Virus record (IMG/VR): IMGVR_UViG_3300017956_002312
Coordinates: 1-43,688 of that record
Length of the DNA: 43,688 nucleotides
DNA from: a virus
Strand: one strand, 5' to 3'
The notes beneath the pieces are model-generated. The model was not told the DNA's origin. It worked only from the letters and a program-made list of their open reading frames with translations, and did not search any database. Below are positions 1 through 43,688 of the stretch, piece by piece (position 1 is the stretch's first letter; every line of letters starts with the position of its first letter). A program made the translations under genes and the position numbers.

Positions 1-693
1 ATTTTAGACAAGGTAAATAAGTTTGAAGATTTACCTATTGTGCATACAGGTTGCGATACCTATGCAAGTATCTATCCAGAATTTAAGAAGTATATGAAAG
101 ACCACACAGTTGACGAAGTAGTTGACTATGTGCTAAGTCTTACTCCACAAGGTAAGTGGACGATGGATAATGGACAGGATGTTCATTTTATACTAACAGG
201 CGGTGAACCTTTGCTAGGGTGGCAGAGGTTATATATGGACCTATTTAAACACCCTCGTATGGAGGATTTGAAAAATGTTACGTTTGAAACAAATACAACA
301 CAGTCTCTCAGAGATGATTTCCGAGAGTATCTCAACAACGAAAGATCATTTCATATCACTTGGTCGTGCAGTCCGAAACTTTCCGTTAGCGGAGAGCCTT
401 GGGATACTGCTATCAAGCCTGACATTGCTAGGCAGTACTACGATGTACCTAATAGTAGTATGTATTTCAAGTTTGTTGTGGCTACCGAAGAAGATGTGGA
501 TGAAGTTACAAAAGCAGTTGAACAATACAGAGCAGAAGGAATCGATGTTCCGGTCTATGTTATGCCGCTTGGGGGTAGGTCAGAAGAATACAGCCTCAAC
601 ACAAGAGGAGTCGCAACACTGGCAATGGAGCGAGGCTGGCGCTATACACCCAGACTACACGTCGACATCTTCGGAAACGCCTGGGGAACATAA
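1..693 (+). CDS. queE: 7-carboxy-7-deazaguanine synthase (QueE), 5'-truncated by the window
   Basis: The radical SAM enzyme QueE converts 6-carboxytetrahydropterin to 7-carboxy-7-deazaguanine on the preQ0 route. The reading frame is open from base 1, so the N-terminus, including the main cluster-binding cysteines, lies outside. Seen here: a GCDTYAS segment, the GGE motif (LTGGEPLL), the QueE-typical WSCSPKLS segment, a YVMPLGG strand and the C-terminal RLHVDIFGNAWGT. These together make the family call secure. In phages preQ0 enzymes can feed 7-deazaguanine DNA modification or host queuosine supply; no other pathway gene is visible in this window. It ends 40 bases before the next gene. Confidence 0.9.
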   Translation: MLDKVNKFEDLPIVHTGCDTYASIYPEFKKYMKDHTVDEVVDYVLSLTPQGKWTMDNGQDVHFILTGGEPLLGWQRLYMDLFKHPRMEDLKNVTFETNTTQSLRDDFREYLNNERSFHITWSCSPKLSVSGEPWDTAIKPDIARQYYDVPNSSMYFKFVVATEEDVDEVTKAVEQYRAEGIDVPVYVMPLGGRSEEYSLNTRGVATLAMERGWRYTPRLHVDIFGNAWGT

Positions 694-732
694 GCCAGAA
701 ACACTAGACGAAAAAGCAAGAAAGGCAGGACT

Positions 733-1098
733 ATGATGGAAAAACTAAAAAACCTTTTTAAAGGCAAAACAAAAGATAAAAAACTTACACACCGTGAAGC
801 ATTAGAAGAAGAAAAGAAATCAGCAACTAAGGCAAAAAAACCTTGGGTTGGTGTAATTGATACACAAGTTAATAACAATGATATTAAGAACGGCTTCTTC
901 GAACTTGATTGGAATAATGAATTTATTGAGCAACTTATTGATGCAGGATATAAAGGCGAATCGCAAGAAGAAATTGTAGACGGTTGGTTTAAAGACGTTG
1001 CTAGAAATGTACTTCAAGAAGGAGGATATGATCCTAACAGAGGTGCAGGACACATTAAAATTGTTTCAAGAGAAGACGGTAAAAGTGAAGCATCCTAG
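733..1098 (+). CDS. Small charged protein of unknown function
   Basis: A 121-residue protein. The first 35 residues are rich in Lys and Glu (KNLFKGKTKDKK, EALEEEKK) and probably disordered or helical; the rest looks globular and acidic, with WVGVIDTQV, FFELDWNNEFI and DGWFKDVARNVL. Two adjacent ATG codons (733 and 736) are possible starts. I do not recognise a family with certainty; proteins of this type occur in marine T4-like phages. No signal peptide or membrane segment is seen. It follows queE closely and its end overlaps the start of the next gene by about 14 bases, which suggests co-transcription. Confidence 0.75.
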   Translation: MMEKLKNLFKGKTKDKKLTHREALEEEKKSATKAKKPWVGVIDTQVNNNDIKNGFFELDWNNEFIEQLIDAGYKGESQEEIVDGWFKDVARNVLQEGGYDPNRGAGHIKIVSREDGKSEAS

Positions 1099-2035
1099 TT
1101 TTAAAATTATAAGCGATACAGGTTCAAGAAACGGTATAGGACATAAACATCAAAGCACCAATGTAACAGATGGTGCTAAAATTTATGCTAGAGAATGTCC
1201 TACCAAGCCAAATTGGATATCTGCAAAAAATACAGAATTATTTGTTAAAAGAAGAAAATCTACTTTACTAATCTGTATTGGCGAAAGTTGGACTTATGGA
1301 GATAACTTTGCTCCACACGTACAAAGTGGGCAAGGCATAGATGATCCTTTTTATAGACTTAATAATTGTTTCGCAGGCTATTGTGCAAAGATGCTCGATG
1401 CTGATCTTTTGCTGTCGGCAGTTCCGGGCAACTGTAATCAAAATATGATGCACGACCTTGATAGGTTATTAGAAGAATATAATACCAAATATGAAACAAT
1501 ACGTGTTATATTTCAATTAACTAGTCCAGGAAGAGATAGTTCTGAAACTTACGATTGGTACTCAAACCTTAAAGGATATGATTTTTTATTTACAAGTAAA
1601 ATTCAAGTAGATCCAAAAGCATCAACAAAGGAATGGTTTGAACTTTATGACCAAATGATGCTGGAAGAATTCGATCGAATTTTAAAATCATACGTAAATG
1701 TAGATGGGTTAATTTGGAAAAACTTTAACGAATTTCTGGTTGACTTTTCTAGCGATTCGTTTATAATAGTAAAATGTCCATGGGTAAGACATTGTGCTAT
1801 GATGCATGGTAAACAAATTGAATTACCCTGGTGTAACGAAGCAGGTTGGTGGACCCAACACTATAAGAGATTTGGTAACTTTGAATACAATACAGAAATC
1901 ATGACGAAGGATCTAGATAAACTAAATGAATCAACAGATCTACTTAATAGAAGTAGCATTAACGGATTTCATCCTAAAGAAAGTTATCATATGCTTTGGG
2001 CAAGTCATTTAATATTTAACAGCACATGGGTTTAA
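1085..2035 (+). CDS. SGNH/GDSL-like hydrolase-fold protein
   Basis: About 316 residues from a GTG start at 1085. Longer versions from ATG at 998 would overlap the previous gene by 100 bases and are less likely. Near residue 63 is ICIGESWTYGD, matching SGNH block I with Glu in place of Asp (GES for GDS). GNCNQN later resembles the block III Gly-Asn, and NGFHPKESYHMLW near the end matches block V with its His. SGNH enzymes are esterases, acetyltransferases or deacylases acting on sugars and lipids. The substrate is unknown. It is the first of three SGNH-type proteins in the window (the others begin near 32.1 and 35.5 kb), which fits glycan acyl chemistry. Confidence 0.7.
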   Translation: MKHPSFKIISDTGSRNGIGHKHQSTNVTDGAKIYARECPTKPNWISAKNTELFVKRRKSTLLICIGESWTYGDNFAPHVQSGQGIDDPFYRLNNCFAGYCAKMLDADLLLSAVPGNCNQNMMHDLDRLLEEYNTKYETIRVIFQLTSPGRDSSETYDWYSNLKGYDFLFTSKIQVDPKASTKEWFELYDQMMLEEFDRILKSYVNVDGLIWKNFNEFLVDFSSDSFIIVKCPWVRHCAMMHGKQIELPWCNEAGWWTQHYKRFGNFEYNTEIMTKDLDKLNESTDLLNRSSINGFHPKESYHMLWASHLIFNSTWV

Positions 2036-2036
2036 A

Positions 2037-3023
2037 ATGAAGTATGTACTAGTAGACACAGCAAACACTTTCTTTCGTGCAAGACACGTCATTAGAGGCG
2101 ATCTTGATACTAAAGTAGGTATGGCTTTTCATATTACATTAAACAGCATTAAAAAGGCATGGAATGACTTTGATGCTGATCATATTGTATTTTGTCTAGA
2201 AGGTCGTAGTTGGCGTAAAGATTTTTACGAGCCTTATAAACGTAATAGACAAGAATCTCGTGATGCACTTACAGAATCACAACAAGAAGAAGAAAAAGTC
2301 TTTTGGGAAACCTTTGACGAGTTTAAAGACTTTGTAACTACAAAAACAAACTGTACAGTATTACAACACCCTGAACTAGAAGCAGATGATTTAATTGCTG
2401 GTTGGATTGATTATCATCCTGATGACGAACACGTAATTATTTCTACTGATGGTGACTTTGCACAACTTATTAGTCCCAAAGTTACACAATACAACGGTGT
2501 AAGTAATACAATTATTACACACGAAGGTTATTTTGACGACAAGAAGCGAGAGCCTATTGTTGATAAAAAGACAGGTGAACCTAAAGAAGCACCTAATCCT
2601 GAATGGCTATTATTTGAAAAATGTATGCGTGGTGATACAAGCGATAACGTGTTTAGTGCTTATCCAGGTGTACGTAAAAAAGGTACTAAGAACAAAGTAG
2701 GTATGCTTGAAGCATTTGCAGATAAGAGTACAAAAGGATACAATTGGAACAACCTAATGTTACAACGTTGGGTTGATCATGAAGGCGTTGAACATAGAGT
2801 TCTTGATGATTATAATCGTAACGTATTACTTTGTGATCTTAGGGCACAACCTGAGAACATTAAAGAAAAGATTAAGAACACTATACAAGAAAACGCACAA
2901 CCAAAAACTATTCAGCAGGTTGGACTTAGATTAATGAAGTTCTGTGCTATTTACGATATGCAAAGAATTTCAGATAATGCACAACAATATGCTGAACCAT
3001 TACAAGCGAGGTATCCAGTATGA
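2037..3023 (+). CDS. rnh: 5'-3' exonuclease, T4 RNase H / FEN family
   Basis: A structure-specific nuclease that removes RNA primers and 5' flaps during phage replication. The 328 residues are close to T4 RNase H (305). Metal-binding acidic residues are in place: Asp7 in YVLVDTANTFFRARH, the ELEADDLIAGW segment (Glu115, Asp117, Asp118), STDGDFAQL (Asp138, Asp140) and RGDTSDN near residue 200, followed by a PGV...G helix-hairpin-like stretch. R60KDFYEPYKRNR is the usual basic substrate-binding segment. The start lies directly after the previous stop and the end overlaps the next gene by 4 bases. The family is certain; the symbol assumes orthology with T4 rnh. Confidence 0.9.
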   Translation: MKYVLVDTANTFFRARHVIRGDLDTKVGMAFHITLNSIKKAWNDFDADHIVFCLEGRSWRKDFYEPYKRNRQESRDALTESQQEEEKVFWETFDEFKDFVTTKTNCTVLQHPELEADDLIAGWIDYHPDDEHVIISTDGDFAQLISPKVTQYNGVSNTIITHEGYFDDKKREPIVDKKTGEPKEAPNPEWLLFEKCMRGDTSDNVFSAYPGVRKKGTKNKVGMLEAFADKSTKGYNWNNLMLQRWVDHEGVEHRVLDDYNRNVLLCDLRAQPENIKEKIKNTIQENAQPKTIQQVGLRLMKFCAIYDMQRISDNAQQYAEPLQARYPV

Positions 3024-3496
3024 CATCTTTAAAAGCAAACGAAATTTTAAAAAACAAGTTTTGGATTATTGAAGATAATAACGATAATAAATTAGGTACA
3101 TTGTCTAAAGATGCAGACAATAGATTCATGTACAGTTGCGATACAGGAAGTTATCTGTACGATAATAAAACACAAGTTGAAAAGAAACTAGGCGGTATTG
3201 TTTGGAATAAAACTACAATTAGTGACAGTAACCCTGCATCAAAAGAAATCTATGGATTGCCAACTAGTACAGTACCATATAACGAAATGTATGATGTAAA
3301 ACGTAAGTTTGGACTATTTACAAAAAGTAAAAAGTCTAAAAGTTTATATTGTGCAGGTTATTTTTGTATTCATTTTGAAAAGGGTTGGGTTAAGAGTTTT
3401 TGTCCTAAATTAGTAACACTTGAAAAATATGAATATAGCGGTCCATTTAAAACAGAAATGGAAATGCGTTCGGAGTTAAGTCGTGTCAACCGTTAA
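3020..3496 (+). CDS. Phage hypothetical protein, 158 aa
   Basis: No named domain recognised. The protein begins with LKANEILKNKFWIIED and reads as a soluble mixed alpha/beta protein with many Lys and Tyr (YSCDTGSYLYDNK, FGLFTKSKKSKSLYCAGYFCIHFEKGW). It has no signal peptide or membrane helix. Proteins with this opening are, from memory, common in marine T4-like phages next to replication genes, but their function is not known to me. It overlaps the exonuclease by 4 bases (ATGA) and the next gene by 14, so it is translationally linked to the replication module. Confidence 0.8.
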   Translation: MTSLKANEILKNKFWIIEDNNDNKLGTLSKDADNRFMYSCDTGSYLYDNKTQVEKKLGGIVWNKTTISDSNPASKEIYGLPTSTVPYNEMYDVKRKFGLFTKSKKSKSLYCAGYFCIHFEKGWVKSFCPKLVTLEKYEYSGPFKTEMEMRSELSRVNR

Positions 3497-3728
3497 ACCA
3501 TTAAACACTATACCTTTACAACAGTTTATAGATCGTGTTAAGGGTGCTGATGCAAGTAAAGCACCTGAAGTTAAATTGCCTATAGCAGATGCTAAAGCAT
3601 TGGCTTTGACACTAGGATCTATAATGTCTAGATTACATGGTGATCTAGAGAAACTAGTCTACGAAAAGAACAATACAGAAGAAGTCATTAACGTTACCGT
3701 CGACGGCGGTAGCACAGACTGGAAATAA
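3483..3728 (+). CDS. Small phage hypothetical protein, 81 aa
   Basis: Starts at a GTG (GTGTCAACC) inside the end of the previous gene. The sequence is mostly helical: IPLQQFIDRVKGADAS, then LPIADAKALALTLGSIMSRLHGDLEKLVYEK, then an acidic tail ending in GGSTDWK. No catalytic motif is visible. The long central helix suggests a small oligomeric or accessory protein. Its place after the exonuclease and the 158-aa gene suggests one operon. The short AT-rich gap that follows holds a late-type promoter motif, so this is probably the last gene of the unit. Confidence 0.7.
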   Translation: MSTVKPLNTIPLQQFIDRVKGADASKAPEVKLPIADAKALALTLGSIMSRLHGDLEKLVYEKNNTEEVINVTVDGGSTDWK

Positions 3729-3753
3729 ACTACGCATATTACTCTCTCTTTTG

Positions 3754-3761
3754 GATAAATA
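3754..3761 (+). promoter_or_regulatory. T4-like late promoter motif (GATAAATA)
   Basis: GATAAATA differs by one base from the T4 late consensus TATAAATA and lies about 20 bases before the ATG at 3781, with GAGAGAAAA between as ribosome-binding sequence. Spacing fits a short leader. A TTG at 3751 would place this motif inside the gene, so the ATG is the better start. Confidence 0.5.
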
Positions 3762-3780
3762 CATTAGTGAGAGAAAAGAT

Positions 3781-4071
3781 ATGAGTAGACCAAAACCAAC
3801 AGTTCTTTTAGAACACGTTAATAAAAAAACATACAGGACTGAGCAAGTGCTTCAGGCTGAAGCCATTTGGGCTGTGTTTTATCAGAACAAACCATTCAAT
3901 TTAAAGTCAGCAAATATGCTAACTAACTATCCCGGACCAAAATATAAGAAAGTGTCTTTTTCGAATCCAGGACACGCACACAACCTAGCAAAGAAATTAA
4001 ACGATATGTTTAATTGCAGTGATTTTGATGTAGTCAAACTCACCCAAGGCGAAATAGTAAAAGAAGATTAA
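3781..4071 (+). CDS. Phage hypothetical protein, about 96 aa
   Basis: From the ATG at 3781, supported by a purine-rich GAGAGAAAA just upstream, the protein begins MSRPKPTVLLEHVNKKTYRTEQVLQAEAIWAVFYQNKPFN (shown in part). It contains a helix followed by NMLTNYPGPKYKKVSFSNPGHAHNLAKKLN, which looks like a small alpha/beta domain. No enzyme motif is seen. The TTG-initiated longer form (3751) is less likely because it overlaps the promoter motif. The next gene starts one base after the stop, so the two are probably co-expressed. Confidence 0.75.
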   Translation: MSRPKPTVLLEHVNKKTYRTEQVLQAEAIWAVFYQNKPFNLKSANMLTNYPGPKYKKVSFSNPGHAHNLAKKLNDMFNCSDFDVVKLTQGEIVKED

Positions 4072-4072
4072 A

Positions 4073-4468
4073 ATGAACTGGAAAGAAACCTATACAAAGG
4101 TATTCTTAAAACAAGCCGGTATTAGTATTAACGAAAGTACTATGAAAGAGTATATGCCGCTTTGGTGGCAAAATACTAGAGAAAAGACTTCGGGTGGATT
4201 ACGTCTTACAGACGAAGGTATGATGTTTTTGATGGAAACATTAGAACTAGCAACATACGAAATTCCATTTCCGCCCGATTTTAGAATGACTACCCAAGTT
4301 GTAATATTCTTAGATAAATTTATTGACTGTCCTTACTATATTACAAACAAAAGTATTACAGTTACAAGTGAAAAAAAGAGCATGGAATTGCACCTTTTTA
4401 GCGGAGATGTACGCAAGTACGGATTGGCAAAAGCACTCAAAAGAACAGAAGAACACGAAGATTCTTAA
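4073..4468 (+). CDS. Phage hypothetical protein, 131 aa
   Basis: A small soluble protein with an N-terminal helical part (KVFLKQAGISINESTMKEY), a central RLTDEGMMFLMETLELATYEIPFP segment and a C-terminal ITVTSEKKSMELHLFSGDVRKYGLAKAL. I recall similar proteins as unassigned genes in T4-like marine phages, but cannot give a function. No membrane helix or signal peptide. It directly follows the previous gene. Downstream is a 120-base AT-rich gap with a sigma70-like promoter and no hairpin terminator that I can see. Confidence 0.75.
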   Translation: MNWKETYTKVFLKQAGISINESTMKEYMPLWWQNTREKTSGGLRLTDEGMMFLMETLELATYEIPFPPDFRMTTQVVIFLDKFIDCPYYITNKSITVTSEKKSMELHLFSGDVRKYGLAKALKRTEEHEDS

Positions 4469-4507
4469 TAAAAACCAAAAATATTTCCAAAATAATTAAA
4501 AAAAGAC

Positions 4508-4535
4508 TTGACTTTTATCCTAGTGATGCTATACT
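4508..4535 (+). promoter_or_regulatory. Sigma70-like promoter for the MoxR gene
   Basis: TTGACT (4508-4513) and TATACT (4530-4535) are separated by 16 bases. This is a host-type promoter rather than the late TATAAATA type, so the ATPase gene downstream is probably transcribed by unmodified host polymerase early or in mid infection. Expected start of transcription is near 4542, about 50 bases before the chosen ATG. Confidence 0.65.
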
Positions 4536-4580
4536 ATATACATAGTTAGAAATTAACTATGGCACTGAAACAAAGATACG

Positions 4581-4585
4581 AGGAG
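4581..4585 (+). promoter_or_regulatory. Ribosome-binding site AGGAG that decides the MoxR start
   Basis: AGGAG sits 6 bases before the ATG at 4592. The in-frame ATG at 4559 has no such sequence and would put this site inside the gene, so 4592 is the preferred start. Confidence 0.7.
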
Positions 4586-4591
4586 TACAAA

Positions 4592-5680
4592 ATGGAAAAC
4601 ATTGCAATCCGTCAAGTTGGTCCTAATGCGGCTAAGAAAGCAATCGTTAGGGCAATGAGTAAAAAGCGTCCCATATTTATTTGGGGTGCACCAGGTATTG
4701 GTAAATCCGATATCGTTGAACAAATTACAGACAGTTTTGAAAACTCTCTGCTAATTGATATTCGTTTGTCATTATGGGAACCTACAGATATTAAAGGTAT
4801 GCCATATTATTCGGCAAATGATAACACTATGAAATGGGCACCGCCTGTAGAACTTCCAGACGAAAAGATGGCTAAGAAATATAAGACCATCGTTTTGTTT
4901 ATGGACGAAATGAATTCAGCCGCGCCGGCAGTACAGGCCGCGGCATATCAATTGGTACTTAACCGTAGGGTTGGTACTTACAAACTGCCAGACAATGTTC
5001 CTATTGTCGCCGCTGGTAACCGTGAAGCAGACAAAGGTGTCACTTACCGTATGCCGGCTCCATTGGCTAACCGTTTTGTACACTTGGAAATGAAAGTGGA
5101 CTTTGATGATTGGTTTGCTTGGGCAGTTGATAACAAGATCCACAACGATGTTGTTGGTTTCTTAACTTTTAGTAAAAAGGACTTGTATGACTTTGATCCT
5201 AAATCTCCGTCACGTTCTTTTGCTACACCGCGTTCTTGGTCATTTGTATCCGAATTACTTGAGGATGATGATGACGAGAATACCACTACCGATTTGGTTA
5301 GTGGTGCAGTCGGCGAAGGTTTGGCTGTTAAGTTTATGGCACACCGTAAGGTTGCCGCAAACTTGCCTAACCCAACTGATGTACTTGCTGGTAAGGCTAA
5401 AACACTTGATACTAAAGAAATCAGTGCCATGTATTCCTTAACAGTATCTTTGTGTTATGAACTTAAAGAAGCGTCTGACAAAGGCGATAAGAAGTTTGAC
5501 GATAAAGTAAATAACTTCTTACGTTTTGCAATGGATAACTTCGATACTGAATTGGTTGTAATGGGTATTAAACTTGCCCTCACTCAATACCAATTGCCAA
5601 TCGATCCAGACGAAGTTGAATGCTTTGACGAGTTTCATGACAAGTTTGGCAAGTATATTAAGGCCGCACAGGCTTCATAA
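4592..5680 (+). CDS. MoxR-type AAA+ ATPase
   Basis: A 362-residue AAA+ ATPase. From the ATG at 4592, Walker A is GAPGIGKS (residues 32-39) and Walker B is LFMDEMN (Asp105, Glu106), followed by AAAYQLVLNRRVG and VPIVAAGNREADKG (sensor 1 region) and PAPLANRFVHLEM (arginine-finger-like region). MoxR ATPases usually work with a VWA-domain protein to remodel or load metal into a target complex. The VWA partner is the next gene, so the pair is very likely functional together. It has its own sigma70-like promoter and is closed by a hairpin terminator. The client is unknown; virion assembly or takeover of a host complex are both possible. Confidence 0.88.
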   Translation: MENIAIRQVGPNAAKKAIVRAMSKKRPIFIWGAPGIGKSDIVEQITDSFENSLLIDIRLSLWEPTDIKGMPYYSANDNTMKWAPPVELPDEKMAKKYKTIVLFMDEMNSAAPAVQAAAYQLVLNRRVGTYKLPDNVPIVAAGNREADKGVTYRMPAPLANRFVHLEMKVDFDDWFAWAVDNKIHNDVVGFLTFSKKDLYDFDPKSPSRSFATPRSWSFVSELLEDDDDENTTTDLVSGAVGEGLAVKFMAHRKVAANLPNPTDVLAGKAKTLDTKEISAMYSLTVSLCYELKEASDKGDKKFDDKVNNFLRFAMDNFDTELVVMGIKLALTQYQLPIDPDEVECFDEFHDKFGKYIKAAQAS

Positions 5681-5689
5681 TTGGAGCAT

Positions 5690-5725
5690 TTGGGGGAGAG
5701 TTTTTGGATTCTCCCCCAATTCTTT
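5690..5725 (+). terminator. Rho-independent terminator
   Basis: A 10-bp perfect stem, TTGGGGGAGA (5690-5699) with TCTCCCCCAA (5710-5719), a 10-base loop and a T-rich tail (TTCTTT). The G/C-rich stem stands out strongly in AT-rich DNA. It ends the MoxR transcript just before a second host-type promoter. Confidence 0.85.
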
Positions 5726-5727
5726 GG

Positions 5728-5756
5728 TTGACATTTACCGTTAAATATACTATAAT
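5728..5756 (+). promoter_or_regulatory. Consensus sigma70 promoter (TTGACA-N17-TATAAT)
   Basis: TTGACA at 5728-5733 and TATAAT at 5751-5756 with exactly 17 bases between: a perfect consensus at both boxes. It would drive the VWA/metallopeptidase-like gene at 5807 with a leader of about 45 bases. It follows immediately on the terminator of the gene upstream. Confidence 0.8.
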
Positions 5757-5806
5757 AATTACTATAATAGTAATTTGATAGTAAAATAATAAGGCACAAG
5801 GAGAAC

Positions 5807-7084
5807 ATGGCAATGAGTGTAGCAACAACAGAAACTGTAGAAACACCAGAAATTGAAATTACTGACGAACTTCGTGCAGAAGTTCAAGACAGAATTATTG
5901 TAGCAAGAGTAGGTTTGCTACTTCGCCATCCGTTTTTTGGTAATATGGCTACACGTCTTGTATTACAAGAAGCAAATGAATGGTGTCCAACTGCCGCAAC
6001 AGACGGTCGTAACTTATATTATAATGTTGCGTTCTTTTCTCAAATGTCAAATAAAGAAATTGAATTCGTTATTGCACACGAAATTTTGCATTGTGTATTT
6101 GACCATATGACACGTAGAGAAGACCGTGATCCGCAAATACATAACATTGCCGCAGACTATATTGTAAACAATACTCTTGTTAGAGATCGTATTGGCGAAA
6201 AGCCTAAAGACATTCCAATTTTCCAAGACTTTAAATATGAAGGTTGGACTTCAGAAGCAGTATATGATGATATCTTTGAAAAGTATGATCAAGAACAACT
6301 TGAGCAACTAGGTAAACTTCTTGACGAACACGTTGATTGGGATAAAGATAATCAAGGTAGTGGTCAATCTAAAAGTAAAGATGGCAAAGACGGTAAAGGC
6401 AAGGCGCCGTCTTACAGTAAAGAAGAATTACGTAAAATCCGTGACGAAATTAAAGAGAATATGATTAGTGCGGCACAGGCGGCTGGTGCTGGTAATATTC
6501 CTAAAGAAGTAGAACGTATTATTAAAGAACTTACAGAACCTAAAATGAACTGGCGTGAATTGTTACGTCAGCAAATTCAATCTACTATTAAAAATGATTT
6601 TACATTCCAACGTCCTTCACGTAAGGCCTGGCACACTAATGCAATTTTACCAGGTATGAACTTCGACGAAACAATTGATATTTGTGTTGCAGTAGATATG
6701 TCAGGGTCAATTGGTAATGATCAGGCAAAAGATTTCCTAAGTGAAATACAAGGTATTATGGCAGAGTATCAAGACTACAATATTAAAGTATGGTGTTTTG
6801 ATACTGATGTATATAACGAACAAGACTTCCGTGCTGACAGTGGTGAAAGTTTAGACGACTACCAAGTTGTTGGCGGTGGCGGTACAGACTTCATGGCTAA
6901 CTGGAAATACATGAAAGAACACGATATTCAACCGAAGCGTTTCATTATGTTTACAGATGGTTATCCATGGGATTCATGGGGTGATGAAGATTACTGTGAT
7001 ACAGTATTTGTTATTCATTCACATCATGACAAAAACTTGCAGGCACCATTCGGGTTAACTGCTCACTATGAAAAGGCGGCATGA
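5807..7084 (+). CDS. VWA-domain protein with N-terminal metallopeptidase-like domain (DUF2201 type)
   Basis: 425 residues with two parts. The N-terminal part carries the zinc-binding-type motif HEILH (residues 91-95) followed by HCVFDHMTRRE; such putative metallopeptidase domains precede VWA-like domains in DUF2201 proteins. A Lys/Gly/Asp-rich linker follows (about 180-205). The C-terminal VWA domain has the MIDAS segment DMSGSIG (Asp297, Ser299, Ser301), then GGGGTDF and MFTDGYPWDSWG. AAGGAG precedes the ATG at 5807; a second ATG two codons later is possible. With the MoxR ATPase upstream it forms a classic MoxR/VWA pair. Each gene has its own host-type promoter. Whether HEILH is catalytically active is not known. 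Confidence 0.85.
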   Translation: MAMSVATTETVETPEIEITDELRAEVQDRIIVARVGLLLRHPFFGNMATRLVLQEANEWCPTAATDGRNLYYNVAFFSQMSNKEIEFVIAHEILHCVFDHMTRREDRDPQIHNIAADYIVNNTLVRDRIGEKPKDIPIFQDFKYEGWTSEAVYDDIFEKYDQEQLEQLGKLLDEHVDWDKDNQGSGQSKSKDGKDGKGKAPSYSKEELRKIRDEIKENMISAAQAAGAGNIPKEVERIIKELTEPKMNWRELLRQQIQSTIKNDFTFQRPSRKAWHTNAILPGMNFDETIDICVAVDMSGSIGNDQAKDFLSEIQGIMAEYQDYNIKVWCFDTDVYNEQDFRADSGESLDDYQVVGGGGTDFMANWKYMKEHDIQPKRFIMFTDGYPWDSWGDEDYCDTVFVIHSHHDKNLQAPFGLTAHYEKAA

Positions 7085-7356
7085 CAGTTTTGAAAAACGG
7101 ACAACCGAATGCCTTAGACTTCTTTGGCATTAGAGAGTTAAGAACTTTTCCAAAACATTTTGACTTTGTTACAGTTGAAATGCGTTATAACCTTGAAGAC
7201 TCTATAAGAAAATGGATAAAGCATAATCTTAAAGGTCGTTTTTATATTGGCAGATCGTTGAATGACGACTTTAATCCAATACTCAAAATTGGTTTTGAAA
7301 GCCACAAAGAACTATCTTATTTCATGTTGGCTTGTCCACATTTGAAGTATGCATAA
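7081..7356 (+). CDS. Small hypothetical protein, 91 aa
   Basis: Overlaps the VWA gene by 4 bases (ATGA), so it is coupled to it. Visible parts are a helix-forming FGIRELRTFPKHFDF, then YNLEDSIRKWIKHNLKGRFYIGRSL and a C-terminal GFESHKELSYFMLACPHL. It is soluble and has no recognisable catalytic motif. Because of the coupling it may be an accessory of the MoxR/VWA pair, but this is position-based inference only. The gap after it contains an inverted repeat and a palindrome. Confidence 0.65.
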   Translation: MTVLKNGQPNALDFFGIRELRTFPKHFDFVTVEMRYNLEDSIRKWIKHNLKGRFYIGRSLNDDFNPILKIGFESHKELSYFMLACPHLKYA

Positions 7357-7358
7357 GT

Positions 7359-7387
7359 ACATAGCAGTAAATAATTAAGTGCTATGT
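7359..7387 (+). promoter_or_regulatory. Inverted repeat enclosing a late-promoter-like motif
   Basis: ACATAGCA (7359-7366) and TGCTATGT (7380-7387) form an 8-bp stem with a 13-base loop. AGTAAATA (7366-7373), a weak match to the late consensus, spans the loop edge. No T-run follows, so a terminator is unlikely; it may control the gene at 7426. Confidence 0.35.
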
Positions 7388-7397
7388 TAATTAGTAC

Positions 7398-7411
7398 AAA
7401 TGATATCATTT
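7398..7411. repeat. 14-bp perfect palindrome upstream of a ribosome-binding site
   Basis: AAATGATATCATTT is a perfect palindrome ending just before AAGGAGA and the ATG at 7426. It could be a binding site for a dimeric protein or an RNA hairpin that modulates translation. The base composition makes chance occurrence possible. Confidence 0.4.
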
Positions 7412-7425
7412 AAAAGGAGACATTA

Positions 7426-7743
7426 ATGTCAGAAGAAAACAAAACACCACAAGCGGCAACTCCGCCACAAGGTCAAGTTAGTGCAGAACTAACTGTACAA
7501 GACTTGAGTGTTTTAAAAACTATCATTGAGGTTGCACAATCTCGTGGTGCTTTTAAAGCAAACGAACTAGAAGCAGTAGGCAAAACTTTCAACAAGTTAG
7601 AAACATTTTTAACTACTGTATCAAACCAACAAGTTGGTGAACAAGCAAAAGCACCAGCAACGCCAGCGGCGGCTCCAAAGACTGAAGTAAAAGATACTCC
7701 AGTATCATCAGAAGACGCGGCGGCGGCACTAGGAGCATCATAA
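7426..7743 (+). CDS. Phage hypothetical protein, Ala/Pro-rich, 105 aa
   Basis: The centre, QVSAELTVQDLSVLKTIIEV (residues about 16-35) and GAFKANELEAVGKTFNKLETFL, is a typical amphipathic-helix pair. The N-terminal 15 and C-terminal 40 residues are Ala-, Pro- and Gln-rich and probably disordered. I recall close relatives in marine T4-like cyanophages located among structural genes, with no assigned function. AAGGAGA lies just before the ATG. Its stop overlaps the next ATG by one base, so the two are co-translated. Confidence 0.8.
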   Translation: MSEENKTPQAATPPQGQVSAELTVQDLSVLKTIIEVAQSRGAFKANELEAVGKTFNKLETFLTTVSNQQVGEQAKAPATPAAAPKTEVKDTPVSSEDAAAALGAS

Positions 7744-8351
7744 TGGCTATTAAGCACGTAGGTAGATTTAAATCAAATGGTCGTAAATGCGTAGTAGTAT
7801 TTCGTACACTACCTAACGATCCAGAACACGCACTTGTAGTTCAAACTGAGAACTTAGGTGATAACGAACACGACACTCTAATGAGATTAGTTGAATCTAA
7901 CACTGGTCAAGTATCTGAAGAATTAGCAGATGCTATGCAACGTACACCGTTACAAGACGGTAGTATTATGTTAGCAAATTTCCATACTAATGGTAAACTA
8001 ACTAAGGTTGCAACTAAAGATATTGAGATGACACCAGATACGCAGACTGTTATTAGTCTTGACGAACTAAACTCAATCATTGCTGAACAAAAAGGCGTGA
8101 GTATTAACGATCTAGCAGTAAACGGTTCATCAGTACAAGAAGTAGGTACAGCAAATGAAATGCCTGCTAGTACTGTAGAAGCACAGGCGCAAACAGCACA
8201 GGTAGAAGAACAACCTTTATCAGATGAAGATCTTGCTAAAAATATGAGAGCAGATGCTGATAGAATGTTTAAGGAAGCAGAGCGTCTTAGAAAAGAGGCT
8301 GAAGAATTAAGTCCGTCTAAGAAAAAGGCTTCTTCCAATGCCAAAGCGTAA
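7743..8351 (+). CDS. Phage hypothetical protein, 202 aa
   Basis: Begins AIKHVGRFKSNGRKCVVVFRTLPNDPEHALVVQ (in part), a beta-rich N-terminal domain that I recall from T4-like cyanophages and pelagiphages as an unassigned protein. A central region (VISLDELNSIIAEQKGVSINDLA) is followed by a low-complexity Gln/Ala stretch and a C-terminal coiled coil, MRADADRMFKEAERLRKEAEEL (in part), with a Lys/Ser tail. A virion or assembly role is plausible from these neighbours but not shown. It overlaps the next gene by 14 bases. Confidence 0.8.
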   Translation: MAIKHVGRFKSNGRKCVVVFRTLPNDPEHALVVQTENLGDNEHDTLMRLVESNTGQVSEELADAMQRTPLQDGSIMLANFHTNGKLTKVATKDIEMTPDTQTVISLDELNSIIAEQKGVSINDLAVNGSSVQEVGTANEMPASTVEAQAQTAQVEEQPLSDEDLAKNMRADADRMFKEAERLRKEAEELSPSKKKASSNAKA

Positions 8352-8655
8352 AGGACTTTCTCAGGACGTTATAGATAAATGGCCCGAAGTATTCAAGGAT
8401 GTGGAGGTTAAAGCAATCCCCCTTGAATACTTGGAAAGTGTACAAGTTACGTTTAACAATGGCAAAGTATGGGAAATCACTATAAATCGCAACGCTTCTA
8501 ACACTATGCTTAACAAAGACGTAGAAAAATCGCTAAATGATATGTTTAAAACCTATGATTCTAGCATTAAAAACGTTGATTTCAAAGTAGACACAGATAG
8601 AGTTAAAGAGGACGTTCAAAAACGCACAAAACAGTTTTTAAAGAAGAAGAAGTAA
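8338..8655 (+). CDS. Phage hypothetical protein, 105 aa, basic tail
   Basis: Starts within the Ser/Ala tail of the previous gene. It contains a helix (SQDVIDKWPEVFKDVEV), a beta hairpin (VQVTFNNGKVWEITIN) and two more helices, and ends in FLKKKK, so it may contact nucleic acid or an acidic partner. I recognise the overall look from marine T4-like phages but know no function. It ends this gene group; the next gene has its own late-type promoter. Confidence 0.75.
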   Translation: MPKRKGLSQDVIDKWPEVFKDVEVKAIPLEYLESVQVTFNNGKVWEITINRNASNTMLNKDVEKSLNDMFKTYDSSIKNVDFKVDTDRVKEDVQKRTKQFLKKKK

Positions 8656-8668
8656 TTTTTCTATTTGG

Positions 8669-8676
8669 CATAAATA
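8669..8676 (+). promoter_or_regulatory. T4-like late promoter motif (CATAAATA)
   Basis: CATAAATA lies 33 bases before the fibre gene ATG at 8710, with an AGGAG ribosome-binding site at 8697-8701. A structural gene directly downstream supports late function. Confidence 0.6.
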
Positions 8677-8709
8677 CTATATAATAGAAGAACACTAGGA
8701 GTGCTTTAG

Positions 8710-10077
8710 ATGGCTTTAAGATTACGCAGAGGAACTGATCAACAACGTCAGTTAATAACACCTTTAGAAGGTGAACTGATATACACTACAGATACCAAAC
8801 GACTATATATCGGTGATGGTACAACTGCTGGTGGTATTGCTGTAGATACAGCAGGACAGTTTTTAGGCTCAAACTTAGACTTATCAGGTTACGATATTGA
8901 CGGACAAGGTAACATCAATATCGACGGTAATATTACTGCAACAGGAAATATGACTGTTGACGGTAACTTCACTCTTGGCGGTAACATCACAGTTGGTGAT
9001 TCAAATACAGATACAGTTAACTTTGCGGCTAAAATCGAATCAAGCCTAATTCCAGATGTTGATGGTGCAAGAAATGTTGGTTCTACAACTAACAGATTTG
9101 GTAGTGTTTATTCTAACTTTATTAGTGTTACAGACAGCATTGAAGCAGGTTATATTAATGCCAATGTTGTTGGCAATGACAGTACAGTAATTGTTAACGT
9201 AGCAACAGGTGCTATTACAGCAACAGGACAACTAACTGGTGATGTTCTTGCAACAGATAATTCATTGTTCTTTAATGCTACATCAAAAGCAGTAACAGCA
9301 GGCGCAGGTGTATTTACAGGTGCTGTTAGTGCTCCAAGTTTTACAGGTTCTTTAACAGGTGATGTTAACGGTTCTATTTTCGGTGATGACTCTACTGCAC
9401 TAGTAGATGCTGTAAGAAATACAGTAACCTTAAACAACGGTGTTGTTAGATTTGATGGTAATCAAATTGAACTTAGCGGTGTTGACTATATGGCACTTGG
9501 TAAAGAAACAGACGTTGCTGGACCTACATTTAGAATTACAAACGTTGACGCTTCACCACCGTTAGACTTAGTTACACTTGCAGGTACTAACATTGGTAAT
9601 ATTTCTAAAGTAAACTTTTCAAGTAAGCACGGTGATATTCAAAACCCTGTTAGAGCAACAGCAGGTGACTTCATTGGTGCATTAAGTTCACGAGCATGGG
9701 ATCCAGATGTAGGTGACTATGTTCCATCAAGTATTATTGGTTGGACCGTTGACGAAAATACAACTCCAGCACAAGATATTGCTAATGGTAAAATCTTATT
9801 CATTAACAACGCAGGTTCAGGTTCTGCTCCGTCACTTAATGTTATGTCATATGACTCACGTGGCTATCTAGCAGTTAACAGAACAGTTGGTTATGTTGCA
9901 AGTGCTACATTAGATGTTAACGGTTTTGCTAAACTAACTCCACAAACAGCAGAGCCAACAGCAAGTGAAGGTATTATTGCAATCGCAGACGGTACTAGTT
10001 GGGATCCTGCATCAAAAGCAGGTGCAGTAAGTTATCCAGTGTACTACGATGGTAATGCTTGGAACGCTTTCTATTAA
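8710..10077 (+). CDS. Tail fibre / receptor-binding structural protein
   Basis: 455 residues. The start, LRLRRGTDQQRQLITPLEGELIY followed by TTDTKRLYIGDGTTAGG (in parts), is the N-terminal module found on many phage fibres and tropism determinants; it attaches the fibre to the virion. The middle (about 55-240) is built of short glycine-asparagine repeats (NGNIT, GNMTVDG, GNFTLGG, GNITVGD) and longer repeats with QLTGDV / SLTGDV and GNDST / GDDST, as in trimeric beta-helical shafts. The C-terminal 200 residues are less repetitive and probably form the tip, ending in YPVYYDGNAWNAFY. A late-type promoter and AGGAG site precede it. Confidence 0.85.
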   Translation: MALRLRRGTDQQRQLITPLEGELIYTTDTKRLYIGDGTTAGGIAVDTAGQFLGSNLDLSGYDIDGQGNINIDGNITATGNMTVDGNFTLGGNITVGDSNTDTVNFAAKIESSLIPDVDGARNVGSTTNRFGSVYSNFISVTDSIEAGYINANVVGNDSTVIVNVATGAITATGQLTGDVLATDNSLFFNATSKAVTAGAGVFTGAVSAPSFTGSLTGDVNGSIFGDDSTALVDAVRNTVTLNNGVVRFDGNQIELSGVDYMALGKETDVAGPTFRITNVDASPPLDLVTLAGTNIGNISKVNFSSKHGDIQNPVRATAGDFIGALSSRAWDPDVGDYVPSSIIGWTVDENTTPAQDIANGKILFINNAGSGSAPSLNVMSYDSRGYLAVNRTVGYVASATLDVNGFAKLTPQTAEPTASEGIIAIADGTSWDPASKAGAVSYPVYYDGNAWNAFY

Positions 10078-10121
10078 TTCAGCATTAATAACTCCTAAGT
10101 AAATTTCAACTAAGTAAGAGT

Positions 10122-10790
10122 ATGAGCACACTTACACTCTATACATCAGGCTCTACAGAGCAACCAAAAGAAGTTGTCCATTCTTGGGAATACATAAAAG
10201 AATGTGCAACCAAAAGTATAAAAGAAATTGGTTTAACCAAACACGATAGAGTATTAGATGTGTTTCCAGCAAACACTATTGCCCACTACACAATCACCGC
10301 CGTTCCTGCGTTTTTAAGCGGCGCACAGCACGTTTCTAGTAACTTTAATGCCTATACCTACCCTGAACTGTTTAACCGCGTTAAACCGACGTATATTAGT
10401 TTAATACCACGCCATTTAGAACTGTTACAAAAGACCAAAGGCTTTAAAGAGTTGGATATGAGTTGTGTCCGTTATATGGTTACTGGTAGTTCCAAAATAG
10501 AACAAAGTTTTATAGATGCATTTAAAGAACGTGGTGTCCAAACTGTAGCAAATTGGTATGGTATGACAGAATTTCCGCCACCTGTAATGATTGGGTATAA
10601 TAGTACATCATTTGATCTAAACACAATAAAAGACGATCATGTAATGTTTATGCCTGTAACTCCTGATGGCAAATTATGTCAATGCCATATTAACGGTAGA
10701 GCAACAGGAGATGTATTTAATATTGAAACAATGGAATTTCACTCACGCATAGAAGAGCCTAATGGAAGAACTTGGAAGAACAATTTTTAA
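10122..10790 (+). CDS. Minimal ANL-superfamily adenylation domain (AMP-binding)
   Basis: 222 residues compared with 500 or more in normal acyl-CoA synthetases or adenylation domains. The P-loop-like motif A3 is at the very N-terminus (YTSGSTEQPKEVV, residues 7-18), motif A5 is NWYGMTE (144-150) and a TGD as in motif A7 is at 195-197. The N-terminal subdomain before A3 and the whole C-terminal lid with the catalytic A10 lysine are absent. It could bind ATP and a carboxylate and make an acyl-adenylate, but thioester formation as in full-length enzymes seems unlikely. No frameshift is visible. It overlaps the next gene by 29 bases and lies between the fibre and halogenase genes. Confidence 0.75.
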   Translation: MSTLTLYTSGSTEQPKEVVHSWEYIKECATKSIKEIGLTKHDRVLDVFPANTIAHYTITAVPAFLSGAQHVSSNFNAYTYPELFNRVKPTYISLIPRHLELLQKTKGFKELDMSCVRYMVTGSSKIEQSFIDAFKERGVQTVANWYGMTEFPPPVMIGYNSTSFDLNTIKDDHVMFMPVTPDGKLCQCHINGRATGDVFNIETMEFHSRIEEPNGRTWKNNF

Positions 10791-11349
10791 TAACGATACT
10801 AGAAGAATAGTAAAACTTTCTGAAGTAGATGTCTTTTCTGTAAAAGATTTTTGTGAAGAATGTAACAAATTAGGATTACAAAATAATAAGTCTTTAGAAA
10901 GAATGAAGTGGGATACTGCTACTTGGTTTGCGGCATTAGACGAAAGTAAAATTTATTCTATTGCAGGATATCATAAATTAAACATAGACGAACACTCGTA
11001 TCGTGTGTTATTCCGCGGTGCTCAACTCCCAGGATACAATCCTAATACTTTTAGTAAAGATGTATATGCTAGTGTTGTTCACTGGACTTACTTATTAGAA
11101 GCACAAATTAACGATATATTAAAACAAGACCCACAAGCAAAACTTTACATAAGCACAAACATAGATAAAAATAACGATGCACCTAGCAGTCATAAACTTA
11201 CTAGAATGATGACTCCGTTATTAATCAAACGTAAATTATTAAGTTTAGAATATGAAAATATAGACCTATACTTTACAAAACAAAACTTGTATAGGGTAAA
11301 TGTTGAAGAATATTTTAAACAGCGTTCTGCTTATTTTGATAGTAAGTAA
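10762..11349 (+). CDS. Unknown protein, 195 aa, coupled to the adenylation protein
   Basis: Starts at ATG 10762 inside the previous gene. Segments such as WFAALDESKIYSIAGYHKL and YRVLFRGAQLPGYNPN resemble the strand-helix order of a GNAT-type acyltransferase core, and LYISTNIDKNNDAPSSHKLTRMM could be its second half. The resemblance is weak and I see no clear acyl-CoA pyrophosphate loop. The tight overlap with the adenylation protein suggests it receives or uses the same activated group. Its 3' end overlaps the convergent halogenase gene by 35 bases. Confidence 0.6.
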   Translation: MEELGRTIFNNDTRRIVKLSEVDVFSVKDFCEECNKLGLQNNKSLERMKWDTATWFAALDESKIYSIAGYHKLNIDEHSYRVLFRGAQLPGYNPNTFSKDVYASVVHWTYLLEAQINDILKQDPQAKLYISTNIDKNNDAPSSHKLTRMMTPLLIKRKLLSLEYENIDLYFTKQNLYRVNVEEYFKQRSAYFDSK

Positions 11350-12541
11350 AGTTTTCGTAGTATAAGCCAAGTGTTGCCCAGATAGCATCAGGATACAAAT
11401 TAGTGTATTTGTTTCCAGTCTTAGCATAGTGTTCCCATAAAGTTTTAGAAAAGTCTAGTTTAGAATAATGCTTCCAAAACTCTGTATCGTTACGTGAACT
11501 TAAACCGTAATGATGAAGAATATAATCACTGTTTTCTTTCCAGGTACGTTTAACCATTTTGTTATATGCTCTAGCACCGTAACCTCTTTCAATGCAATTA
11601 GCAAGAGTAGTAATACCATGCTGTATCATAAACAATGCATTTGATTCTAACGGATCAATAAATCCTTGACTCATGCCTATAGCAACTACGTTGTCTTGCC
11701 AAGCATTTTCTAACCACCCAGGTTGCCATTTAATTAGTCTCGGCTCTTTGTCTTGCCAGGGTGTTAGTTCTTTAGTATATTCTTTAAATTGTTCTAATGC
11801 TGTATCATCGTCAACATATTGATCTGCAAAACAGTATCCTGTACCTGTTCTACTTGTTAGTCCAATTTTAAATTGCCATCCGTAATCTCTAGCGATTGTT
11901 CTAGTATACGGAACCATTTCGTCAAGTTCAAACGGACAAACCCAAGCACTATTAACTAGATGATGCTCAGATAAATCTGCAAGTGTTTTGTCTTTAACAA
12001 ATTGTCTACGAAGTCCTGTACAATCAATATACAAGTCATAACCTTCTGGTAATGTATCTAGTGTTGCAATTTCGTGCTTTACACGTTTACAATTATCTTT
12101 AACAATACGCCCGGCTTCTTCTGCGTGTAAATGATATGCTACTGCTCTCCAAGCATCGCGATCATATAGATCATTAATACTATGCTTATCTACTTTACCT
12201 TGTTCAAACTCTTTGTACCAAGTATTAAATGCATCATTATCGTTGTACCAAAATGTAAATGCAAATTCTTCACCGTCTGGTTTATCCCAACCTTGTTTTA
12301 TATTACCAAACTTATGTACAGCATCACACTTAGGCATCCATTCTTTTTCATCCATTCCGAAACTTTCAAAGAATGATTTTATCATAGGCAATGTACTTTC
12401 ACCTACTCCAATGATAGGAATATCACTGCTTTCGATTAGTGTAATTTCAATGTCTGGAAATTTATTTTCTAAGTATCCTGCGGTCCACCAACCAGTTGTT
12501 CCGCCTCCTATGATACATATTTTTTTATATTGTGTACTCAT
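11315..12541 (-). CDS. Flavin-dependent halogenase (tryptophan halogenase family)
   Basis: 408 residues against about 530 in PrnA or RebH. The FAD motif GGGTTGWWTA is at 12-21 and GVGESTLP at 45-52. Lys77 in AVHKFGNI sits where the catalytic lysine of the family lies (Lys79 in PrnA). DPLESNA (Glu299, Ser300) matches the conserved Glu-Ser that follows it. The diagnostic WxWxIP motif is changed to WQFKIG (222-227). This enzyme class oxidises halide with reduced FAD and transfers it to an aromatic or other electron-rich substrate; a cyanophage member, VirX1, is known to prefer iodide. A flavin reductase is not seen nearby. It is the last gene of a unit with an oxygenase and a propeller-like protein. 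Confidence 0.88.
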   Translation of the reverse strand: MSTQYKKICIIGGGTTGWWTAGYLENKFPDIEITLIESSDIPIIGVGESTLPMIKSFFESFGMDEKEWMPKCDAVHKFGNIKQGWDKPDGEEFAFTFWYNDNDAFNTWYKEFEQGKVDKHSINDLYDRDAWRAVAYHLHAEEAGRIVKDNCKRVKHEIATLDTLPEGYDLYIDCTGLRRQFVKDKTLADLSEHHLVNSAWVCPFELDEMVPYTRTIARDYGWQFKIGLTSRTGTGYCFADQYVDDDTALEQFKEYTKELTPWQDKEPRLIKWQPGWLENAWQDNVVAIGMSQGFIDPLESNALFMIQHGITTLANCIERGYGARAYNKMVKRTWKENSDYILHHYGLSSRNDTEFWKHYSKLDFSKTLWEHYAKTGNKYTNLYPDAIWATLGLYYENFTYYQNKQNAV

Positions 12542-13118
12542 TGTTAACCACTTTATTCATATCTTCAATACGTAACTTTGTAATGAAATGTACACGAGTT
12601 GTTTCACCTTTATTAAATGTACCGTGTAATTTTTCTGTATTAATCAAGTATGCTTTACCTGGTTGCAAATTATATTCTTTACCTTCAAAATTAAACATAG
12701 ATTCATTGTTTGCTGTTATTGGCATATGAATCTTGTAAAATTCTTCATTGTCACTATGTAAATTTATCTTAGTTTCAGGCGGGTGAGCAGTAATAACGGT
12801 TTGTCTTACAAAAGGCAATGCCTTTAAAAACTTTTCTGCAAATCCAAATATTAATTCTGTTGGAACATCAAACGTTCCTACAACATCATCACCTTTAGAA
12901 ATATCGTATGGGGAACAGGGTTTCTTTGGATCTTTTAAATTACTTTGGATTGCCCAACCGTACACTTCACTAACATTATGATCTTTAGTGTCTGTATCAG
13001 CGTCAGGCGCCCACTTCAAGTAACTGAAATTTGATTGAACTGTATGATAGTAATGTTCTAATTCTTCCAACGAAAACTTGAAGTTATCTAATTCAATGAC
13101 TTCAAAGTTCTCAGGCAT
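12525..13118 (-). CDS. AspH-like Fe(II)/2-oxoglutarate oxygenase (1 of 6)
   Basis: 197 residues. The iron site HxD is His121-Ser-Asp123, the distal His is His165 in LINTEKLHG, and the 2-oxoglutarate arginine is Arg175 in TTRVHF. The core matches the aspartyl/asparaginyl beta-hydroxylase fold, with HMPITANNES between the two halves and LQPGKAYLIN before the distal His. Such enzymes hydroxylate protein side chains or small molecules. Its end overlaps the halogenase start by 17 bases and its start touches the propeller-like gene upstream, so the three are co-translated. The N-terminal 110 residues are unlike those of its paralogues and probably set substrate choice. Confidence 0.85.
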   Translation of the reverse strand: MPENFEVIELDNFKFSLEELEHYYHTVQSNFSYLKWAPDADTDTKDHNVSEVYGWAIQSNLKDPKKPCSPYDISKGDDVVGTFDVPTELIFGFAEKFLKALPFVRQTVITAHPPETKINLHSDNEEFYKIHMPITANNESMFNFEGKEYNLQPGKAYLINTEKLHGTFNKGETTRVHFITKLRIEDMNKVVNNEYTI

Positions 13119-14359
13119 TATTCCATTTCTAACTCAAATGCAATCTGCTTAGATTCCTTGTTTTTCAGATCAACAAATAACATCTCTGACTTAAGAACAT
13201 TGTCAACTAAATCAAATCTAAATGGAACTGTTACTGCTTTATTTGTTTCTTTAGAAGCAACACCTACATAAATGTTATTAGTTTTTAGATTGAAACTTTC
13301 TGTAACACCAGAATCGTTAACATCAAATACTGCACCTGGTGCAATGTTAGACATTGATGGATGCTGTACTGAAGGCATTAACATAATGCTATCACCTACA
13401 ACAGGCATAGACCCTAATGATCTATCTGTTCTAGTTCTTTTAATTTCTAGTGTATCTAAATTTAGATCAATTAGTTCTTGACACTTTTCCCAAGAACTAT
13501 GTGCAATTAATCTGTTGTCAACAATAACCCCATTCTTGAAACCAAGTTGTCCAACTTCACTTTCTGAATCTTCAAGTACGTAAGGTACTGAAGTAATTTC
13601 ATTGCCATCATAAATCCAAAAATGTAATTCTTTAGTTTCGCCCATTACTAATGGTAAGCCTACAATTTTATCGTTGCGACTAATAGCACCGTAGAATGCA
13701 CCTTTAACTGGAGCAGTAACTAATTTAGTAGAGTAATCGTCTAATGAAAGAACTAACAATTGGTCTGTTGGATTACCGTATGGGAAAAATGCTACTTCGT
13801 TAGTCTTTTCAATATATGTACAATGTACAGATGCTGTTTCGTCAGCAACATCACGTGCAATCATTTTTTCTGATTCTGTATCATAAATGATTACAACACC
13901 ACTGTTTAATGGTGGGTAAATAATTTTTTTACCAACAACTACAGGTCTACCAAAGTTAAAGTGACCGCAGAATGTTTTAGGTGTTTCAACACCATGAATA
14001 GTAATTGCTTTATCTTGAATCATTTCAACTGTGTCAGTATCAAGGTCAACTTTAGCCATACGCACAATACTATCTACGTGTTTCTTTTGTGTACGCATTA
14101 CATAAGCATACTTGCCTACTACAGCAACAGCACGATATCTGTCACCGTCTTCACTTTGCTCACTAAAATCAATAAACTTTACAGTTTCGTTATCAGTGTT
14201 AATCTTTAAAAGACCGGCTTTAGCACCTGCATCTTTGTTGTAATCTCTATCGGTTTCGCCCTCAACTCTGACCTTACCGTTAGTAACTACTGACAAAAAT
14301 GTGCCATTTCCAATGTAATAAGGGTCGTCAAGCACGTTTGTATAATAAACATTTGACAT
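13118..14359 (-). CDS. Beta-propeller-like repeat protein (1 of 3)
   Basis: About 413 residues from the ATG at 14359, chosen because GGAGA lies just before it; an ATG 12 bases upstream has no such site. The sequence is beta-rich and repetitive, with units of the kind 'VVVGKKIIYPPLNSG', 'NEVAFFPYGNP', 'NDKIVGLPLVMG', 'DSIMLMPSV' every 45-55 residues and a following strand that names a quantity ('LSLDDYSTKLV'). This is the pattern of a seven- or eight-bladed propeller. There is no signal peptide and no catalytic motif, so binding of a protein or glycan is the likely role. A late-type promoter precedes it and an oxygenase and the halogenase follow. Confidence 0.75.
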   Translation of the reverse strand: MSNVYYTNVLDDPYYIGNGTFLSVVTNGKVRVEGETDRDYNKDAGAKAGLLKINTDNETVKFIDFSEQSEDGDRYRAVAVVGKYAYVMRTQKKHVDSIVRMAKVDLDTDTVEMIQDKAITIHGVETPKTFCGHFNFGRPVVVGKKIIYPPLNSGVVIIYDTESEKMIARDVADETASVHCTYIEKTNEVAFFPYGNPTDQLLVLSLDDYSTKLVTAPVKGAFYGAISRNDKIVGLPLVMGETKELHFWIYDGNEITSVPYVLEDSESEVGQLGFKNGVIVDNRLIAHSSWEKCQELIDLNLDTLEIKRTRTDRSLGSMPVVGDSIMLMPSVQHPSMSNIAPGAVFDVNDSGVTESFNLKTNNIYVGVASKETNKAVTVPFRFDLVDNVLKSEMLFVDLKNKESKQIAFELEME

Positions 14360-14382
14360 ATTTTTCTCCATACTCTATACTA

Positions 14383-14390
14383 TATTTATT
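14383..14390 (-). promoter_or_regulatory. T4-like late promoter motif (AATAAATA)
   Basis: On the minus strand AATAAATA lies 23 bases before the propeller-like gene start at 14359 and overlaps the stop codon of the oxygenase gene upstream. It would give a separate late transcript for the propeller, oxygenase and halogenase genes. Confidence 0.55.
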
Positions 14391-15126
14391 TAATATGCGT
14401 GGTAATCCCAGCGAAGGTGGTAACATATTCTGGGTCGATTCTAGTTAAAAAATGCACTCGTTCGGTGGTTCCGTTGTTAATTGTGCTATGATTTACTATA
14501 GGATTAATCATATATATTTTGCCTGGCTTCATTACATACTTACGCTCGTCGTTTTCACCAAAACAGAATAGTGCTTGATCATTTGAGTGCATTGGAATAT
14601 GCAACTTCTTATATGATCCATCATGATGATTATGCACACGGGTGCCTGGTGGATGCTTAATTGCTAGTAACTGTCTTAGTGCTGGTTCGCCCCACTCTTT
14701 AATCATCTTGTTTACTATACCAAATTTATATACACTCATAATTTTAGAATCAGCATAAAACCCATCACCGTCGGCATCTAAATCGTATTTTTCTAATTCA
14801 GGATAATGTATAGGATTAACATGACGTTTTCCTGCACAAGGAATGTTACGTTCGGCAGGCCAAGATATTCCCCAACCGCTAACGTTGCCTTCGTAGTTTC
14901 CTACCCTATTTGTTTCAGTCCACATTTCAAAAATTTCTTTTTTAATGTATTCTTTTAATCCAAAGTGAAATTCTAAATGTGCTAGATCAGTTTTTAGTAC
15001 ATCATAATAATCTTCAAGCAACGAAATATCAATAGTTGCTTTAAACTCAATAATATCCCAGTCATAACTATTAAGAAATTCTGGTGTAAAATCTTCTGGG
15101 TTGTAATCTGTTATGTATCTGTCCAT
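14386..15126 (-). CDS. AspH-like Fe(II)/2-oxoglutarate oxygenase (2 of 6)
   Basis: 246 residues. HxD is His167-His-Asp169 in VHNHHDGSY, the distal His is His213 in INPIVNHST, and the 2-oxoglutarate Arg is Arg223 in TERVHFLTRI. KLHIPMHSNDQ and MKPGKIYMIN match the core of the other members. The N-terminal 155 residues are longer than in the previous paralogue and include a Cys-His-Pro-rich stretch (NIPCAGKRHVNPIHYPE), possibly a substrate lid. It overlaps the phosphatase-like gene by 16 bases and is the last gene of the five-gene unit starting at 18356. Family certain, substrate unknown. Confidence 0.85.
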   Translation of the reverse strand: MDRYITDYNPEDFTPEFLNSYDWDIIEFKATIDISLLEDYYDVLKTDLAHLEFHFGLKEYIKKEIFEMWTETNRVGNYEGNVSGWGISWPAERNIPCAGKRHVNPIHYPELEKYDLDADGDGFYADSKIMSVYKFGIVNKMIKEWGEPALRQLLAIKHPPGTRVHNHHDGSYKKLHIPMHSNDQALFCFGENDERKYVMKPGKIYMINPIVNHSTINNGTTERVHFLTRIDPEYVTTFAGITTHIK

Positions 15127-15578
15127 GTTGTCCTTAGCATTTCTTTTACATAGTAATAAGAATTAACTGCGCCTGGTGTAGGCTTTTGTTCATCAGTATT
15201 TAACAAAGTTTCTTTTATAAAGTCTGCAACTGCTTTACTTCTTACTTGTCCTTTTATACAATAAACATGAACATTAGCATCTTCAGGAATAGTTTTTATA
15301 AATTTTACTAATTCGTCTGCCTGGTATCCACGCATTGCTTTTGCTTCAAACCACATATCAAAGTCGCCGCCCCACTTTCGAGTGTCCTCGGGAACATCGT
15401 CAAACTTTAATGTTATAACGTTTGAATGTTGTCTTTTAAAATACGGATCACAATGTGGGCCGCCTGACGGCTCAATACAAATAAAGAAATCTTTTTTATT
15501 ATCAACAGTTGTGTCGTCTATGTCATTAAACTTTGCATAGGTAATAAAACTTTCTTTTGATCTATATTCTACTAACAT
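15111..15578 (-). CDS. CX5R protein-tyrosine/dual-specificity phosphatase-like protein
   Basis: 155 residues. VYCIKGQVRSKAVADF carries the phosphatase signature C-x5-R (Cys107 to Arg113) followed by the usual Ser114; the residue before the Cys is Tyr where His is typical. ITLKFDDVPEDT upstream could supply the general-acid Asp. The layout resembles small dual-specificity phosphatase-like proteins. It may remove phosphate from a protein, sugar or lipid, or be a binding relic. It lies between two AspH-like oxygenases and overlaps both (16-17 bases), and a kinase-like gene is 4 kb away, so reversible phosphorylation within the pathway is conceivable. Confidence 0.6.
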   Translation of the reverse strand: MLVEYRSKESFITYAKFNDIDDTTVDNKKDFFICIEPSGGPHCDPYFKRQHSNVITLKFDDVPEDTRKWGGDFDMWFEAKAMRGYQADELVKFIKTIPEDANVHVYCIKGQVRSKAVADFIKETLLNTDEQKPTPGAVNSYYYVKEMLRTTWTDT

Positions 15579-16230
15579 CTTCAGTCCATACCTTTCCGTA
15601 CAAGTGTATTCTGTTTGTACTACCTTTGTTTTCTACACTATGCGGAATAGTTGTGTTGACAAGATATGCCCAACCCGGTTCCATATGAAATTCTTCGCCT
15701 CCAATAATCCAATTACTATCTTCATTAGTATGAATTGGAATATGTACACGCAATTTGTCAGGTTGATCTTGATGTGTAATTAATTTTGTTCCTGGGGTAT
15801 GTATTGTTACCAACCACTTTTTACTTTTAAAAGGTAATTGCTTTACAAGTTCTAATCCGTATCCTGTAAAACATTTACGAGGATTTAATTCATCATTATC
15901 GTTGTCACGATATTCCTCTTTAGCACATCCTTGTTCAAATGGTTTAGGTCCAGGTTCATCACTGTTCCAACAAAGTGTATAGTATGCCGCATCATCTGGC
16001 AAGTAATGTCCTGTCTTTGCTTCAGGATCTACAATAGGAAACTTCCATACGTGATGATTTTCACCAATAACAAACTTCCAATCAGAATAATTTTCTTCAA
16101 GAGTTTTATACCACTCTTGTATTTTTTCTACATCTACTTCAAACAATTTTTTAACTTTGAATCCTAAGTCTAAAGGTTCACAAGTTTCAATATATCGTTT
16201 GAAATCTTGGGTGTGTTGTTGCGTTTCCAT
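15562..16230 (-). CDS. AspH-like Fe(II)/2-oxoglutarate oxygenase (3 of 6)
   Basis: 222 residues. HxD is His153-Gln-Asp155 in LITHQDQPD, distal His is His197 in TTIPHSVEN, and the 2-oxoglutarate Arg is Arg207 in STNRIHLYG. VHIPIHTNEDSNW and MEPGWAYLVN complete the core. The N-terminal half contains Trp/His-rich segments (DWKFVIGENHHVWKFP) and an acidic Asp/Asn cluster near 108-115 that do not occur in the paralogues. Both ends overlap neighbouring genes (phosphatase-like downstream, 489-aa unknown upstream by 44 bases), so it is made in step with them. Confidence 0.85.
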   Translation of the reverse strand: METQQHTQDFKRYIETCEPLDLGFKVKKLFEVDVEKIQEWYKTLEENYSDWKFVIGENHHVWKFPIVDPEAKTGHYLPDDAAYYTLCWNSDEPGPKPFEQGCAKEEYRDNDNDELNPRKCFTGYGLELVKQLPFKSKKWLVTIHTPGTKLITHQDQPDKLRVHIPIHTNEDSNWIIGGEEFHMEPGWAYLVNTTIPHSVENKGSTNRIHLYGKVWTEDVSRI

Positions 16231-17656
16231 TTCTTACACTTTCATATAGATCAACTCCAATGTAATCATGACCGTATAACACTAGGTCATCAGGTATGAG
16301 TTGTCTAAATACTTTCCACTTTTCTTCTAATTGCTCTGGTTCAACGTTCCAATGTAACATTTCGCTGGACCATATATTTGTAGTCCACAATACTTTTGTA
16401 CCATGTACATTATTTATTTGGTCAAATAATAGGTTTGGCTCGTTAACAATATCAACAAGATGGAACTCGTGTTTTAGTTCTTTATAACGTGACCATAAAC
16501 GCTGGAATGCTAAACTGCCACCGTGTTCTTTCATTTCTTGTTCCCAGAATTGCTTGTAGTTTCCTCTATATGTTGAACTAAAGTTATATTCTAAGTCGTG
16601 TTCTAATAACCATTTATCTAAATCATAGCCATCCCACGTTTCAAGTAAGTGCTTTTTATAGTTTAAACTTGCTTCACACCAATCAAAGTAATGTACAGTA
16701 GTGCCCCTATGGAATCCGTTGGCATTTAATATAGCAAGAGGCTTAAAGCCTGCGGCCGCAGTAAAGAAATGATCAATATACTTTCCGTTTGTACGCACAC
16801 CTTCACCTGAAAGTGTTTCTGTGTTAAAAGCATATACCCTATCTTTTTCAATATCTTCTTGATATGCTAGTTTTCTTATCCAAGCGGCTTGACTTTGATT
16901 AAGTCCTTCGTCTTTAGTTTTATCTACCCACGCTTCTGCAAGTTTATCCGACTCTATGTATGGATATAAAAATACTTTACAGTCACGCATATCATTATCT
17001 AAGTTGTCTATGGTAATGTTATTGCGTAATGCTAGATCAATCCAGTTACTTCCGTCTGCTGTTGTAGCATATTTTGACTCTCCGTTACCTGTTTTAATCC
17101 AGGCTGGCGTGTAATTGCTATGAATTGTTTCTTCACTTAGTTCATAATTTTGTAATGTTGGCTTACGATCCCAGTATACACCTATTTCATCAAATGCTGG
17201 TTTGCCTAGTTCAACCCACTTAGCAATGTTAACAAACAAATACTGTCTATGTAGTCCTGGATAAGCACCTGTTGTAAGATAGTGTTGCTTTTTCTTATCC
17301 ATAATATGCCCTATTACAAAAAACTGCGGATTCTTTTCAGCATATTCTACACTTTTCTGCACTAAACTTGGACCTCGATATAAAAGTAACCCTTGACAAG
17401 CAATCATAGCATAATCTTTTCCTTTTGCTAATGCTTCTTCAAGTATTGTTTCTACTTTATTATGGAATCCTACATAATTACAGATACCCATCTTTAACAT
17501 ACGATTAATATAAAAGTATGTCATGTCAAATGTACGTTTTTGTAAAAATTTATTAGGTATATCTCTTGAAATATCTAAAATACCAATTGCAACTTTGTTA
17601 TCAATGTTTAGATTCTCGTAGTATCTGTCTACTGTAATGCTATTCCAGTCTTTCAT
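16187..17656 (-). CDS. Large two-part protein of unknown function, 489 aa
   Basis: The N-terminal part (about 1-170) has DYAMIACQGLLLYRG, FFVIGHIMD and YPGLHRQYLFVNIAKW, a pattern I have seen in unassigned marine phage and bacterial proteins and which looks like a glycosyltransferase-type alpha/beta fold. The C-terminal part (about 290-489) contains FTAAAGFKPLAILNANGF, TVHYFDWCEASLNYKKHL and TKVLWTTNIWSSEM, which resembles a class I methyltransferase-like Rossmann domain. No clear DxD or SAM motif proves either. AGAGGG precedes the start. It overlaps an oxygenase gene downstream and is separated by one base from another upstream. A bifunctional tailoring enzyme is my guess. Confidence 0.6.
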   Translation of the reverse strand: MKDWNSITVDRYYENLNIDNKVAIGILDISRDIPNKFLQKRTFDMTYFYINRMLKMGICNYVGFHNKVETILEEALAKGKDYAMIACQGLLLYRGPSLVQKSVEYAEKNPQFFVIGHIMDKKKQHYLTTGAYPGLHRQYLFVNIAKWVELGKPAFDEIGVYWDRKPTLQNYELSEETIHSNYTPAWIKTGNGESKYATTADGSNWIDLALRNNITIDNLDNDMRDCKVFLYPYIESDKLAEAWVDKTKDEGLNQSQAAWIRKLAYQEDIEKDRVYAFNTETLSGEGVRTNGKYIDHFFTAAAGFKPLAILNANGFHRGTTVHYFDWCEASLNYKKHLLETWDGYDLDKWLLEHDLEYNFSSTYRGNYKQFWEQEMKEHGGSLAFQRLWSRYKELKHEFHLVDIVNEPNLLFDQINNVHGTKVLWTTNIWSSEMLHWNVEPEQLEEKWKVFRQLIPDDLVLYGHDYIGVDLYESVRNGNATTHPRFQTIY

Positions 17657-17657
17657 G

Positions 17658-18356
17658 TTACCCTCTATTAGTATAGTAACTTTGTCTTAGCACGTAGAAA
17701 AAATCTCTAATACGTCTACCCAACTCATAATGTATAATCATATGAATGCGAGGCTTATCACTATTGTTCCAAACACTATGAACATTTGAAATATCCATTA
17801 AAAATGCACTACCATTATCTTCAAACGGTACAATGCCTTTGTCTTTAAAAATAAACTTACAACCTTCTGGATTATTCAAACTAATATTACAAACACTTAA
17901 ACGTTTTTCTGTATCTGGCCTATCTTGATGTGGTAAAATATATCCGCCGGGTTCGAGCAACATAAAACGTACACGGTTTAAGTATTCTGCAGGCCAAACA
18001 TCTGTTAAAAACTTTTTAGTTACAGGACACTTATCTGCTACGTATGTCCAATTTAGTTCTTTAATAATTTCACTACGCTCACCGTAAGTGTCAAGACTTT
18101 GTGTATCATCATTAAGTCCGTGTATTGTTAAACTTTTCCAACCTTTACCATATGTATCTTCTCTATGCGAAAAAAACTTATCTGTAAGTGCTTCTGCTTC
18201 TTTATGCATTTCTTTCCATGGCTGGTTATCTAACGCACTTAGCCTAAAGCAAGGCCAACCACTTTCCATTATTACCCATTTAGGATCAAATTGTTCAGGG
18301 TATTGTACACTAATTGGGTCTTTATGTTGTTCAAAAAGTGTTTGAAGTTCAGTCAT
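17658..18356 (-). CDS. AspH-like Fe(II)/2-oxoglutarate oxygenase (4 of 6)
   Basis: 232 residues. HxD is His143-Gln-Asp145 in LPHQDRPD, distal His is His193 in SNVHSVWNNS, Arg203 in KPRIHMIIHYE binds 2-oxoglutarate. The segments YGKGWKSLTIHG and EPGGYILPH are nearly the same as YGKGWRSLTLHG and DPGGHISPH in the oxygenase at 25429-26070, so these two are close paralogues and a distinct subfamily from members 1-3. It is the first gene of the unit running left to 14386 and is preceded by GAGGAAAC as ribosome-binding site. Confidence 0.87.
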   Translation of the reverse strand: MTELQTLFEQHKDPISVQYPEQFDPKWVIMESGWPCFRLSALDNQPWKEMHKEAEALTDKFFSHREDTYGKGWKSLTIHGLNDDTQSLDTYGERSEIIKELNWTYVADKCPVTKKFLTDVWPAEYLNRVRFMLLEPGGYILPHQDRPDTEKRLSVCNISLNNPEGCKFIFKDKGIVPFEDNGSAFLMDISNVHSVWNNSDKPRIHMIIHYELGRRIRDFFYVLRQSYYTNRG

Positions 18357-18424
18357 GTTTCCTCATTTGAATTAAAGTATCTGTTAAATATACTTATCAG
18401 AACAGAAGGGTCTGTCAAAACAAT
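18357..18424. promoter_or_regulatory. Divergent intergenic region with weak promoter matches on both strands
   Basis: 68 bases between divergently read units. On the plus strand GTTAAATA (18383-18390) is a partial late-promoter match 35 bases before the radical SAM gene. On the minus strand a perfect TTGACA (18413-18418) has only poor -10 partners (TATATT at a 20-base spacing or GATAAG at 14). Both units must be started from here or read through, so the assignment is tentative. Confidence 0.35.
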
Positions 18425-19459
18425 ATGAGATGCAAATATTTAGATAACCAAATTAATGTTGGAACTGACGGTCAGTATCGTCTTTGTTGTATGAGTTTAG
18501 AACCACCTAACAAGTATAACATCCGTACACATACTCCACAAGAATGGCACGACAGTGAATTCCATAGAGGCGTTAGAGAGCAAATGGAAAGAGATGAATG
18601 GCCAGATGCTTGTAAACGTTGTCAACATATGGAAGAACGAGGACTAGGAAGTCAGCGTCAAAAAACACGCAGGTATGGCCCTGGTCTTAGTCATTTAGAT
18701 ATTCGTGTAGGTAATAGTTGTAATTTAAAATGTATTAGTTGTTGGCATATGAGCAGTAGCAGTATTGCTGAAGAAGCCATTGCTATGAAAAAAGCAGGCA
18801 TTGAACCATTACATGGTATTCTTGAAGTTCCTAATTTTAACTGGGGTACTGAAGAAGCATTTGATAAATTATTAGATTTGCCTTTACAAGAAGTGTATAT
18901 GACAGGTGGCGAACCTATGATGGTAAAACACTTGCCTACTTTTTTAGAAAAACTTGATAGATCTGTAACAATTAGATTTAACACTAACTGCACTATTTGG
19001 AATCCTAAACTTGAAAAACTTTTAAGAGAATTTAAAATGGTTATTATGAGTTTTTCTTTAGATGCAACTGATAGACGTATTGATTATATTCGTCATGGCT
19101 CTAAATGGGAAGAAGTAGAACGTAACGCACTACGTTGGGCAGACTTTTGTAAAGTTGATATTAGTCCAACAATTAGTATTTTAAACGCATGGTTCTATGA
19201 TGATATTAAAGAGTATGCAGACAAACAAGGTTGGAAAGTTTTTGAAAACTTATTAATGTTACCTGATTGGTTACATATTAAAAATGCTCCTGACGAACTT
19301 AAAAAGCAATTCCAAGGAGTTGACAAATGGTCTAATGATCCTGCTGATCCTGAAATTATTGAACACTTTAAAAGATGTATAACAAGATTAGATAACTTTA
19401 GAAATATGCATATTAAAGATTATCTACTACCGGTGGCAAAAGCATATGGACTTGATTAA
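18425..19459 (+). CDS. Radical SAM enzyme with N-terminal twitch-like domain (A)
   Basis: 344 residues. An N-terminal auxiliary-cluster module has Cys3, Cys21-Cys22 (YRLCCMS) and Cys63-x2-Cys66 (ACKRC). The radical SAM core follows with CNLKCISC (Cys99, Cys103, Cys106), then the GGE motif MTGGEPM, FNTNCT and FSLDATDRRIDYIRHG. Placing the extra cluster module before the core matches the 'N-terminal twitch' radical SAM family. Such enzymes bind SAM and a 4Fe-4S cluster and do C-H chemistry on peptides, proteins or small molecules. No ribosome-binding site is obvious. It overlaps the kinase-like gene by 14 bases and heads a five-gene plus-strand unit. Confidence 0.88.
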   Translation: MRCKYLDNQINVGTDGQYRLCCMSLEPPNKYNIRTHTPQEWHDSEFHRGVREQMERDEWPDACKRCQHMEERGLGSQRQKTRRYGPGLSHLDIRVGNSCNLKCISCWHMSSSSIAEEAIAMKKAGIEPLHGILEVPNFNWGTEEAFDKLLDLPLQEVYMTGGEPMMVKHLPTFLEKLDRSVTIRFNTNCTIWNPKLEKLLREFKMVIMSFSLDATDRRIDYIRHGSKWEEVERNALRWADFCKVDISPTISILNAWFYDDIKEYADKQGWKVFENLLMLPDWLHIKNAPDELKKQFQGVDKWSNDPADPEIIEHFKRCITRLDNFRNMHIKDYLLPVAKAYGLD

Positions 19460-19901
19460 AGAAAATAAACAAAAGAAAAGAAGCGTATATAAACTTGAAG
19501 ACCGTTATAGAAAGGTCTGGCACTTTAGTGATCCACATTGGTTAGAAGAACACGTTGATCTAGTTGAAGAAGTAAATCCAGGATATATTATAGGACAACA
19601 TTGTGACGACAATGAAATGTATATTGATATGCTACCAATTGAAGGTACTCCTGCTAGTCAATTTCAACATACTCCTGAGTTTATGAAAAAGATTTATCAC
19701 TTCTGTATTGACAACATTAACGAAACATCACCATACGCACACGGTGACTGGGTACTAAGTAATATTATTATTAACGGTGACAAAATGACACTTGTTGATT
19801 GGGATAATGTAAACTTATATCCACCTCACATGGTATTAGAAAAAATGCAAGACGATTTAAAAAGTGCCTTTGGAGATAAATTTGACCCCGCAAGCCTTTA
19901 G
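19446..19901 (+). CDS. Mini-kinase of the APH / choline-kinase fold
   Basis: 151 residues compared with about 260-300 for aminoglycoside or choline kinases. The catalytic loop is HGDWVLSNII (His99, Asp101, Asn106) and the metal-binding Asp is Asp118 in LVDWDN. MYIDMLPIEG resembles the hinge. The N-lobe is reduced to about 45 residues (KLEDRYRKVW) and the C-lobe ends soon after the DWD, so it is a stripped version of the fold with the key residues kept. It may phosphorylate a sugar, lipid headgroup or protein. It sits between a radical SAM gene and a propeller-like gene and overlaps both. Confidence 0.75.
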   Translation: MDLIKENKQKKRSVYKLEDRYRKVWHFSDPHWLEEHVDLVEEVNPGYIIGQHCDDNEMYIDMLPIEGTPASQFQHTPEFMKKIYHFCIDNINETSPYAHGDWVLSNIIINGDKMTLVDWDNVNLYPPHMVLEKMQDDLKSAFGDKFDPASL

Positions 19902-21120
19902 TTACCCTACTGTTGCAAACAATGGATTTATCTATTGTGCGCCTTACGGATTAAACGATGTAATTAATTACATGATAAAGTTTGATCCTAACACGTATCA
20001 AGTAACTCGGATTCCTTTAGAAGTTAATAACTCTACAGAAAAATGGCAGAATGGTATTGTTTACCGTAACTTAATTTATTTTCTACCCTATAATGAAAGT
20101 AAAATATTAGTGTTAAACACAGATGACGATAGTGTAGAATATATTGAATTAAATGTTGTAGGAAGAGGAAAATATATCCAAGGACATATTTTTGATAATC
20201 GTATAATTGCATTGCCGTACGGCGAACACGAGTCATATAACTGGGCATTAGATTTCAATATGGATACTAATGAAGTTAAGTTAAATTATTTAGAAGTAGA
20301 TGACGATACTAAACGCTGGCACACTACACAAATGCTAGACGGATACATAATTGGTTTGCCGCGTGGAGAAGATTTAGAAACACATTTTAATCACGGCATT
20401 GTATATGACTGCTTTGATAATTCTTATGAACTAACAAATTTAGTTGATAAATGGGCAGATTACGATAAAGAAAAATACTGCAACAAAAAATTTACTACTG
20501 TGGCAAAAGCAAACAAAAAATTATACGCTCCGCCGTATAGCGAATATCCTGGGTTTGATATTTTAGCAACTTATAAAACTAGATCTTTTGCTACTAGCGA
20601 ATCTTGGTCTTTTACAAAAACTGGTATTACGTCTACTAGCAGAAAGTACTTTACACACGTTGTTGCTAGTAATGGCAAAATATTCTTTCCACCGGCAGGA
20701 CACGACGAAGACTGGAGTGAAATGTTAATTATTGATAGTAACACAGACAAGTGGCACATTAAAGATTTAGGCATAGGCAAAGAAAGTAAAAAATATTTTG
20801 CTGGGGTAGAAAACAGTCAAGGTAAATTGTATTTTATTCCAAGAGGTGGCTGTGTATGTGAGCCTGAGGATACTTGGAAAAGTCAAGGCGACCTAGCAGA
20901 AGTATTAGTAGTAGATACAAATACAGAAGAACACTATACAGTCGATGTTGGTGAATACTTTAAAGACAATACTACTATTGAAAAATATAATAAATGTGTT
21001 ATAATTAACGATATTATATATGCTTTTCCATACGGAGAAAGCGACAGTTTCCAAACTATATTAGTGTTTGACACTATTAAAGAAAAAGTTATCAAAACAA
21101 TAGACTTAAACAATGTATAA
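19882..21120 (+). CDS. Beta-propeller-like repeat protein (2 of 3)
   Basis: About 412 residues. I prefer the TTG at 19882, 7 bases after GGAG; a GTG at 19864 has no ribosome-binding site. A short motif of hydrophobic-Pro-x-Gly type recurs about eight times at about 45-60-residue spacing: CAPYGLN, FLPYNES, ALPYGEH, GLPRGED, APPYSEY, FPPAGHD, FIPRGG, AFPYGES. Between motifs are strands of the type 'ILVLNTDDDSVEYIEL'. This fits an eight-bladed propeller. No signal peptide. It overlaps the kinase-like gene by 20 bases and the next propeller-like gene by 8 and is likely to be co-translated with both. Confidence 0.78.
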   Translation: MTPQAFSYPTVANNGFIYCAPYGLNDVINYMIKFDPNTYQVTRIPLEVNNSTEKWQNGIVYRNLIYFLPYNESKILVLNTDDDSVEYIELNVVGRGKYIQGHIFDNRIIALPYGEHESYNWALDFNMDTNEVKLNYLEVDDDTKRWHTTQMLDGYIIGLPRGEDLETHFNHGIVYDCFDNSYELTNLVDKWADYDKEKYCNKKFTTVAKANKKLYAPPYSEYPGFDILATYKTRSFATSESWSFTKTGITSTSRKYFTHVVASNGKIFFPPAGHDEDWSEMLIIDSNTDKWHIKDLGIGKESKKYFAGVENSQGKLYFIPRGGCVCEPEDTWKSQGDLAEVLVVDTNTEEHYTVDVGEYFKDNTTIEKYNKCVIINDIIYAFPYGESDSFQTILVFDTIKEKVIKTIDLNNV

Positions 21121-22249
21121 AGCATTTGAAGATTTTTATAAAGAAGCACGTATTAGACATCTTGTACTAGAAGTAAACAAGGACGAATTAGTTAGTCCTC
21201 CATTTGGTACTCAAAACAATCCGTCATACGATATGTGTGCATTCTATAAAGATCACACCACACTTGTATCACTTGATGTTCCAAATGCAACTAGCAAATT
21301 TAATGCAGTCGGTGTTACTGACGATAGCATATGGCTTATACCTTATGGCATTTATGATGACTTAAATGTTGTAGTACAAATAAAAGATAAAACGCCTATC
21401 TATCATAAACTAGATAAAAAAGGCAAAGGACAATTTTATAGTGTTGCTAGTCACGGCAATACCGCTTGTAGTTTTCCATTAGGTTATGAAGATACGCAAT
21501 TCTTGATTTACATTAACAATAATAAAGTTAAAACTATCGACGTTGACACAAATGAAAAGAAAGCACACATGGGTACTGTTTATTGTAACGGAAGTTATTA
21601 CAGTATGCCAAGAGGTGAAAGTGTTCATTATTCAAACATACTAGAGTTTGACGGTAAGAAGGTAATCAAACACAAATTGAATTTACCTAAAGTATCACGC
21701 AAATATACTGATGCTGTTGTTGTAGGTAACAAACTTTTTAGTTTACCATTTGGCGAAACAGCAGGATTAAATGAAGTAATTGAGTTTGATACAAAAACAA
21801 AAGAATACAGATTATGGAAATTAAACGTAGACGACTTTGCTAAAAAATATAACACACAAGTATTAGTTGATGATGTTATTATTGGATTACCGTACGGTGA
21901 TGAAGATAGTAATGATAGCGATAAAGGTATAATCTTTGATACTATTACAAAAGAAAGTTTTCAATTTAGTATAAAAGAATCTTATGGTGGTAAATTTAGA
22001 TATCGTAGTGGTATTGCTTATAAAGGGTCTGCATACTTTTTACCAGCAGGAACCCCAGGGTGTGCCCTTTATAAAATTGACACAAACGGTATTTGGATAT
22101 CAAAAACATATCCAGATAATTTAATGTTTGGAAGACCTGTAATTTACAACGATGAAATACATACTATTGTATATAACACGCACGATAACAGTTCCAATTT
22201 AGTAAAATTAAATGACTGTTTAGACATAGAAACGGTGTCTATACTATGA
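21113..22249 (+). CDS. Beta-propeller-like repeat protein (3 of 3)
   Basis: 378 residues with the same repeat as its neighbour: SPPFGTQ, LIPYGIY, SFPLGYE, SMPRGES, SLPFGET, GLPYGDE, FLPAGTP, each followed by strands such as IIFDTITKESFQF. The first 25 residues (KAFEDFYKEARIRHLVLE) are helical and may be a docking extension. The two adjacent propellers are clearly tandem duplicates, both distant from the minus-strand one near 13.7 kb. A function in binding is likely; the motif P-[YFR]-G-[ED] could also be a modification site for the radical SAM or oxygenase enzymes around it, which is speculation. Overlaps the next gene by 4 bases. Confidence 0.78.
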   Translation: MYKAFEDFYKEARIRHLVLEVNKDELVSPPFGTQNNPSYDMCAFYKDHTTLVSLDVPNATSKFNAVGVTDDSIWLIPYGIYDDLNVVVQIKDKTPIYHKLDKKGKGQFYSVASHGNTACSFPLGYEDTQFLIYINNNKVKTIDVDTNEKKAHMGTVYCNGSYYSMPRGESVHYSNILEFDGKKVIKHKLNLPKVSRKYTDAVVVGNKLFSLPFGETAGLNEVIEFDTKTKEYRLWKLNVDDFAKKYNTQVLVDDVIIGLPYGDEDSNDSDKGIIFDTITKESFQFSIKESYGGKFRYRSGIAYKGSAYFLPAGTPGCALYKIDTNGIWISKTYPDNLMFGRPVIYNDEIHTIVYNTHDNSSNLVKLNDCLDIETVSIL

Positions 22250-23364
22250 AGTGTTACGCACCTTGGCATAGTATTTTGGTACGTTTTAATGGTGATATTG
22301 TACCCGACGGAGTGTATGCAAATCGCTACGGTAACGTGCTAGAATCGTCTTTAAACACCGTCTTAAACAGCATTACAGCGTCATACACAAAGGATTCTAT
22401 ACGTAAGGGTCAGTTACCACCCGAATGCGATAAATGCCGCTTAAAAGAGGCTACAGTAGGTCATAGCAGGCGTTTATTCTTCCGTGATATACTAAATCCA
22501 ATGTTGGAAAATACCAATTACGATTACACCAAAAACTTCCATGACATATACTTTTTGGAATTCAATATGAGCAATATCTGTAATTTGAAATGTCGTATGT
22601 GCAATGGTATTAGTTCAAGTGCTTGGGTCAAAGAAGAATTGAAATTGGCTGAACTAAACAAAGATTATAATAGGCCAGTAGATCATCCAGAGTTTGGTTA
22701 TACAAATAAAAGCGATCAAATTATTGCAAAACTATTTGAAGATCCTACACCATTTATGAACTTGCGTTACCTAAGCATCAAAGGCGGGGAACCGTATATG
22801 GAACCTTCAAACAAAACTATTCTTAAAAAGTTTATTGACTTAGGTATTGCTAAAAACATTACACTTGATTGGACTACTAATGGAACCATTGTTGACGATG
22901 AAGTACACGAACTTGCAAAACAGTTTGGCCATACAAAATGGACCGTAAGTGTTGAAGGAACTGGTAAACTATACGAATATATTAGAGGTGGAAATAATTT
23001 TACGTTTGAGCAATTAAACGAAAATCTAAAACACTACAATTTTGATAGAGTTATTATTGCTGTTACTGTTATGGCGTATAATATTGCACACTTACATAAA
23101 ATTCAAGAATGGTACGATAGTGTTAAAAAAGATAATTGGTCAATCTACTTTAATAATGTAGTTGTACAACCGCCATATCTAAATCCAAGAGTTTTACCTA
23201 ACAGCATTTTAGAAAACATTGAACACAAATTTGATTTTGTAAATTATACAAATAATGATACAAATTTAACTGAAACTTTTGTACAGTATACAAAAGATCT
23301 CGATAAGTTACGCAATACAAACGTACTTGATCATTGTCCTGAACTTAGTAGTCTGTTTGAATAG
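22246..23364 (+). CDS. Radical SAM enzyme with degenerate N-terminal twitch-like domain (B)
   Basis: 372 residues. Core cluster CNLKCRMC (Cys112, Cys116, Cys119), GGE in IKGGEPYME, then DWTTNGT and VSVEGTGKLYEYIRGG. The N-terminal module keeps Cys3 and Cys61-x2-Cys64 (ECDKC), but the adjacent Cys pair seen in relatives is replaced by Pro20-Asp21 (DIVPDGV). The extra cluster is therefore either bound by three cysteines plus another residue, or absent. The C-terminal DHCPELSSLFE is typical of the subfamily. It overlaps the propeller-like gene by 4 bases (ATGA) and its 3' end overlaps the convergent SDR gene by 20. Confidence 0.87.
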   Translation: MKCYAPWHSILVRFNGDIVPDGVYANRYGNVLESSLNTVLNSITASYTKDSIRKGQLPPECDKCRLKEATVGHSRRLFFRDILNPMLENTNYDYTKNFHDIYFLEFNMSNICNLKCRMCNGISSSAWVKEELKLAELNKDYNRPVDHPEFGYTNKSDQIIAKLFEDPTPFMNLRYLSIKGGEPYMEPSNKTILKKFIDLGIAKNITLDWTTNGTIVDDEVHELAKQFGHTKWTVSVEGTGKLYEYIRGGNNFTFEQLNENLKHYNFDRVIIAVTVMAYNIAHLHKIQEWYDSVKKDNWSIYFNNVVVQPPYLNPRVLPNSILENIEHKFDFVNYTNNDTNLTETFVQYTKDLDKLRNTNVLDHCPELSSLFE

Positions 23365-23893
23365 GATCAACAGCAAGATAATGAATGTTCATGTTACGTG
23401 GACTATCAATTAGCCATTTAACAAGTTTACCTGCGTCAAGCAAACTAATCTTTTTCCTATCACTTTTATTGTTTGTTGTTTTAGAATCAAGTTGACCAAA
23501 AGCAATATTGCTTACACGAACTTTACTATTCCCAAATGCACAATAGTTTGAATACATTTTACTTGCTTCGTCTAACGCAGTTTTACTTTCAAGATAACCT
23601 TCTGGACTATAACCGTCACGCCAGTAACTTGTTGTACTAGAAATGTTAATTATATGTAACCCTTTAAACGTTTTGTAAACTTTATGCAACAGTTTTTCTT
23701 GTCCGCTGTCTGGTATTAATAAACTATTAACAAACACATCTGCATTTTTAACATAGTCAGCAATAGCATCTAAGTCAGTCATATCCCAACCATTGTGTCT
23801 ACCTATAAACTCAACATTATTATGATTATATGCTTCAAAGATTCCTTTAGAAAGGCCTTCGTAGTTTGGGTTTCCTGTTACAATTATTCGCAT
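23345..23893 (-). CDS. Short-chain dehydrogenase/reductase-like protein
   Basis: 182 residues, short for an SDR (about 250). The nucleotide-binding turn is TGNPNYEGLSKG (residues 6-17), a modified TGxxxGxG with Ser in place of the last-but-one Gly. DVFVNSLL (52-59) is the NAG-like strand, INISSTTS supplies the catalytic Ser, and Tyr100 and Lys104 in YLESK form the YxxxK pair. It may reduce or oxidise a sugar, ketone or alcohol group made by the pathway. It is the last gene of the 14-gene minus-strand chain and overlaps the radical SAM gene before it by 10 bases. Confidence 0.72.
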   Translation of the reverse strand: MRIIVTGNPNYEGLSKGIFEAYNHNNVEFIGRHNGWDMTDLDAIADYVKNADVFVNSLLIPDSGQEKLLHKVYKTFKGLHIINISSTTSYWRDGYSPEGYLESKTALDEASKMYSNYCAFGNSKVRVSNIAFGQLDSKTTNNKSDRKKISLLDAGKLVKWLIDSPRNMNIHYLAVDPIQTDY

Positions 23894-24789
23894 AACTCTT
23901 TCCTAATGTATATATCGCTCAAACAACTACATACACTTTTACCACATACAATTTCTTTTTCGGGTAATTTGTAACGTTCTAGATTTCCTAATGCGCCGCC
24001 ATATTGACAGTCTGCTCTATATATGTTTCCCCACATATCAATATTAATTCCATCAATGCCTGCCCAACATTTCCAATTCCTAAAACGATTTTTACTTTCT
24101 GATATTAAATCATTGGCAGTTACAGGTGAATCATCTAACAGCAATTCTCCTCTGTGTAACTGTGCGTCTGGAAGGTTAGTAAAGAAAGGCCAATTCTTAA
24201 TTGTGTCTAATTGGTCTTGTGTGTAGTTTGCTGGTGTATTTGTAATTGCATCTATGTTAGACTTATCTAAAATTATTTTAGGCCATACACTAACATTATC
24301 ACTGCTTGAATATAGTTCTTCTGCAATGTCAAACATTTCATTAAAGTTTTCAGGCGACAACATTAGATTAACAAATACAGGACAATAACTTTCTTGTATT
24401 ACTTCTTTAATATGTTCTAGATTAGCAAACTCTGGATGGTATGAAATAATATAACCGTCTGTGTACTTGCTTATTTCTTTGTAATATTTTACACGCTGAC
24501 TGCCGTTAGTTAGAAAACTAAATGTGTGACCTTGTTTTTTTACAAGTTTAGCAAGATCTAAAAAATGTTTCCAGTATGTAGGTTCGCCGCCACTCACTCT
24601 ATAACAGATTTCTTTTGGTACTTTAAAATTTTCAACAAAACGTTTTACTGTTTCCCATTGGGGTTGTCCAGTACTTCCGTTGTGTAAATGATCCGGACAA
24701 TAGGAACAGCGATAGTTACACTTGTTACTTAATGTCCAACTAACAAGAAACCATTCTTCTTTTGCTTTGTTTTGGTACTCTAATTTCAT
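23884..24789 (-). CDS. Radical SAM enzyme with C-terminal SPASM/twitch-like cysteines (C)
   Basis: 301 residues. The core cluster is CNYRCSYC (Cys24, Cys28, Cys31) near the N-terminus, with GGE as VSGGEPTYW and FSFLTNGS. The C-terminal third has WKCWAGIDGINIDMWGNIYRADC (in part) and later ECGKS-like VCGKSVCSC, giving auxiliary-cluster cysteines after the core. It is a paralogue of the enzyme at 30498-31478, with which it shares VSW-x-L, SGGEPT, SYH-x-EFA and an ENFNE / EHFNE segment. Related enzymes modify peptides or protein side chains. It overlaps the SDR and oxygenase genes by 10 and 4 bases. Confidence 0.87.
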   Translation of the reverse strand: MKLEYQNKAKEEWFLVSWTLSNKCNYRCSYCPDHLHNGSTGQPQWETVKRFVENFKVPKEICYRVSGGEPTYWKHFLDLAKLVKKQGHTFSFLTNGSQRVKYYKEISKYTDGYIISYHPEFANLEHIKEVIQESYCPVFVNLMLSPENFNEMFDIAEELYSSSDNVSVWPKIILDKSNIDAITNTPANYTQDQLDTIKNWPFFTNLPDAQLHRGELLLDDSPVTANDLISESKNRFRNWKCWAGIDGINIDMWGNIYRADCQYGGALGNLERYKLPEKEIVCGKSVCSCLSDIYIRKELCE

Positions 24790-25442
24790 TCTGCCATTGT
24801 GTTGTCTAGTATTAATTTTTGTGTACGCTCATTTAGTTTTACTGTTAAAATAAGACTATACAAGTTATCACTAAAACTAAACACACTATGATCTAATTGG
24901 AAGTTTGTGAAGTAAACATACCCTGCTTCTGGATATAAAGGTTTACCGTCAACTAACTGTACATAATTCTCAGGACTGCATCTGCCAAATACTACTAATA
25001 GTCTAAAGTATTCTGGACTAGTTCCGTGAAAATCTCTATGTGGTGGGAAAAATCCACCTTGATCAATACGTAATAAATGTACACGCCCGATGTCTGGCGA
25101 AAATATATCTACTAGTTTTGCAATTTCAGGAATTTTATTATACACTTCTGTAGGTGTATTAAAGTTTTCTTCCTTCATTTCAACATTGTGATATTTTTGC
25201 ATATGGCCAAAACTATTAAGATGATAATTGTCCATTACATCACCTGAATGACTAGTTACAGGTAATCCCCAACGATTATTATGCTTGTCTTTTTTAACAT
25301 TATAAGGACACCAGTTATTTTTAAACTGTTCTAACTGCTGTTCAACAGCATGATGATCAATATGCCATTTGAGTTTTACTTGGTTACCTAGATTAACTAG
25401 GCTTTGCCAACGCAACGCTCTTTCTATTTCATTTTGATCCAT
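24786..25442 (-). CDS. Divergent AspH-like Fe(II)/2-oxoglutarate oxygenase (5 of 6)
   Basis: 218 residues. The HxD iron pair is His135-Arg-Asp137 in FFPPHRDFHG and the distal His is His185 in FQLDHSVFSF, with YPEAGYVYFTN before it as in the other members. The Arg-x-His that binds 2-oxoglutarate in the paralogues is missing here: the matching stretch reads NLYSLILTV. Arg147 or another residue may replace it, or the protein may use a different co-substrate. Its N-terminus is Trp/His-rich. It overlaps the radical SAM gene downstream by 4 bases and oxygenase 6 upstream by 14. Confidence 0.78.
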   Translation of the reverse strand: MDQNEIERALRWQSLVNLGNQVKLKWHIDHHAVEQQLEQFKNNWCPYNVKKDKHNNRWGLPVTSHSGDVMDNYHLNSFGHMQKYHNVEMKEENFNTPTEVYNKIPEIAKLVDIFSPDIGRVHLLRIDQGGFFPPHRDFHGTSPEYFRLLVVFGRCSPENYVQLVDGKPLYPEAGYVYFTNFQLDHSVFSFSDNLYSLILTVKLNERTQKLILDNTMAE

Positions 25443-26070
25443 TATATTCCTTTCCGTAACTGTCGCAAACTAGTTGCATAACACCGCTCCAATCATCAAT
25501 TGGTTCGCTGTGTATAATTATATGTATCCTTGGTTCATTACTTTTGTTCATAACCTGGTGCATACTTCCTAAATCAATTAGTCTTGCTTCGCCTTCTTGC
25601 CATTCTACATTACCATAATTTTCAATATCAAATATTGTACCTTCTGGATGCGTTATAGCAACATTAATACCGGCTAACAGTTGTCCATTTGGATAGTCTT
25701 TATGCGGACTAATATGCCCACCCGGGTCAACTATCATTATTCTTACCCTACCGTACTTTTTAAAAGGTATATTCTCAGTAATCCATTTTTTAGTTAAAGG
25801 AAAATACTTTGCAACATCAGTCCAAGTTTTTTCTCCTAACATAAATCCCTTTTCTTTGTATGCTTGATCACTGTCGGTCATTGTTGAACTATGACCGTGT
25901 AGTGTTAAACTACGCCACCCTTTACCATAATCTTCTCTATGTGGTACTGCAAGATGTAAACTTTGCAATATTTCTTCTCGCATAGCACCGCTTGGCTTTG
26001 GTACATCTAATCGTAATGTAGCAAGTCCGCTTTCATGTCTAATCCAATTAAACTGTTCGACTAGATCCAT
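25429..26070 (-). CDS. AspH-like Fe(II)/2-oxoglutarate oxygenase (6 of 6)
   Basis: 213 residues, the close paralogue of the oxygenase at 17658-18356. HxD is His123-Lys-Asp125 in ISPHKDYPN, distal His is His171 in GSMHQVMN, and Arg181 in EPRIHIIIHSE binds 2-oxoglutarate; HPEGTIFDIE in the middle matches NPEGCKFIFK in the relative. All key residues are present. It overlaps the gene on each side (10 and 14 bases). The two members of this subfamily lie in different operons of opposite islands, suggesting duplication followed by specialisation for different substrates. Confidence 0.87.
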   Translation of the reverse strand: MDLVEQFNWIRHESGLATLRLDVPKPSGAMREEILQSLHLAVPHREDYGKGWRSLTLHGHSSTMTDSDQAYKEKGFMLGEKTWTDVAKYFPLTKKWITENIPFKKYGRVRIMIVDPGGHISPHKDYPNGQLLAGINVAITHPEGTIFDIENYGNVEWQEGEARLIDLGSMHQVMNKSNEPRIHIIIHSEPIDDWSGVMQLVCDSYGKEYNGSK

Positions 26071-26744
26071 GGTAACACCTTAAACTTATCATCAAGTTTC
26101 ATATCAACTAGTTCTCTAGCAGGGGCTTGGAAATATATACCGTTAACAGTACACATATCAACATACCATTCAATTTTATCTTCTGCTAGTACTTGCATTA
26201 ATTTATTTTGCCTTGTTAGTCTTGCTTTTGCATCAAACATAATACAATTAGGCAAATATAAAAATATATTACTTAAACAAAATAATCCTGTTTCACCTTT
26301 GCACTTACGCAAAAACTTACGCACTTCTTCTAAATCAAACACATCAAGTTCGTAATATTCTGTTGATGTCATATTAAATGCTTTTTGATGATTTTGTAAA
26401 GCCTTAGGACTAATATCAATAACATACATATACTTAGATTCAATTTGATCTACAGTATTGCCACTTGCTAATACAACAGCACAGTCTGGTTTTAAATCTG
26501 TTTTAAGTGTTTGTTCTGTATTTTTTCTAAAGTAAACATTATAATTTAATAAACTATTTAAAATAGCCATATCCTTAACTGTATATTTTTCTTCAAGAAA
26601 AATTGTACCAATTGGTGTGCCTTCTGTTTTAGAATATGAAATATCTCCCTGACAATTTCCTGTGTGAAATTCAGTAATATTTCTTGCTATATTGTTTAGA
26701 CTATTATTTTTATAGTCTACTTCTTTCCACGTAATATTATTCAT
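26061..26744 (-). CDS. Methyltransferase-like Rossmann protein
   Basis: 227 residues from the ATG at 26744, which overlaps the preceding stop by 8 bases; a longer start at 26801 would overlap by 65 and is unlikely. The centre has CAVVLASGNTVDQI, YMYVIDISPKALQNHQKAF and YYELDVFDLEEV, the order expected for a class I SAM-binding fold (strand, acidic end of strand 2, then a second acidic strand), but the glycine-rich motif I is weak. ETGLFCLSNIFLYLPN follows. Substrate unknown. It lies between a small fibre-like gene and an oxygenase gene. Confidence 0.6.
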   Translation of the reverse strand: MNNITWKEVDYKNNSLNNIARNITEFHTGNCQGDISYSKTEGTPIGTIFLEEKYTVKDMAILNSLLNYNVYFRKNTEQTLKTDLKPDCAVVLASGNTVDQIESKYMYVIDISPKALQNHQKAFNMTSTEYYELDVFDLEEVRKFLRKCKGETGLFCLSNIFLYLPNCIMFDAKARLTRQNKLMQVLAEDKIEWYVDMCTVNGIYFQAPARELVDMKLDDKFKVLPWI

Positions 26745-27324
26745 TTTCAATTTTATATAACGGCATTGCAAACTTTTTGCCATCATATTCCACTTCAACA
26801 TACTTTTCTACAAGACCTATGTGCCACGAATCAATAGTATTATCTGTTATAGTTAAATTGCCACTAGTAATATTTCCATGTGTAATTAAATTTCCTTTAC
26901 TATCAAGTTTTAATCTAGCACTCATATCGTCATTGTCAGATAACGCTATAATCATTTCAGTAGCAACTGCACCTTGTTTATTATAATCGTCTGCTACAAA
27001 AAATTGGATAGCGCCTGTTAACGGACTTTCACTATGACAGTAACCTAAACTATTGCCTGGTTTAGTTCTTGCGTAAACTTGAAACCCACCCAATGTATCA
27101 CCTGCTTCAACTGGCAGTTTGTTAGTTTGATCTCCACGCGATTTAGAAAGTCCAATAAAGATAGGCGACTTTCCATCTGTAGCACCGTCAAGATATAATA
27201 ACTGTTCGTTAGCACTTGAACGTACAACCAAGTGTCCGTTTTCTGTGTCTGTACCAATTATAGTTTGTTTGTGTAGTTCATTTGGGTCAATATCATCGCA
27301 AACAATTTTAAATCCTACTTCCAT
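26737..27324 (-). CDS. Small fibre-like structural protein embedded in the tailoring cluster
   Basis: 195 residues. The C-terminal part has a fibre-type repeat (DSKGNLITHGNITSGNLTIT) and the ending KYVEVEYDGKKFAMPLY, which I associate with tail fibre or fibre-tip proteins of marine T4-like phages. The N-terminal part (GTDTENGHLVVRSS, GGFQVYARTKPGNS, MIIALSDNDDM) resembles a trimeric fibre head. TGGAGGC precedes the ATG at 27324. It is the only obvious virion-type gene inside the 14-gene enzyme chain and overlaps a radical SAM gene (10 bases) and a methyltransferase-like gene (8 bases), so it is a prime candidate substrate or scaffold. Confidence 0.68.
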   Translation of the reverse strand: MEVGFKIVCDDIDPNELHKQTIIGTDTENGHLVVRSSANEQLLYLDGATDGKSPIFIGLSKSRGDQTNKLPVEAGDTLGGFQVYARTKPGNSLGYCHSESPLTGAIQFFVADDYNKQGAVATEMIIALSDNDDMSARLKLDSKGNLITHGNITSGNLTITDNTIDSWHIGLVEKYVEVEYDGKKFAMPLYKIENE

Positions 27325-28637
27325 AATGCCTCCAGTTCAGGAAACACATCAGTTAAATTTTGTTCCCTAGTATTGTCATTGATTTTTAAATACTCTTTCA
27401 TTGCAGGAAGTTTATGACTCCAGTCCTCTGAATTCATATAATCTACAAGACCAAACCAACGTTGTCTACCATATGGATTCATTGCAAATTCCATATCACG
27501 TTGAAAACTAGTAGCAAAAGTTTCTAGTTTGATTGTTATTTCTTTTTTAAGTTCTTTAGGTAATACTCTTACATTTAGATGACTTGGCAAGTATACCAAA
27601 TGCAATCCTATAAGTCCTGCACCGTATGGTGCTTTGTTAATTTTTTTAAATTTTTGTGCTAACTTCCATTCAGCAAGATCTGTAACACGATAAATGTTTA
27701 ATGCTTGAACTGCACACGCAATATTAACTGTAATATTATCTGATGTTTCATCTAGCAGTTTTAGATTCTTTTCTATAGTTTCAAACTTACTAGGGTATCT
27801 AATATAATCATTTTGTTCGCCTATTGCATCTAAACTAAAATTAAATTTTACTTCTTTAAACTGTTCCCATAATGCTATTAACTTTTCGCTTATTTCTGTA
27901 CCATTTGAATTATAACGTAAAATACAGTTCTTTGCGTGACCTTCTGCAACCATAAACTCTAGTATAGTATAATGCTCCGGAATCATTAAAGGTTCGCCAC
28001 CGGCAAAATACAATTCTTTAATATGCTGTGCTTGATTTTTCATCGTATCAAGGAAACTGCCTTTCTTATACCAAGTATAATCATATGAACTATCCCAGTC
28101 TTGATCTTTAAGTAACAAAGGATCTTTATACTGCGGATATTGTAGTTTCCAATCTTTAATCCAACTTGAACTGTCATGTGGTGAACACATTACACATTTT
28201 AAATTACACATATTACCTAAACGTAAATCAAAATAAGGAATGTTTACAGGCAAACTTCCATCAAACTGTGTTTGTGATACAATACTATCAATGTCTAAAC
28301 GTCTGTTCCATACTTCTGTTTCCCAATTACGTTTACTCTTGATACCCTTTGCTTCTTCTTCAAAACACTTACGACAACTTTCAGGTACTTTATTGTTTAA
28401 CATCTGTAGTCTTGTTCTACGCATATGATCACTATTCCAAACTTCTTCAATAGTATGATCACGAACATTCATAGCAATTCCATCTTTCTTTACAAGACCT
28501 GCTGTTTTATCATCATCTTCACCCGCACCACTAGCATTAGCAGTACAACACACACGCACATCGCCGTTAGGACGAGTTGCTAAATGTATCCACGGTAACG
28601 GACAAAACTTATCTGAATTGTTCTTTGAATACGTCAT
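27315..28637 (-). CDS. Radical SAM enzyme with N-terminal twitch-like domain (D)
   Basis: 440 residues from the ATG at 28637; a GTG three codons upstream is also possible. The N-terminal module opens FCPLPWIHLATRPNGDVRVCC (in part), with Cys12, Cys30-Cys31 and Cys88-x2-Cys91 (SCRKC). The core follows at CNLKCVMC (Cys144, Cys148, Cys151), GGE in FAGGEPLM, YNSNGTE and FSLDAIGEQNDYIRY. The ending DVFPELEALWK resembles that of the other twitch members. It overlaps radical SAM E upstream by about 29 bases and the small fibre-like gene by 10. Confidence 0.88.
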   Translation of the reverse strand: MTYSKNNSDKFCPLPWIHLATRPNGDVRVCCTANASGAGEDDDKTAGLVKKDGIAMNVRDHTIEEVWNSDHMRRTRLQMLNNKVPESCRKCFEEEAKGIKSKRNWETEVWNRRLDIDSIVSQTQFDGSLPVNIPYFDLRLGNMCNLKCVMCSPHDSSSWIKDWKLQYPQYKDPLLLKDQDWDSSYDYTWYKKGSFLDTMKNQAQHIKELYFAGGEPLMIPEHYTILEFMVAEGHAKNCILRYNSNGTEISEKLIALWEQFKEVKFNFSLDAIGEQNDYIRYPSKFETIEKNLKLLDETSDNITVNIACAVQALNIYRVTDLAEWKLAQKFKKINKAPYGAGLIGLHLVYLPSHLNVRVLPKELKKEITIKLETFATSFQRDMEFAMNPYGRQRWFGLVDYMNSEDWSHKLPAMKEYLKINDNTREQNLTDVFPELEALWK

Positions 28638-29595
28638 ATGTTCCACATTGTTTTTTACATTCTTTTAAAGGATTAGTTTTCCAACCCTGTTCTATTTTAT
28701 TAAAGAAGTTTGAAGAAAAGATTTCTTGCATAGTATTACTATGCAAATTAGGATAATTTCCAAAATGATTCATAAAATCAATTCTACTTGTCGATGTTGG
28801 TTGTATGTAATCATGATCTAACCAACAACAAGGAAGTAAGTTTCCATTGGCACCTATGTAAATTGCACGTTCTTCTTTTACTTTACATTTAATTGTGCAA
28901 ATTTCTTCTGATGCTTTTACTTCTTTAATTTTTTCTTTATGTTTTACACTCTTTTCTGTTGGGTAAAGTGTATCAACTTGTTTTCCTGTTTTATCTAATA
29001 CAGGTAATACGTCATCTCTAAATCTACTTGTGTTTTTACTGTAAAACTCTTTGAAGCCAATAGTATCTGCTAATTCTTTACACGCTTCTTTTTGATGTGC
29101 ATTATGACTAAAAATTAACATATCCCAAATAGCATATCCGCCAGCATTGATAAATGATTTTGCATTTTCTATAATTTTATTCCAGTCTGTACCAATACGA
29201 TATTTACTGTGTGTATCTTCTAATCCATCAATACCAAAACGAACACGCACATTTAAATTAGCAAGATCTTTAAACCATTCTGTATTCCTAGCACTACCGT
29301 TTGTATTCATGCTTAAACTAATCGATGGATTTGTTTCACGTAAATATTGAAATATTTCAAGTGTGTCATTTGCAATAATAGGATCGCCGAAATTACCACA
29401 CATATACAAACGATCTAGTTGACGTACAATGTTTCTTGGAATCCAATTTACAAATGTTCCTAGATCAACTTCGTTTAGTTTAAGGAAAGGATTTAACGGA
29501 CCGCCTTGTAAATTTCTAGCACACATAGGACAAGAGGCTTGGCACTTTGACGTTACTTCTAAATGTATCGCTCTAATGTCTTCTATATTATACAC
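28609..29595 (-). CDS. Radical SAM/SPASM enzyme (E)
   Basis: 328 residues from a GTG start (29595). The core cluster lies at the N-terminus, CQASCPMC (Cys18, Cys22, Cys25), followed by MCGNFGDPII in place of the usual GGEP and MNTNGS. The C-terminal SPASM-like region has CTIKC, AIYIGANGNLLPCC and a final CKKQCG, so two further clusters are possible. It is clearly different from the twitch members in both cluster placement and the GNFGDP motif. SPASM enzymes usually act on ribosomally made peptides or protein side chains. Overlaps the methyltransferase-like gene by 8 bases. Confidence 0.88.
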   Translation of the reverse strand: MYNIEDIRAIHLEVTSKCQASCPMCARNLQGGPLNPFLKLNEVDLGTFVNWIPRNIVRQLDRLYMCGNFGDPIIANDTLEIFQYLRETNPSISLSMNTNGSARNTEWFKDLANLNVRVRFGIDGLEDTHSKYRIGTDWNKIIENAKSFINAGGYAIWDMLIFSHNAHQKEACKELADTIGFKEFYSKNTSRFRDDVLPVLDKTGKQVDTLYPTEKSVKHKEKIKEVKASEEICTIKCKVKEERAIYIGANGNLLPCCWLDHDYIQPTSTSRIDFMNHFGNYPNLHSNTMQEIFSSNFFNKIEQGWKTNPLKECKKQCGTYDVFKEQFR

Positions 29596-30190
29596 GTTTC
29601 TTACCTATAATCATAAATCTATTATACTTATCGAGCCTAAGTGTTGCACCAGTAAAAACTTTTATTTTAGATTTATCTGAAAAGTTCATTAAATCCTTTG
29701 AACAGTTAATATGCTCATCTAACTCATCATAGTCATTACTTTGTAAAACTATAGTAGCATTTTGTGGAACATTGCTTAACCATTGCTCGTACTGTTCTTG
29801 TGTAATATGTTCGCAACTTGTATTAATGACAATATCTGCTTCATACTTATAATCACACATATCTGCTGTAACTGATTTAAAACGTCCTTCCATCTCTTGA
29901 CGTTTGTTCATTGTACTAGCAATTTGTTCGCACTCTGAATCTATATCTACCGAAGTAATATGTTCAACATTAATATCGCTATTGAATATCATACTTGCTA
30001 ACACACCGTTCCACCCTCCGTGTATTACAATTCTATTTTTGCTAGGCAATGCTGATTGTTCTAGTTGTTCTATTAACCAACGTTTACTACGCAACTGTCC
30101 TTTCCAAAAACTTTCAAGTGTGCGATACTTGTCTTCGCTATTGCGTATAGCGTCCATCCAAAACATAATATCATCTAATTCAATTTTCAT
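29588..30190 (-). CDS. Class I SAM-dependent methyltransferase
   Basis: 200 residues. The SAM-binding loop is NRIVIHGGWNGVLASMIF (residues 52-69), the acidic end of strand 2 is TSVDIDSECEQIA (Asp82), motif III-like VTADMCDY and IVINTSCEH follow. The N-terminal 45 residues are helical. The order and spacing fit a small-molecule or protein methyltransferase. It may methylate an intermediate of the cluster pathway or supply a cap to a glycan. Both junctions overlap (4 and 8 bases). Confidence 0.78.
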   Translation of the reverse strand: MKIELDDIMFWMDAIRNSEDKYRTLESFWKGQLRSKRWLIEQLEQSALPSKNRIVIHGGWNGVLASMIFNSDINVEHITSVDIDSECEQIASTMNKRQEMEGRFKSVTADMCDYKYEADIVINTSCEHITQEQYEQWLSNVPQNATIVLQSNDYDELDEHINCSKDLMNFSDKSKIKVFTGATLRLDKYNRFMIIGKKRV

Positions 30191-30501
30191 AATTCATTTA
30201 CCAGTTGATCAAATAATTCTTCGCCTAATATGTAATACAATGATACAACTACAAATATAAACCATAATAACCAAAACACATAATAGCCTAACTTTGTCCA
30301 ACCTAAACCTAATACCTTATATACTTTTTTCATAGGAAAATATTTTTCAAATAATGTAGTAATATCCCATACAAATTTAAGCATGAATATCCACATAAAT
30401 GCTCTAACGTATTTGTTCTTTATATCAGAAACTTTAAAATTTGCTTGTGCTTCTTTTACTTTTTTATCATGCGCCTTGAGGCGTTCCCATAACTTCTTCA
30501 T
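30187..30501 (-). CDS. Small membrane protein
   Basis: 104 residues. A charged, Lys-rich N-terminus (residues 1-30) is followed by a probable membrane segment YVRAFMWIFMLKFVWDITTLF (in part, 31-51), a short basic loop, and a strongly hydrophobic segment FWLLWFIFVVVSLYYIL (76-92), with an acidic tail. It overlaps its neighbours by 4 bases on both sides, so it is made together with a radical SAM and a methyltransferase. It may anchor the cluster enzymes to the membrane. No family recognised. Confidence 0.7.
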   Translation of the reverse strand: MKKLWERLKAHDKKVKEAQANFKVSDIKNKYVRAFMWIFMLKFVWDITTLFEKYFPMKKVYKVLGLGWTKLGYYVFWLLWFIFVVVSLYYILGEELFDQLVNEL

Positions 30502-31478
30502 AGTTTTACCTTTGGTATTTTGTTATCTGCACTACTAACACAAGTATCAGTAACGCATTTAGATGGTGTCTTAAACAGCGTAAAACCGTGTGTAAGTGTA
30601 CCTAATGGTTCGTCACTACAACTATATGCTCTCTTAACTTCATTACCACGTATAATACAACTTTGATATCCTGCATTACAGTTCCACCCTTTAAACTTAT
30701 TAAATCCAAAAGCATTAAACCGTTCTGCTTGATCTATTTCGTATTTTATTCCATCATTTGTTTCGAGGCGAACTTGTGCGACTTCTTCTCCGTCGATTTC
30801 TTGCGGGAATCCTGTTTGTAATTTTTCCAGTTGATCATCTGTATAACCAGAGACCACAAATGACGCAGTAGGATCTGATTGCGGCTTGAGTGTGACATGA
30901 ATTCCCCTTTCATTTAATCTTGCACATCTATCGTAATATTCGTTAAAGTGTTCTGGAACCATAACTTGATTAACTGTTACAAGTGTATTATTTTCCATAA
31001 GCATTAAACACTTATCACCAAATTCTTTTTCGTCAGCAAACTCTGCATGATAACTTGCTGTTAAACTTCTTCTATCCATAACAAAGGTTTTATCTAACCA
31101 ACGCATCCACCATGACTTGTTAGGAGATAGATTAGTTGTCATGTGAATACTTAAATATGGACTTTTAAAATCTTCATAGTATTGAATTAGTTCAAGTAGG
31201 TGTTTGTATGCTGTTGGTTCACCACCACTAAAACTAAAATGAAATTTGCTAAATCCGTTATCATTTGCTTGGCGTTTAATTTCATCTATTGTATGTTTAT
31301 ATGTCTGCAAACTAAAGTGATCTGGTTTGTCTGTATTAGCATAAGGCCAGCAGTAACTACATTTGTAATTACAAAATCTTCCTAGTATCCAACTAACAGA
31401 AAACACGCCTTCGTCAAGCATTGTTTTTTGACCAAAGCGTGTAATCTTGTCAAATGGAATTTTTTGAAAATTGCTCAT
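30498..31478 (-). CDS. Radical SAM/SPASM-like enzyme (F)
   Basis: 326 residues. The core is CNYKCSYC (Cys36, Cys40, Cys43), GGE in FSFSGGEPTAYK, MTTNLSP, and a SYHAEFADE segment. The C-terminal region has GWNCNAGYQSC, AYSCSDEP and CVTDTC, giving extra-cluster cysteines. It is the paralogue of the enzyme at 23884-24789. The two flank the centre of the 14-gene chain. Together with the shared C-terminal Cys pattern this suggests related but not identical substrates. Overlaps the glycosyltransferase-like gene upstream by 29 bases. Confidence 0.87.
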   Translation of the reverse strand: MSNFQKIPFDKITRFGQKTMLDEGVFSVSWILGRFCNYKCSYCWPYANTDKPDHFSLQTYKHTIDEIKRQANDNGFSKFHFSFSGGEPTAYKHLLELIQYYEDFKSPYLSIHMTTNLSPNKSWWMRWLDKTFVMDRRSLTASYHAEFADEKEFGDKCLMLMENNTLVTVNQVMVPEHFNEYYDRCARLNERGIHVTLKPQSDPTASFVVSGYTDDQLEKLQTGFPQEIDGEEVAQVRLETNDGIKYEIDQAERFNAFGFNKFKGWNCNAGYQSCIIRGNEVKRAYSCSDEPLGTLTHGFTLFKTPSKCVTDTCVSSADNKIPKVKL

Positions 31479-32133
31479 GCAACCAATCCCAATCGTTTAT
31501 AAGTTTTAAAGACTCAGGCTCATTACGGTGAGCAAGACCAAAGTCACTACCACGGCGAGCACCATCGATACAATAGTTTCCGAATGGTCTGTCCATGCCT
31601 TTTTGACACCAGTCAGTAAGTCTAAATAAAGTTTCTTCATCTTCTTCTCTATCAATGATTTTACTAGACAATTTTACACATTCTCTAAATGCACTTTTCC
31701 AAGTATTAAAAGGATCTGTATTAAAAGCAGTAATATTGCTAACTTGATCCATTGCTTTAAAGTTATCACTAATACTTGTTGTCATATCAACTGTCTCAGT
31801 ATTCATTTTTAGTGTTAATGACCGAGGTAATAACTTTACTCCGCCATACCCATAAACTAAATCATTTACAGGATTTTCACAACGCCATACGTGAACTGTA
31901 TCTACATTGTACTCGTCAACTTCGTAACTAAAATCAAAGTCATCTTTAATAATAGCATCACCGTCTACCACCCAAAACATTTTTGTAAAACATTTTTTTG
32001 CCGCGGCAATATGTGCATTATGAATTCCTTTTACACCATGAACACGTTTAGCCATAGGAAACTTTTCTTTTAACTTTGCATATACTTCATCTGCATTGGG
32101 TTCTTGCCAACTTATAAAAACTATATCATACAT
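31450..32133 (-). CDS. Glycosyltransferase-like protein, phage DGD family (1 of 2)
   Basis: 227 residues from the ATG at 32133 (a TTG at 32142 is less likely). A nucleotide-sugar-type DxD motif is Asp57-Gly-Asp59 in FWVVDGDAIIKDDF, preceded by the conserved AKRVHGV (28-34) and IVFISWQEPNADE at the N-terminus. GARRGSDFGLAHRNE near the end matches GARQGCHLAYC in its longer paralogue at 38909-39796. The pattern suggests a GT-A-type fold adding a sugar to a glycan or virion protein. It lies between an SGNH protein and a radical SAM gene, overlapping both. Confidence 0.75.
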   Translation of the reverse strand: MYDIVFISWQEPNADEVYAKLKEKFPMAKRVHGVKGIHNAHIAAAKKCFTKMFWVVDGDAIIKDDFDFSYEVDEYNVDTVHVWRCENPVNDLVYGYGGVKLLPRSLTLKMNTETVDMTTSISDNFKAMDQVSNITAFNTDPFNTWKSAFRECVKLSSKIIDREEDEETLFRLTDWCQKGMDRPFGNYCIDGARRGSDFGLAHRNEPESLKLINDWDWLHEQFSKNSI

Positions 32134-33034
32134 ATTTTGCAATATCCTCTGCTAGTTGTTTTTGTATATGTCTATCAACATGACAGTTATCTGGAAACTT
32201 ATCACTTTTATTCATTAGGTCAATAACAACTTCGTAATCTTCAACAATGCTTCTAAATTCTGTTTCTATACCTTCTGGAATATCCGGAATGTTTAGTTCA
32301 GGTCGTTGTCTAGCAAACATACGTAATGCATCTGCCGCATTTTCTGTTAGGTCGGGTCTACGTCTACGTACATTTTCTGCTGTACCCCAAGAACTAATTA
32401 ACGGAACCGGACGTTCTATAATACTATCCATCCATCCGCGATGAACGTGTTTAATAAAAGTGTATTGTGAAATATCTTCTGGTAATTTTCCCCAGCCTTC
32501 AATTACTAACCATGGAATATTAGTTTCTTCATAAATTTTTTGTGCGCCGTCTAGTGCAATTTTAAGCAGGCCGTCATTTATTTCTTTAATTGACTTTGCT
32601 TCTGCTACTAGCGGATCACTTTGTTTATGATACTTCTCTAAATCATACAAGCCTGCTTCATCTGGCCATAAACTTCTTTTTAAATCTCTACAAGGCTCTG
32701 TTAGCATCCATATAATTAAATCAGGATTATAAAAAACAGGACTTGTAAAGCAAGGTGCTAATCCTAGTGCTTCTTCAACTTTAAAAATACTTTCGAAATT
32801 TCCTGCTCCGCCAAAAGCATAGTTAACTGTACAATGACCCATTTGATCTAAATGATAACCAAAGCCTGGCCAAACAACTTGAAAAGGTTTAGGAAAATCA
32901 CCGCTTAAATATTTTTCTTTATTCCAAGGACGAAACACTTCTGGATCGTTGTTGTTAGCACACCCCGGCCCAGGAATAATTGTTCCCCACTCACCTAGTG
33001 CATTGCTATCACCAACTATTAAAATTTTTTTCAT
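32126..33034 (-). CDS. SGNH/GDSL hydrolase-like protein
   Basis: 302 residues. Block I is ILIVGDSNALGEW (Gly8, Asp9, Ser10), block II/III is FGGAGNFES (Gly78, Asn79) and the C-terminal catalytic pair is Asp282 and His285 in PDNCHVDRH. Such enzymes remove or transfer acyl groups on sugars or lipids. It is read with the dehydrogenase upstream (4-base overlap) and a glycosyltransferase-like gene downstream (8-base overlap), which supports glycan acyl editing. It is not close to the other SGNH proteins in the window. Confidence 0.78.
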   Translation of the reverse strand: MKKILIVGDSNALGEWGTIIPGPGCANNNDPEVFRPWNKEKYLSGDFPKPFQVVWPGFGYHLDQMGHCTVNYAFGGAGNFESIFKVEEALGLAPCFTSPVFYNPDLIIWMLTEPCRDLKRSLWPDEAGLYDLEKYHKQSDPLVAEAKSIKEINDGLLKIALDGAQKIYEETNIPWLVIEGWGKLPEDISQYTFIKHVHRGWMDSIIERPVPLISSWGTAENVRRRRPDLTENAADALRMFARQRPELNIPDIPEGIETEFRSIVEDYEVVIDLMNKSDKFPDNCHVDRHIQKQLAEDIAKYV

Positions 33035-34203
33035 CTTGTATTACCATAATGATACACTTTAAGCGTATCAGACTTAAATTCTCTCCACGGGTCAACAACA
33101 ATACTATCGTCGTTGAGGAAACAATAAAGTTTAGGATGTGCTAGTAAAACAACTGCACTAAAAGGACCTTTTTGCGGACTTGCTAAAGGATCGACTTCAA
33201 TACAGTGATATCCTAATTCTTTACAGTAGTGTCCTACAAGCAAACTATAACTTCCGTCTTTGTATGGAACATCAGGCTTATACGCAATTCCATTTAACAA
33301 AATTGGCAAGTCATTTGCAGAAGCAAGTTTTACCAAATACTTTGCCATATTTTTTGCTTGTACTTCACGTGCATTCATTATAGCATCAAATAGGTCATAT
33401 TGCAAGTCTAATTGTTGTGCCATAAAACGTAGAGCAATGTTATCTCTTGGGTGACAAGCACCGCCATCGCCCATACCTGCTTTCATATATTTTGGACCCA
33501 TTATACGTTGTGTACTTTTTGATAATGCTTCAGTAACTACATCAACATCAACATTACCTTGACGTTCTGCAACATCTTGAATCATATTAACGAATCCAAT
33601 TTTAGTACTAATAAATGTGTTGTAAAAAACTTTAATACATTCACATTCGTCCCAAGTACCAACTTCGTATCTTGGTTTGTTTTCCATTATTGTTTTATAA
33701 AAATCAATAAGTTCTTTTGCATCGCCTGTCTTAGATCCGTCTTCGGTTCCAATCATAACCATTTCAGGATTTACCATATCCCAAGCAACTGTACCCATTG
33801 CAATTAAGTATGGATTATAAACAAATCTTGGATTAGTAATATGCTGTACAAATTCTCTACGTACTGTACCAGGAAGAACTGTGCTAATAAGCACAAGTAA
33901 TTGACTGTTATTCATATGTCTGTTTGCTTCGCGTACTACATCAATTACAATATCATACGAAAAATCTTTTGGTTCTAAATGTGCTGTCGGTTGCTTACCG
34001 TCATAGTCTGGATGATGGGGTGTAGGTACTGCAATAAAAACAATATCTCTATCATGTACTGCTTCTTTAATAGTTTCTTTTACTGAAACTAAATCGCTCT
34101 TAACATCAACTATGTCGTAACCGCTGACATTGTGTCCTTTTTCTGCAATAACTTCTGCACAAGGTAAACCTAATTTACCCAAACCAATAAATCCAATATT
34201 CAC
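33031..34203 (-). CDS. UDP-glucose / nucleotide-sugar 6-dehydrogenase family
   Basis: 390 residues. N-terminal NAD motif GLGKLG (7-12), VFIAVPTPH (55-63), STVLPGT (107-113), the central NTFISTKIGFVN and Lys191-Asn195 region, and the catalytic Cys250 in GGACHPRD. The C-terminal nucleotide-sugar domain is present (AYKPDVPYKDGS). The family oxidises UDP-glucose or a related nucleotide sugar to the uronic acid in two NAD-dependent steps. The exact sugar cannot be fixed from sequence. It is the first gene of the 14-gene chain, just after a late-type promoter motif, and supplies an acidic sugar donor to the glycosyltransferases downstream. Confidence 0.85.
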   Translation of the reverse strand: MNIGFIGLGKLGLPCAEVIAEKGHNVSGYDIVDVKSDLVSVKETIKEAVHDRDIVFIAVPTPHHPDYDGKQPTAHLEPKDFSYDIVIDVVREANRHMNNSQLLVLISTVLPGTVRREFVQHITNPRFVYNPYLIAMGTVAWDMVNPEMVMIGTEDGSKTGDAKELIDFYKTIMENKPRYEVGTWDECECIKVFYNTFISTKIGFVNMIQDVAERQGNVDVDVVTEALSKSTQRIMGPKYMKAGMGDGGACHPRDNIALRFMAQQLDLQYDLFDAIMNAREVQAKNMAKYLVKLASANDLPILLNGIAYKPDVPYKDGSYSLLVGHYCKELGYHCIEVDPLASPQKGPFSAVVLLAHPKLYCFLNDDSIVVDPWREFKSDTLKVYHYGNTR

Positions 34204-34229
34204 ACTATTCTCCGTTAATTAAGTACGCA

Positions 34230-34237
34230 TATAAATA
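34230..34237 (+). promoter_or_regulatory. Consensus T4 late promoter (TATAAATA), plus strand
   Basis: An exact TATAAATA, 27 bases before the ATG at 34264. It would drive the two-gene plus-strand unit. It is only five bases from a minus-strand late motif. Confidence 0.7.
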
Positions 34238-34242
34238 CATAG

Positions 34243-34250
34243 TATTTATT
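34243..34250 (-). promoter_or_regulatory. T4-like late promoter (AATAAATA), minus strand
   Basis: On the minus strand AATAAATA, one mismatch from the consensus, lies 40 bases before the dehydrogenase start at 34203. It faces away from the plus-strand motif at 34230-34237, so this is a compact divergent late control region. Confidence 0.6.
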
Positions 34251-34263
34251 GGAACCCAGAAAC

Positions 34264-35532
34264 ATGAATCGCATCATTGGCTTTTTTCAACATAACGATT
34301 TTTTATCGTGTCCGCAAAACACTCTAACCTATGAGTTTTTAAAAGAAGAATTTAACAAAAGTGGTATTGTACACAAGGACATTACCATTTATCAAGGATT
34401 GATTAAATATCCTAGATGGCCAAAAACTGCACCAATTTTTAGACAAATGCGTTTATCTCATCTACGTCAACTGAAAAAGGATAAGAAAACATTTTTTATC
34501 TTTGATGCAAGTACCGAGGGCTTTAGCACAATTTACGATCAACCATTTTTTGATGTACTGTATTTTAATTGTAAAGAACACGGTGTTGATCCCGAAAGAG
34601 TAATTTATATTTCTAGTAATATGCTAGATCATGATAATTTAAAAAGATACAATCAAGAACACGGAATTACTAGAAGCATTAAACTAATGTGCTTTAACAA
34701 TTTTGAATCTATGTTGTTTGGTGTGCAAGGTGCAAATCTTATTGTGGACCAACACGGTGATATTAATGAACAAGCAAACAAAAGATTAAAAGCAAGTAAA
34801 AAAGGAACCAAGTCAAAATTTAAGAATAAACTATTCTTAAGTTTAAGTAGAGTTAATAGACCACATAGAACATTGTCTGCTTGGGAGATATTTCACGGTG
34901 ACTACTTGTTTGACGGCCTTATAAGTCACGGAAACTTTAATTCTAAATATTTTAGTTGGGATGGTTATGTTAGTCAAATTCCAGGCGACCACGGTATTGA
35001 ACCTAAACACTTAAGACGCTGGAATAAAACTGTATTACCTTTAGTTGCAGACACAGAAGATTTTATTACAAACCATGCTATGTTCCTTAATACACACTTA
35101 CACGATCAAACGTTATTTCAAATAGTTAACGAAACGTTTGCTGAAAACTGGCAAGGTACTAGTCAGTTTTGGAGTGAAAAAACATTTAGATCAATGTTTC
35201 ATATGCAACCATTTATTATTTGGGGGCAACAAGGTGCAAACAAAAAGTTGCAAGAGTACGGCTATCAACTTTTTGACTGCTTTGATTATAGTTTTGATGA
35301 CGAACCAGACGATTATAAACGCTGGAAAAAGATTTATGCAGAACTAGAAAGAGTAGTCCTTCAATTAAGAAATATGACTTGGGAAGAACAAGTCAAATGG
35401 AAATATGCAGAAAGTGATAAACTGTTAAATAATTTTAAAACAATGTTAGCAGGTAAACATACAAGAGCACAATTTTTTGATTTGTGTAAATACATGAGAG
35501 ATACAGCAGATGGCAAAACAATTAATTCATAA
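34264..35532 (+). CDS. Glycosyltransferase-like protein of the SEKTF / PFIIWG type
   Basis: About 422 residues from ATG 34264; a TTG at 34249 is possible but overlaps the promoter region. The C-terminal segment LFQIVNETF ... FWSEKTFRSMFHMQPFIIWGQQGANKKLQEYGYQLFDCFDYSFDD (in parts) matches proteins in which SEKT and HPFI-like motifs lie in the nucleotide-binding half of a GT-B-like fold, as in fucosyltransferase-type enzymes. LFLSLSRVNRPHRTL near 195 is a typical loop of the same group. It overlaps the SGNH gene by 23 bases and shares the late promoter at 34230. Donor and acceptor unknown. Confidence 0.65.
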   Translation: MNRIIGFFQHNDFLSCPQNTLTYEFLKEEFNKSGIVHKDITIYQGLIKYPRWPKTAPIFRQMRLSHLRQLKKDKKTFFIFDASTEGFSTIYDQPFFDVLYFNCKEHGVDPERVIYISSNMLDHDNLKRYNQEHGITRSIKLMCFNNFESMLFGVQGANLIVDQHGDINEQANKRLKASKKGTKSKFKNKLFLSLSRVNRPHRTLSAWEIFHGDYLFDGLISHGNFNSKYFSWDGYVSQIPGDHGIEPKHLRRWNKTVLPLVADTEDFITNHAMFLNTHLHDQTLFQIVNETFAENWQGTSQFWSEKTFRSMFHMQPFIIWGQQGANKKLQEYGYQLFDCFDYSFDDEPDDYKRWKKIYAELERVVLQLRNMTWEEQVKWKYAESDKLLNNFKTMLAGKHTRAQFFDLCKYMRDTADGKTINS

Positions 35533-36385
35533 TAAACCAAAAAGAATCTTTACATTTGGTTGTAGTTTTACTTCATATATTTGGGGTACTTGGGCAAATG
35601 TTATCGGAGCAGAATTTCCTGAGGCTGAGTTTAGAAACTTTGGTCGTTCGGGTGCAGGTAATCATTATATTTTTAATTCGCTAATGCAGGCAGATGCTGT
35701 ATATAATTTTACACACGAAGACCTAGTTATTGTACAATGGACTAATGTTTGTAGAGAGGATAGATATCTTCCTCAACGTGACGGTTGGCTTGTGCCGGGT
35801 AACATTTACACACAAGGCGAGTATGACGAAAAGTGGGTGCAAACTTGGTTTAGTGAGTATGGTGCTTACGTTAGAGATTTTGCATTCATCTATGCGGCAA
35901 ACGAACATCTAAAACATAAAACACAATTTCATTTCTTGCAAATGATGAAAATTGTTGACTACACCGATCAATGGAACTTAAACAGACGCACACAACATCA
36001 TGATAAAATTAAAAAACTAGCAGACATCTACAGACCAGTTCTTGAAACTATACAGCCTAGTTTTTACGAAGTTCTTTGGAACAACGATATTCAAAAGAAA
36101 TTTAAACAAGATAGAAAAACTGTAAACAAAGATTTTCAAGACGGTCATCCTCATATAGTTGAATATTACAATTATCTCAAAGCAGTTTTTAAACATAACT
36201 GGCGTGACGAAACCGATGCCGCAGTAGCCGAAAGTTTTAAAAAGTGGGTTACAATGATGAACGGTGCAAGTAAAGGTGTTCCAAAGTTTCATATTTACAG
36301 TTCAGGACAAAGATTTGTTGATAGTTGTAACTATGAACTTAGATTGCGTCAATCAGATCAATTAGAACCAATCTTGCATTTATAA
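35510..36385 (+). CDS. SGNH/GDSL-like protein with GCS block I
   Basis: 291 residues. Block I is RIFTFGCSFTSYIWG (Gly17, Cys18, Ser19), with Cys in place of the usual Asp. FGRSGAGNHYIFN (44-56) is block III with Gly50 and Asn51, and QDGHPHIVEYYNYL near residue 205 offers the final His. This GCSF variant is common in phage and bacterial proteins of uncertain function, possibly acyltransferases for glycans. Its 5' end overlaps the glycosyltransferase-like gene and its 3' end overlaps the convergent radical SAM gene by 6 bases. Confidence 0.72.
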   Translation: MAKQLIHNKPKRIFTFGCSFTSYIWGTWANVIGAEFPEAEFRNFGRSGAGNHYIFNSLMQADAVYNFTHEDLVIVQWTNVCREDRYLPQRDGWLVPGNIYTQGEYDEKWVQTWFSEYGAYVRDFAFIYAANEHLKHKTQFHFLQMMKIVDYTDQWNLNRRTQHHDKIKKLADIYRPVLETIQPSFYEVLWNNDIQKKFKQDRKTVNKDFQDGHPHIVEYYNYLKAVFKHNWRDETDAAVAESFKKWVTMMNGASKGVPKFHIYSSGQRFVDSCNYELRLRQSDQLEPILHL

Positions 36386-37558
36386 TAATTCAGGAAAAGT
36401 TTCAGCAAAACTTCTTTTACGTATTTGATCGTAGTAAGAATTTTTGTTTGCCCATATAGCATTATGGTCTGGATTATATTCTACATTGCTAATATACTTT
36501 AACACACTATTAATAGTTTCTTTGTGTTCTCTATTAGTTATTTTATTGTAATATTCTTCTAAACGTTGTTTTGCGTGTTGTAGTTTTTCTGTTGGTACTG
36601 CTGAAACACTATAATGTACAGGATCAACAAGATTATATAAAGTACAACTGTTTACGTCAAATCCATTATCTGTCATATATTCTAAAAAGTCTACAAGTGT
36701 AACAATATTAAATGCACTTACTACTGCATTAAAACTCATAATTACGTGAGGACATTCTTTTTTAATAAAATTAAGATTCTCAATAATCTTATTCCAGTCA
36801 GTTCCTTCTCTAATGTATTCTGCTTTAGAACCATAATGATCTAAACTTGCTCTTACTTGTACTTTTTTAAATTGTTTCCAGTAATCTGTTACAAGTTTAC
36901 CTTTATAAGTTAGGTTACTTAAATTAGTATTGTATTGTAATATTGCATCTGTTTTATTTTCAGCAATTAAATAATCTAAAATTTCGTAATGCTTATCTGT
37001 TACTAACGGTTCGCCACCTGCAAAATAAAAATCTTCAATATCTTTTAAATATGGCTTAAACTGTTCAAACAAACTGTCATTAGAATCTCCTCCTGCAAAT
37101 GTATATACAGGAACGTTCTTTCCGTTCGCATTATCTTCTATTGCCCAACTTGAACTGTATGTTGCACTACACGTTCTACATTTAAAATTACAAATATTAC
37201 TCCAGCGTACATCAAAGTAAAGTAATTTCATTACGTCTAAACTGCCGTCTTGATTAGTTAGTTCACGCACACCTAAATGCTTAGAAAACTTTTTATTATT
37301 TTCTTTTCTAAAACTCCAAACATCACTTGCTTCATGTGCCCAGCATTGCGAACATTCGTTTGGTTGTTCACCATTTAGTAATGCAAGACGTAACTTTTTG
37401 TATGCTTCGCTATTCCAAATTTCTTTAATAGTATTATGTTTAGTATTTCCTAAAGGTTTGTCCCACTTACCAATACAACAAGGTAACACATTGCCATCTG
37501 GATTGACATACATATGGCTCCAGGGTAATATACAAAATGTATCTTTACTTGTACTCAT
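36380..37558 (-). CDS. Radical SAM enzyme with N-terminal twitch-like domain (G)
   Basis: 392 residues. N-terminal module: FCILPWSHMYVNPDGNVLPCC (in part) with Cys9, Cys27-Cys28 and Cys69-x2-Cys72 (ECSQC). Core: CNFKCRTC (Cys123, Cys127, Cys130), FAGGEPLV, YNTNLS and ASLDHYGSKAEYIREG. Ends FAETFPELL. It is closest to enzyme D (27315-28637) by the order PW-H...NPDG/RPNG...CC. It lies last in the minus-strand unit from 42400 and overlaps enzyme H by 14 bases. The two form a pair that may act in sequence. Confidence 0.88.
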   Translation of the reverse strand: MSTSKDTFCILPWSHMYVNPDGNVLPCCIGKWDKPLGNTKHNTIKEIWNSEAYKKLRLALLNGEQPNECSQCWAHEASDVWSFRKENNKKFSKHLGVRELTNQDGSLDVMKLLYFDVRWSNICNFKCRTCSATYSSSWAIEDNANGKNVPVYTFAGGDSNDSLFEQFKPYLKDIEDFYFAGGEPLVTDKHYEILDYLIAENKTDAILQYNTNLSNLTYKGKLVTDYWKQFKKVQVRASLDHYGSKAEYIREGTDWNKIIENLNFIKKECPHVIMSFNAVVSAFNIVTLVDFLEYMTDNGFDVNSCTLYNLVDPVHYSVSAVPTEKLQHAKQRLEEYYNKITNREHKETINSVLKYISNVEYNPDHNAIWANKNSYYDQIRKRSFAETFPELL

Positions 37559-38912
37559 TATAAAATTGCTCTAATTCTGGAAATACACTAACAAGATTAG
37601 TTCCGCGTCTACGATCGTATTCTGTAAACCAACGTGAGAAATCTCTACGTGCTTGTTCTAGTTTTTCAGGTTCATAATTAGTAGTTGCCATATAGTCTAC
37701 AACACGTCTAAACTTTTCATATTCTAAACTACTAAACTTTGTGTTGTCATTATCATCTTTAAAACGCTCTATTAAATCTAAATGGTCTTGCATATATGGC
37801 ATAAACTTTTCTTTAGGTAAAATATTCATGTCAAAGATTGTAGGTTCTTTTAAATGTGGAGTATCAAATCTAATACGTTGCCATTGTGTTGCATTTTCAT
37901 TATTATATTTTACACGCCAATCTAAAATCTTTGCTAATAGCAAACTAAAACTTGTAACAGCAAATAAATTAAATGTAATCATAAATGTTACAGGAAAGTT
38001 TGTATTAGTTAGATAGTAATCTAAGTTCTTTTCCCATAGTTCAATATCTAAACCAGTACGTGTATATTCTGCACGTTCGCCCCAAGTATCTATACTTGTA
38101 TAAAGTTTAAAACTTTTAATACAATTCTTTTCTTTTAGTGTGTTAATACGTTCTACAAGTTTTTCTACTAGTTTAGTTTTAACACCCATATTGCTGTTTA
38201 CTTCGATTTGAATATGTGGCTTAGGATCTGCTTCCAACTCGTCGAAAAGTCTCCAAGTACTCTTGTGCATTAAAGGCTCACCTCCCGTAATTCTCAAAAT
38301 ATTAAGAGTCTTGGAGACTTCCGGCCACCAATCCCACCATGCTTTCACATAGGGGTTTGATTCTTCATTGTCATATAACTCAAACCAGTCAATGTCTTGC
38401 CTATGTGCTGTTGACATTTTATATGGTCCGTGTTCTTTAATCTCATTATAGTATCTACTGCTAAACTTAGGATGGCAATAACCGCATTTAAAATTACACT
38501 CATTACTAAAGTTAATCTCAATATACTCCGGATTTATGTTAAAATCCGCCCCTTTTTGTTTTATTTCCGTAATTCTTTCGGGTCTATAGATACTCGTAGT
38601 TTTGATATGTCTATCACTAACAAAGTCTTTGCCCATTGCTTCGATCTTCCAGCAATAGTTACAACCTTCTGGCTTTTGTCCACATAACATCTGCTTACGT
38701 TGTTCTTTTTTCTCTTTAGTGTTATGCAATGCACTTGGATTATCTTTTAATTCTTCTAATGGTATAGGGTGCGGAGCAGGATGATAACAACTATGTGTTT
38801 CACCTGTTTGTAAATAGATAGTAGTATGATGCCACTTTGCTAAACAAAAAGTAGGAGATGTTTCCTCTTCTACTATCGGCATTATTTCTTTAATTTTATC
38901 TAGTTCGCTCAT
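37545..38912 (-). CDS. Radical SAM enzyme with variant N-terminal twitch-like domain (H)
   Basis: 455 residues, the longest of the group. N-terminal module has Cys23 (FCLAKWHH), a single Cys42 in HSCYHPAPHPIP where relatives have CC, an extra Cys77 and Cys84-x2-Cys87 (GCNYC). Core: CNFKCGYC (Cys139, Cys143, Cys146), ITGGEPLMHK, EVNSNMG and TSIDTWGERAEYTRTG. The ending VSVFPELEQFYNEYK is of the shared type. It overlaps radical SAM G by 14 bases and the glycosyltransferase-like gene by 4. Confidence 0.87.
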   Translation of the reverse strand: MSELDKIKEIMPIVEEETSPTFCLAKWHHTTIYLQTGETHSCYHPAPHPIPLEELKDNPSALHNTKEKKEQRKQMLCGQKPEGCNYCWKIEAMGKDFVSDRHIKTTSIYRPERITEIKQKGADFNINPEYIEINFSNECNFKCGYCHPKFSSRYYNEIKEHGPYKMSTAHRQDIDWFELYDNEESNPYVKAWWDWWPEVSKTLNILRITGGEPLMHKSTWRLFDELEADPKPHIQIEVNSNMGVKTKLVEKLVERINTLKEKNCIKSFKLYTSIDTWGERAEYTRTGLDIELWEKNLDYYLTNTNFPVTFMITFNLFAVTSFSLLLAKILDWRVKYNNENATQWQRIRFDTPHLKEPTIFDMNILPKEKFMPYMQDHLDLIERFKDDNDNTKFSSLEYEKFRRVVDYMATTNYEPEKLEQARRDFSRWFTEYDRRRGTNLVSVFPELEQFYNEYK

Positions 38913-39796
38913 CTAATAACTCTAGGAGTGTTTTCATAAACTGCTTTAAACATTTTACTTTGTCCAGCATCGAAAGGTTTTGGACTAATCGGCAGTCCTG
39001 CTTCTCCTAATTTTGCTCCTAGTTCTTCCATTGATTCATCTAATGCCCAAGCATCCTTATCTTTTTCTTTTTCCCACATCTCATTTAAGATTTTAAAGTC
39101 TCTAGTTTGTGAAATGTCCCAATCTGTACAATATGCTAGATGACATCCTTGCCTTGCACCGTACACTGACCAAATTCCGTTAGTAACATCTGCACCAACG
39201 TTCATCCAAATTAACAATCTTTGGTAATTTTGCCACCAAATGTCTTTGCTAAGATCAGAAACTCTTGCACCTCTGTTTAAACTCATCTTAACACCTTCAC
39301 GGAATCCTGCTCTCCATGCTTGATGCGGTGTTGAACTAATAATACTAGTGCTATAGTTTTCGTTTAATTGGTAATAGTTGTCAAAATAACAAAATTCAAT
39401 ATTTGTATCATCATTGCCGTCGGTGTTTTCATGTGTTTTCATATTTTTAACGAATTCTTTAGTCCACATTTTTAAACTGCCGTTGCCGTATTTTAATCCG
39501 TTAACATCGATGTGTCCACACCAACTAAATTGATAATCATCATCAACGCCCATTACGTCTAAATCTAAAACTACATTTAAAAATTCCGGATCTACAATAG
39601 TATCTCCGTCAACTGTTACAAAGTGTTTTGTTTCTGACAAATCTGCACAGGCTTTATGTGCGGCATCTGAACCGTGTACTCCGTGAACACGTTTTGCCCA
39701 AGGAATTTTTTTGCATAAATCAACATAATTCTTTTCGCAGTTAGGTTCATCGTAACTTAAGAATATAATATCTTGCTCTGCAATGTTAATCTTCAT
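38909..39796 (-). CDS. Glycosyltransferase-like protein, phage DGD family (2 of 2)
   Basis: 295 residues, paralogue of the protein at 31450-32133. DxD is Asp63-Gly-Asp65 in FVTVDGDTIVDPEF; AKRVHGVHGSDAAHKAC and IIFLSYDEPNCEKN at the N-terminus and GARQGCHLAYCTDW later match the relative. Its C-terminal 60 residues (WEKEKDKDAWALDESMEEL, FDAGQSKMFKAVYENTP) are an extra tail. The shared core indicates a common reaction, probably sugar transfer; the tail may fix the acceptor. It overlaps by 4 bases on both sides. Confidence 0.75.
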   Translation of the reverse strand: MKINIAEQDIIFLSYDEPNCEKNYVDLCKKIPWAKRVHGVHGSDAAHKACADLSETKHFVTVDGDTIVDPEFLNVVLDLDVMGVDDDYQFSWCGHIDVNGLKYGNGSLKMWTKEFVKNMKTHENTDGNDDTNIEFCYFDNYYQLNENYSTSIISSTPHQAWRAGFREGVKMSLNRGARVSDLSKDIWWQNYQRLLIWMNVGADVTNGIWSVYGARQGCHLAYCTDWDISQTRDFKILNEMWEKEKDKDAWALDESMEELGAKLGEAGLPISPKPFDAGQSKMFKAVYENTPRVIR

Positions 39797-40386
39797 TTAA
39801 TTACCTCGTACATATACTTGTCAAATCTTTTAATTGTATAAATGCCAATTGGTTCGTTATCAAATTCAAATTTACTATCAAATGGCAATACAATGTACTT
39901 ACCGTCAACTAAATCTTCAAAGTTAAAAGAGATTGTTTTGTACAAAATGTTTGGATCGTTTTTCTTTGTAATTGAAAAAAACATAATTTGTTTAAAACTT
40001 ACTTTTTGAGCAAGTATGTTTGCTTTTAAATCTCCGCCAATACTAAATTTCCAACACGTATCTTTTACATTTTTAGTAATACGTATATCTGCGTCTTTAA
40101 TTTGTTCTTCTTTTACTTCGTATATAAGATCATCAACATAGTAACTATCAATATCAAAGTTGTTCCTAGTTCTTAACTGGTATTCTTTTTTAGTTTTGTT
40201 ATAATGTACATAATAATATGACATTGGTTCTGTACCATTAACAATACTAGATACCTCTTTTTCTTCTACTGGAATATAACTTCCTTCTTTTGGTTGTGAA
40301 TTAGTAACACTAATCAAGTCACCATTTGTAGGATTAAAGATAGCATATCTTTTATCAATAACAACAGGAGGTCTCATTGTAATCAT
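39793..40386 (-). CDS. Unknown beta-rich protein, 197 aa
   Basis: No family recognised. The N-terminus (PPVVIDKRYAIFNPTNGDLISVTN) and a later VHYNKTKKEYQLRTR suggest beta strands; the C-terminal half (WKFSIGGDLKAN, KYIVLPFDSKFEFDNEPIGIYTI) looks like a sandwich or barrel. There is no signal peptide, membrane segment or enzyme motif. From its make-up it could be a virion or adaptor protein. It lies between two glycosyltransferase-like genes with 4-base overlaps at both ends, so it may help them or be their target. Confidence 0.65.
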   Translation of the reverse strand: MITMRPPVVIDKRYAIFNPTNGDLISVTNSQPKEGSYIPVEEKEVSSIVNGTEPMSYYYVHYNKTKKEYQLRTRNNFDIDSYYVDDLIYEVKEEQIKDADIRITKNVKDTCWKFSIGGDLKANILAQKVSFKQIMFFSITKKNDPNILYKTISFNFEDLVDGKYIVLPFDSKFEFDNEPIGIYTIKRFDKYMYEVIK

Positions 40387-41219
40387 AGTTTTAACACTCT
40401 TTCATACTTTGAAATCTTATCTTTTGATGCAAACGTTTTTTCAGTATAATGAAAAATGCCTGTTTGAGCATGATTTCCTATTTTTAATTTAAGGTCATCT
40501 GTTAGATAACTACCAACTCTACTTTGCCAAGTAGCACTTGGATTGTACCAACCTTGTATTCTAGGCTTCATGTGTGTAAAACTTGGTATGGTTGCTTTCT
40601 TATTAGTAATCTTTTCTTCACAGTCTAGTATCTTTGCAACAATAGCCGCACTTAAATCTACTGATAGTGATTTCTGATATAGTTCTTTAGCATATTTTCC
40701 ATAAAATAGTTCCCAGTTATTCATAACTAGTTCTAACCAAGTATAAAATTCTTTTGCAAAATCACTCTTTTTAAAGTAATGAAACCCTGCATATAAGTTT
40801 GGCAGTTCGTTAGCAATAAAAGTTTTACGATAATAGTTATCTACTACTTCATCTCCTCTATAAGTAAACACCTTGCTTACAAAATATAGGTCATAATTAC
40901 TTAAAAAGTTCCACCAACTTTCTAAATCTTGCAATACAACCATGTCTGTGTCCATTACAATAGTTTCATCATACGGACTAGCATGATAAATTTTCCATCT
41001 ATTCTGTACTTTCCACTCTGCTTCTATTGCACTATCTTCCCAGGGGATTTCTTTTATACAATCAAACAGTGATACATATTTTTCAGGAACTTCGTCATTG
41101 GTAATTAGGCAAATTTTAGGATCTTTTTGTGTAGCGTGTAAACTCATTGCTAACAAACAAGCCTGTTTTACATAATCGTCTTCACTGTTTTGTGCAATGA
41201 ATACAAATCCTTTACTCAT
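40383..41219 (-). CDS. GT8-like glycosyltransferase (1 of 2)
   Basis: 278 residues from ATG 41219 (a TTG 6 bases upstream is less likely). The GT-A motif DxD is Asp90-Thr-Asp92 in IVMDTDMVVLQDLE; the N-terminus FVFIAQNSEDDYVKQACLLAMSLH is the family's nucleotide-binding strand and helix. HMKPRIQGW and NHAQTGIFHYTE near the end fit the C-terminal His of GT8 enzymes. It is the tandem paralogue of the next gene. Overlaps are 4 and 8 bases. Confidence 0.8.
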   Translation of the reverse strand: MSKGFVFIAQNSEDDYVKQACLLAMSLHATQKDPKICLITNDEVPEKYVSLFDCIKEIPWEDSAIEAEWKVQNRWKIYHASPYDETIVMDTDMVVLQDLESWWNFLSNYDLYFVSKVFTYRGDEVVDNYYRKTFIANELPNLYAGFHYFKKSDFAKEFYTWLELVMNNWELFYGKYAKELYQKSLSVDLSAAIVAKILDCEEKITNKKATIPSFTHMKPRIQGWYNPSATWQSRVGSYLTDDLKLKIGNHAQTGIFHYTEKTFASKDKISKYERVLKL

Positions 41220-42057
41220 TATCAATAATCCTTGTTAAACTAAACTTGTTCATAACGTGTACATTACTACCTTTAATCCTTAAAGGCGTATATTCTCCTA
41301 AATGGTCTTTCTTTTCGATTAAGAACAAAAAGTTTTCTTTATCAAGTTCCCATAGAATATCTCTATCAGTAGTAAAATACTTTGTTCCTGGCAGAGGTGT
41401 TGCAAAGTCTCCATGTTGATAACCATTCATAATATGAATAGCAATACTAAACACCCAATCGTTGCGAAATGTTCCTTTATTAATTTGAAATATACTGTTA
41501 TAGTGTTGCCAATTTTCTTGAATATGCTTTGTTAAGTTAAAATATGTTTCTACTTCTTTGCACTTTTTAAAATAAACTACTGTTGCCCAATAAAAGTCAA
41601 CACTTGTTTCGCTAATATTTTTAAATTCTGCTACTTCTCTAAAACCTGACAAATCTTTTGCATCTTTGTATATTTGAAAATTGTGGTCTGATGTAAAACA
41701 CTCTTTAAATAAATCGTTAGCAATAATATAATCGCTATCCAACATTAATGTTTCGTCATATGGTGTTAGATCGTATGCTTGTGTTCTTAGGTCGTTTTTA
41801 AATTCTAAGTTTTTAAAGACATTACTTCCGTCATAATATCTTTTGTTACTAATACCTTGTTGAAAAGGCACTTCAATTACTTTATCCCACACTTCTTGGT
41901 AATCAGGATACGCCGAATGCAAGTATTCAATACTGTCTGTAACAATACTTGTAGGTATACCTAAATATATTTTAATACGTTTTGCTAAAAAGTGTGCTTG
42001 TTTGATGTAATCTATTTGAGCATTGTTTCTAGCAAAAATTAATGCTCCTTTACTCAT
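41212..42057 (-). CDS. GT8-like glycosyltransferase (2 of 2)
   Basis: 281 residues. DxD is Asp107-Ser-Asp109 in LMLDSDYIIANDLF, and the N-terminal ALIFARNNAQIDYIKQAHFLAKRI matches its neighbour. FYWATVVYFKKCKEVE and NVHVMNKFS complete the fold. The two copies, next to each other, probably add successive sugars or act on different acceptors. It overlaps the upstream small gene by 8 bases and the downstream copy by 8. Confidence 0.8.
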   Translation of the reverse strand: MSKGALIFARNNAQIDYIKQAHFLAKRIKIYLGIPTSIVTDSIEYLHSAYPDYQEVWDKVIEVPFQQGISNKRYYDGSNVFKNLEFKNDLRTQAYDLTPYDETLMLDSDYIIANDLFKECFTSDHNFQIYKDAKDLSGFREVAEFKNISETSVDFYWATVVYFKKCKEVETYFNLTKHIQENWQHYNSIFQINKGTFRNDWVFSIAIHIMNGYQHGDFATPLPGTKYFTTDRDILWELDKENFLFLIEKKDHLGEYTPLRIKGSNVHVMNKFSLTRIIDNE

Positions 42058-42400
42058 ACTCTACAAGTCCAGATACTTTCCTGTTAGTTCTAATTTTTTC
42101 GTATTCTGTGTGATATTCGTTAGTTGCTGTAAAATAAATGTCTAATGCTTCGCTATAAAAGTCATCAATTTTTTCAATACGTACAGGAATATCATTATCG
42201 TCAATTAACACAACGTTTTCTTGACCCGACTGTACCAACATATTACAAAAGTTTAGTAGTTCTTTTGTTACACTAAATTGTCCACCATTAAAATAATAGA
42301 CGTTTGTTTCATAGAACTTTTCTTTTGCTACTCTTTTTTGGTTATTTAGGGTAGTCATATAATTGGCAAAGTCTAATGCTTTTTCTAATCGTTCGTCCAT
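42050..42400 (-). CDS. Small phage hypothetical protein, 116 aa
   Basis: Starts LEKALDFANYMTTLNNQKRVAKEKF, a helix, then YYFNGGQFSVTKELLNFCNML and VVLIDDNDIPVRIEKIDDFYSEALDIYFTATNEY. I recall relatives of this protein in marine T4-like cyanophages, without function. GGAGATC lies just before the ATG and a late-type motif lies 26-33 bases upstream. It heads the minus-strand unit that continues through the two GT8-like genes, and may be needed for their expression or folding. Confidence 0.8.
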   Translation of the reverse strand: MDERLEKALDFANYMTTLNNQKRVAKEKFYETNVYYFNGGQFSVTKELLNFCNMLVQSGQENVVLIDDNDIPVRIEKIDDFYSEALDIYFTATNEYHTEYEKIRTNRKVSGLVEYE

Positions 42401-42411
42401 AAGATCTCCTT

Positions 42412-42440
42412 TAGTGTATTATACACTATTTAGATCTAAA
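42412..42440 (-). promoter_or_regulatory. Palindromic late-promoter region (CTAAATAG)
   Basis: A 17-base palindrome (42412-42428, TAGTGTAT either side of one base) adjoins a 12-base palindrome TTTAGATCTAAA (42429-42440). Across their junction the minus strand reads CTAAATAG (42426-42433), a late-promoter-like motif pointing to the gene at 42400. The hairpin may also end transcripts from the structural genes to the right, though no long T-run follows. Confidence 0.5.
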
Positions 42441-42449
42441 ATGCAAGGA

Positions 42450-43340
42450 TTAAGTTAGATTTGAACTTGGTTCGTTAGTATATGTAGGTGATTGGACTTC
42501 AACAGCATTACCAGTTGCTCTTAATTGAGTAATTGTGCTGTTAAGTGTACCCAAAACGTTTTCGTCTGTATTTGGGTTACCTGTGTTATCATCGTTAAAC
42601 GTTACTGTAAATCTAACACTAGTAGTACCATTTAGTTGTGCTTCGATTTTATAGTTGTTTGCGGCATAGTTTCCGCTACCGTTTTTAATAAACACTTGTT
42701 GTGGACCTGTTGTAAGATCATGGAAACCAATTGCACTACCAGTACCAGTTCCTGTTGGAAGTGTTGACGTGTAGTTAAATTTAACTGTACCAATGTTTAC
42801 CAACATTGTCATCCAGTCAATAGTTTTAGCACTAGTTCCTGTATATGTAATATTAGACGCAAGTCTAATTTCGCCACCTGCATTGAAATACTGTCTACGA
42901 TGATCTGCATCTGCAAATACTACATCAAAAATATGAGATAAAGTACCATTCCAGTTTTGTGTGTACTGTGCTTGTACTCCTGGTTCTGCACTTGCTTGTG
43001 AACCAGCAATAACAAATTTGTCATTTTCTGCTGAAGTAGTTAAGTTTTCAAACTGTACAACACCTTTTTTGTTAATAGTATCACTATCAAGAATAATGTC
43101 TGATTGATTAATAAAAGCAATTTCTGTAGGCTGTGTACCTGTTTGGTGAATTCTGGCGTTTGCTAAGTCAGTATAAAGTGTTTGCATATCTGTTGCTAAC
43201 ACAATAGCGTTAGTTGCTACCTGAGAACTTGCTAGGTTTTGACCATATCCGTCATCACCGGAGCCTACTCCCATTACTGTTGCTACACGAGATTGCAAGT
43301 TGTTATACCTTGCGGCTGTAATAATATCACCGACTGCCAT
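42450..43340 (-). CDS. Virion structural protein
   Basis: 296 residues. The N-terminus VGDIITAARYNNLQSRVATVMGVGSG (in part), DGYGQNLASSQV and the long low-complexity Thr/Asn/Gly-rich beta region match, as far as I recall, structural proteins of T4-like cyanophages and pelagiphages located near tail and fibre genes. TGTGTGSAIGF and NGSGNYAANNYKI are typical of exposed virion proteins. AAGGAATAG precedes the ATG. It lies 10 bases after the partial gene at the right edge. Exact position in the virion is unknown. Confidence 0.8.
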   Translation of the reverse strand: MAVGDIITAARYNNLQSRVATVMGVGSGDDGYGQNLASSQVATNAIVLATDMQTLYTDLANARIHQTGTQPTEIAFINQSDIILDSDTINKKGVVQFENLTTSAENDKFVIAGSQASAEPGVQAQYTQNWNGTLSHIFDVVFADADHRRQYFNAGGEIRLASNITYTGTSAKTIDWMTMLVNIGTVKFNYTSTLPTGTGTGSAIGFHDLTTGPQQVFIKNGSGNYAANNYKIEAQLNGTTSVRFTVTFNDDNTGNPNTDENVLGTLNSTITQLRATGNAVEVQSPTYTNEPSSNLT

Positions 43341-43350
43341 TGTCTATTCC

Positions 43351-43688
43351 TTATTCCTCGTTAGTACCTTGACTCCAACACCATTCGCCATCTGTGAATA
43401 CTGCCCAGGCCATTGAATGTTCTTGTGAAGCCGTGAATGGTGCCCATTCTGCTGTGCTACTTGACCCTGTGATTCTTGTGCCGCCGCTGTCAAATGCGTA
43501 TCTTGCTCTACAGTTTACTCTAATATCGTTTATGTTGCCAGCACCATCTGAACTTGCCACAAAGGTCATCATCTGTCCTTCTTGACCATTAGCCAGTGTA
43601 AAGGTTGTTCCTGAGCCGTTGGCAATCAATGTCACCGTGCCAGCAGTTAGAGGTATTTCTTGCGGAGACGCTTCTCCTGTTAGTTTTA
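43351..43688 (-). CDS. Probable virion structural protein, N-terminus outside the window
   Basis: The frame is open to the right edge: before the GTG at 43635 the codons read KLTGEASPQEIPLTAGT, so that GTG is not the true start and the gene is 5'-truncated. The visible 112 residues are Gly/Thr/Ser-rich (ANGSGTTFTLANGQEGQ, VASSDGAGNIND) and end AWAVFTDGEWCWSQGTNEE, the look of a short fibre or decoration domain. It is co-directional with, and 10 bases from, the structural gene that follows. Confidence 0.65.
   Translation of the reverse strand, partial: KLTGEASPQEIPLTAGTVTLIANGSGTTFTLANGQEGQMMTFVASSDGAGNINDIRVNCRARYAFDSGGTRITGSSSTAEWAPFTASQEHSMAWAVFTDGEWCWSQGTNEE

Follow-up and report, generated by a model that had tools for sequence, protein, structure and literature searches.

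What does a virus make with eight radical SAM (rSAM) proteins, six AspH-type oxygenases, a halogenase-like protein and a set of sugar enzymes encoded side by side? The question is raised by a 32-kb island (positions 10122-42400) of the virus record IMGVR_UViG_3300017956_002312, the whole analysed stretch of which (43,688 nt) is called the window here. The listed enzyme genes are intact and under purifying selection, with rough dN/dS values of 0.04-0.42 in the island comparisons with estimable dS (dS often >1). Because the same order recurs in independent records and dN/dS is low, the enzyme set is not due to chance. That late-made enzymes decorate the virus's own tail fibres is the answer to which we would give about an even chance.

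The enzyme inventory drawn up in a sequence-only reading of the window proved real, comprising rSAM, AspH-type, halogenase-like, GT-A, GT8 and sugar dehydrogenase proteins (Table 1, in which genes are named by their first position). All eight rSAM proteins that it had located match PF04055 and keep CxxxCxxC; seven exceed the curated cut-off of that model (29.5 bits), while 37545 reaches 28.0 bits in hmmscan, or 31.2 summed over the frame, and lies far above the curated cut-off (170 bits) of NF033640 (NCBIfam 'twitch domain-containing radical SAM', N_Twi_rSAM). The NF033640 cut-off is passed by 18425, 22246, 27315, 36380 and 37545 (5/8, 217.6-422.4 bits) and not by 23884, 28609 and 30498 (3/8). 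The rSAM cluster holds 191 proteins; CxxxCxxC is kept in 180 of its 183 members of at least 250 aa, and clustering at 50% identity divides the 189 members that reach 200 aa into 69 groups. The six proposed AspH-like proteins were also upheld, five lying above the PF05118 cut-off and all six having an invariant H-x-D and distal H. The motif WxWxIP is typical of flavin-dependent Trp halogenases; 11315 has WQFKIG at that position, and since the motif is lost and the protein is short it is termed halogenase-like rather than a halogenase.

About five glycosyltransferase-like proteins had been proposed, and verification was obtained for the GT8 pair 40383/41212 and the GT-A pair 31450/38909 but not for 16187, without a match in Pfam and PDB sequence searches, or 34249. 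The GT8 family matches a glycogenin-type GT8 profile with a best E of 4.7e-6 over ~95 of 282 profile positions. The 31450/38909 family has a predicted GT-A-type fold, with Z 9-10 over ~130-145 residues, Foldseek TM-scores of only 0.25-0.39 and an acidic DxD-type motif (D63, D65) invariant in 21 sequences; nucleotidyltransferases share this fold, and the assignment does not extend to sugar donor or glycosyltransferase class. The weaker labels of the earlier reading fared unevenly. The AMP-binding part-domain stood, and it is not debris, as its length is kept at ~223 aa across 10 record stretches. The methyltransferase and the kinase are sub-cut-off matches, the SDR has no Pfam match, and the SGNH label is motif only, 32126 and 35510 having no sequence match in Pfam or PDB.

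Table 1. Annotated features of the window, with the evidence behind each assignment.
Position	Strand	Feature	Evidence
1..8655	+	Left flank: QueE-like rSAM (partial), exonuclease, MoxR-like ATPase (4559), phrog_1314 protein (5807)	PA5oct carries these gene types, which mark the phage as its relative
8669..8676	+	Late-type promoter motif CATAAATA before 8710	Motif ahead of 16/16 homologues
8710..10077	+	Tail-fibre-like protein, left edge	N-terminal part 31% like phage tail fibre protein
10122..10790	+	Free-standing partial AMP-binding domain, variable part	PF00501
10762..11349	+	Protein without Pfam match, variable part	Family in 16/20 stretches
11315..12541	-	Flavin halogenase-like protein, 408 aa	Trp_halogenase PF04820, E 1.4e-73
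12525..13118	-	AspH-type 2OG oxygenase	PF05118
13118..14371	-	Protein weakly like 19864/21113 (propeller-like)	24% and 19% identity
14386..15126	-	AspH-type 2OG oxygenase	PF05118
15111..15578	-	Phosphatase-like protein, CxxGxxR	Motif only
15562..16230	-	AspH-type 2OG oxygenase	PF05118
16187..17656	-	Putative glycosyltransferase-like protein	Homologues in 10 stretches and Bdellovibrionia islands
17658..18356	-	AspH-type 2OG oxygenase	PF05118
18425..19459	+	rSAM, N_Twi family	PF04055, NF033640
19446..19901	+	Small APH-like kinase	E 0.001, below cut-off; HGD..N and DWD motifs present
19864..21120	+	Propeller-like protein	Weak Kelch match, sub-cut-off
21113..22249	+	Propeller-like protein	Clusters in one family with 19864
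22246..23364	+	rSAM, N_Twi family	PF04055, NF033640
23345..23893	-	Putative SDR-like protein	
23884..24789	-	rSAM, not N_Twi	PF04055
24786..25442	-	AspH-like oxygenase	H-x-D/H motif; clusters with 17658/25429 homologues; no Pfam match
25429..26070	-	AspH-type 2OG oxygenase	PF05118
26061..27324	-	Two proteins (26061; 26737)	No Pfam match; 26737 without PHROG match
27315..28646	-	Core rSAM, N_Twi family, N-terminal SPASM-type domain	PF04055, NF033640
28609..29595	-	Core rSAM, C-terminal SPASM	PF04055
29588..30190	-	Core methyltransferase-like protein	E 0.003, below cut-off; family in 20/20 record stretches
30187..30501	-	Small protein, apparently membrane-spanning, variable	Read by eye; in 4 stretches
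30498..31478	-	Core rSAM, not N_Twi	PF04055; weakly like viperin-like enzymes across rSAM core
31450..32142	-	Core GT-A glycosyltransferase, 38909 paralogue	Clustering, motif
32126..33034	-	SGNH-like protein	Motif read by eye
33031..34203	-	UDP-glucose/GDP-mannose dehydrogenase	Pfam match
34230..34250	.	Two divergent late-type promoter motifs, for 33031 and 34249	Motif search, conservation
34249..35532	+	Conserved protein, putative glycosyltransferase-like	Family in 17/20 stretches
35510..36385	+	SGNH-like protein	Motif read by eye
36380..37558	-	Core rSAM, N_Twi	NF033640
37545..38912	-	Core rSAM, N_Twi	PF04055, NF033640
38909..39796	-	Core GT-A glycosyltransferase	Predicted model, fold comparison
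39793..40386	-	Conserved protein	Model matches uncharacterised phage proteins only
40383..41225	-	Core GT8 glycosyltransferase	Profile match
41212..42057	-	Core GT8 glycosyltransferase	Profile match
42050..42400	-	Small conserved protein, encoded between GT8 and the fibre genes	Neighbourhood position
42450..43340	-	Virion-type protein, PA5oct gp360 homologue (record note ESI-MS/MS)	Homology

Divergent marine phages of the T4-like type, relatives of PA5oct, carry the block at the same place and with the same gene order (gp23 was detected in the eight longest of 40 records). In 20 records chosen by the neighbouring ATPase gene, rSAM matches occur in 18 and number at least five in 13, with a maximum of 22 within 60 kb in one record; PF04055 matches number 7-10 in each of 13 syntenic records. 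A conserved core, consisting of two GT-A, usually two GT8, the methyltransferase-like protein and about five rSAMs, can be told from a swappable part with AspH, halogenase-like and propeller-like proteins and additional rSAMs. All 17 core genes (27315-42450) stand in order in 11 of 14 compared stretches, and the rSAM cluster, the GT-A family and the 29588 family occur in 20/20; the 8710 family is present in 12/14, the remaining two stretches ending before its position. The families had been proposed to form a single system rather than to occur separately with no conserved neighbourhood. For the core this holds, since it keeps a common neighbourhood in divergent phages, whereas the swappable part contradicts one fixed system: the halogenase family is found in 8/20 record stretches and PF05118 in 30/40 records, the latter not being found in the records G017, G020 and G041 although core genes are present there.

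Three tail-fibre genes and, behind them, the core form a single run of genes on one strand, with gene ends mostly overlapping or touching. Of the 14 stretches that have a 42450-family gene, 11 were examined for this run; there 42450, 42050 and GT8 always share one strand (11/11), three fibre genes precede 42450 in 10 (the G032 stretch begins at 42450), and the run extends through GT-A into rSAM in 10, that of G008 ending after the first GT8 in the ORF calls; gaps inside the run are mostly -65 to +57, with a few of 119-319. The late-type promoters described earlier are present as conserved motifs at operon heads. As for 8710, the motif stands ahead of the fibre gene adjoining 42450 (11/11) and of c28 (8/10), compared with 112/1,013 for all ORFs pooled. 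It is rare or absent ahead of 42450 (1/11), 42050 (0/14), 41212 (1/14), 40383 (0/15), 39793 (0/9), 38909 (0/16), 37545 (0/19) and 36380 (0/8). The motifs thus precede structural genes of the run and hardly ever its enzyme genes; they are also found ahead of 13118 homologues (4/4) and of 3751, with no role assigned (15/16). Co-transcription of the core with the fibre genes is predicted from this arrangement, and it would not name the substrate.

PA5oct (Arenbergviridae) shares the ATPase-side gene types, the ATPase being 50% identical, and a fibre run, gp355-gp360, in which the big structural protein, c28, two fibre-type proteins and 42450 all have homologues, arranged in the same order and bearing the record note 'ESI-MS/MS'. 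Different from the window, gp360 is succeeded by small opposite-strand genes and no tailoring genes, and the PA5oct genome has no PF04055 match, its annotated QueE-like protein escaping that model. To our knowledge, no virion proteomics exists for the window lineage. With phage relatedness allowed for, swappable content co-varies with 8710 (partial r 0.53, p 0.0015) and 42450 (0.57, p 0.003), the fibre-like proteins on its flanks, but not with the neighbours 8338 (-0.08) and 42050 (0.10); non-fibre genes also co-vary (MT29588 0.62, p 0.0005; 7426 0.42, p 0.004; 7743 0.32, p 0.012) in this small (n 9-14), post hoc test of 15 genes. Linked exchange could explain the co-variation with fibre-like proteins.

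The block is thus read as a putative tailoring locus, expressed late and continuous with the tail-fibre genes, in a marine T4-like phage lineage related to PA5oct. During fibre production, GT8 and GT-A enzymes would add sugars to fibre or baseplate proteins, the dehydrogenase supplying part of the sugar activation; the rSAMs and the SGNH-like, kinase-like and methyltransferase-like proteins would alter those sugars or nearby residues, and the AspH-type oxygenases and the halogenase-like enzyme would contribute additional lineage-specific marks. Swapping of the variable part may then alter the chemistry of the adhesive surface, with effects on receptor binding, stability or shielding. The fixed site and order, the gene run, the motif placement, the PA5oct homologues with ESI-MS/MS notes, the co-variation, purifying selection and fusions of neighbours (36380 type with 37545 type, both rSAMs, in G007; 15111 type with 15562-type AspH in G034) all argue for fibre decoration. 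Annotated cyanophages and HTVC008M, which have 2OG oxygenase and halogenase genes among those for the tail, speak for it as well. If fibres are indeed the target, oxygen-sensitive radical chemistry would be a phage route to adhesin diversity beyond sequence change, and enzymes that act on proteins or glycans would be obtainable from the locus.

Against fibre decoration stands the finding that the core chemistry is not virion-specific, since the GT-GT-rSAM core is also encoded in Bdellovibrionia chromosomes. There, a GT-A, GT-A, rSAM tandem occurs, rSAM islands hold methyltransferase-like (29588-type), AspH-type and 16187-like homologues, and the rSAMs are up to 67% identical to those of the phages; different from the window, the location is chromosomal, and the phage fibre families found no match in the Bdellovibrionia stretches compared. 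No published description of Bdellovibrionia rSAM/AspH/GT islands was found in a limited literature search. The late-type motif ahead of 3751, the co-varying non-fibre genes and the resemblance of the sugar enzymes to those of surface-glycan loci also count against fibre decoration. Tentatively, the locus may be a modular one for adhesin chemistry, in which the GT/rSAM core gives the fibres an unusual glycan or residue modified by radical chemistry, exchanged rSAM, AspH and halogenase-like cassettes give each phage its own surface chemistry, and the core has passed between these phages and predatory bacteria of the Bdellovibrio type, whose own surface proteins may carry this modification too. 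The matching bacterial core makes the chemistry approachable in bacteria without a phage isolate.

The main rival, which we consider unlikely, is remodelling of the host surface, that is, late building or trimming of O-chain or another envelope glycan to block superinfection or the sticking of progeny to debris. GT8, the nucleotide-sugar dehydrogenase and the SGNH-like proteins (motif only) are typical of surface-glycan loci, and the presence of the core in bacterial chromosomes also fits this explanation. A precedent has been published for pelagimyophages and cyanomyophages (PMC7029224), T4-like marine phages whose host recognition cluster (HRC), a large and hypervariable region among the structural genes, holds tail fibres, GT8 enzymes and UDP-glucose dehydrogenase; AspH is counted there as core to the group, and host-surface modification is proposed for the pelagimyophage glycosyltransferases. 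The island is similar in being a hypervariable region of a T4-like phage with adjoining tail-fibre genes and glycosyltransferases; it differs in the number of PF04055 matches, 7-10 in each of 13 syntenic records and up to 22 in the ATPase-picked ones, compared with one in the whole HTVC008M genome, and in its fixed GT-A/GT8/rSAM core, continuous with fibre genes, in a PA5oct-related lineage. However, no initiating sugar-phosphate transferase, flippase or polymerase was found by Pfam among 40 island and edge proteins, many of them without a match, although host enzymes could serve; an autonomous O-antigen or capsule locus was rejected on this result. The late-type motifs and the continuation of the fibre run suit virion assembly better than early exclusion.

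A small-molecule or RiPP-like pathway, in which the rSAM, AspH, halogenase-like and AMP-binding proteins would produce a diffusible compound or modify a peptide directed at competitors or host defences, is rather improbable. Its appeal lies in the frequency of such enzymes in natural-product clusters and in the diversity of the rSAMs, but the run is tied to fibre genes and the called genes lie too close together for a separate small precursor gene, only 4 of 40 gaps exceeding 20 nt (maximum 68 nt), and neither a leader-recognition domain nor a transporter is among the Pfam matches. Classification as a RiPP gene cluster, which calls for a precursor gene and a leader-recognition domain, was rejected accordingly. 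A loose hotspot, at which recombination beside fibre genes gathers unrelated cargo with no common product, is decidedly improbable: the left half is freely exchanged among relatives and the halogenase family occurs without the island in G009 and G010, where PF04055 has no match, but the presence of the core families in 20/20 stretches, their conserved order, the fusions and the GT-GT-rSAM trio kept in bacteria speak against it. Nucleic-acid hypermodification, with sugars and radical chemistry placed on phage DNA or RNA, is highly improbable, for although DNA bases can be substrates of phage glycosyltransferases and rSAMs and a QueE-like gene lies at the left edge, the late-type motifs do not favour it and no hydroxymethylase or base-exchange enzyme is among the scanned window proteins (other modification genes may lie elsewhere in the genome).

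With eight rSAM matches in the window and up to 22 in a relative, this conserved and selected set exceeds the count in the seven isolate phages compared (0-6). HTVC008M, Sf-CH11, P-TIM40 and S-SSM7 resemble the window in having several 2OG oxygenases and a halogenase (28-32% identical to 11315) among baseplate and tail-fibre genes, but have 0-1 PF04055 match per genome. In the comparison with the Vibrio phages KVP40 and K566, no non-rSAM island protein was matched in L009 or L010 (E 1e-3). These two phages encode rSAMs similar to the N_Twi proteins of the window in small clusters, one of them near a PF00534 glycosyltransferase, but with 5-6 PF04055 matches per genome, ~20-27% identity and a location near nucleotide-metabolism genes.

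The island of this phage combines intact enzymes with a single run of fibre and enzyme genes that bears late-type motifs at its structural genes, and it is divided into a core (27315 to 42450) and a swappable left part. The eight radical SAM (rSAM) proteins, six AspH-like proteins, halogenase-like protein and sugar dehydrogenase listed by the sequence-only reading were borne out by family models and motifs in the linear record of 43,688 bases, and the AMP-binding part-domain was likewise confirmed. The NF033640 'twitch' family takes in five of the eight rSAMs, four of which carry a SPASM-type domain N-terminal to the rSAM core in Pfam (22246, 27315 and 36380 over the cut-off, 18425 below it), and the remaining three are rSAMs of other types. 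The 30498 family has a weak likeness to viperin-like enzymes that is limited to the rSAM core. The pair 40383 and 41212 was recognized as GT8 from its family profile, which matches glycogenin along about 95 positions, while 38909 is a predicted GT-A protein from its structure model (pLDDT 85) and fold matches with Z 9-10 across some 130-145 residues; nucleotidyltransferases share this fold. The labels SGNH, SDR, kinase and methyltransferase come from motifs or from matches below threshold. Searching the PDB with profiles of the GT-A family and of the 34249, 35510, 32126, 29588 and 16187 families gave nothing believable; the 39793 model met no PDB chain at E 0.001, its sole matches being uncharacterised phage proteins, and one of the 12 island proteins tried against PHROGs was matched (40383, to a family of unknown function).

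Comparison by tblastn of the window proteins revealed the same gene order in 14 record stretches, with identities mostly about 30-90% outside G001, a record of 184,930 bases whose proteins are 99-100% identical to those of the window and whose phage is therefore identical or almost identical to the one studied here. All 17 core genes were found in 11 of these 14 stretches; G018 and G019 stop within the core, the former also lacking 32126-35510 or showing weak matches only there, and the form in G020 is partial and distant. As for the left half, relatives have all of it, part of it or other genes in its place.

The rSAM content was first surveyed by the Pfam model PF04055 in the records of 22 of 108 loci, some of which share one record, and a second set was picked by the left-flank ATPase from 20 of 80 loci, those with records longer than 27 kb (two, L121 and L186, were also found by the other search). 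PF04055 matches, which take in QueE in some records, occurred in 18 of the 20 ATPase-picked records, with at least five in 13; the highest counts after G031 were 14 in G033 and 12 in G032, and at the low end two records had none (G026, G028) and three had one. Smaller island forms hold two or three matches (G011-G014) or five (G020). G009 and G010, fetched via the halogenase, have zero, showing that the halogenase-like gene occurs apart from the island too.

Grouping of 1,075 ORFs from 20 record stretches (19 fetched records, several of them related to each other, and the window; G001, G003 and G016 were excluded because they nearly duplicate the window, G002 and G006) placed the rSAM cluster (191 proteins), GT-A (37) and the 29588 family (20) in all 20 stretches, GT8 in 16, the dehydrogenase in 14 and the halogenase in eight. 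The rSAM cluster was built by chaining and includes some non-rSAM proteins: of the 183 members with 250 aa or more, three have no CxxxCxxC motif, and QueC/PP-loop is matched by a homologue of one of these (G032_54057), so the PF04055 counts are the firm ones. In cluster 3, AspH proteins are grouped together with the phosphatase-like 15111, probably owing to a fusion in G034, so AspH counts were taken from PF05118. The 189 rSAM-cluster members of at least 200 aa fell into 69 groups at 50% identity, and the eight of the window lie in eight different groups and are thus not recent copies of one another. A chance pile-up of genes was rejected, as was an assembly artefact given the identical gene order in many records, and gene decay was rejected on intact motifs together with rough dN/dS values of 0.04-0.42 for the island genes against two relatives, where estimable.

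The T4-type capsid protein gp23 is encoded in the eight longest of 40 records, each longer than 120 kb. The left-flank MoxR-like ATPase is 50% identical to that of the isolated phage PA5oct and has neighbours of the same types, and this flank, together with the fibre run, ties the lineage to PA5oct (Arenbergviridae). Downstream of the window, G001 continues into tail-fibre, collar-fibre and baseplate-type genes. The order on one strand, tabulated for 11 of the 14 stretches that have a gene of the 42450 family, is a large structural gene, the structural family c28, three fibre genes, 42450, 42050, GT8, GT8, 39793, GT-A, rSAM and rSAM, with gene ends that mostly overlap or nearly touch, and this strand continues in G031 and G033 through many of the rSAMs. 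PA5oct has homologues of the large structural gene, of c28, of two proteins of fibre type and of 42450 in the lineage's order, and its run stops there. These homologues are annotated with 'ESI-MS/MS' notes, which are taken to mean detection in virions; a figure legend in a paper on the near-identical phage MIJ3 describes structural proteins 'confirmed by ESI-MS/MS'. In a small test, the swappable content co-varied more with the two flanking fibre-like proteins than with the genes directly beside them, and three genes that do not encode fibres scored as well.

The promoter claim is carried only by the looser motif NATAAATA at conserved operon heads, the exact TATAAATA occurring once in the window, below the 8.0 expected by chance. 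NATAAATA precedes the fibre gene adjoining 42450 in 11/11 cases, c28 in 8/10 and the tail-fibre-like 8710 in 16/16, and two divergent copies of it lie between 33031 and 34249 (10/13 and 9/12). Enzyme genes of the fibre run are preceded by it in 1 of 72 cases (41212, 1/14; 40383, 0/15; 38909, 0/16; 37545, 0/19; 36380, 0/8). Over positions 1-10500 of locus L241, sigma-70 sites (42 versus 43.6) and terminator-like sites (5 versus 4.8) were at chance level.

In the favoured reading, which stands at roughly an even chance, the enzymes modify the virion: sugars would be put on fibre-type proteins, and the rSAM, AspH and halogenase-like enzymes would then modify those sugars or proteins. The main rival, in which the host envelope is modified instead, has already been proposed for the pelagimyophage 'host recognition cluster' in PMC7029224; the Pfam matches include no flippase, polymerase or initiating transferase, which together with the late, fibre-linked arrangement tilts the balance towards virion modification. 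An autonomous O-antigen locus and a small-precursor RiPP cluster were rejected. PMC7029224 also describes the general kind, T4-like marine phages whose hypervariable region for host recognition contains glycosyltransferases together with some rSAM cassettes; the rSAM-rich form, the fixed core joined to fibre genes and the chromosomal counterpart were not found in the literature searched, most subscription journals lying outside it.

This counterpart was met in the class that includes G047 (MAG title Bdellovibrionia), where three of the genomes examined (G043, G124, G122) carry a tandem trio of GT-A, GT-A and rSAM with 39-48% (GT-A) and 33-64% (rSAM) identity to the phage proteins. A 29588-type protein also lies near rSAM genes in G047 and G122, and larger rSAM islands with AspH-type and 16187-type homologues occur in G043 (at least 12 PF04055 matches on the island contig) and G044. 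Pfam matched few of ten proteins from such islands, whose neighbours, read by eye, look like chromosomal household genes. The GT-A profile was positive in 11 of 143 genomes of the class and N_Twi_rSAM in at least 46, a lower bound with at most 11 candidates scored per genome; the GT-A profile gave 0 of 296 Bacteroidota genomes, an empty answer that shows little. A core chemistry common to phages and bacteria weakens the argument that the core must serve fibres, and strengthens the idea that both make a shared product, for example a glycan linked to proteins or lying on the surface.

Locations of individual features in the window, related phage records and bacterial chromosomes
Feature	Location	Observation
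Gene 3751	window 3751	Role unknown, outside the island; late-type motif upstream in 15/16 records
Truncated AMP-binding domain	window 10122-10790	About 223 aa, a length kept in 10 record stretches and hence a real stand-alone protein
Halogenase-like protein	window 11315-12541	Short, WxWxIP motif absent; may therefore catalyse something other than halogenation
Terminator-like site	L241 16-36 (about window 35.4 kb)	Sole one on the minus strand, beyond the 36380 end of the run
Joined rSAMs	G007:C1:72150-74738	Orthologues of neighbouring 37545 and 36380 as a single 862-aa protein
Phosphatase-like/AspH fusion	G034:C1:17950-19026	Orthologues of 15111 and 15562 fused
rSAM-richest phage record	G031, IMGVR_UViG_3300007609_001002 (L259-L261)	22 PF04055 matches in 60 kb, most in one same-strand run past fibre genes
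rSAM-rich islands, Bdellovibrionia-class chromosomes	L283-L285, L287, L298, L299	GT-A, rSAM, methyltransferase-like or AspH-type genes of phage type; identity of the rSAMs to phage ones reaches 67%
Bdellovibrionales rSAM island	L286	Also a QueC-like PP-loop protein and a family c40 protein, whose N-terminus resembles B12-binding rSAM by eye
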